This document shows positions 1-64,000 of a DNA stretch of 64,000 nucleotides, piece after piece. The notes under the pieces were generated by a model. It ran no database searches. It saw only the letters and a list, made by a program, of their open reading frames with translations, and was not told the DNA's origin. Numbering within the stretch: the first letter of the stretch is position 1; each line of letters starts with the position of its first letter. Source of the DNA: Escallonia rubra (lineage: Eukaryota; Streptophyta; Magnoliopsida; Escalloniales; Escalloniaceae); contig JAVXUO010000053.1 in assembly GCA_033065855.1 (NCBI GenBank), forward strand, positions 186,001 to 250,000, given 5' to 3'. A program made the position numbers and the translations under genes.

Positions 1-364
1 AATGCATGGGATAATCATCGGGAGTAATAGAAGTCATTGGGAGAAAACCCAATTCTTCTACACCTTCCCACGGGAAAACCTGGGCAAGGCCCGGGTCGAT
101 TTTCTTAAATGGTTTATGTATGCATACATTTAAGTGCCTTTATATTTTCCAAAATATGTCATATTCATGTATTTCACTTATGAAACAATGTTATAATGAA
201 GAAAAGCACAATAAATCTATAATATTGAAATTGTTTCAAAATACTTAATGCCAAACCGTTCCTACATCGGTTACCGATGTTCAACATAATATCTACATTT
301 ATTTTCTCCAAATCTAACCATTATGCAATCAATTCTGTACAATAAACAATCGATTGATCTTTCT

Positions 365-1069
365 TCATCTGGTGTGGATCGTGCTGAACTGAATATTTTT
401 GCCCTGTTCGCTTCGTGTAAATGACTTGTGTCCTTGTAGCACATCTCCCTTTGCTTGGGCACCAATTGCGCAGTGTAACCGTATAATTCCGTCGATAACA
501 AATTTGGAGGGAAGAAGTGAAGCATTATCATATCCCATGGCAAAGGATTGGATGAAGTTATAAATTCCGGCTGTGTAACTATCAGGGCCATTCAAAATAC
601 AAATTATTGCAATGGCATAGATGGCATCAATATATCTTGTTGCTACAATGGGTTGTAGCTTTTCAATGCTTATTGCGAATGTGTCTCGTGTTGGGTGTTC
701 AAAATAAATTTGTATCGCTGTTCTGGTTCGTATCTCTTTGTGTCCTCTTTCATGTGACCATGAAAGAATCTGCCATGGTACATGTCTTCTTGCATTATTA
801 GCCTCACAAACAATTTCGTTATCGTCGCTCAACTTTCTAAAAGTTGCACATGTCCACCGCATGCTGAATAAATCAAGACATGATTCTTTTGATACCCTTA
901 CCATAATATCCATGATTAATTCAGTTGGTAGGGCTGTGAGACAATGCTTTGATGAACCTACAGGAAAATGTGTACATTTAAAAAAATTTGCGAATGCAAC
1001 ACTAAAACTAAAAGTGATTGAATAATTGATAATGTTAAATTGAAAAGATATACGATTTGAAAACCACAC
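365..1069 (-). CDS. F-box protein, At2g35280-like, possibly partial
   Basis: A 234-residue reading frame contains an F-box near residues 47-90, starting LPTELIMDIMVRVS, followed by a region like the short Sel1/TPR-type tail of plant At2g35280-like F-box proteins (IDAIYAIAIICILNG). Such proteins are expected to bind SKP1 and recruit substrates to SCF ubiquitin ligases. The first 40 or so residues do not look like this family. A splice acceptor-like tttcctgtag lies just before the SSKHCLTALPTEL segment (about 960), so the true N-terminus may come from an upstream exon, or the listed ATG may be spurious. The next gene on this strand is the decayed RPA-like gene. The frame is open, but I cannot say whether it is expressed. 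F-box assignment is fairly safe; gene integrity is not. Confidence 0.6.
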   Translation of the reverse strand: MWFSNRISFQFNIINYSITFSFSVAFANFFKCTHFPVGSSKHCLTALPTELIMDIMVRVSKESCLDLFSMRWTCATFRKLSDDNEIVCEANNARRHVPWQILSWSHERGHKEIRTRTAIQIYFEHPTRDTFAISIEKLQPIVATRYIDAIYAIAIICILNGPDSYTAGIYNFIQSFAMGYDNASLLPSKFVIDGIIRLHCAIGAQAKGDVLQGHKSFTRSEQGKNIQFSTIHTR

Positions 1070-1389
1070 TCATATATTTAGACGCGTTATTTTGTTTTTG
1101 TCTTTACTCCTAAAAAAAGTAAGAGAGGAAGGATACACAAACTTGGGATCTGTGCAAGCATTATAATTTGGAGAGTTTTCTAGCAGTATTTATTTGAACA
1201 TCTACTACCGCATCTATTAGCATGAACTTACCAAAATAGTTAAAAGCTAATATACGATTGTAATCGACAAATATAATTCAAAACTAAGATTACTAATAAC
1301 GTGCTTAATGAGATTCCACTCATTAACTAATCATTGATGTAGATTTCTTGGGGATTCTATTTTCCTCTATTATTAGTACTCTTTTACTA

Positions 1390-4300
1390 TCTTCTTTGGC
1401 CTTCCCCTTTTTGGTCCATTCCTTTCTTTCGCTGTAATTGTTTGGACTCATTCATCATTATTTTCATGTTCTTCGTCATCTGAATCTTCCAACTATAATG
1501 TGTCATTACCTGCATGAGCTCGGTTTGTGCCATCTCCATCATTTTCGGTACATGCTTTTCTCATACGTTTCTTTGTAGCTGTTGTATTGAGCTTTTCAAC
1601 AACTTGACTAGTATCTTCCGTCCCAGGAATATCATTTAGTACCTGAGGATTTCAATAGAATGTTCTTTTTATTATTAGGCTCGTACCTTTTCTACATTCA
1701 TTGAAATTCTATAGTATAAAGTGGTATTTGTTCGTACATTTGTATCTGTAGATGGATCTTTATCCTCAAGCATGTTACTCTCGTCAAAAACTTTATTCAC
1801 TGTGAAGTCTTCATATCCTTTATCGTCATTAAATTTTGATACCTTGACTTAGAAAATGAAGCTCTTACCCACTATGTTCTTGACAGATTTTGGAATTTCT
1901 TGCAGATCCTCCTCCTGAAATGATAGGTGTTTCTATTATCGTCCAAATTGACATAATGTTAGGTGTATCTTAGTCATTATGCATTTACGTCTTGTGCATT
2001 AATGAGTTGGTGAGCCGACATTTGTATCATCCTTTCTGCATCTCGGTTGAATATCACGAATGTAGTAACATCAGTTAGGTCTTGTACTTCTACTTGCAGT
2101 CTATACCTGTGAAAAATTTGTCAACAAGATGAATGGCTCAAAGTCAAAACGAAACTAATTCACTATATTTATTATCAAATTACGTTTTTAAGCATCAAAT
2201 GTACCTTTGAATTGGTAGGTCAACAACTTTCTTACACGTTTCGCAGTACAATGTGTCTTGAAAGGGCTTCAATTGTTTATTACATCGGCATGCCGAGTAA
2301 TACCAACCATTTTCCCTTAGAACTTCCAATATTGTGGCATTGCATGTACATATGATTTCCTAAGAGTATAACAATAAATGAAATTAAGTAATATATTTCA
2401 TGGGGAAAGAAAGGTAATAACATCATTAATTGAACAAAATTCACACCCCTTTTCTGTAACATCCCAGAAATCCAGAGCTCCACCACCCCTGAACTCCCGG
2501 GTCGTTAGCCTATCAGATCGCATCAAACCTGTCAAATCTGATCACTAACACATACTACAAAACATCAAATCCGACACTATCTTAAATTCTTCAAATACAA
2601 GCTTACAAGAATGCTTAAGCTCAAACTGTTAAAATCTAAGTTCTTTACAAACTTGAGTCCTTATGAATGAATCGACAGTACCGACCAGCACAGGGGCCAC
2701 ATTACCTAGTAGTGATGGGCTTACCGGAACCTCACGCAGACTCTAACCCATTCCCAAACCTGCTATAACTTATCACCATCTGCAGAAAGGAGCCAAACGG
2801 AGGGTGAGCTTTTAAGAGCTCAGTAAGGTTGCACAAGGACTTCAAAAGATTACAACACGATGTCTGAGAATCCAACCGACGATGATTTTCAAACACTTTG
2901 AATGATCAAAACTCAACGATATTCAAAACGGTCAAAATTCATCATAAAGAAAATGCCCAAAATAGACAAATACAAACACGAAGAATTCCAAAAAAATCAA
3001 TGAAAAAAAAATCATTTCCAAAGTTATCATTTCCAGAGTTTAACAAATCTTTCTCGAGGTATTCCAAACCGGTTGAGTTAATCCTTTCTTATTCATTTTC
3101 GCAACAATCATGGTACAACAGAGAAATCTTTTTTATAACAGGCACGACACTTTCCAGAGCAGAAAAAAATCAAAAAGCAATGTTGATCCTGGGCGATTGC
3201 AATGCCATTCCGGCAAGCTAACAGGGTGTTCACATGCATGATGTACCAAAATACTAGTCCACTTGGGTACTAGCCTGCTTTTCTTGCAAGATTCAGACCA
3301 GTCTTATTACGCCCTCCCACATAACGGAAACCCAGGTCAACACAGAAAAATCAACAATATCAATGAGCTTTAACATAAGCTAAATCACCGAAATCAATTG
3401 GGATTCCAATAACAATAAGCATACTGACATAAGTCAGTATTCGGAATTTTCAGAAGAAAAATCACAGATAAACAAAAACGATTGCGAATAATTATCGAAT
3501 TTAAGCACAACAATCCGGAAGAACGGATACAACAATTATTGAATTTGCTCAGCATGCAATAACAGGCGAGCATCACAAGATTTCCAATTAATCGATTCTG
3601 GTTCAATATTAGGGTTTTCTATTACATGCTGATATCGATACATAATTCAGAATTCGACATTATTCGTAAATAAATCAAAGGAGTACTTACGAGTACGAGT
3701 TATCAAAATAAGGGTTCGGGCGAAAGTCCTTACCCAGGGTTCAGATAGAATCTCTTACCTGGATCCGCAGCTAAACTATCTAACCGGAAGTCTTTAACGT
3801 TAACCTAAACGGAATAATCGAACCATTAGAACACAGACTATAGCAAAATATTATAAATTAATACAGACTCACGCATACTCCCAAAATGAACCTCCCTTCA
3901 CCGGGTATGTAAAATTACTGAAATGCCCATAGGGTGTAAAATTATAAAAATGCCCCTCTCGGACTTAAATTACTAAAATGGTCTTCCCATAAGTAGAATC
4001 GCTGAAATAAGCTTCCCATGTGTAAATTTATGCAAAAATACATTTCTTAGGTCAAATTATCAAAATACCCCTTCGGGGTGGCAAATTACCAAAATATCAC
4101 TGGGGTTTCCAGCACCAGAAAAATCCCAAAAAAATATCTTAAAACACTATTTTAAGCATCCTGATATCATTTATGGCTTAAAAAGTATTTTAAAGAATTT
4201 TCGTCCAAAAATCTCGAACCGGTGTCCGGACCGAACGCTAAATGGCCAGTTTCGCAAAAACATCTATCGCCTTCAGAAGGGCCTGAAATTTTAGAATATA

Positions 4301-5925
4301 AAATATATCAGTAGAATAAGGTTTCCATAAAATTTTCAGATTAAAATTGTTTGGTTTGCTATGCTAAATAATTCGATAAAGTTTATTAATCGGCACCCCA
4401 AATTAGCGTTTTTCGCGGACACCGAAAATTTCCAAAAAAATTCCAGAGCGTACATCTCGTAAATATATTGGGGGTTACTGTTTGAAACTTTGTCCAAATA
4501 AATTTTTAAACATGTTCTTAAAATTCGTAAAGAAACTGCTGGGAGAAATAAGCTTTAGCGACACTTTGCAGTTAACTTTAATTAACCCAGCTTCACTGTC
4601 TGTTCACCATCCCTGTTCTTCCCTCTCGGCAGCCCACTTCCCAGGTAACACACTCACAAACCCACAAGCCACTCACAGTATCACCCTCCTTCATTTCCCT
4701 TTACCTATATATACATATCCAAAATTCATCCTAATACACAACAAAACACACACCTATGCACCTTTTATTCTCACAATCACACACATATGAGCACACGCAC
4801 ACAGAAAACACACACTAACCCACTGAAAAACACACACACAAATCTCACATGCCCTAACACCTTGGAAATTCATGGAAACCTCACAATTCCATTTACCAAC
4901 TTCATAAATCCTCACAACAACCTAAGATTATTCAAGATATCACTTGATTACACTTGTATAAACACACATATATATACACGCACCCTTGGTACACACACAG
5001 TTATACACACACACACACACACACACTAGGCACACCGAAAGTATTCACAAAAAAAAAAAAAAAAAATACATACTAAGGTAGAAGAATTACTCTTGTAAAC
5101 TTTTTCCCAAATCTCGTTTCTTCTTTCCTTTCTTTTCTTCTCCCAGAGCCCCTTCTTCCCCCTGTTTTCTTCGTCTTCTCTGTTTCTTCCCTGCTCAGTC
5201 ACTGTTCCTCTCTTTCTTTTATTTCTTTTCGTTTTGTTCCTTTGTTCTCTTTTTTTATTTTGTTTCCTTTTTCATCTTCACCCGAAGTCATTATCTACTC
5301 TAATATTTAATAATGGTTATTAAATTGTTTTTATAAAATTACACAAATGCCCCTAAACTTTACATATTTATAAAAACACCCCAAACTTTTAAAAATTATG
5401 CTTAAGCGCGAAAACTCGTCTAACCATTCTCAATTCAATTAGACATCACTGAAAATATATATACTAGCATTCATTTTATCATTTTTCATTGCTAAAATCA
5501 TAATTCACGTTTATGGCCCGAAAGTTTTCCAAGATTACATAAATGCCCCTAAAATTTTAGAATTTACATTTTTGTCCCAAAATTATTTTAAGCCCCGATA
5601 CTGTACTAATACTCGAACATTGTTAAAAATTATCGCCCGTTAAATTTTTCGGAGCCCGGATGGCTATTTTAATCGGCTCCCGAAGTTCGGGATATTACAT
5701 TTTCTCTGTCTTCCAGTTTCAAGTTCAGAATTTGGTTGATAGTCAATCTGTTAATCAATTTTAGTTCCTCCACAGTTGGTTTTCTTGGGATTGGAACCAT
5801 CTTCATTTCAAAATTTTGCTCCGGTGCACAATTGATACTCTCTCTAAGGTCATGTACCTCTGTTATGTCCAAATTGGCATAAAATTTTGTTGCGTGGAAT
5901 TTAACCGGATATTCCCTGTTTTATG
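1390..5925 (-). pseudogene. RPA1-like (replication protein A large subunit) gene remnant
   Basis: Exon-like pieces on the minus strand match the plant RPA 70-kDa family, also carried by Helitron transposons. Piece 1 (about 5700-5920) follows acceptor aaacag and reads TKFYANLDITEVHDLRES then PRKPTVEELKLINRLT, the DBD-B end. Piece 2 (about 2205-2357) holds the zinc-binding DBD-C start: ENGWYYSACRCN and LYCETCKKVVD, with four cysteines in CxC plus CxxC pattern. Piece 3 (about 1985-2115) reads YRLQVEVQDLTDVTTFVIFN. Piece 4 (about 1735-1915) continues in the same family frame but has an in-frame stop. About 1380-1640 codes a basic tail (KERNGPKRGRPKK), also interrupted. A solo LTR (2455-5699) separates pieces 1 and 2. 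No helicase or Helitron end was seen, so host gene versus Helitron cargo stays open. Confidence 0.7.
2455..5699. mobile_element. Solo LTR of a long-LTR Ty3/gypsy-type element
   Basis: The segment begins TGTAACATCCC and ends CGGGATATTACA, the TG...CA ends of an LTR. It is flanked by a perfect 5-bp target duplication ttttc (2450-2454 and 5700-5704). Length is about 3.2 kb. No gag or pol coding lies inside, so it is a solo LTR left after LTR-LTR recombination. The ends and length recall the very long LTRs of plant chromoviruses of the Tekay/Del type; that clade call is inference. It holds CA-rich and T-rich stretches (4730-5030, 5100-5280). A related LTR piece starts at 16262. Confidence 0.85.
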
Positions 5926-6267
5926 TTTGTCATAGAGATTTTGTTAAGAAAGCAATATCTCATAAATTCAATATACGCTATTAGAGTGAAATAAAAAGAA
6001 TTCTATATAAAATCAATAGTACAAGAAATTCCATGGACGCTAAAATCAATAGAGTGAATTAAAAAGAATTATGTATAAAACCAATTCTATAAGTGGAACA
6101 ACATTGAGGGGAGTATATCTAACCGTTGAATGTTTTTACTATACCACCACAAACAATAAGCACAATTGTCGTCGTGGTTTGTTCTTTTAGCAAATTCTCC
6201 GATTCTAAAGCCTTCTCTGACCATAGGGTCACCTTCAACTCTTGGCCCCTAAATATGATGACTGAAC

Positions 6268-6916
6268 TAAACAAACCCAAAACAGTGGAGTCTTGGTCAA
6301 CATCGACTGTTACGATGAAAATTGCATGGCCTTTTATGAAGAGCTGGATGAGATTATTGAGCTAACATATCTGGGTAGCCAAAATTGCATGATAATGTTC
6401 AAGTCTACCTGGTTTGATATTACGTGCAGTATAGGAATCCGTGTTAACTCGCAAGGGATTGTATGTGTCAATGTTAAGTCAAGACTTACATCAGACGAAC
6501 CGTTTGTGTTTTTTGGTCAAGCTGCACAAGTGTTCTATGCGGAAAACATCGCAAATCCTAACTCTCATTGGTATACTGTTATCAAGTCCAAGAAGTTGCC
6601 ACTCGCATATGACAATGAGGTAGACACCTATCAAGTCGACCAACCTCTTCAACCAACACTTCATCTAGGAGAAGAAGTCTTACATGAAGACGCAAAAGTT
6701 GCAGAAAGTGTTAAAGATGAAGAGATTGAATCCATTGACGAGGGGATAAATTACAAGATAAAGAGGACGACGAGTCTCAAGAAGAAGAGGATGATGAGTC
6801 TGAAGATGAAGATGATGATGACTCTCAAAATGAAGACGATCGACTTGAGTCCACTGACGAGGGATGAATTACAAGATGAAGAGGACGACAAGTCTCAAGA
6901 AGAAGATGATATCTGA
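6268..6916 (+). pseudogene. CACTA TNP2-type transposase C-terminal fragment (DUF4216)
   Basis: The frame reads QNSGVLV, then FYEELDEIIELTYLG, FKSTWFDI, GIRVNSQGIVCVNV, EPFVFFGQAAQVFYAEN and WYTVIKSK. This is the order of conserved blocks in DUF4216, which follows the transposase proper in plant CACTA genes. The open frame from the ATG at 6293 is 207 residues and ends in a low-complexity E/D/K tail made of degenerate repeats (6700-6950). The upstream catalytic domain is absent. It is the cut-off 3' end of a transposase gene and not a functional gene. Confidence 0.7.
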
Positions 6917-7199
6917 AGATGAAGATATTCATGACTCTCAAAATGAAGATGATTGACTTGTAGACATGCATGTTCTTGTACTATGTAACTTAAATATTTC
7001 ACTAAATGGAACAACATAGTGAAGTCATCTTCCGAATGTGAAATGTACTTGATTACTCCGTAATATTATGTTAACTTACTCATTCATCCGGTTCATATAG
7101 TGTTTCTGCAGTTTTAGTGTAGAAGTTTCGTGTTGTCATTTTAATGTGTTAATTTCTTTGCACTTCCTCTATACAAAGTCAGTTTCGTGTTGTCAGTTA

Positions 7200-8868
7200 T
7201 GGATAGATTACGGGCCATTCGTGGTTGCGGTGGATGCCGAGCTGCGACTACCCCGATAACTCCCACCTTGACATTACTTTCGGATGACGTGGCACATAGC
7301 GCGAGCATCCAGTAGGCGGGGCCCTAGCCGCTCCACAGCCCCAGCCCCAGGCCGAGTCCTCCCTACCCGTACGCTGATTCTCCTTCTTCTGTGGATTCGA
7401 CGACCTCAGGTATATTTGTAATTAGCGTTTAGTCGTAATGTTAGACTTATATTTACATTAAATTTGAACTATATTAATGTTGGTGTTTTGTAAGATCTCG
7501 TCGAGGCCGTGGACCGACACGCAGGGTGCGGATCGATCCCCAGTAGAAACAGAGAGTTACTCTGCGGGCCAATAAGTAAAAAATCACATAATGCAGTACT
7601 AATCACTTTAATTCTGATAGTTATTACGGTTTTCACTTGTTTAATGACATTAGTGTATTTCTTTATCAGGATCCTAGAGTGTCCGACGTTAACGAAGATC
7701 GACGTCCTTATAAAGGGCCGATTCTTTGAGCCACTTCTTTATTGGAAGAACTAGGATGCCGGGATGAGGGAAGCCTTGTGGGAGGAGTGACTGGTATGGT
7801 TTTCCTTTTTGTCATATATTATTTGTAATTTTAGTACCTAATATTTAAATTAATCGTATTGATTGTGTAATTGAATACCTTGCAAGAGGGGGTTCGAGTT
7901 TGAGTCGCCTAAGTAGTAGGCGTTGGGGCGACATGTTTTTTTTGCCTACATCAACAAAAATTACCAGCAATGGCTACACGATGCACGGGAGCGGGCGAGA
8001 AAAATACTGCCTGAAGGTGCCCTGATGGAGGAGTGGAAGGGGTATCCCCTTCATTCGATCTCACCATCTATATGGGAGCCAATGGTTGATAATAAGTGGA
8101 TCACTAATCCAATTTGGGAGGCGAAGGGTAAAAGTACGAAGGAGAACATACATGACAAACATCGTACACATACGGGGGGGTTCGATGCCTCACAACGTTA
8201 TCCGACGATCTGTGCTTTGAGATAAACGATGACACACGTGAGGAAGAAGGATAAGGATGATGCACATCGGGCGGGGGACTTTGTTTCAGAGATTGCCCGG
8301 TAGGTCGATGTAAATTAATTTGTTTATTATTAAAATTTTGGCTATGTATTCGATGTATGTTGTCTTAATGTCTTCAATGTCAAATCACTATTTTGCAAGC
8401 CTCGTATGAACATATCAGGGGGTCTGGGCAACAATTCAGACAGCCAACAGCGTCCACAAGTATGAGTACGAGTATTGGGAGTATTGGGGGATTGAAGCAG
8501 TGATTGGATACATCGGGGGTCGTCGATAGGCAGAAAGGGCGTGTACGCAGCAGCCTGCCCAGCACAACTGCACGTGCCATGGTAGGAGCATCCCCACCCT
8601 CTGCTGCCCATCCATAGACACAGACACCGACCTCGGAGTGACAATTATACTCGAACAATTTTCGTCACATTGCTGAAGAGATGTTCCGGATAATTAGCAC
8701 ATGGGGGATCAGGTCCAAACACTATATACAATTACTATCGAGATTAATGCGTTCGTGCCTTTACCTGCAGGACATTATTGCTGGACATACTGGCCCAGAT
8801 CCGAATGACAGTTTCCCCGTGAACAAGGACGATCAGCAGGGTCCAGATCCCGGTCTCACCGACCCCTG
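7200..8868 (+). pseudogene. CACTA second gene, Transposase_24-like, decayed exons
   Basis: Several exon-like pieces read in plus-strand frames. The clearest is 7923-8225: YINKNYQQWLHDARERARK, WEPMVDNKWITNP and the HTGGFDASQ block, matching the arrangement of plant Transposase_24 (Ptta/En/Spm) proteins (WLHDAR..., ...HTGGS). An upstream piece near 7505-7545 reads RGRGPTRRVRIDP, typical of the same family's N-terminal part. A downstream piece near 8228-8300 reads MTHVRKKDKDDAHRAGDF. Frames change between pieces and stops intervene, so it is not intact. The role of this second CACTA protein is not well known. Confidence 0.55.
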
Positions 8869-9184
8869 AGCCCTTTTCCCCTACCTCTCGTGCCCTCTTG
8901 GACTTGTGCGGATCCCCTCCCCTATTTGCATCCTTCTCTAGTGCCCTCTTGGTTTTGTGCTCCCCTCCCCTCCCCTATTTGTATTCCGCTCTCACGCCCT
9001 CCTGAACTTTTGTATACAATTTGTAAATTTATATATACTGTATTTATTTTAGGGTTAAATAATTGTTAATTCATCATTAATTATTTAACTTTGATGTGGA
9101 TTGATAATTAAGTGTTGGAGTTGTGACTAGAGGGTGGAATTTGAATTATAGGTTTGGGTATTAAAAAATATTTTAAAAATTAAT

Positions 9185-9690
9185 TTGACTTTTAGCGACG
9201 GATTTTATTCTGTCACTAAAAGTCTTTAATTAAGGTGTACGAAAAACCTTTTAGCAACAGAAAAGGCCGTCACTAGAGATATTACCGACGGACTTTTAGA
9301 GACGGATATTCCGTCGCTAAAAGTCTTTTTTTTTTCTTGAGGAATTTTTAGCGACGATATAAACGTCGCTAAAAGTCCGTCGGCAATACCTTTAGCGATA
9401 GACTTTTTCGTCACTAAATATTTTACGAAATACATAATATCTTAAAAAAAAGAGAAATTAAACTAAAATACAGAAATTATCTTTAAAGACAGAAAGTCTG
9501 TCGCTAACTTAATTATAGGCCCGTTGGTAAAAGTCAATTTTTTGTTGACGGATTTCTAAATTTCGTCGCCAAACTTTGGGCGACAGGGAAATATATAAGT
9601 AACGAATTTTTAGCGACGGAGCGTCTGTTGCTAAAAATCTTTAGCGACGGATTTAAATTTTGTAGCAATGGAATTGTCCGTCCCTAAAAG
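9185..9690. repeat. CACTA subterminal repeat array
   Basis: About ten copies of a motif close to TTTAGCGACGGA or its complement TCCGTCGCTAAAA occur in both orientations. Arrays like this lie inside the ends of plant CACTA elements and bind the accessory transposon protein. No terminal CACTA/TAGTG was found beyond the array. Confidence 0.65.
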
Positions 9691-9758
9691 GCCAGTTTCT
9701 GCCCGGACGTAGGATCCCATCGAACCCCAGGAAGTATCAGAGTGGTCCAGCATGAGTC

Positions 9759-10090
9759 TAGAGGTGTCAATGGGCCGGGCTTGGGCCGGCCCAGCCTCGG
9801 CCCAGAGGGCCTGACGTGAAAAAGGGCCGAGGCCGGGCCAAGTAGGGTGAAATTGGGTCGGGCCGGGCCGGGCCAAATGATGGGATATCTAGGCCTAGTC
9901 CAAGCCCTGGCCCTAGGCCCAATATTTAGGGACAGGCTTGGGCCGGGCCCAGGCCCTTTTTATTTTTTATTTTTTCCTTTCAAAAATTCTAGTTATTCAA
10001 ATTAAAAACTTGAATTGCGGTTTCCTTCCAAAATTTTTGTTCATGTAGTAATATATGTATATGCAATCAACTAAAAATGCTTAGACATGC

Positions 10091-10143
<53 letters not shown>

Positions 10144-10761
10144 CAATAATATTTCTAACATTCAAATATTCAAAAAAAATAAAAAAATCTTAATTGGTTT
10201 ACTAATGCTAGGGCTTAAAATGTCGTAGTCTTTTAATCCCTTTTTGGTCTAAAGATATATAGGTCCAAATCTTTTTATCGAGTTAACGTTAAAGAAATTT
10301 CACCAAACTCTTTCTTTTTTTGTTGAAATGTCATTTATATACTAAAGAACAATATGCAATATACATCATTTACGGTAGAAAGTGATAATAATTGATGGAC
10401 TTAAATTGAAGATAAATTTGTCACAGTGTGTAGGGCCAAATTGAAGATAAAATTGTCACAGGGTATAGGGCCTGTGTGTAGGGCCAGATTAGGGCCAAAA
10501 TTAGGCCAGTTTTCGGGCCAAGAGAGGGCCGGGCCGGGCCTAAAAAACGGGCCAATTTTGGGCCAGCCCGTTTTTAGGGCCTGACCTGGGCCATTTTAGG
10601 GCCGGGCCTGAATAATATGGGAAAAATGTGGTCTGGCCCTAGCCCTAGCCCTGGCCCAAGGCCCAAAGGGTTAGGGCCTTCACTATTCACTTTCCGGGCC
10701 GGACCAGCCCGGGCCAAAAACGGGCCCGTCCGCGGGCCGCCGGGCCCTTTTGACACCTCTA
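9759..10761. mobile_element. Non-autonomous hAT element
   Basis: Terminal inverted repeats are TAGAGGTGTCAA at the left and TTGACACCTCTA at the right. Both are followed inward by GGCC-rich subterminal stretches with repeated gggccgggcc blocks, and the middle is AT-rich. The right flank agcatgac resembles agcatgag on the left in 7 of 8 bases, though two extra bases (tc) sit between the left copy and the repeat. No transposase coding is present. The same terminal repeats bound the hAT element at 45117-48248, a possible relative of its former transposase source. Confidence 0.75.
10088..10140. repeat. (TA)n(TG)n microsatellite
   Basis: A run of TA repeats passes directly into a run of TG repeats in the AT-rich middle of the hAT element. 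Confidence 0.9.
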
Positions 10762-11405
10762 AGCATGACGTTAGGACAAACTCCCAACTCTCACCCTCCT
10801 GTGACAGCATGTGGATTGTTCTCTTGACCGTTCTTCATTGTATATCCCACGCACCTTTCAGAGGATACATTGATACAACATATCCCTCACCTTTCATACA
10901 TTATGTCCAGCATAATTAGTGGGTCCTACCGTCATTTTGCATAAAAGATGCAACCCCTGCCTCTCACTCTTTAGAGCCGTACACTCTTGTGTAATTCACC
11001 CATTCTCAGGCTTAAGCATGAACCTGCGTGCCACGTAATATTCAGACACTAAACAATTTCAAGCAAATTATCTTACTTAGAGGGCAATGATAAAAGAGAG
11101 TATAATTGACTCATGCCTTGTCACTATTTGAGACAATTTGTTGCTGCATTTTGACTCATGCCTTGTTAGCTTTTTAAAAAGGAAAAGTGGTAGAGTTGAT
11201 TAGCAACTCATGGTCTTTCTACACTGATAGCTATTTTCGGTGTTATTATCCTCCTAGTTGTTTGAAGTGGTACGTCGGTATTTGTCAACATTATAATACG
11301 TCTCAATCTATCCTCATTATATATATATATATATATATATTATCTTCAATCTATTATGTATCAACCTTATAATAATATCTCTCTTTCCGCTATGAGAAAA
11401 AGAAT
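10762..11405. other. No gene seen
   Basis: AT-rich sequence with a short (AT)n run near 11319-11340. No coding or repeat signature was recognised. Confidence 0.5.
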
Positions 11406-12350
11406 GGGAAATTTACGTAAATATTACTGTGATTTGGGGTAGTTGCAAAAAAATCATTTCCGTTACAAAAATTGCAAGAAGACACCTAAGATTTTAAAAG
11501 TGTTACACCTGTCAAAAAAGTCATCCAAACTAACGGCATGTGATGCTCACGCTCCTAAAGAGTGCGTTTGGTAGAGATTATTCTAACGAAATGACAAAAA
11601 TGCCCTATATTTCTTCTTCCCTCACCAAATCTTGATTTTCTTTCCTAATCCAATCAACCAAACCTTAATCGCCGCCGCCTACCTCACCATAATCGCCGCG
11701 CCGCCACCTGCTTCACTCGGATTTGTTTGCCGATTTTGGGTTCCACAGATTATTTTTGGCCGGACGTTGTGGTGGTGAAAGGCCAGAGTTCAGGGATCTG
11801 CACATGCCGGTCTCAGTCGCTCTTTTCCTCCCTTTAGTTAGCTTTGGCCGGCCGGAGCTTTGGCCATTTCTTCCCCCCGTTTATTTCCGTCCGTAATCGC
11901 CTCCCCCGCCATGCCCCATTCACCACCATCACCACCTATTTCTGCCCCCACCCTCACCACGCCTTATCCAGCACCACCGTCGCCCATTTCTGCTGCTACC
12001 ATCAACTCGAACCACTTGCGCCGTTGCCACCAGCCAGATCCGCAAACCATGAGCCTAAATCTACAATTCGGATCCACAACCCGTCCCCTTTCCCCTTCCA
12101 TCCGGTCCCCTTTGTGTTGCTCACATGTTTGCTCGCACCGGCCCTAATAAGGGCTTGGGCTTGTGGCAAATAAGGGTAGTTTTTTCATTTGGACAATTTA
12201 CAGGGGTATTTTGGACAAATTTTTTATTTCGAACGAAAACCGTGGATTGTGACACTTTTTAAACCTTAGGTGTCTTCTTGCAATTTTTGTAACGGAATGG
12301 GTCTTTTTGCAACTATCCCAAATCACAGGGGTATTTTACACAATTTTCCC
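11406..12350. mobile_element. Mutator-like element (MULE) with GC-rich interior
   Basis: Inverted repeats of roughly 105 bp face each other: the left begins GGGAAATTTACGTAAATA, and the complement of the right begins GGGAAAATTGTGTAAAATA. Both continue through TGTGATTTGGG, TTGCAAAAA and TTGCAAGAAGACACCTAAG. The flanks aaaaagaat (11397-11405) and aaaaagaaa (12351-12359) match at 8 of 9 bases, as expected for the 9-bp duplication of Mutator elements. No MuDR transposase is present. The interior (11660-12160) is much richer in G+C than its surroundings and proline/serine-rich in translation, so it may be captured host sequence (Pack-MULE type), but I recognise no gene in it. Confidence 0.8.
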
Positions 12351-13228
12351 AAAAAGAAACTACAACCACTACTCTCAACCTATCCTCGTTACCAGCAGTA
12401 TCAACGTAATATTTCATCTCATATCGTATTAAAAATTCCTGAATCAAAGCAAGTTGGGTTACAGCTCTCCCAATCAGGCTTTTATTATTACAAGCGCCCA
12501 CGCAGCCAACCATCTTGGACTTTCAGACACGTGAGGTTTGAACCCTCAAAAATTGAATTATACTACATCACTCTCATAATATACTGCCAAAAAAGAAAGA
12601 AGATACTCAATTCCACCCTAAAGTCTAGCGGCATTTTGAACAAAATGGAAGTTGTTCTACTAAATGGAAAAAGTGCTCGGAATGTGTACCTGATAAGGTG
12701 GTTAAAATGGATCACTTTCTGAGGGATCTATTAACATCATGAATGATTTCTCACGACTGCAATGGATGGTAAATCTTTTTGGGTTCCAAAAACTAACAGG
12801 TAAACTCTGGAATTCTAGTGCAATTTTTGAAAAAAGCATCATAATCTGTAAAATAAGCTTCAAAATGTTATTATGTATGAGAGGCAAGAGTAAAGATTGC
12901 ATGGTTCCACATTACTAGTACCCATTATCAAAACTCTTTAGCGGGAATCAAAACGCTAAAACTCTTAACAACAGGTGCCATTGATCCTTGTGCACTATCT
13001 CACCATAACAAACCAAAATCATGAAAACCTCGAGACACCTTTGAACTTTTTAAGGGAGATACCCCGGATTGAGGAACATCACCCAGTAAATGAATTGAAC
13101 GAAACATTCGTATTTACCCATCTGAGGATTATCTTGGCTTAAGTTTGTACAAGTCCCCAGATTTCGTCTCCACGGTCATTTATAGAGCTCTTTACCCGGA
13201 ATCATTTGGAGATGGTTGAGTTGAAGTA
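12351..13228. other. No gene recognised
   Basis: Mixed-composition sequence with short open frames only. The part from about 13020 leads into the exon-like frame at 13229 and may be the decayed upstream part of the same gene. Confidence 0.35.
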
Positions 13229-13411
13229 TATATTGTTTGTGAGGGTGATGGGTATGCAGTGCATCTAGCTGAATTGCTTGGAGAGGGACGAAAGTTGCAG
13301 ATACGTACAGACAAGAGTGGGGGAAAGAGATGGGGGATAAGATGGAAATACATGGACAACATCATGAAGGGGCGGGGATTTAGCTATTTGGATGAATGGC
13401 AGGTTGACTAA
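13229..13411 (+). other. Exon-like open frame of unknown function
   Basis: A frame without its own start codon encodes about 60 residues: YIVCEGDGYAVHLAELL, then LQIRTDKSGG, RWGIRWKYMDN and FSYLDEWQVD before a stop. Composition and codon use look like real protein. In a neighbouring frame just upstream, about 13140-13210, YKSPDFVSTVIYRALYPESF looks like the same protein shifted. I do not recognise the family. It may be the last exon of a decayed gene or captured sequence. Splice-like sites follow at about 13476 (ttgcag) and 13527 (gtagct). Confidence 0.35.
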
Positions 13412-13479
13412 TCAGCTACTTTGGATTGTCTTTGGGTCTGCAACATATTTACCATTTTAGCTTTCAACTTGCAGATCGA

Positions 13480-13740
13480 GACAAGGTTTTCAGCTTTTGC
13501 CTGGATCAGAAGAGGATTATAAAAAGGTAGCTTTTATATGATATAATAATGTCTCTTTCTTGAAGCTTTTGTCGTAGGCCTAGATTTATGAATTTCCCAC
13601 TATTGTTACTACTGTGATCCTGATTCCACATAGATTTTAGGACTACATTCAGTGATCATGAGCATGCCACACATTTATGCAAATAGATCTGTCCACGTTA
13701 TGAGCGTATCCCCGTAGTTCTTATTTGAATGTCTGTGAAA
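13480..13740 (+). repeat. Diverged direct duplicate, copy 1
   Basis: This stretch, including an exon-like GTTTTCAGCTTTTGCC followed by a donor-like gtagct, resembles 14410-14670 in order and sequence. Shared blocks include TTTCAGCTTTT, AATGTCTCTTTCTTGAAG against AACGTCTCTTCTTTGAAG, and the block ending ATCCCCGTAGTT. It is an old segmental duplication. Confidence 0.55.
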
Positions 13741-14099
13741 TAGGAAATGCTATAATGTATGGAGCATGACTCAGTTCTACCACTGGATTTCTTGGTCGCA
13801 TCTCTTGACATCCGTTAGGTGATTTTGCAAGATTTTAATGCATGATAAAGTTTGAGGTTTTAAGAGCTAATTGGTAAAGCTCAAGATTTTCGGTGTAATT
13901 TTTGGAAAATCTCATACTTCTCGGTGCAATCAAGCCTAAACTAAGCTTCCAAATAATTGAGGGTAGGATGGGAAAATGGTGACAACCCTATTGCCTTCTT
14001 AATTTCAATGCAAAGTTATAAATGCTTACTTGTAATAGAACAGAGGGAGTATAAACTAATGATTTTCTATTAAGAAATTTTAGCAAAGAAACCATCGAC

Positions 14100-14290
14100 A
14101 TGCACAGTGACCCATGCAAGTTGCAAGTCCACTAGCTGGTCTTTCTTTTTAGTATTCTGATCACCGAGATGCACAGTAACCCATGCAAGTTGCAAGTCCA
14201 CTAGCTGGTCTTTCTTTTTAGTATTCAGACCACCGAGATGCACAGTGACCCATGCAAGCTGCAAGTCCTAGCTGGTCTTTCTTTTTAGTA
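14100..14290. repeat. 69-bp tandem repeat, about 2.8 units
   Basis: Units start at 14100, 14169 and 14238 with ATGCACAGTGACCCATGCAA and continue through CTAGCTGGTCTTTC. The first two units are full length and the third is shortened. Unit-to-unit identity is high, so the expansion is fairly recent. It lies between the two diverged duplicates and runs into a microsatellite at 14291. Confidence 0.9.
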
Positions 14291-14291
14291 C

Positions 14292-14324
<33 letters not shown>

Positions 14325-14325
14325 A
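14291..14325. repeat. (GT)n(TA)n microsatellite
   Basis: Alternating GT then TA dinucleotides follow the tandem repeat. Confidence 0.85.
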
Positions 14326-14409
14326 TTGTCAAATTGGCCTATCTTCTCCATATATATTCCGGCAAGTGTGAATAGAAGAATGATGCAGGTTAAGTGAATA
14401 GCTACTTTG

Positions 14410-14670
14410 TATCTGCCGCAGAAACAGAGAGAGGGGTTTCAGCTTTTCTCAAGTACAGCGGTTGGTTAAGTTTGGCTATAACAAGGTATGCTTCACAACA
14501 TAACGTCTCTTCTTTGAAGTTTTATCGTTTGGCCTGGATTTGTCTATTTTCCATCCTAGTAAACACTCGTCCGCTCTTGTATTTTCCAACGAATCTAGTA
14601 CTTCGAAAATACTTTATCTAACTAATGGGAATCTCCCCGTAGTTGCTATTTGATATTCATGTAATGAGAC
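14410..14670 (+). repeat. Diverged direct duplicate, copy 2
   Basis: Partner of 13480-13740. It holds an exon-like piece bounded by gccgcag (acceptor-like, about 14421) and a donor-like gtatgc (about 14486). The 69-bp tandem repeats and extra sequence lie between the two copies. Confidence 0.55.
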
Positions 14671-14914
14671 TTGATGTCTATGTGCTGGGAACTCATATTT
14701 TCCCATTTTCATTGAATTTTTCTTTTTGATTTTTCGTGGATTCGTAAGATAGAATTGGTACCTTATAAACATCGAATTGAAAGCAAATAACAATAGCGGA
14801 GTAAATAAGGATCTTTTGGCAACGAGTGAACTTAACAGTTTTAAATTTTTTTTACTGTCACCCGGGTCGAAGGAATTTTCATCATACTCTCCATATAGTA
14901 ACAGTTAATATTCG

Positions 14915-15035
14915 CTAAATGTTTCTAGTGGCTTTTATTTAGTGACGTTAAAAAAATACTGCTAAGAATTGTCGCTGAAAGTGTTAACAGAAAAGTCACT
15001 AAAACATTTAACGGCTATTTATTGTCACTATTATA
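14915..15035. repeat. TAGTGACG/GTCACTA-type repeat cluster, possible CACTA end
   Basis: Motifs such as TTTAGTGACGTTA, TTGTCGCTGAAA and AAAGTCACTAAAA alternate in orientation, as in CACTA subterminal regions. No terminal inverted repeat or coding was found. Similar TAGTGACG and CCGTTAGCTATAA motifs recur near 15411-15490. Confidence 0.3.
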
Positions 15036-15049
15036 CGGAGTTGGAGGAA

Positions 15050-16261
15050 GTTTTCTACAACTCAAGTAGCAACCAAAATTTGTTCTAACAGTTAATCAAA
15101 TGCGTTAAATCTACAATAGAAATTTGCAAAGAGTCAAATAGAAAAACTCCAGTAGAGTGGAGTGAGAATTATACATGGTGGATGACTCACTTCTAGCGTT
15201 GGATCTCTCCTTGCATCTTTATCCACCGCATCTTGGGCACGCTACCGCCACACCATTTATGAGTCAACTCTTTGAAACTGACGTTTTTAAGTCCCAGTCT
15301 CTATGTTCCAAACTCTTTAGTCCTATATAGTATCTTTATTGCAATTTGGATAATAAGAAGAGCCTACAACCAACCTTACTCATACTGCCTATTGATAGCC
15401 TCTAATTATAATTAGTGACGTTTTGACAGGCATCTTTAGTTATAATACTTAGCTAACAGGCACCGTTAGCTATAATTCTTAACGGTACTTGCATATGAAA
15501 ATGGTCAAGAAGATTATATCCTTTTACATTTTTTTTCCATTGTACTTCACTCAAAGTAGAACCTTGTTTGCCCCTATGGTGGCCTGACTGGCCTCTGTGC
15601 TCCAAGTCCAGGGCAAACACGCCTCACGGCTTCCAAGTGAACACGCCTTCAGCGAACCCAATTTTTCATCTTCTCGCCCTTTTTTTATTTTGGTTCAAAT
15701 GTCCTTTATTTCATTAAAGCTCAAAACAATTACAAGAGCTTTGTAATACACTGTTCATCTATATCTATACATCCTTTACAAATCTTCTCGCCCTTATTAC
15801 CACTCTTTCTTTTTATCCATAACTTTTTCCTTCTTTTTTTTTCCCCTGAGGTTAAACATATAAACATTGACATTTAAGTCAACTTGAAAAGTAACACGTA
15901 CAAACGTTTTAGCTAGTTTTGATCTCGCGCATTACACACGCAAAAATCGCAAACTCCCTCGTTTAAAAGTAGTCAAATAAATACAAGTAGTACTTATCTA
16001 TCGAATATATAATAAGCCTAACAAGAAAAATACTGATAATTTGTTTGTGCGACACATCATCACTCTTTTACATGACACATCATCACATTATTTTTCAATG
16101 TGAAATAAATTTGTAAACATTATATGCTAAATAAGATAGTGTCACTAAAGGCCTCCAATATTATCTTGGATAGGTTTTCTATCTTAAGATTAATCAAATT
16201 CTTTATTAGTAATCTTTATTTAATTAAAAAATCAATTCTAATCATTCTTTCTAATCTAATC
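15050..16261. other. No gene seen
   Basis: AT-rich sequence with no convincing open frame; short repeats of TTAGCTATAATTCTTA type near 15440-15490. Confidence 0.45.
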
Positions 16262-18780
16262 TGTAATATCCCAGAATTTTCGAAACGTTAACACTCGCTC
16301 GATCATTTATGCTAAGACATTAATGACCTCAATTCAACCAATTTAGAATCATCAGCAGTCAGAGCAACTAAACCATTTAGTAAAATAGTATTCTTAGCTT
16401 ACTATCATAACTGAAATATCAAGTCTAATTTAACAATTCTAATTACCAATAATAACCCACGCAGGGGTTCTAATGACTAAGACTGAACTTAAAATTCTCT
16501 TTTTCCTTGCTTGGCTCTAATCCACACAGGCAACCTCAACCTAAATGCCGGTTATCACATGCGAAAAGGAAGTCAAAGGAGAGTGCCCTTTTGAAAGTTC
16601 AGTAAGGTCGATCAAATACTTAAAACAACAAAAACGATTTGGGCGATTTTACATTTAAAACCGAATAACAACTTTAACATGGAGAAACAAAACGGTTCAA
16701 ATTATTTTCTTTATACAATCAAATGAAAATTTTAAAAGGGTTTTTCAAAGAAAATCATAGCATTTCAATATAAATATAGGGCAACTCAATCTCTTGAATC
16801 AATAATTATTTCAAAACACTTAGTTGCAATAAAAGAGAAACAGGAAGCATTGAACATGAGCAGTACAATATAGCAAAACCACCCCGGTAGTGCTCGATAC
16901 GATTTACATATGCATATGTATATTGACTAGTCTATTTAGGTATTAGTTTAACTCAACCAACAGACCATCCTTCTAACTCCAGCAATACAGATCATCCTTA
17001 TAACTCTCAAGTTATTAACTCATGTCAACATTGAGAAGCAATAAATAAAATTAAAAATATTTTACGATGATTGAGTCAATAAACAGATAAGTGTGAATCA
17101 GAATTTCAAACGATTGCTAAATGACTCAAATTTGGGTTTTATGGGCAGTTTATAAAAAAAACATTTTTATACAATCATAGAAATCAACAATCAATGTATT
17201 CTGTAAAACTGTTAAAAGAAAGAAGTTGAAATCAGACAATGATATAGGTTTCTGAAAGAAAATCCTTACCTCGATCCAAGCTAAGCGATGCTACCAAAGT
17301 ACCTCGATCAATAATCTCTGAATGAACCAAGATTGACAATTTATTGATTAGAATACAATCTACGTTTAATATACTATAAAACTAATATTCACTACCCAAA
17401 CGATGCTCACTTCTAACTCCAAAATTGCTCAACTGTAAGCAGAACTCGTACGCGGCCAACCTAACCGAAAACCTTGTACGCTCTATAATGGGGAACTATA
17501 TCCCAAAATTCATAATAAATTACAATAAATACTTTTATTGCTTTAAACATTATAAAAAGTAAAAATATAAATTTTCTGAAAATTTGAATTTTTTTAATTA
17601 AAAGTAATTTCTTTAAATACACTAAAAACCCATAAATTGCCAAAAATAGCTTCTAGCTGAAAATAAAGTCCCATAATTTTTTTAGCAACTTTAAAATATG
17701 TATAAAAGTTATAGAAATTAAAATCATAAACTAAAAGGTATTAAAAATATTTTTAAATCATTCATTTTGCTAAAAGCAATGTGATATGAAAACCATAGAA
17801 AATCAACTCCAAAAATCATCAAATTCAAACTGAGTCTTATTTATACCATAGAGACATTACCATAATATTTCCCGGAGCATTTTCAGGATTCAAAGGCTCC
17901 AAAAGAATGTTCCAAATCTGAAATTACAGAAAATATTAAAAAATACATACAATTTCAGAAAATTATAAAATTTTGCCAGAAATTCTAATATAGCCTAAGG
18001 TATTATACTTTAAAATTTCACGTGCTAACGATAACTGCACACTATCTAATGCGCGTGACGACGTACCTAATGCTAATTCCGTGTACACATGTACAAGCAT
18101 ACACCCATTTCATCTTCTTCTCTGCCCACTGCCCAGAACACAGTCACCAGTCCATAGTTACTGTTCACGCAGCTTCCCTTTGCTCCCCATTTTTATCTCA
18201 TAACCACCACTTGCTTACACATGAAACACCCCTCATAACACACACTATACACGTGCATATATATATCAAGCACCTACACACACCCATTACAGTACACCAA
18301 AAACACACCCAGCAGTAGCTTGTCTTCTTTTTGTTTCATTCACTCAGGCACACCCATTACCAAGCACACAGGTTCACATACCTCTCTAAACTCTCTCACA
18401 GCAGAAGCCACACGACCAAAAAGAAAAACAGGATTTAGCTTTAGTTATTTAAAGAGAGAATCCTGGACTTATGCCTCCAACTAGTTCCATCCCTTTTAAG
18501 CTTGTCCTTCCGCAAGTTATCCTCCACAGAAGAACCGGCATCTCCTTAAGCTATCAAACAGGCTAGACAGACATCAACCCACAGGGAAATTGATCATCTC
18601 CTTAGATCTTTCTTTAAGAGCTTGGCCAATACATACAGTTTCACTAACTTCCCACCGTATACACAAATTCATGCTAGTGTAACGTCTTGTCCCCAAAAGG
18701 ATGACCTTCTCAGAACACCCCTGGCATGCATGGCTGCTTTGCAACCCTATCCGTTTTTCTCTCACACCCACAGTTTTTTT
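16262..18780. mobile_element. Partial long LTR, related to the solo LTR at 2455
   Basis: It begins TGTAATATCCCAG, nearly the same as the start of the solo LTR at 2455. It then shows the same landmarks in order: a CAGTAAGGT block about 350 bp in, a block with GACTAGTC/ACTAGTCC, a long AT-rich stretch, then a CA-rich stretch with TACTGTTCA. The matching GGGATATTACA end was not found; the sequence runs into another repeat at about 18790. No gag or pol coding is present. It is an old, incomplete copy, and the right boundary is approximate. Confidence 0.6.
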
Positions 18781-18789
18781 TTTATTTAC

Positions 18790-19110
18790 TTCGGCCCTGT
18801 TTGACAGGCTTTTTTTTTACAATATATTTTTTTTCAATTTTGTAAACTATAAAAAAATGTGCATTTGGTAACTATTTTTCTTTTTTGTTTTTTTAGTTTA
18901 AAAAATCAGTTTTTAAATCAAGGCTGTTTTTAAAAACTCAAAAAATGAGTTTCGTGTTTTTTTTTTGAGATCACCACTCTCCCACCGCCGGCAGCCACCT
19001 CCAGCGACCACCACCGGCATCCACCGCCACCGCAAACCACCACAAACTGGGTTATCAAACATCCACTTATTTTTGTAAAAAAAAAAATTAAACACGCGCG
19101 CGCGTGTGTA
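18790..19110. mobile_element. MITE-like repeat with CCACC-rich core, copy 1
   Basis: It starts CGGCCCTGTTTGACAGG, followed by T-rich sequence with TTCAATTTTGTAAACT, a CCACC-rich core and a tail with GGTTATCAAACATCCACTT. The same order of blocks is found at 53812-54180. The right side is lost in a (CG)n/(GT)n run near 19095. Confidence 0.5.
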
Positions 19111-19179
19111 TAACATTTTTAATGTAGAAAAATTTAATGTCACAATTGAAGTTAAACAACTTATAAGACTTAGAACCAA

Positions 19180-21060
19180 AAAACAAATGATCTAACAATT
19201 GATTTAAAAATTGACGGGGTCCTTATTTTTAAGTTTGATTAATTTTGCAAGAATACTGAGGTTAAATTCTTTCGACTGGTATAATTTAGAAATTAATTCT
19301 AATCTTTTTATTAGGACTTGATTTTGATTATTATATTCTTAAAATCACTCTTTAATGCGAATATAAAAATATCTAAAAAACGAAAATAACATTTAGAAGA
19401 GAAGAAATGACATTTTAATTGTGTTAAATGTATAATCTTTGTTTATATGTAGCTATATATGTAATATATATAACATAGTCATCGTAAAAAATAAATAATG
19501 TGATATAATTCAATAAACGAATTACAAGTCAGCATTTTCAAATAAAATCTCACGACCACCATGCTGGTTATATCCCATATATAAGGATTTAGAAAATAAA
19601 TTAGATATGAGATTTGAAAAAAAAAAGATAATGTACTCTGAATATATTTGAGAAAATATATAACCTTTACAATGAATTTGTTTTAAGTAAGTTTACAAAA
19701 CTTAATGTAATCCAATATAGACTACCAATTTATTTTTAATAGGACCGTAATAACAAATAAAAGATATATTATTTTTATAGTTGCTTAAATTCACATGAAA
19801 TAACAAGACCAGTTAGTAAATATTAGACTAATTATAAACTGTGCAACTTAATTTTGACTATAATAGAGATGATTATAACTATGAGTGGTGATTGCTGTGT
19901 ATATTCAATAACAATTATATGAACTAATTAATTTGTACCCTATAGTTGTTAGCGCAATATAAGGATATTTGCTAAATTTAAGAAGCTCGTTGTAGTCAAT
20001 AAGAATAACCCGAGAAAAGTTGGTATACCAAAGTTAAATTATGTTATGATAAAATAGGTATCCAGGGAAAAAGACGACTATAGGCATTTATTTGATGTAA
20101 GAACTATAATTTGATAACAAATAGTACAAAATAAGATGCGGAAAGTAAAGTCAAACCTTTTAAACTTAAATCTATGTTAAGTTGTACTTTATAAATATAC
20201 TTACATATTATGTATTAGTTTTGACTAAACACTCCAAATAAGGGCACATCTTATCTGATTGAACGTCCTCACACATGCATTGTACAAAAATTAGAAAAAA
20301 AAAACATATATATAAAATTATTCGATATTATTTTATCAATTGTTAAAATTATTTCGGCAAAAGTGAATAACTTGCTTAAAATTAATGAGACGTCTATAAG
20401 TCCAATAAATTTTTACTTAATCGCTATAACACCTATGAGGATATGTTTTGTCATGAGCACCTTAAAAACTCTCTAAACCTAAAGGATATGATTTATGTAA
20501 GCATTTAGAATTAAAAATTAAAATGGATATATAAAAACTGCCACCTTTTTTTTTTATCACAATTATAATCATATTGCTAATTAGAGATGTTATTCTATTA
20601 CTCTAAATGCTAAGTATATATATATTCATTTGAAATGATGCTTAACGATGTGAAATAAAAGTTTAAAGAACGTAAATATCTAGCAAAAGCACTGTTCATC
20701 GTTCTTTCAACTTACAGTTCAAAGGAAATAAAGCAAGCATATATACGTAAGTAAATATCACGCAAGAATTTCATGACAATCTAATCAAGACTTCAACTTT
20801 AAACGTGTATGAGACGAATAAATGTTTTGATGCATACTATGTTTGTATCTTAATAAGTTAGTGATTTCTTGAAATAATGATCATGGGAAGAGAAAAAGGG
20901 ATTATGACATTTTCGATTCTAAAGATAAAGAACTCTTAACCTAACTTTTCAAGTTAAGAGACTTGATTTTGAAATATTACAGGTTGGACCACTAAAAGAA
21001 CTTGATAGTATTATAATCTTGACAAAGTTGCTTGAAACTGTTACAAATAAATTATTAAAA
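19180..21060. other. AT-rich gene desert
   Basis: Very AT-rich sequence with frequent stops in all frames. Nothing recognisable as gene or transposon end. Confidence 0.55.
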
Positions 21061-21064
21061 ATTT

Positions 21065-21065
<1 letters not shown>

Positions 21066-21101
<36 letters not shown>
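21066..21101. repeat. (TA)n microsatellite
   Basis: An uninterrupted TA run about 180 bp before the clpP fragment. Confidence 0.9.
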
Positions 21102-21105
<4 letters not shown>

Positions 21106-21284
21106 TCATGAAATGTGGTATGCATTTATACACTTTTTACAACTTTTTAAAATATTTTTTTATTTGACCCGAGCTTAGCTCGAAATCCTGAACTATATAA
21201 TATTTAATAAATGAGACGAGAAATGCCATCATAGCTTCTTTCCATGGCACATCATTGCATTATAATAGAAGTTATAAAAACTAA

Positions 21285-21440
21285 TCTGTATTTGTTTATA
21301 AACTCTCCTGGCGGATGGGTAATACCCGGAGTAGCTATTTATGATACTATGCAATTTGTGCGACCAGATGTACATACAATATGCATGGGATTAGCCGCTT
21401 CAATGGGATCTTTTATCCTGGTCGGAGGAGAAATTACCAA
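21285..21440 (+). pseudogene. clpP: Nuclear insertion of chloroplast clpP (exon fragment)
   Basis: The frame reads [20 protein letters not shown], then [18 protein letters not shown] and [10 protein letters not shown]. This is the middle of plastid ClpP, the proteolytic subunit of the stromal Clp protease, and includes the GLAAS block around the active-site serine. Only about 52 codons are present. Both sides pass abruptly into unrelated AT-rich sequence. The gene's other parts and neighbours are missing, so this is a small NUPT and cannot code a working protease. The fragment still reads without a stop, which points to recent arrival. Confidence 0.9.
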
Positions 21441-21979
21441 GATCTCTAAATATTATTTTGAACGGGGTCCTTAATTTTATAATTAATAAAATATGTAAAT
21501 ATATAAATATTTAAGTAATAAACCTTATGCAATTCAAAATCTAAATCGAAACATTCAAAGTTTCCTAACCAATATAGTAACATATTATGACTTTATTTGA
21601 ACATTATATATCGAAAAAGCTCTCTAACATGAAATAATCACCTGTAAAACAAAAATTACTTAACCATGCTACATGTAGAAATATCATAGTATGCAAGTTC
21701 ATATGAGATATATTTGAAAAAAAATGTGTAAATTTAAAACAATAAGCATATGAGCATGAGCTAAATTCAACTAATTTTATGTTAGAAAAACTTTGAACAA
21801 TTCTTTTTCTAAGGTGTTATTATTGCGGGTAGTTAAACTCTTAAGCATTCTAAATTCTGAATTAACAATATACCAATATATTATGATTTTATGATAACTT
21901 TTATACTCTTAAAGACTATTTCTTATGAATCGAGAAAACTAGGTATCTAAAAAGTAGAATTGCATATAAAATCTAAATA

Positions 21980-22271
21980 CTTTCTCCGCCCCACTTTAAT
22001 TAATCAGTTTTTCTTTTTGGACTGTCCCAAAAAGTTGTTCACTTTCCAGATTAGGAAAGATCTTTTTATGTGTTTTTTCATAGTTACTCTTTTTACACTT
22101 TTTATATTCTATTTCTCTCTCCCCCCACATTTAATAATCCCCCTTTCTCTCTTTCTCTACATATATCCTTAATATTTGTAAGTGAGGGCAATTTTGAAAA
22201 TTAGCTACATTGGACTTTTCCTTAAAATTAGTGCAAGTCAAAGGTGATCAAATAAAATGGGACGGAGAGAG
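21980..22271. mobile_element. Stowaway-like MITE
   Basis: Inverted ends CTTTCTCCGCCCCACTTTA and, as the complement of the right end, CTCTCTCCGTCCCATTTTA match the Stowaway/Tc1-mariner consensus of plants. TA dinucleotides flank both ends (21978-21979 and 22272-22273), the expected target duplication. Length is about 292 bp and there is no coding capacity. Confidence 0.85.
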
Positions 22272-22273
22272 TA

Positions 22274-23480
22274 TTAGTTATGTTGTGATGAAAGTAGTCT
22301 AAAATTTAGATTGAAAACCTTATTGTATTCAAAGAAAAATCTGACTTAGTAAGCATGCTTATTATATACACCCTTGGTTTAATTTTGTTCAATAATTTGC
22401 TTAATACGAGTTTTTGGGCTATCCCATTTAGTCATGTTGGTTAAACTTTTTAAACTTTATATAATTATCTCATGAAATAATTACTATTTTCTCTCTATAC
22501 TTTATTAGTGGATTCCATTTGCTTCTAAAAACATCACATCATCCTTATTTAATTAGTCGACATGCTATAAGAAAACATATGGACCAAAATTTCTCTATCA
22601 AAACTAAGCTAATATGTAGTTAATGTTATAGGCAATCCATTGAAATGTATAATTTATTTTTAAAAGATACATAGAAAATAATAAAAATGTCTTATGCAAT
22701 AACAAATTGATCTAAATATGTTCTCTACATATTTTTATCAATGGAATTTACTTTTTACTTTTTTGTGTACTAAATAAACTTCTAATTTTTGTTTATTTAT
22801 GGTTAGCAAATCAGAATTACCAAATACGCTCAAGGACATTGCTTTTTTGATATTTCACCACAAGGATTAATTTATTTTATTAAAAGAAAGTTCACCGCAA
22901 CAATAAATGTGACTATCTTTGGTGAAATGATCATGAAATTATGAAATTGTGCAATACATTTTATCATGCAATTCAAAATTATTAAAATAAATTACTATTA
23001 ATAAACTGTCCCGTGCTTGACACGGATTTTTGGGCTATTAGTGATAAAAAGAAGAAGCAACTACATGTATGTTGCGACGTGCACAATGTATCATAAACTA
23101 CTAAGAATTCTATTTAAAAAGGGCGACAATAATTTCAAAATTTAATATATTCAAATTTAAAGTTTCTAAAATGTCAAGTTTAAGTAAATCTAAGAACTAA
23201 AACTACCATAATGGAAGTTTTAGGATATGATCATTTGAATAACATCAAAATGAACACCAAACTTAAACAAATTACCACTCAGAAGTGATGTAAACAAGAT
23301 TTTTAGATTCACTAGAAAAAGAAAACAAAATAAGGCTCAAAAGCTTATTGGTAAATTAGCTATCAATCAATATAGAAGAAAGAATAGGAAGCAGAGGAGT
23401 TACTCTTTCAGCTTACACCATAATATTGTACGTAGAGGGTTGATATATAGGTAACAAAGAGGAAATGGATAAGCTTGAGA
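22274..23480. other. No gene seen
   Basis: AT-rich sequence without recognisable genes or element ends. Confidence 0.5.
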
Positions 23481-23482
23481 AA

Positions 23483-23703
23483 CAGATAATCATTATGTAG
23501 GAGAGACATCTCTCCCAACTTATGAGGAGGGAACGGGGAGCCATTAACAAAAAGCAAAATCTAAATTTTCAGTCGAGTAAAAGAATGATAATCATAATTA
23601 ATGGCTCCCTCCTCTTTGTTAAGCTTATCATAGGAATAAAGCACCACAAATAAAAATGATAAAAAGGTGACGGGACATCTCTCCTACATAATGATTATGA
23701 CTG
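23483..23703. mobile_element. Fold-back element / long inverted repeat
   Basis: AATCATTATGTAGGAGAGAC near 23488 pairs with the complement of sequence near 23673-23700. Inside this, GGGAGCCATTAA (about 23535) pairs with TTAATGGCTCCC (about 23600). The nested pairing makes an imperfect hairpin of about 220 bp. It may be a MITE or a source of small RNA. No target duplication could be fixed. Confidence 0.55.
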
Positions 23704-23901
23704 CAAAAACTGAGTGAACAGAAGCCCAAAACAGCAGAGGAAATTAAGTGAAATACTCCATATACAAAGTATCAAAAGGTATCTATTCCTAATACGGTAC
23801 GAAGGTTCATCCAAAAGCGCTAAGGCTCTACGCGCACTTGTATGGATAAGTAACAAGATATGTTAAGTTAAAACCCATTATGTAGAAATTAAGATGTGTG
23901 T

Positions 23902-23906
<5 letters not shown>

Positions 23907-23935
<29 letters not shown>
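23907..23935. repeat. (GA)n microsatellite
   Basis: Uninterrupted GA run of about 14 units. Confidence 0.9.
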
Positions 23936-23937
<2 letters not shown>

Positions 23938-24364
23938 ATATTTAAAATTATAAAAGGTATGTGATAAATGAATTTATGGCCTTGCTTAACTATATCCATT
24001 AAAGCCTTTTTTTGGAAATTTTTCAGGAGGGAGAGATTTTAGCAAAGTTTGTGGGAATAAGCTTATTTTTCAATTTTTAATTGGAAGGCTTAAGGTAAGA
24101 TAGATAAGCAAAGAGTTTATTTTTGTCAATCTGTTTTGTCTTCTCAATGCTGCAACTTTAAAATTTTATTAAATCAGAGGGCGGTTCGGAGATAGAAAAT
24201 TTAAAACTAAAAACAACAAAAATCTGGAGGTAAGCTTTTATTATTCTTTTATTGGAGGACTTCAGATAAGATAGGATTACTAAAGATATAATATAAGATC
24301 TCTCTTGCGTTACTTTTATTTTTACTGGCGCAATTTTAAACTTAATGGATCACACAGAGGGTGG

Positions 24365-24365
<1 letters not shown>

Positions 24366-24415
<50 letters not shown>
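24366..24415. repeat. (TA)n microsatellite
   Basis: Long uninterrupted TA run; sequence composition changes sharply to its right. Confidence 0.9.
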
Positions 24416-24418
<3 letters not shown>

Positions 24419-25255
24419 GCACTTACCTTCTCGGACGATGACCTAAGGAAGCTCTTGCCAGGAGAACATTCTACTCCTCTACATGTAACGGTGATTATAA
24501 AGGGTTACTACAAAGAGATTCGTCGTTCCTAACATTGCTTCCCGTATAGGTTTTTATTTTAAGAGAGAAAAAAAAAAGGGTCTTATTTTTCTCCATTTTC
24601 TCTAGTTTGTGAGCTTTTTTAAGGAGATAAAAGAAGAGAAAATGGTGAAAAGTTTGAGCTTCTTTTGACTCTAAATCTTTTCTCGTAAAATTGGGAAGAA
24701 ACGGAGAGAAAGGAAACTATAATAAGTACGGAGTAATATTTTAGTAATGTTCATATTATCCTTAAAATAATGAAGACTAAATTTTTAACGAGTTTTAGGT
24801 TTTAGGGTTCCTTACAAGAACTTATCATTTTACTTACAAACAGATAGTGGTTTTAGATGCTAGAGTTGACTCAATTGGTGTGACATAAATTAGATTTGAA
24901 TGTTGGGATATTTGTAATCAACACATGACTAAAATTTATTTTTTTTATCACGAGTAATGTAAGGCTTATTACATAAGTATCCTATGAACTTTGTGTCATG
25001 TCATTGATAACTAAATTTGTTGCCTTAGTCAAAATCATGATCTTTTAGGATTGTACAAGGGTATAAATATTATTGGGTGACTTTTCATTTCCTTTCTATT
25101 GAACTCACAAACAAATAAAAGGAATAATACTTTCTTTTCTCTCTTAAACTCACAAACAAGAGGAAGGAAAATTGTCTTCCATTCTCTTCTTTTCGTTTCT
25201 CTTCTCTTCTCTTGTCTCAAACTCATAAACAGGCTATGAAGCTCCATTTACGCTT

Positions 25256-25564
25256 TTGGTATTAACTAAAAAAGAATATCATCCGGCTCGTCAGCTATTG
25301 AAACAAAAGCAAGAACTGCTTCTAAAGCAAAAGAGTGAATTGACTAACCTAACTCTTAACCCTGAGTTCGCACTCAATTCAGTATCAGGAAAAGATTATT
25401 GTATTGTAGAACTTCAATATTCGCTGGCCAAAAGGGGAAAAAATGGTGTCTTTAAAAAGAAATTGAAAAATTGCTTACCTAGACAAAAATATAACGTCCA
25501 AGTAAGCAATTACTTGGTAACCTTTTCCCAGTTTTGGATTCATAATATCCATAGGGATTATTAG
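25256..25564 (+). other. Open frame of about 100 residues, unknown
   Basis: The frame reads TKKEYHPARQLLKQKQELLL, a leucine/lysine-rich possible helix, then a segment with VSGKDYCIVELQYSLAKRG and KLKNCLPRQKYNVQV. The sequence is not low-complexity and differs in texture from the noncoding flanks. A codon-like frame starts just after a CT-rich stretch (25080-25230). I do not recognise it. It could be an organelle-derived fragment or a transposon gene piece. No promoter or splice context supports it as a host gene. Confidence 0.25.
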
Positions 25565-25918
25565 CGGAGTTTTAAATTTGACTTAATTAGCTTAATTTCT
25601 GGAATATATAATGGAAAAAACTAAGAGGCATAAATAGATAAAAGTTTTAAAACGAAAGAGTTTCATGAGTGTATTATTATCTCTAGAATTTTGAACTTGA
25701 CCTGAAAAAATTACTTGAAAAGTAAGCTGCCATGGATAAAAGAAATGTTAAAATGGGAAAGAGTTTGATTGGAATGTCCAAATGATGGAGTAAGAACGAT
25801 TTAGAACACGTCCAAGAAGAGGAGAGACAAAATGTATACATTTTGATTGGTCATATCACAAATGGCAAATGTAGAGCGATGCCACATAGGAGAGAGGGGT
25901 AATGGAGGTTGGTTATGC

Positions 25919-25926
25919 TCTCTCTA

Positions 25927-25973
<47 letters not shown>
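25919..25973. repeat. (CT)n(TA)n microsatellite
   Basis: CT repeats pass into TA repeats. The sequence just right of it contains CTAATGGACGGCTATGATC, loosely like the ATGGACGGCCAGATC block of the microsatellite-bound element at 46573. Confidence 0.85.
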
Positions 25974-25975
<2 letters not shown>

Positions 25976-26179
25976 ACAGTCAGTGCTAGAAAAGTTTTTA
26001 TTTTTCCAGCTGTAACCCGGTAATCCACGTTGCTAATGGACGGCTATGATCTTTTTTTTTTTTTAGCCCACTTTCCAGAACCCTAAAGAGGGGCGATCAA
26101 TTCGCATTCCAAATTACCACTCGCATAACATGAAAGTGACCAAGTTCCCAAGTAGATTAATGGGAGATAGGAACCACCA

Positions 26180-26440
26180 AACTTCAACCGTCACCACCAC
26201 AACATAAATCAACATTCACAACATCATAGCTGCCACCATACAAGACCTCTACCACCACACAAGACCTCCACCACCATGCTACCATCATCCAGAACTTCGC
26301 AAGGTGCCATTGGCTATGGGGTTGGTATAAATCAACATTGCCCCTGCCACCATACAACACATCCACCACCCTATTGCCATCGTCCAAAAGTCCAACCACC
26401 AGTATGATTACCACCTAAGACCACCACATCCACCGTACTA
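26180..26440. repeat. CCACC-rich degenerate repeat
   Basis: Irregular repeats of CACCAC, GCCACCATACAA and related words. It shows no clear gene; the minus-strand frame is low-complexity. Similar cassettes lie at about 18970, 30560, 40300, 48280 and 53970. Confidence 0.5.
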
Positions 26441-26900
26441 ATACAAAGGTCTCTCTCTTTCTCACTCGCATGCACGCGAGCACTAGCGCACACACGCACC
26501 CCAAAATTAAATTCAATCAAAGGGGGTGATGAATTTGAGGATTCAAGGTGGTGATGCGTTAGAGGTGAGGTGGCATGTCACCGTTGGCAATGGCGCCAAG
26601 AGGTGGCAAACAATAACAACTTAGGGGTGACGGCGAGTCTGTAATCAAACCAACTACCTCGACCGCCATACCCACCTCCACCTCTGGTCATAAAATTTGT
26701 TATAGCCTGATCCATAAAATCTAGAGAGAGAGATGTTAAAAAAAGAAGAGGTAAAAGAAAGGTGAGGGCAGAATTGGAAGAAACACTAACCACCCATCTT
26801 TATCAGTTAGTTGAATTTTTTTTAAAAATAGCATGTCACCCGTCCATTCGCGACTTACACGGCTTAGATGCGCTGGAAAAATTGCAAAAATTCCAATGCT

Positions 26901-26920
26901 CTGTGTGTGTGTGTGTGTGT
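26901..26920. repeat. (TG)n microsatellite
   Basis: TG run that ends four bases before the rbcL fragment. Confidence 0.9.
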
Positions 26921-26924
26921 CTAG

Positions 26925-27320
<396 letters not shown>

Positions 27321-27343
27321 TATATATATATATATATATATGT

Positions 27344-27475
27344 GGGAGCTGATCCGTTGCTAGCGCTAGCACCGTCCGCTACATAATGTAGCGGACGGTA
27401 AATTATCGTCCGCTACATTATGTAGCGGACGGCAAAACAGCGCTAGCAACGTGCTAGCGCTAGCAATGGATCACG

Positions 27476-27479
<4 letters not shown>
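27344..27479. mobile_element. Microsatellite-bound palindromic element, family 1, copy A
   Basis: A 136-bp element lies between TA runs. Ends are GGGAGCTGATCCGTTGC and GCAATGGATCACGACCC, imperfect inverted repeats, followed inward by GCTAGCGCTAGC. The centre holds two copies (from 27374 and 27408) of a near-perfect palindrome with core CCGCTACATAATGTAGCGG. It has no coding capacity. The whole element could fold into a long hairpin. Confidence 0.85.

Positions 27480-27480
<1 letters not shown>

Positions 27481-27540
<60 letters not shown>
27481..27540. repeat. (TA)n microsatellite between elements A and B
   Basis: A 60-bp uninterrupted TA run separates two family 1 elements. Confidence 0.95.
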
Positions 27541-27542
<2 letters not shown>

Positions 27543-27886
27543 CGTTACTCGCGCAGGCAACCAACTTAAGGTAAGTTGTTAGCGCCATTTACCCGACCAT
27601 CCATTGCGGATGGATGGGCCAAATTTATTTTTTATTAAGTAAACTTCATGTAGCGGACGGTGAAAATTACGACACTACCCCCCCCCCCCCCCCCCAATTT
27701 GCCTGCGAATCTCACCGACTCATTTAATACCTTTAAGTCATTTTGGTGAAAATCACCGTCCGCTACATAATGTAGCCCTTTTCTTTTTTTAAAGTTAGAT
27801 CTAATCTATCCATTCACTACGGATGGATGCCCAGATGGCGTTGACAACTTATTTAAGTTGCCTGCAGGGACAAGAGATCACGACTC
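27541..27886. mobile_element. Microsatellite-bound palindromic element, family 1, copy B
   Basis: A larger and more diverged copy lies between a TA run and a run starting ATACACAC. Its inverted ends share GCAGGCAAC, AACTTAA and AAGTTGT blocks, followed inward by CATCCATT..GGATGGATG and TGTAGCGGACGGTG / CACCGTCCGCTACA. The right end GATCACGACTC corresponds to GATCACGACCC of copies A and C. A run of 16 or so C (about 27681) lies in the middle. It has no coding capacity. Confidence 0.7.
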
Positions 27887-27899
27887 AATACACACACAC

Positions 27900-28463
27900 A
27901 CTCACACACACAAATACTAGTAAAAATCACGTGCTTTGCACGAAAGTAGTGATTCGAAATAAAAAGGTCATAAACCTTAGTGAATAAAACAATTAAACTT
28001 AATTAGTACGACTACTTTAATTAAATCATAATAAGTATATTAATTACGAACTGCTAATCAAAAACTCGAAGTATGGAAAGTTTATTGAAGAAAATATGAT
28101 CTTACTTTTTCAAATGCAAGTTGCTATTGTCAATTACCACCAATATTCGTCACTTTTTATCATACTTAAAAAAAAAAAATTTGTCACATCAAGTACTATT
28201 AAGGAAGACCCTGATTGTTCTATGTTATAGCTTCTTACCTAAGGTACAGTGACATTGTATTTAGTTTTAAACATCTTCTATAAATGCTTTCAATAACAAA
28301 AGTAAAGAAAGTGTTTTATAGACAAATTGACACACATAAAATATAATATCAAAAGGTATATTTCAAAATTTTCCAATTTCTTGTAATATATTTCTATAAC
28401 ACTTATATAAGTCTAGAAACTGAAATCGAGGTGAAGTTTGAATTATAACTAAGTGATAATAAC
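27900..28463. other. No gene seen
   Basis: AT-rich sequence without recognisable coding. Confidence 0.5.
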
Positions 28464-29225
28464 CTAGGTTGCACAGACATGAACACTGTGTCTCGATACT
28501 GACACTGACACCGACACCGACCGAGATACCGGACATCGTAATTTCCAAAAAATCAAATTTTGGACACCGCTAAATTTTTTAATATATTTTCATTATTTAT
28601 ATATTTTTTATAAACATGTGTGTAATTAAAATAAACAATAAGTGGAGTAGCTTAATTTCGTTTAAAATAGATGAACAAGAAAGAAGGAAAAAAGACATGG
28701 GATTAAAGGCATGAAGGAGAGGTCTTAGACTGCGAGATAGGTCTGCAAAATGAGGTTGGAGAGGTTGATTTATCTTTCTCTAGACCGGTAAGCTTGAACG
28801 CTTACGGTAACAAAAAAGGAAGAAAAGAGATAAGAGAAAAAGAAGAAGGGTACCTTTGGCTGGAACCCGACGTGATCCTAAGGGGATGAAGCTCAGTTGT
28901 CCGTCTTCTTCGTCTTCTTTTCTCTTGGTCAGGCAGACAGAAGCGGCATAGAAGACAACTTAGAAGACAAAAGGTTTGGGTCGATTTGATCCGGGTTTGG
29001 CTTAAAAGTTCATTTCCAAAAAAAGCCCCAGATTAGACAATTATTACACTGACCCCGAAATAAGTTTGAAATAGTGTATTTTGGCGCATACGTGTAGACA
29101 CTTCTTCAAGATGTGTCCGACATAATGTCCAATAATTAAACAAAGTAAAAATAAAATAGGACACCGCTGAGAGGTGTCGGACACGTGTCCGGAGGTGTTG
29201 GTAAGTGTCGAACACCATACCTCAA
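28464..29225. repeat. Probable transposon with GTGTCGG/CCGACAC-rich ends
   Basis: The left part is rich in GACACTGACACCGACACCG, and the right part has GGTGTCGGACACGTGTCC and GTGTCGAACACC. Such facing GTGTC-rich ends are common in dispersed plant repeats. The termini and target duplication could not be fixed and there is no coding. Boundaries are approximate. Confidence 0.35.
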
Positions 29226-29860
29226 CCCATATGAGGTGTTGGGGCTTCCTAGATAATAACAAAAGTTTAAAATTTATAAACCAAAGTGTATCGTAGAAAG
29301 TAAAATGTCTGATGAAAAGGAGTTGCAACTAATAAATGTATAACAAATTTTATAGATTGAAAGGAGTTAGAGGCTTAAATTTTGCATCTTTGAAACTAAG
29401 AATAAATGAACTCAAGAGATCGATCTAACAGGCACTTATAAAAACTCATTTGCTTATGTAACAATTCTAGTAGCTATAGCTTTCAAGAATCTTCTTACAT
29501 TTTATATTATCCACTTTAAAAGTTTTCGCCATTTTTCCTATAACCATAGCAACTGAAGTAAAAAATATCATAACTTAGAACTCCATTTAAAACTTTTGGT
29601 ATCATTAATTATCCATCTTGTTTCTTTTGGTAGAGTGATGGCCGTTTATTGTAGCTACGGATGGTTGGGGGTCAAGATAGCCCCCCGTTGTATTTTATTT
29701 TGGAAATTATCTAATCTTATATCATTTTTATCTCTTATTTAAAGATTGAACTACAGAGCAAGTCCCTTTTCAATTTTCTTTAACTTAAGTTCCACATTTC
29801 AACTACAATTTGTCTAAAGCTACGCTTAATCTTAGTATTACCTTCTTTTATTCATGTAAA
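29226..29860. other. No gene seen
   Basis: AT-rich sequence without coding features. Confidence 0.45.
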
Positions 29861-29869
29861 TACTCTATA

Positions 29870-31093
29870 TGGATAATATCATTTATATCCCTCAGTTTAT
29901 GGGTAAATTACAGCCGAGGACACAAGTTTGTGTTTATATCAGTTATATCCGTTGACCACACGGAATACGGATGGCGTTAAATTTTTGTGTAAAATGACAT
30001 AATTGCCCTCTAGAACAAACCACTCATCTCTCTTCCCATTCTCTTTTTCTATCCCTTCTCAGACCCATCGAACCACCATTGTCATTCACCTTCTTCCACA
30101 TCCAATAACCATAACCACTACCAAGAAATTATATACTGATTCATTACTGCCATTCGCCACCACGGCACTAGACTTGCCATCCTTATTAATCCACTTAAAC
30201 TGTTTCTTTGGACCAAAATAATTAATTAAACCCCAAGTCTTCAAGAAAACAAATACCCTCCGAACCGAACCCACGTTTGCAATTATGTTCTTCCTGGCCT
30301 CTGTAAAGCTTATCCTTTCACCTAGGATTCTCCCTGAAACTTCTAATTATCAAGTTCCTGTAGTATTTGAAAACCTGGGGTTCTTAGACGTTGATATCCA
30401 GTCAAAAAACTCCGGCAAAAATTGGGACTCGCAGTCGTCCACTTCCTTCCACCAAAACCACCCTAAGAAGCATTGGCACCATACCCAGATCTCGGTATGG
30501 TGGATAAGGATGGAGATTTGGGTATGATGGTGGCAGATAGGAATGAAGATCTGGGAAATGTGCCGTGGTGGTGGTGGATCGAATATGTGATGAGTTTGGT
30601 GACTGGTGATTCCTCGTTGACTGGCTAGTTTATGACTGAAACGACGATGGTGGTGCGTATGGCTGGACTGATGGTGGTGGTGTGGGTGGGTATGGTGGTG
30701 GTTTTGGTTTTCGTGTTGGAGGTGACGCCGATGGTGGGACGACCGTGGAGGTCGTAGGTGGTGGCATTTTGTTTTGGAATTAGACATTAGAATTAGATAG
30801 AGATGGGAAGACATAATCAAGATTATGAGAGCGAGAAGAGAAGAAATGGAAAGAGAACAGAGAAAATGGGAAGGAAGAGGATATGTATAAAATATGTATT
30901 AGGGGTAATATTGTCATTTTCAAAATATGATATTACCACATTAGCAAAAACCGTTAGTTAGGGTCACAGAACCCTAACGGTGGTCATATATGATACAAAA
31001 TTTTAACATTTTGGATAAGAGTGCAAAATTTTAAAACTTGTGTCTTTGACTGTAATTTACCCCTAAACTCAGGGATATAAATGATATTATCCC
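29870..31093. mobile_element. Mutator-like element (MULE)
   Basis: The left end TGGATAATATCATTTATATC and the complement of the right end GGGATAATATCATTTATATC continue in parallel through CCCT, GGGTAAATTACAG and GACACAAGTTT for about 70 bp. The flanks tactctata (29861-29869) and tagactata (31094-31102) agree at 7 of 9 bases, a worn 9-bp duplication. No transposase is present. The interior has a T/C-rich half (30000-30300) and a GGTGG-rich half (30540-30770). Long frames there (30350-30820 minus) are low-complexity His/Pro/Ser-rich and not convincing genes. The interior may be captured host sequence. Confidence 0.7.
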
Positions 31094-31102
31094 TAGACTA
31101 TA

Positions 31103-32262
31103 GTCTATTCTAAAGCTCTCTTGATAGTTTACTCTATAGCTTTCTTTTGTTTTTACCTAGCATGACCTTTTTAATCTTAGTAGTACATAATAGATATAAT
31201 TTTGCATATATTTGCCACAAGACTTTTATTTTTGGCACAAATTTATGATAATACTACACCTACTCATCTAAAAAACCAATATATGTATGTTTGTGTGCAT
31301 CTTGAAATGTATACTACGAAATGAATTATGCAAATAAGACATGAGAAAATGGCTATGAATGAAGTAATCATAGTAATGTTCACAAACCTAACTTTTTCAC
31401 CCTATATACGTTCTCGCTAATCTAAATAAAAAATCCACAAAAGTTTATCAAGAATCGTTTCTTCCCCAGATCATTCACTGAACATTAATACCCGTATCGT
31501 CAAAATAAAACCAAAATGAAAAAAACTTACCAATGACCTAAGATTTACTGTTAAGAAAATCACAACAACCAATTGTTTTATCAAATTAAACAACAAGCAA
31601 CACATAAGTTCATCATAAAAGTTAAAAAAAAATAAGGCCTAGTCAAACATGTAGATATTCTGATTTGGTCATATGTCGGTAAGTTCAAGTTTGCAGCTAT
31701 ATGCAAAAGTTAATACAGTGCAATAGCCACTCCACCTTACAAAAAGATATAACAAAGAAACACGATAATATATGGACTTAGGACCGGTTCTCTAAAGACT
31801 AGAGGAGATTAAGGTGTTCTTTTTATCAATTTTGATGTTTGCAAGTTTTAATGTTAGGTTGTGATAAGCTTTCGTGAAAAAGAAGCATAAATTAAGATCA
31901 AATTTAAACGGTGGGGCTCGATCTGCCCTCATTTTGGTAATATTCATACTATTTTATCAACAACAATAAAATGTTAAAATTAAGCAAAAACTTATGTAAT
32001 TTAGCCTCACCGTTATAAACAAAACACCCTTTAATGTTTGTAAACCTTATAAATTTAGAAAGGGTATTCTAAAGGGAAAAAAAAAGTTTTAACTATTTAA
32101 CCTTTTGGGATCATTTTTGTACAGTATGACTAGATCAACAACTGTTTTGGTTAAATTTTTACTCTTTTGCCACGAAAAGATGCATTAGTAAACTTTTATT
32201 TTCTTTTCTAAAAAAATGCTTAAATTTAGTCAAAAATGTTGTAGTTTAGCCTCACCCTTATA
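31103..32262. other. No gene seen
   Basis: AT-rich sequence. Blocks such as CTTTTTATCAATTTT and TTTTTGGTTAAA recur loosely here and at 33420-33720. No coding was recognised. Confidence 0.45.
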
Positions 32263-32271
32263 AAAGTAAAA

Positions 32272-33403
32272 GGGGTAAATGCTCTTTGACCCTCTGTACT
32301 TTAGGGCGGTTACAATATGTGACACTCTAGTTTAAAAGGTTGAACTAAGCATCCCTGCACTCATCAAAACTAGGCAAAATGAACAATCATAATTGAGCTT
32401 GTTAAAATGTCACAATTACCCTTCTTTTAAACACAGCATTGGGTGAAGGGAGAATGGGGAGAAGAGCAAAGAGCAGTAAGGGCAGCGGCGCGGGGGCCGG
32501 GGGGAGATAAAAGGAATTGAAGGAACATGGGGATGTCGTCGACGGGGGGCTACCGACGTGAGATGCCGAAGGAAAGGTGGCGGTGCAAGGGGCGGCAGAG
32601 TGGGGCCGTTGCGGCTGCCGGGGCGAGGGAGAGAAGATGAAGGAAGAAAGGGTGGTTGGCGTCGTCGACGGGGGGAGGGGGGCTACCGACGTGAGATGCC
32701 GAAGGAAAGGTGGCGGTGCAAGGGGCGGCAGCGCAAGGCTGTTGCGATAGCGGGATCGGGAAGAGGAAGGAAGAGAGGGGGGTCAGAGTTACCGACGGAG
32801 GGAAAGGGGGCTACCGGCATAAAGTGGGGCACCGGCGTGATCTTTAAGGAGCTTAGGGGTTCTATAGGGGAAAAAGGGTTTGGGATGGGCATCGGTCAGG
32901 TCAGGTGGCAATAGACCAGGTCGGGTAGGTTTGGGTCGTTCTGTGGCTCTATGAGGAAAAGGAAGGGCGGTGGTTCGGGACGGGCACAGATCGTGGAGTA
33001 TGGGTTCCGGTTATGCCCACTAGATTTTTTAAATTGTATATATTTCAAAATTTCGAATTTTTTTTTTTTTTTTTTGGCCTTCAAAAGGAAGGGGGAGATG
33101 AAAAATATTTTTGGAAGATGTTGCTAAGGCCCCAAAAAAAAAGAGGAAGAGAGGAAAAAGGGGAGATGAAAAATATTTTGGCAAGTGTTTAGTATTTTAT
33201 TAGGTCAAAAGAGTACATTTGTCCTAAAAACACAGTTTTTGGGCACCAAATATTTTCTACACAAAAACTGTGTTAACGTGGATGGAAACCGTCTATTTTG
33301 CTCAGTTTTGATGAGTGCAGGGAGGTTTAGTTTAACTTTTTAAACTAGAGGGTGTCATATTGCAGCCGTCCTAAAGTATGGGAGGTCAAAGGGCATTTAC
33401 TCC
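32272..33403. mobile_element. Mutator-like element (MULE) with GC-rich interior
   Basis: Long inverted repeats (about 110 bp) start GGGGTAAATGCTCTTTGACC and, as the complement of the right end, GGAGTAAATGCCCTTTGACC. They continue through TACTTTAGG, CTCTAGTTTAAAA and CTGCACTCATCAAAACT. A perfect 9-bp target duplication aaagtaaaa flanks the element (32263-32271 and 33404-33412). The interior at 32440-32960 is GC-rich and contains a direct duplication of about 65 bp with GTGAGATGCCGAAGGAAAGG (near 32555 and 32690). The 118-residue frame at 32558 is Gly/Arg-rich and low-complexity. No transposase is present. Related interior sequence lies in the MULE at 54193. Confidence 0.9.
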
Positions 33404-33412
33404 AAAGTAAAA

Positions 33413-34800
33413 AGCTCCCTTACTATTTGTAAAGCTTAGTGCAGTTTTATGGAAAAAATATTTAGTCATTTAACCCATTGTGATCTTTTTATAAGGTGGG
33501 GCTAGATCCACTCTTTTTGGTTAAAGTTATACCTTTTTGTGACTAAAAGATACATTAGTGATCTTTTAAGTTCTTAAGCGTTAAAATGTTTAAATTTAAC
33601 CAAAAAGATTATAACTCATCTTTTTAAAATTCATAAAACCCTTAATTTTTAGAAATTTTTTAATTTTAAAAAAGACAATTGAAGAAAAGAATTGTTAAAC
33701 CATTTTAACCCCTTGCGTAACAAACTTTAAGAGTTTTCAACAAAAAAAAAAAAAAGAAGAAGAAAAAAGAATCATTCATCATTTGAGTTATCAATTGGAT
33801 TTTACCTGACCCTATCATCCCCAACAGTGGAATATACAAAAACAATAATCATATCAAGAACATATACCATGGTAATATTAGGTATTCCAAGTTATAGTGA
33901 ACCATATAGAGCCAATAAACATATAAAAAATATGTCATCATCTCATAAGGGTGTTCCAATAACTCTAATACAAATTTACGATTATTTATTTGCCATGACC
34001 CTAAAGTATAATTAGGATCACAATAGTATGATCTAACAATTCTTAGAAGTCATGTGATTATATATGCATTTCAAAAATGTTAAAAAAAATTCTAGTTTTA
34101 CGATAGCTGTCTTAAATCAGTATGTCTCTATTCAAAACCTAGAATTAATTTCTACGGTAATTTTAATATGCTAATATGTCTGTATTAAAACCAATATACA
34201 TGCACATTAATTCAAGGCGTTGTAACAACATATTAATGACAAAATTTTAATATGCTATCAACATAATTTTAATATGCTAATAGGAAAATTAATGACAAAA
34301 TATTAAATTCAGTTTAAAGTAAATATTGCGTTTTGTCTAAAAGGTTATAGAAAACTCTGTTATGTGTAAGTTGTTTTCATTGATCGAACTTGATATAGAA
34401 GATGTAGTAGCTCTAGGATAGTCTAGTTTTAATGTGAATGGAGATAGGTTTTGACAGAGTCTTTAGTCATTAGAGAGCATGCAGGAATTCAAAGGGCATT
34501 TTATAGGATTTCATAGGGATTTGTTTCTTTTTTTTATATAGTAAATATCAAAACAATCCTTAAATTTGATAAGAATATATGTCTTAATTGGGGTAGTTTA
34601 AGGAAAGAGGCTTGATACCCTATGAGAAGACAAAAACACCCTCATTTTTCAATAACACTCTAATCCAAAAAGGATATTTTATGAAGAAAAAAAAAGTTTT
34701 AGGATAAAAACACCCCTAGTCACCCCTAAACTTTTATGAAGATTTTCAATTAAAAAAGGACATTTAAAGGGGAAAAATGATTAGCCATTTAACCATGCCC
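33413..34800. other. No gene seen
   Basis: AT-rich sequence without coding features. Confidence 0.5.
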
Positions 34801-34845
34801 GTACTTTTATATATGTATAGATATAGATATAGATGTATCCATATG

Positions 34846-34879
34846 TATGTGTGTGTGTGTGTATGCGTGTGCGCGCGCT

Positions 34880-34912
<33 letters not shown>
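34846..34912. repeat. (GT)n/(TA)n compound microsatellite
   Basis: GT, GC and TA dinucleotide runs lead directly into the palindromic element at 34913. Confidence 0.9.
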
Positions 34913-35067
34913 GGGAGCTGATCCGTTGCTAGCGCTGGCAGGCTTGCCAGCGCTGTTTGCCGTCCGCTACATAATGTAGCGGACGTCAACTATCGTCCGC
35001 TACATTATGTAGCGGACGGCAAAACAGCGCTGGCAAGCCTGCCAGCGCTGGCAATGGATCACGACCC
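34913..35067. mobile_element. Microsatellite-bound palindromic element, family 1, copy C
   Basis: A 155-bp element lies between TA runs. Ends are GGGAGCTGATCCGTTGC and GCAATGGATCACGACCC, identical to copy A. Subterminal GCGCTGGCAGGCTTGCCAGC and its mirror are inserted where copy A has GCTAGCGCTAGC. The centre holds two copies of the CCGCTACATAATGTAGCGG palindrome (from 34962 and 34995). It has no coding capacity. Confidence 0.85.
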
Positions 35068-35240
35068 TATATATATATATATACACACTCACATTTATGT
35101 ATATGTATATATGCATATACATAGATGTATATGTACGTATGTATAAATATATGTATACGTATATGCATATGCATATGTACGTATATATACATATATGTAT
35201 ATAATGTATACATGTGTGTGTGTGTGTGTGTATACATATT
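35068..35240. repeat. TA/TG/ATGTAT-rich compound microsatellite
   Basis: Interleaved TA, TATG and GTATAC words, ending in a (GT)n run near 35215-35230. Confidence 0.75.
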
Positions 35241-35817
35241 TGTATGTATAAATCTAATATGTATTAGATTGGATTACCATCAATGTTCACCTGTGTGCTT
35301 TTCGATGGGAATAAAGTTCGAAAGCTAGAACAGATAAATTTTGGTTGCAAGAAGCTAGAACTCCTTGTATAACATAATCATGGTAGATAAATATGGCTAG
35401 TGGCATAGTATTAGTGACGCTAAAAGAATTGATGTTAAGATTAATTTGTTGCTTAAGGTGTTTATGAAATTGCAACTGAATATAATTAGCGATGATTATT
35501 GTGAAAATATATTGTCGGGAGATCGATATACTTGTACATAGTGGTGGTAAAGAGAAAAAAAAATGATGATACATGTTTATGATATTCACCCTAACCTAGT
35601 AACCTAGATTTTCTTCCGATGATCTGAATTTGCTTCCCAATCTTACGTTGTACAATTGCACTTTCAAAAGAGTAAAAAGTTTTTTAAGTTTAATGGCTTG
35701 ACATGAAGACGGGATTGTTTTACCATCTGATTTGACACATTAATCTAAGCTTCACAAAAAGAGATGGAAAATATTCAAGTTTTCTTCTAATTACTCGCAA
35801 AACAGTTTTGTTTAGCA

Positions 35818-35826
35818 TATATATAT
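35818..35826 (+). promoter_or_regulatory. Candidate TATA element upstream of the NLR gene
   Basis: A TATATATAT stretch lies about 80 bp before the NLR start codon. An acceptor-like cttcttttgcaag at about 35856-35868 lies between it and the ATG. A 5'-UTR intron, with the real promoter further upstream, is therefore an alternative. Confidence 0.3.
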
Positions 35827-35903
35827 GAGAACTGAAGTCCATTTTTAAACTTGTGTTTCTTCTTTTGCAAGGCCGAAGTCTGCTCCAAAAGAAAGAAATC
35901 ATA

Positions 35904-38851
35904 ATGAATATCCCGGTGATCGGATGCTGCATTGACAAGATTTCTGATAGAGTGGGAGATTTTCTGATTAACGGAGCCTTGCGCGAAGCTGGTTATTTGT
36001 TCAACTTCAAGAAAAATGTTGCACATCTTGAAGATAACCTTAACAACCTTAAAGCTGCTCTAAGTGAAGTTCAAAAAGTAGAGGAAATAGACCGCAACAA
36101 TGCAAGAAATGTCGATCCAGATGTTTCCAAGTGGTTGGACGGTGCAGTAAAGATGAAGAAAGACTTGGAGGGTTTTTTGGAAGACAAGATTCAAAACAAA
36201 GCTCATGGTGTTTGCTGCAAAGTGCCATTTCCCAATTGTTGCTACCGATTCAAACTCGGTAGGAAGGCATCAAAGAAAAGTGTTGATGTTGCTGAACTCA
36301 TCAAAAAAGGGGAACCTTTCAAGAAGCGTGATGATGAAGTTGCACATCTTGCACCTCATGAAGATAGTAGGTTGTTATCTGTAGAAAAGTGTGTGAAATT
36401 CGACTCAAGGTCGAAGATTTTTGATGATATATTGGTTGCTTTAAGGGACAGTAATGTCACCAGAGTTGGAATACATGGCATGCCAGGGGTGGGAAAGACC
36501 ACAATGATGGAAGAGATCAGGAGAGCTTTGGTTTTGAACAAAGAATTCGAAGAGGTTGCAGTTGCTGTTGTCTCTGCGACTTTGGACGTCAAAAGCATTC
36601 AGAGGAAGCTTGCAAGTGGTTTGGGTTTATCTGACCTAGATAAAGAAGCTGATGAATCTACGAGAGCTGGTCTACTAAGGCGCAGACTGAAGAATGGGAA
36701 AAAGATCCTGATTATCTTAGACGATGTTTGGTGTAAGCTTCCCTTAGCAGACATAGGAATTGATTTCGGAGACAGCAAGAACTGCAAAATTTTCATGACA
36801 TCTCGAGAAAGAAGGGTATGTGAAGCAAATAAGTGTATGTCTTTCTTGATTGACATCTTAAGTAAAGAGGAAGCTTGGAGTCTTTTCAGGCAGCATGCTG
36901 GAAATTGTGTTGACTATCCAGATATTAGTCCAGTATCCGAGGTCGTTTTTAACGAATGTGGACGCTTGCCGCTCATAATTCGAGCAGTTGGAGAAGCACT
37001 CAAGGACGGGGATCTGTTTGAATGGAAAGATGCACAGCGACAATTCGAGAGCTGCACACCTCATATGATTGCCAATATAGACGACCAAGCTTACAAGACC
37101 TTGGAATTGAGTTTTAATAAGTTGAAACCCGAAGAGGCAAAGTCCTGCCTTTTGCTCTGTTCATTGTTCCCTGAAGATGCTGCGATTTCTATTGATGAAG
37201 TGTCACTACTTGCAAAGGCGATGGGCTTCCTTCCTAACACGGATTCAATAGAAGATGCAAGAAACAGAGCACTTTCATTGGCAAAAACTCTCAAAACTTC
37301 TTGTTTGTTGCAAGAATGTGAAGATGGAGACTCAGTTAAACTGCACGATGTTATCAGAGATGTCAGCGTACATGTTGCTTCCGAAGACGTCAAGTACAGA
37401 TTTATGGTGAAATCCGTTGTCTCTGCATGGCCAGAGATTCATGAAGCTCGTAGAGCGATATCACTGAGAATTGAGACTACTCTTGAGCTTCCCAGAAAAT
37501 TGGAATGTCCGCAACTTCAGACCCTAATGTTAAACAGTAACAAGTATGCATGCACACGAGTTCCTGACACATTTTTCGACGGCCTTGAGAACCTTGCAGT
37601 TTTGAGTTTGAGGAATATATATATCTCCTCGCTTCTCATGCTACCTAACCTTTTGATGTTGTACGTGTGTATAGAAGATGATTGCTGGTTTGATATATCC
37701 ATGCTCAAGGAGTTGAAGAAACTTGAGATTCTTATCCTTGCTTGCTCCTATATCCCTGAGTTGCCGCTGGACTTGAGAGAGTTGAAGAATCTTCGGTTGT
37801 TGGATCTGAGGAGGTGTTGCCAACTCAGGTTCATTGAGAAAGGTGTCTTATCAAGTCTAAACCACTTAGAAGAACTATACCTGCCAAGCTGCTTTGATGG
37901 TTGGAATGCTGCCTTACTCGATGAACTAAATTCATTGACTCGCTTAACAGCATTAGGGGCGCGTGCAATCGATTTCGACAATTTACCGGGTTACCAGTTC
38001 TGTAAGAAGCTGATCAGGTATGATATATCTGTGAGATCCGTTGGCTCTACTTTGACAGGACCAACAGAATTCTCCAAGCCCTTCTCATCAACCAGAACAA
38101 TCAACGTCGGTGACATAAACTTAATCGACCGAAGAGACACGGTAAAAGTTCTGATCGAGGGGGCTGAAAAGTTGTTCCTGACTGTTAATAAAACCGTTAA
38201 AAATCTCTTCTACGAGAGCAGCAGAGATGGCTTTCCACATTTGAAGTTCTTGGAAGTCCGTGATTGTGAAGGAATGGAATATCTAGTAAAATGGACTCCT
38301 TTATTTCAAAAGAGGTCCTTCTCTAAATTGGAACTATTGGTTGTTTCCGGATGTAAGATTAGATATCTCTTTAACGTGGCAATGGTGAAAGAACTCAAGT
38401 GTCTCAAACAGTTAGAGATAATCAAGTGCGATTTCATAGACGCGGTAGTAGTAAATGAAAGCCGAGGAGAGGAAGAAGAGAGCATGGATCCTGTTCATTT
38501 TCAAACCCTGAATTATATTAAGCTGGAGCTTCTTCCAAAACTCACAAGCTTCTACTGCGAAGCAACAAAGAGATCGGGGATGGTTCCTGCCCATGCTCAA
38601 ATTCTCTTTCCCGGCGGCAAGGTATACTTCGACCAACATTTTGAATAAACAAGTGCGATGGGTGTCTTTTGCTCTTTATTTCTCGGGACCTTGGAAATTT
38701 ATCTGACTACTAATCCACTTCACCTGTGCTAATGAGCTGAAATCGCTTCCTTAAATTTCTCAAGATACTACACACAAGAAATACGAGGAACTTACCCATG
38801 CACTTAAGGACAAAGATTAGAGCCGACACCAAGATGGCTGTTTATTTTGAA

Positions 38852-38890
<39 letters not shown>

Positions 38891-41800
38891 ATTTCAATGT
38901 AGTGGTACCCGAGTGTGCACACTTTTTCACTTTTCGTCTTTTGTCCTTAAAAAGCCGCCGTTGTGTCTTGTGTTAGTAAATGAAATTAGCCTCCCATTAT
39001 CTTGCGTATTTTATTTTATTTTCCAATGCAACATACGAAGAAACTTTCATAGCATAGAGAAGTTTCAAATAATATTTGTGCCTATGCTCCATAACAAACT
39101 TTACCATACTTCAGGTTGCATTCCCTGCATTAGAGAGGATTGAAATTGCTGGTTTACCACAAATTGAAGCTCTATGGGACAGTCAATGTCCGACAGCGGA
39201 ATCTTTCTCCCAACTACGGGAATTGTCTGTACGTTCTTGTGAAAGATTGAAAATTGTTACAATGCTTCCAAGGTTGACAAATTTGCAAGTGATTACGGTT
39301 TATCATTGTGGATCAATAACTGAATTTGCATGTCCTGCCGCTCTGGAACTCATTCCAACAAAAATAACAACCCTATTGCCTGAGTTGAAGAAAATGTACC
39401 TTCTAAATTTGCCGAAATTGAAGCAAACAGTGTTCAACTCAAAGGAACTTGAGGATGAAATTGTTGTGTCCCCAAAGCTAACTTTACTGACCATTGAGGG
39501 CTGCCACAGTTTGAAAAATGTGTTCTCACCTTCTGTGGCCAAAAATCTTAAGAATCTTGAAGAGCTGATGGTGTGTCAATGCAATAAGATGGAAGAGATT
39601 GTGGCGACGATAAGAAAAGGTCGAGAAGAAAGTGATGACAAGATTTCTTTCTGTCAGTTGAAGAGAATAGTGCTTGATGATGTGAAAAACCTGAAGAAGA
39701 TCTGGGGTAGTGAATATGAAGAACATCATGATGAAGAAATCCAAGAGGTGGACCCAGCTATTACCCAACCTCAACCCTTTCACAGAAACGAGGTACACTA
39801 TAAATTTCCTGCTCAATGTTCATTATCGGTCAATAGCTTTCCAACACCTGCAATGCATGTACATAAGGAAAAAAATATGAAAAAAATTTAGCCAAGAGTA
39901 AGAAATCTCAATGCGTAAGAATGTTGTGAATGATAAAGAGATTAATGTATACACCTCGTGTGCAATTAAGAAAAAGTTGAATATCTAAGTAACCACGCGC
40001 ATCTCGTGTGCAATTAAGAAAAAGATGACTATCAAAGTAAAATATGTTTTTCAAAGGCTTAGGAGTTGTTTGATAAAACTGAAATTTAAGTATTGCAAGC
40101 TTAAGCACTGAATTTGTAAAAGTAAAAAGTTTAAGCAGCTGATTTTTTACCACTTAAAAACAAGTTAACTTGTTTTATAAACTAAAAGCAGATGTCTGAA
40201 AATTGTTCTCTTTTTCAAATTTATCCATTCAAAATTATACATGTATATATTATATAATTTTTTTAATACGAAAACTGTGTGGGTTGTATTGGTGGTGGGG
40301 GCGGTCGAAAAGGTGTTAATAATGGTGGTGATAGTAGTGCGTGAAGATGTGGGGTTGAAAATTGTGGTGGTGGCGATAAGTGGCGGTCATTGAGGGTGCT
40401 ATACTGTGGTAATATAGAGATGGTTTTGGGCTTTTGGCAGACTTGCAAGTGGTGGTGGTGGTGATGGTTTGGTGGAGATGGCAATGTCCTCCGACGGTGC
40501 TGCTGATGGCCATGGTGGTGTGGTGGTGGTAGTGTGGCGGCGGCTTGCCGGTGTGGTAACTGTGGTAGTCGTGGAGAAAGGAACATGGTGGTCGTCGTGG
40601 TAGCTCTAGAACGGTGGAGGTAGTGTTGCCAGCAAATTAATTGTGGTGACAATTATTTTTTCGACCCAAAAATTTGTTTAATAAATTGACCATCTATCAA
40701 ACTTTAAATTAAGTGATAAGCATTAGGTAAGCTGACTTAAAATTTTAGTCCATAATAATTGACACGGATTAGTTTTTTAGTGCTATAATGTTAAGCGTTT
40801 TCAAACGCATTTAATTAAAAATCAATGAAGAAATTAAGTTTAATGTGCTTAATTGTGTTGTATCTCCTGCTCTCTTTACCCCGTCCATTTCTTTCCTCTC
40901 CGTATTCTCCCTCCATTAACAATTTGCAACGACTTGGAAGGTTTGTTTGCCAAGCTTGGAAGAATTACGCCTGCACCGTGTAGGGATTTCCCCGCTGGAG
41001 ATCAGTCATTCAGCTGAATCCTTTTGCAAATTAAGATTTGTATATCTAGCGGCTTGTGACGCACTTTTTCCACCAAACTTTTGGGTACAAATGCAAAATC
41101 TGCAAGAGTTCACTCTTCGTGGTTGTGATGTGGCAAGAGAGTTATTTGATCTTCAGGGACTAAATGTCCGCGAGCTACATGTCCCGCTCCTCTCAAGAAT
41201 GAGTACGTTTTCTATAAGTAGACTACCTGAGTTGCAGCTACTGTGGAACAGGGATCCCTGTGGAATCCTAGATTTTCAAAGTTTAACAGTCATAAAAATT
41301 GAGCATTGTGGTCTCCTGAAAATGCTCTTCTCATGTTCCGTGGCCAGAGCTCTCGAACAACTACGAGTATTAATAGTAGGATCATGTCCTATGATAGAAA
41401 CTATCGTCTACGATGACGAGGGAAAGGAAGGAACCGGTCATAGCATTGAATTTCCTCGGTTGAAGTTCATAAAACTTGAGGAACTGCCGAGGCTAACAAG
41501 TTTCTGCAATGCAAAAATTGCTTTAACAATGTACTCGTTAACCGCATCAAGATTGGATAGATGTCCCCGGATTTTGGGTTTCTCTTCTGGACAATTACAC
41601 ATGCCAAAGATGAAGATATCTTCTGGACAATTGGCCACGCAATTGAGGATGACATATTTAGGTCGAGCTCCATCGCCATGGATTACAGTCACAGACCTCA
41701 ATAAACAGCTACAGGTAATCTCAAAGGTTCTAATATTCGATTAAAAATATGCAATGCATCCTAATATATGATTATGCAAAGTTGTTCTTGGTGAGGAAGT

Positions 41801-42603
41801 CATCTTGGAAGATACTGCCTCCAACATGTGGAAAATTGAATGTGCCTGCAGATTAATATGATATGATGTGCAAGGCACATCATTTATTAGTGACCTAAAC
41901 ACTGTAATTAATGATATGCAACGGTTTAATGCAAAGCCATTGGAACGTCAAACTATGTGGTAGCAACAAAGAGTGTAGTTTTTTTGTGACAGCCATATGT
42001 TAGTTAACTTTTTCGACATGAAAGATTGCTTTTCCTTTTTGAGTGTCCTGTTATAGGTATTCGCTTGCTTAATCATCTAAACTTCTTTAGAGTTCCGGTA
42101 TCATTATCATGATGATGATGCCAATGCTGTTGTAGTTTTCTCTTTTACAACGTAGTAGTTTGTCGACCAAATAACTTCTTCAAAAAAAGGGTCTAGTTTT
42201 TTAATAAAGGGGAGTATTAGTCTGTTGGACTGCCGAGCCTAAAAAATTGGGGTGTCTTTCCTCTTCCTTTGGTTTTTCACAATTCCATTATGTGCCTCCT
42301 CTGTACAAATAGTTCAACGTGACGAAGTCATGTGCTATTTATGTCTCCTGTGAAACAATTTATGCTTCTAACAGTTTCTAGGCTTGCAACTTCATTGGTT
42401 TTTTTTTTTTTTTTCAGGAATTAGTAACGGACAAAGATAGTTCTCGCAACTGGGTAAAAACGGACGTCGTCGACAATTTTCTTGAGGAGCTGGCATGGAA
42501 TGATCGATATGAAATTCAGAAATACAAAATCTTTAATGAATTGTACCCCACTACATCAATCTTCCTAATCCGACAGTCTTCGATGATTGGAAGTAGTAAG
42601 TAG
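35904..42603 (+). CDS. CC-NBS-LRR (NLR) disease resistance protein, At4g27190-like
   Basis: Four exons fit: 35904-38621, 39115-39792, 40941-41714 and 42418-42603. All join in phase 0 with GT-AG sites (AAG|gtatac, ttcag|GTT, GAG|gtacac, ACAG|gtaatc, tttcag|GAA) and give about 1451 residues. Residues 1-150 form a coiled-coil-type N-terminus. NB-ARC motifs: P-loop GMPGVGKTT (about 192), kinase-2 ILIILDDVW (268), RNBS-B FMTSRERRVC (297), GRLPL (353), RNBS-D LLLCSLFPED (416) and LHD in the MHD position (480). LRRs fill about 530-1390, with the FPALERIEI and NLKNLEELMVCQCNKMEEIV blocks typical of this subgroup. The start MNIPVIGCC fits the family; an upstream in-frame ATG (35853) adds residues not seen in relatives. 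Expected role: cytosolic immune receptor switching on ATP binding. The weakest splice site is the acceptor at 40940. The last exon adds a 61-residue tail unlike an LRR. Confidence 0.9.
38853..38890. repeat. (CT)n(CA)n microsatellite in NLR intron 1
   Basis: CT repeats followed by CA repeats within the first intron of the NLR gene. Confidence 0.9.
40060..40870. mobile_element. Probable MITE-like insertion in NLR intron 2
   Basis: Most of intron 2 (39793-40940) looks like inserted repeat. Left words such as GTTGTTTGATAAAACTGAAA and CTTAAGCACTGAATTT face right words such as ATCAAACTTTAAATTAAG and TAAGCTGACTTAAAATTTTAG, which suggests loose inverted ends. The core (40280-40660) is GGTGG-rich. 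The 129-residue minus-strand frame there is low-complexity. Boundaries are uncertain and no target duplication was found. Confidence 0.4.
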
Positions 42604-45108
42604 TCAGCGACCATGCAATTTTGGTCATTGGATCTGGATATTAATCCCCTCGAATACCGCCGGCTCATTTTCTCTCATATGTCCTCTTTAAGTTCCGTGT
42701 TTGAGCACCTTATTATCTTTTTGTCTTTTCTTTTTCTCTCTACATGTAGTTCTGGCTCAAGTGATCTCTTCCCAACATTAATGCTCCAAGTATGAATTAA
42801 TACTCTTGTTCCATTTTGAGTGTGTTATTACTTTGCGTGCTCATACAAGCACAACTTTGAAGAAATGTACGTACATACTCGATTTTCCAAGGCGATATCA
42901 GAAAATTTATTACTTAATTACGTTCAAGGCATAGACTTAACACCCTTATGGGTGGGACACGCCAAAATAGAAAGCAAGACTCATAATGAAGATTCCAAGT
43001 GAGGGTGCGTCAATATTGATACCAGGCAAAAAGTTGAAATGTTGCAACCCGAGATCTTTGTTTGGGAATTTCACACTCTTCAAGATATATATGATAAACG
43101 ATCGCCTTTATTATTTGAGCGTACATTTGAAAATGCTTATGGAACCTAGAGCGACAAAAGGTCAAATTCAAATGCAAAAAACTAGAGCTTGTTTTTGCAC
43201 GCTCTTCAAGATATATGATCAGCGAAGATATTTGAGCTTCACCCCTGCATCCTTAAGTTCTAATTAGTGCTTTTAGACACGCTTGTGAAATACATAGCGC
43301 TAAACTAATAAAGAATGTCCACCCTGTGGAACATACTGAGGAATGGCTCCAAGCCCCTTCATATGTGGAACATACCGAGGAATGGCTCCAAGCCCCTTCA
43401 TATGAACTTGCGCATCTGTAACTGTGCATGTCACCTGTAGAGGAACTGATGCAGACATCGGTCTTTCGTCAAATTGTTCTCCATCACATAATGCAGGAAA
43501 GGCCCTACACCCTGCTATGAACACTGAAAACTTCATTATTTTTAACTTGACGCAAATGCTCCTAAACCTTTCTGGGTTCCTCCTAAAGGGCTTCAACAGT
43601 TCAACTTAATCGAACTCTTATTATTTCCTAATCCTTCCCTTGATTTCTCAACAGATTAAACACCATCAGTCCATTATCTTGATTTCAAAAAGAAATTTAT
43701 CTCGCCTTCATAAAACTAGTTCATGCACTAGCTCTTTTGGCACTAGCCTTACTCGGTGGCGGAGCAAAAAAAAAAAGAAAAGATTTAAGGTGGGCACCAG
43801 ATATAAAATTGAGAAATTGGCCCAAAAATTGCTAAACTCTCAATCTAAAGTTAAAAATCCCAACAAGCCTCGATCTGAAACCTATATACACCCACCACCC
43901 ATGAGCAGCAAATGCAATCTGAAATTACGAATCCAAAATCTCAATCTGAAATTAAGAATCTCACTAGCAGTCCCAATTCCCAACTGCAAATTGTAAATTT
44001 TAAAACTCAATTTTCAAATTCAAAATTAAAAGAAAAAAAAAAGGTTCAAGTTCAAGGAATTAGAAAGTTTAAGAATAAACAGTGGAAGTCTAGATCTTAC
44101 TTACTTTCAAGTGGAGGATTAGGGTTTGCGACTTGTTGTGGAGGCGATGGAGCAATTCCAGTAATCAGTGGAAGGATGGTGGCTTTATATTTGGGAGAAA
44201 ATGCTAGAATTCTTCATGATTTTCGGGTTAAAGAGATTGTGGTGGAGACAATTAGGTGAGATACTGAGATTTGGGAAAGAAAAGATGAGGTCGGCATCAC
44301 TGATCACTGCATCAGAGCAATACACCGCAACGAATTGACAATGCCGAAGGAATCGACAAATCGAGCAATACACCATGACTTCAACAATCCTTCCATGATT
44401 AGATCTATCATTGGTGGACCGACAAGTGGAGGTTGTTCGACGTGGCGTTGAGGGCATGAGGCCAGTGAGAGTACCAAGGAGACGATGTGCTTTGTTCGTT
44501 ATGTGGCTTACAAGCTTTGAAAACATGGCTTTGAAAACAGTAGAGGATAAAGAAAAATTTATTGTGTTGACTTTATGTTTGGACTTCGTTTTTTTTTTTT
44601 TTTTTTGGTTTTGGTTTACTTGTGTAAGTTAATTAGTACTTTAAATGACTAAAAATATATATTTTTTAACTATCTTCAGAATTTTTAAGTAACTTTAAAA
44701 TGACTAGAAATATATCTCCTATAAGCATTTTTAAAAGTTTTTACGTGAGCATTTTCTTCATTGGAAATCAAATATACCATATGAAATGAAAAAATCATAG
44801 AGAAGGAGGTGGGCACCAGCCCATTCTTCCCCCCCCCCTACTACTGAACAATTTTCAGCTACATAACCACCTATTTATGGTTTCTAGTCATGTGACTCAT
44901 GTCAAAATAATAGTTGTAACCCTCTTTTGTTTTGCCTCAAAAAGCTCACTCTAGCTTTTAATTAGCAGTAATATTATTCAAACATTCGATTTTGGAGTTT
45001 TTATTTTTTCTTTTTTTTGAGATCCACCTTTCAAGTTTTGTTGGAAGCATTTTGTCTCTTCTTCCCTTTAATCTTCATCCCAACACCTAGTACCTAAGAA
45101 CACCAAAC
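42604..45108. other. Intergenic, no host gene recognised
   Basis: Short open frames occur but none resembles a known protein. Loose repeats ACTCTTCAAGATATAT (43076 and about 43200) and a 39-bp tandem duplication (43326) are present. GGTGGGCACCAG occurs at about 43789 and 44810 on the same strand, which may mark an unrecognised element. The end of the NLR transcript should lie near the start of this stretch. Confidence 0.4.
43326..43401. repeat. Tandem duplication, unit about 39 bp
   Basis: GTGGAACATACTGAGGAATG and the following GCTCCAAGCCCCTTCATAT are repeated once with a single visible difference. The minus-strand frame across it (43300-43596) contains VPLQVTCTVTDAQVHMKGLG, which I cannot place. 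Confidence 0.8.
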
Positions 45109-45422
45109 CATCAACATAGAGATGTCAAACGGGCCGGGTCAGCCCGATCCGGCCCTAAAATGGCTCGGGCTGGCCCTACCCTACAGGTGAATAATGAAAG
45201 CCCTGGACCATAGGCCCTAAGGCCAGGCCTGATTTTCTGGCCAAAAAATCCAACCTGGGCCCACGCGATTTTTGAATTTCAAATTCCCCCCCCCAACGGC
45301 TATATTCTCCCTTTTTTGCAAAATTCCACTTTTACCCCCCCCCCCCCCCCACCTCCAAAACAGCTATATAACGGCTAGAAATTCCACTTTAAATAACCTA
45401 TCTTATCGTTGTAGTAGAAATC

Positions 45423-46196
45423 CTTAAAATGGCTACAATATTAACGAAATGGAGATATGTAGGACCCTTTCAGGAAATAGTAAAACATATGGACATTAAG
45501 TTTAATAAATATTGGGCGGAATCGCGTACTATTTTTGTTGTAGCCACTTGTTTAGATCCTGGGTTAAAGTTGCATGGTACGAAAGTTTCGATACTAAAGA
45601 CATCAAGACTAATGTGCTACATGGATGAAGACACAACCAAACATACAACGAAAGTGAGCACGACATTTGAGGATCTGTACAACCTATAATAAAATTTCGC
45701 TGACGTGCGCGGGTGAGCTTCATTGTCGAGCGGTGAAATATATTATGCGTCATATATTAAGGGCCTTGAACATCTAGTAGCAAGACAACTACGAGCGGAA
45801 GGTACTTCAAGTTTGGCAGGTTCGTCTACTTTTTCCTCTTTTAATGAGATTGGTTTGTATGTAAATACTAATCATTATTTTGCTTTATCAATGGAAGAAC
45901 AGATGAATTTTGATTTGTTAACTTTTTGGAAACAAAATGAAAAAATTTATAAAACTTTATTCATAATTGTCCGAGATGTACTAGCGGTGCAAGTATCTAC
46001 GGTTGCTTCAGAGTCGGCATTTTCAGCGAGCGGGAGGGTGTTGATGATAGGAGAAGTCGTCTTAACCCTGAGTCACTCGAGTTATGTGTATGTTGGAAGG
46101 ATTATCTTAATGCAAAATACTACGAGCAAGATAAACCGATTGATAATAGGAAAATCAGCGATTTGGACATCGAAATTGTTCCGGATGATTTGGTAA
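45423..46196 (+). pseudogene. hAT transposase fragment (DUF4413-like and dimerisation region)
   Basis: The first frame (45429-45689) reads MDIKFNKYWAESRTIFVVAT then CLDPGLKL, matching the hAT RNase-H-fold region. The second (about 45725-46196) reads FDLLTFWKQNEKIYKTLFII then VSTVASESAFSASGRV, the hATC dimerisation domain. Just after SGRV the reading shifts by one base: the other frame continues DDRRSRLNPESLELCVCWKD, the normal end of hATC. The N-terminal zinc finger and most of the catalytic domain are absent. It is a dead remnant. Confidence 0.8.
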
Positions 46197-46333
46197 TTTC
46201 TTTTTCTTTTCCTTTTCTCAAGTTTTTAGTATAAATTATTTTCAAACAAATTAAGTGTGTCTAAAGTAAACAATGCACTTGAAAAAATATATTTTTTTCC
46301 TCACTTTTTTTTTTAAAATGAATCATATATATA

Positions 46334-46544
46334 CATCTACCGGTGGAGAGCTTGTGGACGGCTCAGATTGAATATTTTGTACACTAACCGTTATACTTAG
46401 TAGCGGTTAGGGGCCCACTCGGGCGGAAGGTATCATGAATAGCAAAGAGATCCAGTAAAATTGGAGGAGCAAGCCTAATCGCTACAAAGAGTAGCTGTTA
46501 GACAGAGTGGTGGAGATCTCCACCGGTAAATGTGGATCTGGTCC
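46334..46544 (+). mobile_element. Microsatellite-bound element, family 2, copy 2
   Basis: About 211 bp lie between TA runs within the hAT element. Ends are CTACCGGTGGAGA and TCTCCACCGGTAAATG, imperfect inverted repeats. It shares the GTGGACGGCTCAGATTGAAT block and the following AGTAGCGGTTAGGGGCC with copy 1 at 27124-27320. A family 1 element follows immediately, separated by a 28-bp TA run. It has no coding capacity. Confidence 0.75.
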
Positions 46545-46572
46545 ATATATATATATATATATATATATATAT

Positions 46573-47925
46573 GGAGCTGATCCCTTGACAGCGCTGGCAA
46601 AATTGATTAAGTTGCTAGCGCGATCTGACCGTCCATCCCGAAAGATGGACGGCCCAGATCTTTTTTTGCGTTTTTTTAAGTACGTCCGCTACATTATGTA
46701 GCGGACAATTTTTTGACTTTTTTGACAAAAATACCCTTTGTGCCCATCCGCTACATTATGTAGCGGACAAAGCCTGTACTTTTTTTCTAACCCTTTCTCT
46801 GATTAATTTTCTGACCATTTCTCTCTCTTTTGTCTAATTAATTGTCCGCTACATAATGTAGCGGATAATTTCTGACCCTTTCTCTCTCTTCTCTCCTCTC
46901 TCCTGACATGTTTAATTGTTCTCTCTCTCTCTCATTAATGTCTGACTCTTTCTCTCTCATCTCCCCTCCCTTCTTCTTCTTCTTCTTCTCCTCTCTCTCT
47001 CCCCTGTCCATCCTCCTTGCAGTAATGACAACAGCCCACATCACGGCCGAGCTCTACTCCGGCGTCGCCGCAGCAGAGGCGTTCGCCTCTTCCCCGAGCT
47101 CCGACCACCACAACCAAGAAACCCACGAAGACGCACCCCCCCTCTCTCTCTCTCTCTCTCTCATTTCTGAACAACGAGCTGGAGGAAGGAGAAACTAGAA
47201 ATGAAAAGTTGGAAAATATTGCCCAGATCATTGGTCTGAGAAGTATTTGGAATTGGTGTTGGATTCTTTTCTTTCTGTTGGTCAATTTTCAGTTTTGGAC
47301 AAGGGAGTCAACTTTGTGGTGCTGCAACCATATTCTTTCTTGAAGCTTGAACGCAAGCAGCCATGGTGGTGGGGACTTTCCCTTGTTTGAGAGGAAAGAA
47401 TATTGGTTCAGGTGAAATGGGTGAGCCAAGAAAATTGCCTCACCATCAAATCCCCACAATTCGTCCATCAAAACAATGATCTACAAACAAGAGAGAGAGA
47501 GAGAGAGTCAGAAAGTTAGTGAGAGAAAGGAGAGAAAGAAAGAAAAAAAATGATGAGAGAGAGGAGAGAGAAAGGAAACCGTCAGAACATTAAATGAGGA
47601 AAAGAAAGAGAAAGAGAAAAAATACGTCCGCTACATAATGTAGCGGATGAAAATTGAGGGTATTATTGTCAGAAAATTGTCCGCTACATAATGTAGCGGA
47701 CGGATTTAAAAAAAAGTCAGAACAGTAGTCTCGATAGTCCGCTACATAATGTAGCGGATGGGCACAAAGGGTATTTTTGTCAAAAAATTGTCCGCTACAT
47801 AATGTAGCGGACGGACTTAAAAATACGAAAAAAAAAGATCTGGGCCGCCCATCTTTCGGGATGGACGGCCAGATCGCGCTAGCAACTTAATCAATTTTGC
47901 CAGCGCTGTCAATGGATCAGCTCCC
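46573..47925. mobile_element. Microsatellite-bound palindromic element, family 1, long copy D
   Basis: A 1353-bp element lies between TA runs. Ends GGAGCTGATCCCTTGACAGC and its near-mirror GTCAATGGATCAGCTCC start inverted arms of about 190-200 bp, which share GCTAGCGCGATCTG, CGTCCATCCCGAAAGATGGAC and a GACAAAAATACCCTTTGTGC block. Seven copies of the CCGCTACAT[A/T]ATGTAGCGG palindrome occur (from 46684, 46746, 46844, 47636, 47679, 47737 and 47790), three in the left part and four in the right. CT-rich and GA-rich stretches mirror each other further inside (46860-47000 and 47490-47620). A unique gene-like segment fills the middle. No transposase was recognised. Confidence 0.85.
47022..47480. 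other. Gene-like segment inside element D, possibly captured
   Basis: Plus-strand 47023-47145 reads MTTAHITAELYSGVAAAEAF then ASSPSSDHHNQETHEDAP. It is GC-rich and codon-like, unlike its AT-rich surroundings. Minus-strand 47289-47471 reads MMDELWGFDGEAIFLAHPFH then SPPPWLLAFKLQERIWLQHH. Neither is recognised. The composition suggests a piece of host gene carried by the element, as Pack-type transposons do, but the source cannot be named. Confidence 0.35.
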
Positions 47926-47937
47926 ATATATATATGT

Positions 47938-47940
<3 letters not shown>

Positions 47941-47979
<39 letters not shown>
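47941..47979. repeat. (TA)n microsatellite right of element D
   Basis: TA run that separates element D from the remaining right part of the hAT element. Confidence 0.9.
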
Positions 47980-47981
<2 letters not shown>

Positions 47982-48256
47982 GGTAACTTCGACTGCAAGC
48001 TGGTCTCAAGCCCGGATAAAAGAAGGAGGGTCTATCAAAAACACAAAATAGGAATTTAAAAAATATATATCAAGCCGGGGCCCGCCCCTAAAGTTAGGGC
48101 CTAGGGCTTGGGCTTGGACAGGGCCTCAGTATCCCAGCTTTGAGCCCGGCCCGGTTCCCACAGCCCTAAGACCGATTGGCCCAGACTTCCACTTTGGCCC
48201 GCTGGGCCCGGGCCGCGCCGGCCCAAGCCCGACCCATTGACACCTTTACACCAACA

Positions 48257-49101
48257 TTGCCAACCACCATACCTATTGATCGTCGCCACTGCCACCACCA
48301 CCACCTGACCAACACCACCTGACCAACACCCCCGAACACCAAACTACAAACACTGCTAACCACCATAGCCATAGACCGCCGATCTACCACCGCCACGGAT
48401 TAACACACCCAACACGAAACCTACCAAAACTACCAGCCACCATAAAGGTTTGTACTAGATTAAAAAATGAAAGAAAAGAGAATAGAGGAACAAAAAGTGA
48501 AAAACCAATTATACAAAACTATCAAACAACCCATCAGTTTTGTGTAAAAAGAAAACTAAAAGAGATTTTGATTTTGATCTTTTTGAAACAAAAATTAAAA
48601 ACTGATGAATTTCAAGCACATCTTGTCTGCCCCTCTCCCTATGAGAAACAGTGTCATTTAGGTGTTCTGTAATGTACTTTGAAGAACTCTCTTTTAGTTT
48701 TTGGGCACAATAATGTACTCTCAAGAAGACTTACCTTCTTAACTATTTACTTAAGTCTAACGTTAGTTTGTACTAGATTAACCTTTTATTTATTTTTAAG
48801 TAACCAAATTATACTGGCACGTCTTATGGGCGTACGACAGATCACAGTAGCCAGCAAAGGTATCGAGGGTAAGCAATTATATCAGAGTTGCAGGAACAAT
48901 GGCGTTTCTGAAAGTAGAGCCCCGAGTACTCATTTAGTTCTTGAATGGCAGTAAACAAAAATGCAGCTGAGCCATCAGGCAAATTTTAGCAATCGAAAAT
49001 GAGACCAGCAGTTGCATATCAAAATTTGCCATAGAACAATGTGCGGTTACAAGATGCATCAAACACCCAATCGGTCACTCCGTACATGTTTGTTACGAGA
49101 A
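48257..49101. other. No gene seen; CCACC-rich start
   Basis: A CCACC-rich stretch (48257-48440) is followed by ordinary AT-rich sequence up to the stop codon of the PELP1-like gene. It includes the 3' flank of that gene. Confidence 0.45.
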
Positions 49102-52100
49102 CTACTCATAATCAGAATCTGGATCTCCATCCACAATATCTGGAAGTGAGTCGTCGGATGATTCATTATCTAGTTCAAACGCAAATCTCTTACTTCTCTC
49201 CGATTTTGTTGTTAACCCAACATCCGTAGTGGCCGAGGCATCCGTCCTTGATCCCGTTTCCTGGTCCATGACTTCGAATGAAGCAGCATTTGAAACCACC
49301 CCACCAAAAGCAGTACCAACAGTCCGATTCTCAGTTTCTTCAAATTGCTTAACGTTCTCCTGAAATTTTGGTGTTTCCATTATCATTTCATCCGAAGTTG
49401 CTTCAATTGTTTTATCAGCATCAACTGCTGCCACTCCCCTTTCACTCTCTTCTGGAACCTTTCTACCAGTTAAATCATCTACATGAAGAAACTTATCGGC
49501 CGAGGGATCTCCGAAGATGGCTGCAAGTTTTTCTGAGACACTAATACTCTTTTCTTGGTCAATAACGGGAACACTGGTCTCGTCACCATTCCCCAGCCAA
49601 CTATCATACAGGTCATCAGTTTCTGACTCGGGTTCAGCATTTCTCAGTCCAGGTGCCTCACTTGAAAAGGATGTGTTGAGTTTCTGACCACCAGAATAGA
49701 TGTTTTCTGGCAACCTGTGATCCACAACGAGTGAATTATTTGCGGCAGACGCAAAATCTATTAGTGGAAGGGCTCTGGGATGTATGAGCACTTCCAAGGC
49801 CAATAGAGCGTGCGCACAAAATTCAGCAAGTTTTGTTCCAGTTTCTTGCATGCCTGGAGAAATCATATCCATGAACATGGGTAAAGTTAGCCAAGAAAAG
49901 GGAAGAAAGCTATATGACAAGAATGATGTTAGACCAGCCGCTGGCGGCTCAAGCCTACTTGACAAAACAATACCACCACACAATAAATATACACGCATGA
50001 TGAAGAACAAGATAAGTGATCTCTAAAAGTCATGCTGGACAGTAAATTACCTCTTCGAAAGATCTCGAGACCATGGGCTAGATAAGGGGGACGAATACGA
50101 CCAGGAGAAAGAAGAGATGCCAAAAGTGCACGTAAGGCTGCAAGCTGATAATCTGCCCACGTCACTGGAGGCTCACTGCGAAGACTACCATCTTTGCCCT
50201 CTTTGCCCCATCCCTTCTTACAAGCATTTGTAGCTACAGTCATAATGAGTCTATCAACATCTGATCGCCAACTCTCAGATCTCAAGGCACCACCCTATGA
50301 AATGCAATGACGATACACGAGTATTCAGATCAGGAGAAATCACCAGTGAATGGTCTAGCACATTTAGATTATGAACACAGATCGTAAACCAGAAAAAAGC
50401 ATCATGATGAGTGGAATGAGATACAGGAAGCTACCTATGCAAGTAACTTCATTAAGCAAATTGAACTTACTGTCATTCTTTGCAAGTGAGAATCATTGCA
50501 GTAACCAAGTAGGCAAATACAGAGTGCAAATTGAACTTGCATAATGAGGGGCCAAATGCAAGGTAGGAGACTTGAACTTTCGCACTGGAGAAGCCTATAA
50601 TGAACAAGGATTAGTTATACTTCCCCACCTAAACTACTCATAGACACGTGTTATATCCCGGAAAAATCGCTCTTAGCCCTCGCGATCCACGATTTGGAAT
50701 GAGAGATCCAGATCGTGGATCATTTTCTTGATCTGGATCGTTTTTTTTCCTGAGTTTAGGCATTCCCAACAGAGACACAGAGAGATATACTATTGCCAAA
50801 GTCCTTGCGTAAAAGCACGTGACACCTAATTATGCATGCCCAAATTCCTAAAATCATGTTCAAGCTCCTAAAATCATGGCATGAGTAATTAAGTAAACAC
50901 TGACTACATTCAGGTGGGGTTAAATCGTACACCATTTTAGAGAGCCCACTTCGTATTATATTGCATAAATTTTAGTTGGCAGATTAATGACTTAACCAAT
51001 TATCTATTATGTAACAGAAGAGTATTTCAAAACTACTTTTTTTCTCATGATAGTCAAACTAACTTGTCTTCGTCCAACATTTTAAATTGGGAAATCCAAA
51101 TTTTGAATTGGCAATTTGGTATGTGTACACGTGCTCGGCTGCTAGCATTATATGCACATGTTTATACGAAAGCGTCCCGAAGAACATTTTGCATTCCGGA
51201 TAAATGTCCTACGTTCTACCTTAGCGCTCCCAATAAGCCTACCCCTATTGTTCCGCATTCCCTCACTGGTGACATTCCCGTTCGAGTTCCCTTCCCTCGA
51301 ACCAAAACAATGCACACTCCAGGTAACATTGATCAGTAGCACTCAGTTAATTTCATCTGCTTCGGCTGTAAGTCCAGTTAGTTGATATTATGTCAAGTTG
51401 CAACCTATTACCTTTCTACTAGCTTAAGCTATTAGAGAATGTACCCAACAGTGTTATATCATGCTAGATACATGCAACCACGTGCAAGAATCAATGCAGA
51501 AAAGTATACCACGGTTAGAAGAGCTTCTAATGCTTCTAATGCAGCTATCTTCACAGATAACGGAGTTGGATTTCTGGGTGCAGACACTTCCAAACCAACT
51601 CTATCAGTATGCTCTCCAAGAGACCCAGCTATAGTGCCATGCTTCCTTTTCCGCTGGTAAGGCTGCTGTAACAACTGAGTAGAGACCTTTGAGTATGGCT
51701 TAGACGATATCTCACCATTAACATAAGCGGTGGAACCCAGATCGGCAAATGCATTGTTGACAACTTCCTGGGTTAGGTATACAGCCATCCCTGCTCGATA
51801 TATGACCAAGCATTAAGTAAACACCAGATTCAAAACAGAAATGGAATTAAAACAGATATATGCTGACGTGAAAAGTTCTGTCCTTGAATCGATGCTAGCT
51901 TATGTTAACGACTACATAGTAAAGCTAAAGACAAGTAAGTTCGGAACAATCGAGCAGATTCACACAAAAGCACATACTGATGTAGAAGAAAAACAAGAGA
52001 ACATTTAGGCATCACCAACAACTAAGAAAGGCATTTTCAGATATGGAAGGGGATACATGCAGTTAACGTGAAGACTATTGCTTCAGGATCTAACTTTTTC

Positions 52101-55100
52101 AGCTGGTATTAAGTGGGCAGAATGCTTAAGATCATTTCAGAAAAGAAGTGCATTAAACTCAACAAAAGAGCAGTTGAGCTTGTAGTAGTTGAATCCATCT
52201 CTCCCTTGCAAAATGGATCTTAGTCACGTGACCTCAAGAGGATTCAATAACAGGACATCGTTTGTAAGAGGCCTAGGGCGACAGATAGTAATAAGTTTTA
52301 ATTATTCTTCAAGCCTAGTTGACCACAAATCCAAGAGGTGAATGCTTATAACTCTGCCACTCTACTTGCAACTGTCCTCAACTTTAAACCAATTCAAGGT
52401 TTCACCCATTGAGAGGGTAAGCCTGTAGTACTCTCAGATAAGAAAAAAATCAATTGTAACTCAAATCTAATGATGGTATGTCCAGTGAAATCCAATAGAG
52501 GTTTAAGCCCTTAGAACTTCATCAGGAATCAGCTTCAAGCCCTTACCTACTTGCCTTGGTTAAAGATGGGCTAGCTAAGAATTTTCAGGATGAGGTCCCA
52601 TGGTCCCTAGCTGTCATATCGAGATACATATCGTGTATCGAAGTGTCACTTTTCTGTATCATGTATGGTATGGTATCGAGTATGATGTGTATCGCATTAT
52701 TGAGCAAAATATGCATCCATTGCCAAAATATAAGTGACAGAAGAGTAATGACAAGAACAATTGACTGCCAAACTAAAAAGTGAAGAGAGAGAGAGAGAGA
52801 GTGACGCAGTTATTATTATTATCATTTGACAGAAGCAACTTTTTTGTTAACATTGCCCACTAGCCACATAAAAAGAGTTGGAAACAAACTTCCAAAATAG
52901 AATCAGATAAAAGGTATTAAGACAAGGACAAAGAATATAATTTGAAAACAAAGAGAAAAGGGATTCTGATGGAGGAGAGCAAGAGATCGAGCTTCGACTG
53001 AGAATCATTTATGATCGCAAAGATTATCAGAGGACTTGAAGACGGAATTGATCAATATCACTGCAACATCACCACTTTGTCAACTTTGCATGGGGGAAAG
53101 ACCATAGATTTTTGAGGGAGAAGGGGTGGGTAGGCAAGATTAAAGCCCTAGAGTCATTTAAAGAGGGAGAAAGTCTAAAGAGAACCCAGAGAAAGCCTTT
53201 CTGAAAACCTGGGTCCAATAAGCCCAACCAAGATCCTGACTGAAAGTCGTGCAATGTATCATTCGCATCGCCCAATACAGGGCGACACCTATTCGAAACC
53301 GATACAGGATATGGGTGCAACACGAGTACATGTCCCATACGCGAGCAAAACCATATCGATTTTATGGTGTATTGTCTCGTATCATACGTACGTATTGCGA
53401 AATGTACATACTAACACATATGGCATGGTCTACGTTTCCGCGGCATGATACTGTTAATCAAAGAGGGATCTTACAAATTTAAGAGTTTGGGAGAAGCTCC
53501 TTAGAACCTAGGGGCTTTAGACTAAAAAGGACTAAGAAAAAATACAGTCGACTCTTTTAAAATGGATAATTTCGGGAGATTGGAATTTACAAAAAGTAGA
53601 ATTCTTTTGAGGAATGTTAAGTATTAGTGTATAAAGTTTACTCATACATTTTAGTTCGTCGAAAATGTCCTATTCACATATATACACAATTTCTAAACTC
53701 TAGAATCAATAAGTACATAGTAGATCTAATCTAAATTTTAAAAAACTTTTCATATCCTCCTGAACTACTAATAGGTTTGAGCTTCTTACGCTTGCGTATA
53801 TCTTTGGCTCTGTTTGAAATCGTTTATTTTTTCAATTTTGTAAACTGGAGAAAATAAACGCGTTTGGCACACAGTTTTCGTTTTTTTTTCCTTCAGTTTT
53901 TAAAACAGGGCTATTTTTGAAAACTCCATTTAGGAGCTTTGGGTTTTCAGTTTTGGTTTTTATTTTGAGACCACCACCACTACCACCTCCTCCCACCGCC
54001 GCTGGCCACCACAGCCCGCCGCCGCCGGCCACTACCACGCCCCACCACCGCCACCGCAAACCACCACCAAAGAAAAAACTCAAAATAAAAATTGGGTAAT
54101 CAAACACCCAAAAGAAAAAACTCAAAATAAAAACTAGATAATCAAACACCCATTTGTTTTTATTAAAAAAAAAACTAAACTGGTTTTTGTTTGGGTAAAT
54201 TACACTATACACCCCTGAGGTTTTACGTAATTACACTCCACTACCGCTATCTTTAAAAATTACACTCAGCTCAAAAAGTAACTTTTTCTCTTACGGTGTT
54301 AATGGTGCAATGCAAAAAGACATGAATGCCCTCAGACTGTTTTCTTGCTTCTTCTTCTCTCCCCCTGAGCCCCACGGCCGCAACAGCCCCTTGACCCTTG
54401 CCCTTCCTTCGGCATCTTACGCCGGCACCCTGCAGCGCCCCTTCCCCCGTCAGCACCCTGCAGTGCCCCTTCCCACGTCAGCACCCTGTAGCGCCCCTTC
54501 CTTCGGCATCGTCTTCTCTCCCCTCGTCCCCCGCGGTCGCAACAGCCCTTTGCCCCGTCGCCCCTCCTGCTGCAACAGCGTCGCGCCTCACTCTCTGCTG
54601 ACAGCACCCCTCCCCCCGTCGGTGACACTGACCCCCTTCTTCCTTCTTCTTCTCTCCCCTCACCCATCGCGGTCGCAATAGCCCCTTGCCCCGTCGCCCC
54701 TCCTCCTGCAACAGCACCACACCTCACTCTCCGCTGACAGCGCCCATTCCCCCGTCGGCGACGCCGCCCCCCCTTCTTCCTTCTTCTTCTCTCCCCTCGT
54801 CCCCCACAGTCGCAACAGCCCCGTCCCCCTTCCTGCAGCATCTTAAACCGACGCCTCACTCTCCACTGACAGCTCCCCTCCCCCCGTCGGCGATGCCGAC
54901 CCCCCTTTTCCTTCCTCCTTCTCTCCCCCGCAGCCGCAACAGCCCTTTGCCCCTCCTTCTGCATCCCACGCCGGCAGCATCCCTCCCACTGTCGGCGCCC
55001 CCCTCCCCCCTTCCTTCCTCTTATCGCAGCTGCAACAGCGCCGCGCCGCCGCCCGCCAAACCCATTAGCTTTTAGATTCAACCCTAATCTTCCTTTTTTA

Positions 55101-58100
55101 ATTGTTCTGACCAAAATGCCCTCCTTGTTTGAGTAAATGACAAAGGGGGGGGGGTATTTTGGGTATGAAAATTGCATAAAGTGATGTGTCAGAGAATTTT
55201 TTCACGGAGTTGGGCCTTCCGTTAAATGTGTGTAGTTGTGTGTAATGCGGGTACAAACCTCGGGGGGACGGAGTGTAATTTTTAAAGATAGCGGTAGTGG
55301 AGTGTAATTACGTAAAACCTCAGGGGTGTTTAGTGTAATTTACCCTTTTTGTTTTTGTTTTTTTGGAAATAGAAAACCAAAACTGGAAGTGTTTTCAAAC
55401 ACTACTTTAGTTTTCCCTTTAACTTTCTCAACCACACAAGGTGACGGACCTCAACGAGAAAGCCAGGCCTTTTGTTGTTTGCATTACATTTTTGAAGTCA
55501 CTTACATGTTGCATTTTCTTTTTCTTTTTCATTACTTACTTAACTAACACAAGAAAGGAAACGTTTGTTGGTATTGTTTCTAGGATATACGCATTACTTA
55601 CATAATACCACAAACATAGGTAATATATTGTCTTTTATAACCGGACATGAGATTTTCCAAAATTATTAACTATAAAGTATTAGAATGTATGGTATTGTAA
55701 AAACCTTATTGAAGGGAGTTGGTCTCCCAAAATTATTAATTATTCGAAGGTATTAACTTATTGGACATGAAGAATTAGAGCGTCAACTCTACATAGAAAA
55801 TAACTACAGTGCTTAGTTGAACTAGGAGGACTGAGGATGAACAATTATAGATGGCCAAAAATTAGCTAGGAAAGATACATTTTAAAATCTTTGTCAATAT
55901 TGCATAAGGCAGGAAGAGACCGATGAAGATGGTAATAAAGAAAAATAGAGTCGATATAGTGGTGAAGTCTTTCTTATCGAGTAGACGGGAAATTTGCATG
56001 GCGGGGAGGACAATATGCAGTATGATTGGGAATATTACGTAACCTAGTGTCACAGGCTGCCCCTTGCACCCACCGCGCACCGCGCCCATCCTGCACAGCG
56101 CCCCCGCACCCATCTTGCACGCGCCCATGCGTCCTTGCAAGTTCTTCAAGTCTCGCACCCATGCGCCCGTCAAGCACAGCGCCCGCGCGCCCAACTATAG
56201 TGCCCGCGCACGTCAAAAGCCAACCGTGAAGATCTGAAGATCTAGGCGTGCGTTTTTGCTCAATTTTGGTGGAGATCACCCTTGTATATATTTAAGTTTC
56301 CCTGTAAAATTTCAAGTCATTCCGAGTTGTATTTCTCTAAAAAGGGGCACTATGACTCCTCGCACATAGTAACGTGTACTACTGTCACTTAGGAAAATCT
56401 TCTTAGTGGTACTATATGGGGAGTACATGTACACCCATACCCGAGAGTCCCTTGCTTTGTTTTAGCTTGCCTGTTTAGCTAGATTGTACATTGTGGATGC
56501 AAACGAAGCCTTCTGTAAGTTGTAACGATGATTTTGAAGTAATGAGAATATTTGGGACCGTTTTGCCCTTGTGTTGAAATTACTTCTTTGTGCACTGTTT
56601 TATGCAATGTTGATGCACTGATTGCTGTAGATTGTTGAGATTTGTTGGCGGACTCTTCTTGCAAGAGGCAAGTCGAGTGCCACATACGGTTTCCTTTGTG
56701 CCATCAAAGGCCACCGTGTGTCAGGTGGTATCAGAGCCGCGGTTGCCCAAAAGACCGTGGCTTCAGCTAAGAGAATAGTGTGGGATAGTTTGTTGAGAAA
56801 AACTATGGCCAACACGAAAGAGAGAATCGATGCTTTGGAAGCACAGGTACAAAGCATTGTCAAGTGCGACGAGGATGCTCCAGGCATCCTGAAGCAAATC
56901 TCCCTTCGCCTGGACGCGTTGGAAGTGAATTTTGAAGCCACTGATAATGCCCGCTATGCTGAGAACATGGATTGGGAGGGCAAGTTTCAAGAGCTCCAGG
57001 ATCGAGTGGAGCTTCTTAGTCGTGCAGTGGTTAACACACCCGCAGGGGGTGTGGAGCACTCATCGAGGCCACGAGTGCCAGAGCCCAAGAGTTACGGGGG
57101 AGCCCGTGACGCCAAGGAATTAGAAAACTTCCTTTTCGATATAGAACAATACTTTCGAGCCATCAGAGTAGACTCGAAAGCGACGAAGGTGTCGATGGCT
57201 GCCATGTACTTGGTTGGAGATGCCAAGTTATGGTGGCGGAAGAAGTACGCAGAGATCGAAGATGGGTCTTGCGTCATAAACACATGGGATATACTCAAAC
57301 GCGAGCTAAAGAGCCAGTTTTTCCCAGAGAACACCGCATTCAACGCAAGGAAAGCGTTGTTGGAATGCAAGAACACCGGATCGGTCCGGGAATATTGCCA
57401 GGCATTTTCTGCCTTGATGGTGGACAACGGCGACATGTCTGCAGTCGACAGACTCTTCTTCTTCATGGAAGGGTTAAAACCATGGGCTCGCACCGAGCTC
57501 AATAGACGTCGGGTGAACAACCTTAACGAAGCCATCATCGCTGCCGAGAGCCTTTCAGATTATAACTCCGAACCACAGAGACCCCCTCAGAGAGGGAATC
57601 CAAGCAGGAGTAATGGTGGCAAGAAGCCAGGGGGTCAAGCGCCAAACCAAAGTTGGGGCAGTAAAAGCAGTTGGGCGTCAAACTCTTCTACCCTACAGAA
57701 GAGTGGAGTTGGGTTCAAAGCCAAGCCTGACGCTAGCACTAGCGGAGAAGTGAAGAAACCTGCTTTCAGGGGTTGCTTCTTGTGTCAAGGGCCGCACGTG
57801 ATCGCTAACTGTCCGAAACGACAAATGATGAATGCCTTCTTTGACAACATGGGGCAGGTGAAACGTAGGGAACAATCTGGCTCTCAATCAAGGCATCCAC
57901 CAACAGAGGAACAAACAGACACACAAGATTACGAAGAGGAAGATGCCGTCGGGGCCTTTCCTCAGTGGTGTAATGCTGTGACAACGCAGGTTGGGAATCC
58001 CGAAGAAAGCTCGACTGGGGAAAAGCTTAAAGACATGCCGCCAAAGAAAAAGAGCGATGTACCAGGGAAAGGCTTGATGTATGTGGACATCAAGGTTAAT

Positions 58101-61100
58101 GGGAAGGCCATCAGGGCCATGGTGGACACATGAGCTACCCATAATTACATTTCAAGCACGGAAGTGGAAAGACTGGGTCTAACTCTAGAAAAAGGGTGCA
58201 GACGGGTGAAGGCTATCAACTCTGCCGCACAGCCAGTAGCGGGGATAGCGAGATCTGTTTTGATCAAGATTGGCCCATACGAAGGAAGGACCAACTTTTC
58301 AGTAGTCATCATGGACGACTTTAAGCTGATCCTTGGGTTGGAGTTTCTGCGTGACACGAAGACCACCGTGATGCCATGCACCAACTCTCTAGCCATGCTT
58401 GGGAGTAAACCGTGTGTCATCCCGACTGTATCTCCTAGGGCGGGAGAGCGTTCTATCTCAGCCCTCCAGTTGAAAAAGGGATTAAAACGGGACGAAACAA
58501 CCTACCTTGCCATGCTACGGTGGGACGAGATTGAAGAAGTATCGGGACCATTACCCAAAGAAGTTAAAGTGATATTAAACGACTTTGAAGATGTGATGCC
58601 TGATGAATTGCCGAAGAAATTACCACCCAGAAGGGCAATTGACAATGAGATCGAGCTTGTGCCAGGCACAAAGCCACCCGCCCGAGCTCCGTATCGGATG
58701 TCACAACCAGAACTTGCTGAACTCAGAAAACAACTGACAGAGTTGCTAGACGCGGGTTTGATCACTCCAGCGAAGTCGCCTTATGGTGCACCAGTCCTCT
58801 TCCAGAAGAAACAAGATGGTTCCTTGCGGATGTGTGTGGACTACAGGGCGCTAAACAAGGTGACTATTCGGAACAAGTATCCTATCCCTTTAGTCGCCGA
58901 TTGTTTTGATCAGCTTAGTAGGGCGAGAGTGTTTACCAAGTTGGACTTGAAGTCTGGGTATTGGCAGGTCCGAATCGCCCAAGGTGATGAGGCGAAGACA
59001 ACTTGTGTCACCAGATACGGTGCGTATGAGTTCCTGGTCATGCCTTTCGGCTTGACCAACGCCCCGGCCACATTTTGCACCTTGATGAATCAGGTTTTGC
59101 GGGACTACATTGATGATTTTGTAGTGGTGTATCTCGATGATATTGTGATCGACAGTTCCAGCTTGGACGAGCATCTGAAGCACTTGAGGAAGGTGCTTAC
59201 CCGACTGAGGGAGCACGAGCTATATGTGAAGCTGTCGAAATGCACATTTGCCCAGACCAAGATTAAATTCTTGGGCCATGTGATAGAACAGGGTCAGATT
59301 AGGATGGACTCAGCTAAATTTCAAGTGATACAGGAGTGGCAGCCGCCAACTAATGTTTCAGAATTGAGATCTTTCCTAGGATTGGCCAACTATTATAGGA
59401 AATTTGTTCGAGATTATTCGAGAATGGCCCATCCCCTAACCGAACTTCTGAAGAAGAGCAAAGTTTGGGAATGGTCCAAGGAATGTGAATCGGCCTTCTT
59501 GGCCATGAAGCGGGCTATGTCTGAAGATCCGGTACTTGCTCTCCCCGATGTGTCGAAGTCTTTTGAAGTTCATACAGACGCTTCTGACTTTGCACTTGGA
59601 GGGGTTCTAATGCAAGAATGCCACCCGGTGGCATATGAGAGTAGGAAGCTCAACGAAGCAGAACGTCGCTACACGACTCATGAGAAAGAGTTACTCGCGG
59701 TAGTGCATTGTCTCAGAGTTTGGAGGCACTACCTGCTTGGTTCAAGCTTCATAGTGCGGACAGACAACACTGCGGTGAGCCACTTCTTGAGTCAATCTAA
59801 GCTCACCTCGAAACAGGCCAGGTGGCAGGAACTTCTGGCAGAATTCAACTTCATGCTTGAGTACAGGGCAGGCTCAACCAACAGCGTAGCAGACGCCCTC
59901 AGCAGGAGAGCCGAACTAAATCAGGTAGCATTGATGGCCATGAATGCTATTGTTAGAGCAGACAGCCGAGTTGCCATCAACATCGGACAGAAGATCAGGA
60001 AGGCCCTTACTAGGGACCCGGTTGCCCAACAACTGCTGAAACTGATCGAGAGCGGTAAAACTCGACAGTTTTGGCAAGAAGATGGTTTGTTGATGACCAA
60101 AGGAAGACGGGTATACGTCCCCAGAGTTGATGATCTGAGACGAACATTGATTCGAGAATGTCATGACACCCTTTGGGCAGGCCATGCCGGAGGAGAAAGA
60201 ACATTAGCTCTCCTTCAACAAGGTTACTACTGGCCCCAAATGGGGGATGAAGTGCAGGAGTATGTGAAGACATGCCTTACTTGTCAGCAGGACAAGGTGG
60301 AGCGTAAGAAGAAAGCAGGGTTACTACAACCGCTGTCGATCACCAAGAGACCATGGGAGAGTGTGTCGTTGGATTTCATCACTGGTCTGCCGAAGGTTGA
60401 AGACTTAGGCACGATTCTTGTTGTCGTTGATCGGTTTAGCAAGTATGCGAGCTTTATCGCAACACCCAAGTATTGCTCAGCCGAAGACACAGCGCAACTT
60501 TTCTTTAAGTATGTGGTGAAGTATTGGGGCATGCCTCAAGACATTGTCAGTGATCGGGACTCCCACTTCACTGGAAACTTTTGGACTGAACTCTTTAAGT
60601 TATTTGGATCCCAACTTTCGATGAGTTCAAGTTATCATCCAGAATCAGACGGTCAGACGGAGCGGTTCAATTCCATGCTAGAAGAGTACCTGCGCCATTT
60701 TGTCAGTGCAACACAGAAAAATTGGGTCAAGCTACTGGACGTTGCCCAGCTGTGTTTCAACTCACGCAAAAGCTCTTCGACAGGGAAGAGTGCTTTTGAG
60801 ATTGTGAATGGACAACAACCGTTACTTCCCCACACGGTAAATGTCCCCAACGCAGGAAAATCTCCAAGGGCCATAAGCTTCAGCGAAGAATGGAGGCAGA
60901 ATATAGATCTAGCTCACTCCTACCTGGAGAAAGCAGCCAGAAGAATGAAGAAACACGCCGACAAGAACAGGAGATCTCAGGAGTTTAATGTGGGCGACAA
61001 AGTTATGGTTAAGCTACTGCCACAAGATCGCAAATTTCTAAGGGGAAGAGACTCTCGTCTTTTGCAGAAATATGAGGGACCCCTGACTATAGTGAAGAAG

Positions 61101-62769
61101 ATAGGCAAGATGGCTTACAAAGTTGATCCGCCAAATTGGTGGAGCCGCCAGCTCCATCCCGTCTTTCATGTCAGCATGTTGAAGCCATTCTATGAAGACA
61201 CAGCAGACCCCTCCAGGGGCCAAATCAAGAGACCAGGACTCAAACCCAAAGCGGCAGGAAAGCGAGTTGCTGAAGCTATTTTGAATGATAGAGTGATTAC
61301 AGCATCCCGCAAACGCCATCAGGAGTACCTAGTCAAGTGGCAGGGATATATGGACGAAGAGAACACTTGGGAACGAGCAGCAGACTTGTCAGCCTACACC
61401 GACAAGATTGAAGCCTACCACATGCAGAAGTTGACGAGGGCGTCAACAGCTCTAGTGGGGGAGAATGTCACGGGCTGCCCCTTGCACCCGCCTAGCACCG
61501 CACCCCAGGGCCCATCCTGCACAGCGCCCGCGCGCCCATCCTGCCCCCGCCCATGCGTCCTTGCAAGTTCTTCAAGTCTCGCGCCCATGCGTCTATCAAG
61601 CACAGTGCCCGCGCGCCCAACTATAGTGCCCGCGCACGTCAAAAGCCAACCGTGAAGATCTGAAGATCTAGGCGTGCGTTTTTGCTCAATTTTGGTGGAG
61701 ATCACCCTTGTATATATTTAAGTTTCCCTGTAAAATTTCAAGTCATTCCGAGTTGTATTTCTCTAAAAAGGGGCACTATGACTCCTCGCACATAGTAACG
61801 TCTACTACTGTCACTTAGGAAAATCCTCTTAGTGGTACTATATGGGGAGTACATGTACACCCATACCCGAGAGTCCCTTGCTTTGTTTTAGCTTGCCTGT
61901 TTAGCTAGATTGTACATTGTGGATGCAAACGAAGCCTTCTGTAAGTTGTAACGATGATTTTGAAGTAATGAGAATATTTGGGACCGTTTTGCCCTTGTGT
62001 TGAAATTACTTCTTTGTGCACTGTTTTATGCAATGTTGATGCACTGATTGCTGTAGATTGTTGAGATTTGTTGGCGGACTCTTCTTGCAAGAGGCAAGTC
62101 GAGTGCCACATACGGTTTCCTTTGTGCCATCAAAGGCCACCGTGTGTCACGCAGGAATAGCATGATTAATACTAGTGAAAGAGGATTTTTTTTTTAAAGA
62201 GGGCGGGTGGACGAAAATGATTGAGTAATTGACTGCGACTAATTGAAACAAGGACTTCATTGAGTTGAGCTAAGTTGAATAGCAACTCGGAAGTGATGCC
62301 TAGGGTCACTAGTTTCATAAAGATGTGACAAACTGACAATTTCTCAGACTTTTTTTCAGGGAGGAGCTAAAGTGCATATATTGATTTTTTACCTAGCTGA
62401 TATTAGTGCCGACAAGTGCACACATGCATAAAAAGGATAAGCAATTTCCTGAAAACAAGCACAAATACATGTACAGTCAAGTAATGCGATGCATGCCTGT
62501 ATGAGATTATCTATATTAATGCACTTCCATTTTCAGAGAGCAAATTGATTTATTAGGGGAACCAGGAACCAGGCACTTAAACCAAACCAGCTATACAGTA
62601 AAATAATTAGGAAAGAAACCAAGATGTCATTGTATTCATACCAACCCCCATGGACATCAGCAAATTCCTTATTATTGTATAAACCTTTGTCTTCAGTTCC
62701 GGCAGCACGCATGCCCTAAAATACTCTGTTAAGAGTCGCACAATGCCTGCAGCATGTGGTAACAGTTGA
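49102..62769 (-). CDS. PELP1-like / Rix1-complex protein, C-terminal four exons
   Basis: Minus-strand exons, in reading order: 62642-62769 (LLPHAAGIVRLLTEYFRACV), 51510-51790 (YLTQEVVNNAFADL, then KIAALEALEALLTV), 50051-50294 (GGALRSESWRSDVDRLIMTV) and 49102-49853 (QETGTKLAEFCAHALLALEV, ending DPDSDYE). GT-AG sites and phases agree at every junction. The sequence matches the conserved end of plant PELP1-like proteins (Arabidopsis At1g30240 type). These are nuclear ARM-repeat scaffold proteins, relatives of Rix1/PELP1 that act in 60S ribosome maturation. The last exon is acidic and Ser-rich, as usual. Earlier exons lie beyond the window. The second intron seen here (51791-62641, about 10.9 kb) has swollen with transposons, including an antisense Ty3/gypsy element. 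The open frames and sound splice sites suggest a working gene. Confidence 0.9.
52590..53470. repeat. GTATCG-rich dispersed repeat in the PELP1-like intron
   Basis: TATCGAGATACATATCGTGT and related words near 52620-52700, and ACCGATACAGGATATGGGTG and TATCATACGTACGTATTG near 53290-53400, face each other. They suggest the ends of a dispersed plant repeat. There is no coding and boundaries are uncertain. Confidence 0.3.
53812..55410. mobile_element. MITE-like repeat with CCACC-rich core, copy 2, split by a MULE
   Basis: It begins TGGCTCTGTTTGAAATCG and ends near AGTGTTTTCAAACACT, loose inverted ends around TGTTTGAAA. The left part (53812-54192) shares its order of blocks with 18790-19110. A MULE sits at 54193-55345 with a 9-bp duplication of this element's own TTTTTGTTT, so the MULE came later. 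Confidence 0.55.
54193..55345. mobile_element. Mutator-like element (MULE) with GC-rich interior, nested
   Basis: Inverted repeats of about 75 bp begin GGGTAAATTACACTATACAC and, as the complement of the right end, GGGTAAATTACACTAAACAC. They continue through CTGAGGTTTTACGTAATTAC and CACTACCGCTATC almost unchanged. A perfect 9-bp target duplication tttttgttt flanks it (54184-54192 and 55346-55354). The interior (54350-55070) is very GC-rich and made of imperfect repeats of about 110-170 bp containing AGCAGAGAGTGAGG-like and CCGTCGGCG words. The 281-residue minus-strand frame is Arg/Gly-rich and repetitive, so I do not call it a gene. It shares interior sequence with the MULE at 32272. Confidence 0.9.
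55411..56042. other. Intron sequence, nothing recognised
   Basis: Ordinary AT-rich intron sequence of the PELP1-like gene between two insertions. Confidence 0.5.
56048..56723 (+). repeat. 5' LTR of the chromovirus
   Basis: It starts TGTCACAGGCTGCC and ends CACCGTGTGTCA. The first 130 bp or so are GC-rich with imperfect CGCGCCCATCCTGCA-like repeats. A TATATATTTAA promoter-like box lies at about 56285. Confidence 0.95.
56805..57900 (+). CDS. gag region of the chromovirus (fossil)
   Basis: Starts MANTKERIDALEAQ and contains a retrotransposon gag capsid region (NFLFDIEQYFRA, MYLVGDAKLWWRKKY, FFPENTAFNARKAL) and a CCHC zinc knuckle (CFLCQGPHVIANC). Gag proteins form the virus-like particle that packages element RNA. 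The end given is approximate and marks domain extent only. Confidence 0.85.
58600..61440 (+). CDS. pol region of the chromovirus: RT, RNase H, integrase, chromodomain (fossil)
   Basis: Reverse transcriptase at about 58740-59350 (MCVDYRALNK, YLDDIVI), RNase H at about 59560-59920 (VHTDASDFALGG), integrase at about 60130-60900 with the HHCC zinc-binding part (CLTCQQDK) and the core (LDFITGLPK, SDRDSHFTGNFW, HPESDGQTERFN), and a chromodomain at about 61270-61420 (YLVKWQGYMDEENTWE). The chromodomain is thought to steer integration towards particular chromatin. Coordinates give domain extent and not exact gene limits. Confidence 0.9.
61466..62149 (+). repeat. 3' LTR of the chromovirus
   Basis: It starts TGTCACGGGCTGCC and ends CACCGTGTGTCA. 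It is nearly identical to the 5' LTR except in the first 130-140 bp, which differ by many changes and small length differences. Confidence 0.95.
62155..62641. other. Intron sequence, nothing recognised
   Basis: Intron of the PELP1-like gene between the retrotransposon and the exon at 62642. Confidence 0.5.
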
Positions 62770-64000
62770 CTGCAAGGAAAATCAGCACAGAACTGTAGTA
62801 TGAGAATCGAAAACATATAGACCAGAGGAAATATATGATTATAGGCAGATATTACTACCAAAGTGAGCTGGAGAGAAAAATTAAAGAACACCTTCACCCA
62901 AAGAATAAAAGAATTTACTAAGCCAGTAAGTGCAGATATATTACAAATAACTCCAGAAAGGAAGAAATACATTTACAAAATCAGAGGACAACTCCTTAGT
63001 CTCAAAAATATGTATCAGACATCTCCCAACTCACCAATATTAGAATGTTCCGGCTTGAAATTATTCTAATGAGCCTAACATCTTTAGTTACTGTTGAGAT
63101 AGATATCAACTGACGTACTGTATTTGAAGGAAAAAGCTCGTTTACAGTAAACAACGCCAAAGCGAACTTCTTTTAAAGATCAATCTCATACTATGTATGC
63201 TCCTGCTAAAATGACACATTGGTATGACTGATTTTTTGAGGTAGGAACATATTTACGTTGAACAAAAAAAGTCTTAATATAAAATAGTAAGCTAAAAGCA
63301 ACCACACTGCTACTCCAGCAGGGTGCAGTTTCCTTCTATCTGGAAGGCAGTTTTGTTCAATTTAACCGATGTTCAAAGAGAGACAGGTAGGAACAATCAC
63401 ATAGCACCAAAAAACTACTCAAGTGATTTTGTCGATTCTCTGTTCCTCCGAGTTTCAATTTCAAATCTCCCCCCCCCCCCCCCTCAAACCCACAAAACAA
63501 ACAACCCAAGAAAGAGAAATCCTCTCTCTTGTTTATCATAATAAAACCTCTTTGCTTCCTTGTTTATCATAATCTGCCATGGAGCATCCTTTCTGGGTTA
63601 TGCGATCTAAGAGAATGAAACCAATGTCCTTAGCTCAAATCACATCAAAAAGTTAAAGTAGATGAAGGAAAAAGAACACAAACGAGAAAAGAACTTCTCA
63701 AGACAGATGTACCCATGATTTTTCTGACACCAAGGCCGTCTAATCTAAATCATACAAGCATACAACCAGAGAAAAGGGCCACATTCTTATTTTGTGAACT
63801 TTGTAAGTACTCCTCCACATCATCTAAAGTGGCATGAGTTAGACAGGTATTACATGTTAAAGTGATGGATAAGTATAGCTAGAAAATGAAGCAGCATATT
63901 GTATTAGCAGTGCCCATGCTCCAGACAATGATAACCAGTATCTAAGAAATTAGGTAAACTGCTTAGAATATCTTACCACAGAGAACATATACATCTCCCT
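62770..64000. other. Intron sequence of the PELP1-like gene up to the window edge
   Basis: No exon matching the expected preceding PELP1 segment was found here. A donor-like GTG|gtaag on the minus strand near 63976 could end an exon that starts beyond the window, but its 24 visible bases do not match the family. A C-run occurs at 63470-63483. Confidence 0.4.

Follow-up and report, generated by a model that had tools for sequence, protein, structure and literature searches.

A palindrome-bearing family of probable Mutator-type foldback MITEs found mostly in TA microsatellites of Escallonia rubra

Introduction

The targeting of TA tracts by mobile elements, which a preliminary description of the locus analyzed here had given as known, is indeed documented for several plant families, including their mixed and non-nested arrays (PMC4486113, PMC5907723, and PMC8449440, as far as the available text of these papers goes). 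The MuTAnT/AutoMuTAnT elements of Medicago truncatula are, like those described below, Mutator-like, of the foldback type, and targeted to (TA)n; the accessible part of PMC4486113 also reports 9-nt duplications in the few copies that lie outside perfect TA, the coexistence of short copies with a full-size element (the MuTAnT transposase being Jittery-like), and a variable count of terminal Gs, all of which have a counterpart here. The SaTar elements (guayule, rice, sorghum, and citrus), according to the portion of PMC5907723 at hand, are likewise non-autonomous MULEs that form mixed, non-nested arrays joined by microsatellites, and their autonomous relatives lie in microsatellites too. Similarly, rice Micron/rSaTar2 (likened by description, per the same portion of PMC5907723) is a (TA)n MITE whose ends match an autonomous MULE, and the pineapple Ac-mMITEs (available text of PMC8449440) are MITEs that derive from Mutator elements, are associated with (TA)n, and cluster through adjacent insertion, with 9/10-bp duplications in a minority of them.

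TA-targeting MULEs may enter microsatellites by staggered-cut transposition or by recombination, the latter having been put forward as speculative in the accessible part of PMC5907723. In this work, we analyzed a 64-kb stretch of plant nuclear DNA from E. rubra (hereafter, the window) and the relatives of its elements in the same genome.

Results

The window contains three foldback MITEs, all of them in (TA)n runs: A (27344-27479, + strand, 136 bp, a hairpin), C (34913-35067, + strand, 155 bp, a near-perfect foldback), and D (46572-47925, + strand, 1354 bp, with long inverted arms). Their inverted ends have the common form GGG AGC/TCG TGATCC nTTG, the left end being GGGAGCTGATCC in A and C and TGGAGCTGATCC in D, and the right one GGATCACGACCC in A and C and GGATCAGCTCCC in D. 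The 23-nt palindrome GTCCGCTACAT(A/T)ATGTAGCGGAC occurs twice in A (27374-27396 and 27408-27430), twice in C (34962-34984 and 34995-35017), and seven times in D; elsewhere in the 64-kb window, no further match was found at up to five mismatches outside the four elements. C is 82% identical to A over the length of C, and the hairpin folds of both are near-complete (z of -14.8 for A and -22.2 for C versus shuffles). The inverted arms of D gave alignments of 338-408 columns at 78%, and its interior outside the arms (46959-47529) is possibly captured sequence; three ORFs of at least 100 aa lie over this interior, none of them with a Pfam match. A scan of the window against Rfam at gathering thresholds returned no match.

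The fourth element, B (27541-27886, + strand), is a diverged foldback cousin. Its right end agrees with the shared one in 13 of 16 positions by eye count, its left end is unlike those of A, C, and D and ties it but loosely to their family, and its single, partial palindrome (27758-27780) has a broken right arm with four mismatches. The shared ends that the preliminary description had attributed to all four elements are found in A, C, and D and, on one side only, in B, and its count of one to seven palindromes per element is correct for A, C, and D, B having one broken copy. As to the bounds, those of A and C were accurate, whereas D starts one base before the 46573 originally given.

The elements are joined to each other and to a different family, E, by TA runs. 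E1 (27124-27320, + strand), bordered by (TA)16 (27092-27123), is connected to A via (TA)10 (27321-27340), and A to B via (TA)30 (27480-27539); E2 (46335-46545, - strand), of the same family as E1, is connected to D via (TA)13 (46546-46571), and an interrupted AT run (47926-47978) lies on the right side of D. E1-A-B and E2-D are in this way mixed, non-nested arrays linked by microsatellites. C, with (TA)11 on its left (34890-34911) and (TA)8 on its right (35068-35083), sits in a compound GT/TA/CA microsatellite. E1 and E2 share 79% identity over 132 bp in inverted orientation, and the D-side end of E2, TGGACCAGATCC, matches TGGAGCTGATCC of D at 10 of 12 bases and GGGAGCTGATCC at 9 of 12; the E family is loosely linked to the A/C/D family. 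Chance placements with both ends at most three bases from a TA run of at least four units were only 3 of 63,864 for a 136-base segment, 2 of 63,845 for a 155-base one, and 1 of 62,647 for a 1353-base one, figures that are indicative only, the element ends having been chosen after the data were seen. In the rest of the genome, the only loci read through by eye, L013 and L034, contain three elements each, none of which is interrupted; the flanks of a neighbouring element, at L013:775-986, are of the TA type but lack any exact 7-11-bp repeat.

In a search covering part of the 566-Mb source genome, 40 copies of A, the window copy included, were scored; their mean divergence from their own consensus is 2.0%. 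TA runs are the main insertion site of these copies, 31 of which are TA-rich on both sides, four on one side, and five on neither. The copies falling outside microsatellites make a 9-bp target duplication visible: an exact 9-bp direct repeat was found in 6 of the 13 copies with impure flanks (five distinct sites, L027 and L028 sharing their flanks), the mean obtained by re-dealing the right flanks among the same 13 copies being 0.92. Repeats of other kinds and ordinary AT-rich DNA also harbour some copies; L017 lacks both TA flanks and a visible duplication, and L043 is flanked by GT on one side but by TA on the opposite one.

Within pure TA, the duplication can be followed through the phase of the flanks, since an odd-length target duplication predicts equal phase on the two sides. 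The phase was equal in 29/29 copies flanked on each side by eight bases of pure TA (C and D included, B and the E elements left out), which shows an odd-length duplication there too; these copies represent 28 distinct sites (L027/L028 having the same flanks, and L020/L021 nearly the same left flanks), and in 13 of them the terminal base is changed and nominal ends were assumed. When only copies with intact GGG and CCC ends are considered, the count is 16/16, this strict count alone excluding L040, which is uninformative, its left end being overwritten by TA. The window copy of A, whose left flank terminates in GT, was for this reason kept out of the pure-TA set. Four further same-end elements also show equal phase (4/4). 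Both a/a and t/t phases are present among the copies, and therefore the TA does not belong to the element as a constant component.

A full-size element with the same ends lies at C1691:15243-23606 (8364 bp), its ends being defined from the sequence and its middle from protein matches. It carries GGGAGCTGATCC as the terminal 12 bases at both ends, its inverted ends are 92% identical over 258 columns, and it has TA on both sides in equal phase; a copy of A adjoins it across TA-rich repeats. Its terminal 12 bases are common to A, C, and D, apart from one base at the left end of D and the AGC/TCG alternative at the right ends of A and C, and the arms of D are 78-79% identical to its ends over 139-198 columns. 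A match to MULE transposase (16626-17918) falls in a 782-aa open frame with no stop, and a match to C48 peptidase (19703-20032) points towards it.

A second relative, at C1514:204192-212678 (8.5 kb), has inverted ends 87% identical over 263 columns and is 68% identical to the right arm of D over 187 columns; its ends have diverged, 9 and 8 of the terminal 12 bases matching the MITE end (by eye). It matches the Pfam families PF10551 (MULE, 1.2e-28), PF03101 (FAR1, 3.7e-15), PF02902 (C48, 1.5e-7), and PF10536 (plant mobile domain, 2e-22), with an in-frame stop between the FAR1 and MULE parts. The class of the transposase is settled by the Pfam match; the 441-aa MULE part gave no match among solved structures. 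Variant forms of the palindrome are present in both full-size elements, and in the C1514 one they occur near both ends and, in 14 cases, mid-element between two convergent genes. This genome contains numerous open-frame matches to the transposase as well as MITEs of low divergence, the two lying side by side in two observed cases, on C1691 and C2105.

Outside this genome, the exact palindrome was matched once in viral contigs and twice in bacterial genomes, the estimated chance expectation being about two matches in 257 billion bases; these matches were taken as chance and rejected as relatives. The viral one is a hairpin that, judged by eye, seems to separate two reading frames and lacks a TA flank. 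The exact palindrome was absent from the literature searched (exact short strings in open-licence PMC papers), where string matches were limited to five papers, each with a single 11- or 12-base occurrence and none with a plant-transposon title.

Discussion

The 9-bp target duplications and the full-size relatives carrying a MULE transposase place these elements, whose class had initially been given as unknown, in the Mutator superfamily. Indeed, the exact 9-bp repeats and the odd phase in 29/29 copies agree with the duplications of 8-11 bp, mostly 9, typical of Mutator elements; a same-end full-size member (the C1691 element, the ends of the C1514 one having diverged) contains the transposase; and the terminal inverted repeats are long (258-263 columns in the full-size elements, 338-408 in D). 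Mixed families in non-nested, microsatellite-linked arrays, as in SaTar, are found as well. On these sequence features, A, C, D, and, at a greater distance, B are very probably non-autonomous MITE or foldback members of a MULE family, whose TA targeting would most likely proceed by ordinary cut-and-paste. The idea of a mobile family that carries a repeated palindrome and has a preference for TA microsatellites is borne out, its genomic copies being mostly TA-flanked, although "always" was too strong a word. The reported lack of a transposase applies to the window, where a scan of 60 of the 61 ORFs of at least 100 aa (58893-59219 left out) revealed no MULE domain, but not to the genome, in which the proposed search for larger same-end relatives with a transposase led to the C1691 element.

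Other readings of the same flanks have to be weighed. TA flanks and short elements with no detected transposase would also suit elements of the Tc1/mariner type, whose target duplication is the 2-bp TA; such a duplication, however, predicts unequal phase (the left flank ending in A, the right one starting with T), which was seen in 0/29 copies and led us to reject this class, hardly credible also in the light of the 9-bp exact duplications outside pure TA and of the MULE transposase in a full-size relative. Helitrons have no inverted ends, no target duplication, and a 3' CTRR; they were rejected on the inverted ends and 9-bp duplications of this family, whose right end is CACGACCC or CAGCTCCC. 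It might be argued that, as in the SaTar-type model, the elements reach microsatellites through homologous recombination of circular intermediates that carry microsatellite filler, without a staggered cut, and the non-nested, microsatellite-joined arrays and the unlike repeats on either side of L043 fit this scheme. Arbitrary filler, though, predicts random phase rather than the equal phase of 29/29 copies, and the same family leaves exact 9-bp duplications outside pure TA, which makes recombination highly improbable here. Lastly, the TA runs might belong to the element itself or expand outwards from its termini, with no targeting at all, an idea to which the longer TA runs reported for occupied versus empty sites in Medicago (in the available part of PMC4486113) lend some weight; we regard it as very unlikely, since both phases are present, some copies lie in other repeats or plain AT-rich DNA, and C sits in a compound microsatellite. 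Expansion of TA runs may add to targeting without replacing it.

According to the cut-and-paste model, the transposase of the full-size copies would act in trans on the short elements, excising them and joining them to a 9-bp staggered cut within a TA run. The duplicated TA would then grow or shrink via 2-bp slippage steps, the phase being kept in this way, and fresh insertions hitting TA runs beside older elements would generate the non-nested arrays of the window. The repeated palindrome might perhaps be bound, in a two-sided manner, by the transposase or by some other protein of the element. It can be tentatively speculated that a FAR1-type transposase of the family recognises CCGCTACAT-W-ATGTAGCGG as its two-sided site, repeated along the inverted ends and, as variants, between the two genes, and that the same enzyme cuts TA runs with a 9-bp stagger and without recombination. 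If this were true, flank phase would durably preserve the trace of cut-and-paste insertion into microsatellites, and transposition could be separated from recombination for such plant elements. As far as the palindrome part alone is concerned, a regulatory or RNA-hairpin device, not a protein-binding site, is conceivable but rather unlikely: the 14 variants between the convergent genes of the C1514 element might have a terminator or silencing role, yet palindromes also occur within the inverted ends, both of full-size elements and of short ones, the latter being devoid of recognised genes.

The phase test requires sequence alone, favours transposition in this case, and can be applied to other published TA-targeting families. 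Moreover, open-frame transposases together with low-divergence MITEs make this genome a candidate system for testing both microsatellite targeting and the repeated palindrome.

The TA-targeting behaviour of MULEs is already known in plants, and this particular family was not found in the literature searched; judging from its sequence, it appears to behave like MuTAnT (Medicago), Micron (rice), SaTar (guayule), and Ac-mMITE (pineapple). ULP1-bearing MULEs, which are also found in melon and in Arabidopsis ("Kaonashi"), offer a further comparison. In those of grapevine (PMC2528002, in the part available), the C48/ULP1 region is opposite to the transposase in some families, as it is here; in the present case, however, C48 occurs within a TA-targeting family, and in the C1514 element it is preceded, on the same strand, by an ORF with a plant mobile domain. 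Membership of MuTAnT by sequence was rejected, our ends GGG(AGC/TCG)TGATCCnTTG differing from the search mask GGGGTTTGCTAGAACA given in the accessible text of PMC4486113, where the repeated CCGCTACAT palindrome is not among the features described; AutoMuTAnT is 4.9 kb long with one ORF, as opposed to the 8.4-8.5 kb and two convergent genes found here. For Ac-mMITE, likened by description and not by sequence, the available portion of PMC8449440 reports that no autonomous partner was found, unlike in our case. The SaTar elements of guayule have 10-bp duplications (PMC5907723, part available) rather than the 9 bp observed here, and, whereas the same part of that paper favours recombination, the flank phase of the Escallonia copies favours ordinary transposition.

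Elements and Arrays in the Window

Sequence comparison within the window revealed that the foldback elements A (27344-27479), C (34913-35067), and D (46572-47925) have in common the inverted ends GGG(AGC or TCG)TGATCCnTTG as well as GC-rich subterminal arms, the left end of D beginning with TGG, unlike the GGG of the shared end. Both A and C exhibit a near-complete hairpin fold; in D, inverted arms of 338-408 alignment columns (78%) enclose an interior of about 570 bp. The preliminary description had attributed shared ends to four elements; this holds for A, C, and D, whereas in B (27541-27886) only the right end corresponds, at 13 of 16 bases by eye, and the interior is shared in parts. A scan of the window for the 23-nt palindrome gave two copies in A, two in C, seven in D, and one partial copy in B. 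Moreover, TA runs at element ends are far commoner than under random placement in the window (post hoc test).

Two elements of another family, E1 (27124-27320) and E2 (46335-46545), which are inverted relative to each other and 79% identical over 132 bp, are linked to A by (TA)10 and to D by (TA)13, respectively. The two arrays, (TA)-E1-(TA)-A-(TA)-B-(AC) and E2-(TA)-D-(TA), are devoid of nested insertions, every element being uninterrupted by another. A fragment of chloroplast rbcL, preceded by a GT run, lies in nuclear DNA at 26940-27091 and directly adjoins (TA)16 and E1; 43 aa of 26961-27089 correspond to residues 405-447 of the Rubisco large subunit (E 2e-23). The transposon array is thereby connected to DNA of organelle origin.

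The interior of D (46959-47529) may be captured host sequence; an open frame over it includes MTTAHITAELYSGV and matched no Pfam family. The window also harbors a disease-resistance type gene (NB-ARC/LRR, 35829-41744) spread over three open frames, a fragment of a hAT dimerisation domain to the left of E2 (45717-46196), and a Ty3/gypsy-type retrotransposon (56631-61655) whose two adjacent open frames cover gag, reverse transcriptase, integrase, and chromodomain.

Target Sites of the Genomic Copies

The 566-Mb genome that holds the window was searched with A, and the best 40 of 1414 candidates were used (39 fetched with about 600 bases per side, the 40th being the window copy). Their mean divergence from the consensus was 2.0%, a value biased towards young copies because the best-scoring ones were taken. 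Defining a TA-rich flank as at least 60% TA/AT dinucleotides in 20 bases, both flanks were TA-rich in 31 of these 40 copies, one in 4, and neither in 5 (4 distinct sites); the earlier idea that the elements always sit in TA microsatellites must hence be relaxed to a strong preference. A second shared end (at most two mismatches) occurred within about 600 bases in 11 of the 39 fetched loci. Five A copies (L019, L023, L024, L041, and L049) have CCA in place of the terminal CCC, with the flank phase kept, and may represent a subfamily in which the terminal base is altered.

The phase was assessed in 42 copies (the 40 A copies, C, and D) by asking whether the left flank ends with the base that opens the right one (equal phase). 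In pure TA, an odd-length duplication should give equal phase, a 2-bp TA or 10-bp duplication should give unequal phase, and random joining should give equal phase in half of the cases. Eight pure TA bases flanked 29 of the 42 copies on each side, and the phase was equal in all 29. In 16 of these, both terminal triplets are intact; in the remaining 13, where an end base is changed, nominal ends were assumed. Among the 13 copies with impure flanks, an exact 9-bp repeat was found in 6 (5 distinct sites), the mean expected when right flanks were re-dealt among these copies being 0.92; five more (L015, L016, L018, L035, and window A), whose flanks are near-pure TA or TA plus other repeats, have one mismatch in nine, and no duplication fits the flanks of L017 and L043. 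In a list of seven two-ended elements, which repeats C and D, six are bordered left and right by six bases of pure TA, all with equal phase (4/4 for the new ones); at L013:775-986, where flanks are impure, an exact repeat of 7-11 bp was not found. These data show that the family has common ends, a 9-bp target duplication, and a strong preference for TA runs.

A further sample consisted of twenty 10-kb stretches picked by position on contigs named by the A search, and is therefore not fully random. TA runs of at least six units make up 0.19% of these 200 kb. The loose end pattern (up to three mismatches) occurred 14 times, directly adjoining TA or GT/TA runs in 7 cases, 6 of which are followed by an AGCG-like arm; the remaining 7, with neither TA run nor arm, look like chance matches. 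Palindromes (up to four mismatches) were confined to L052, L058, and L068, the same stretches as the TA-adjoining ends.

Full-Size Relatives

A full-size member carrying both the MITE ends and a transposase match does exist, in line with the suggestion that larger relatives be sought. On contig C1691, beyond an A copy and TA-rich repeats, lies an 8364-bp element (15243-23606), whose terminal 12 bases on either side are those of the MITE ends, whose inverted ends are 92% identical over 258 columns, and which is flanked by TA on both sides in equal phase. Its sequence was read at the two ends, the middle being deduced from protein matches: a transposase match in a 782-aa open frame (16626-17918, forward strand) and a C48 match (19703-20032, reverse strand). 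Over 139-198 columns, the arms of D are 78-79% identical to its ends, and the palindromes in these ends have different centres, e.g., GTCCGCTACACTATGTAGCGGAC. A similar junction occurs on C2105, where an A copy and further elements face a family end across a TA run, and a transposase match lies about 1.5 kb inside that end.

One of the position-picked stretches fell inside another large relative, C1514:204192-212678, whose inverted ends are 87% identical over 263 columns and whose left end matches the right arm of D at 68% over 187 columns; its terminal 12 bases are diverged, matching the MITE end at 9/12 and 8/12. On one strand, the coding regions for a FAR1 DNA-binding part and a MULE transposase part share a frame but are split by a stop codon; plant mobile domain and C48 peptidase ORFs lie on the opposite strand. 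Variant palindromes number four plus four near the ends and 14 in mid-element; the latter (L052 8264-9369, that is, G000:C1514:208264-209369), several of them spaced 77-78 bp, occupy the stretch that separates the transposase gene from the C48 gene convergent with it.

A protein search with the 441-aa MULE part of this element gave at least 95 matches among 3692 candidates (query place included); the 95 listed all have E < 1e-248, 88 of them are stop-free, and many show open frames of 700-790 aa. The C48 part gave at least 150 matches among 2048 candidates, at least 11 of which (C1514 included) lie less than 3 kb from one of these 95 transposase matches and point towards it, and at least three further ones lie as close on the same strand (both by eye).

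Proposed Mechanism

In the proposed mechanism, the short elements would be mobilised in trans, TA slippage might follow insertion, and arrays could grow through repeated insertion into the flanking TA. The palindrome is present at the ends of short elements, in which no gene was recognised, as well as in the intergenic stretch of a full-size element, a distribution that fits a putative protein-binding site; it is also possible that it acts as a terminator or a silencing device.

Comparison with Known Systems

Among the papers of one open-licence library, mostly represented by titles and abstract openings, the present family was not recognised. Judging from the parts of the articles cited here, the closest in behaviour is MuTAnT of Medicago (PMC4486113), which likewise comprises foldback MITEs, (TA)n sites, and a full-size element whose transposase is Jittery-like, and in which 9-nt duplications occur among the small number of copies lying outside perfect TA; its ends are unlike those described here. 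SaTar (PMC5907723) also forms non-nested arrays, but its duplications in guayule are of 10 bp rather than 9 bp; the recombination route proposed for it, as speculative, is not supported for the present family by the phase result. In pineapple, Ac-mMITEs show 9/10-bp duplications in a minority of copies and are not known to have an autonomous partner (PMC8449440). C48/ULP1 regions are known in MULEs (PMC2528002), and a counter-silencing role has been suggested for transposon-encoded plant-mobile-domain proteins (PMC8616336). This kind of element is therefore already known.
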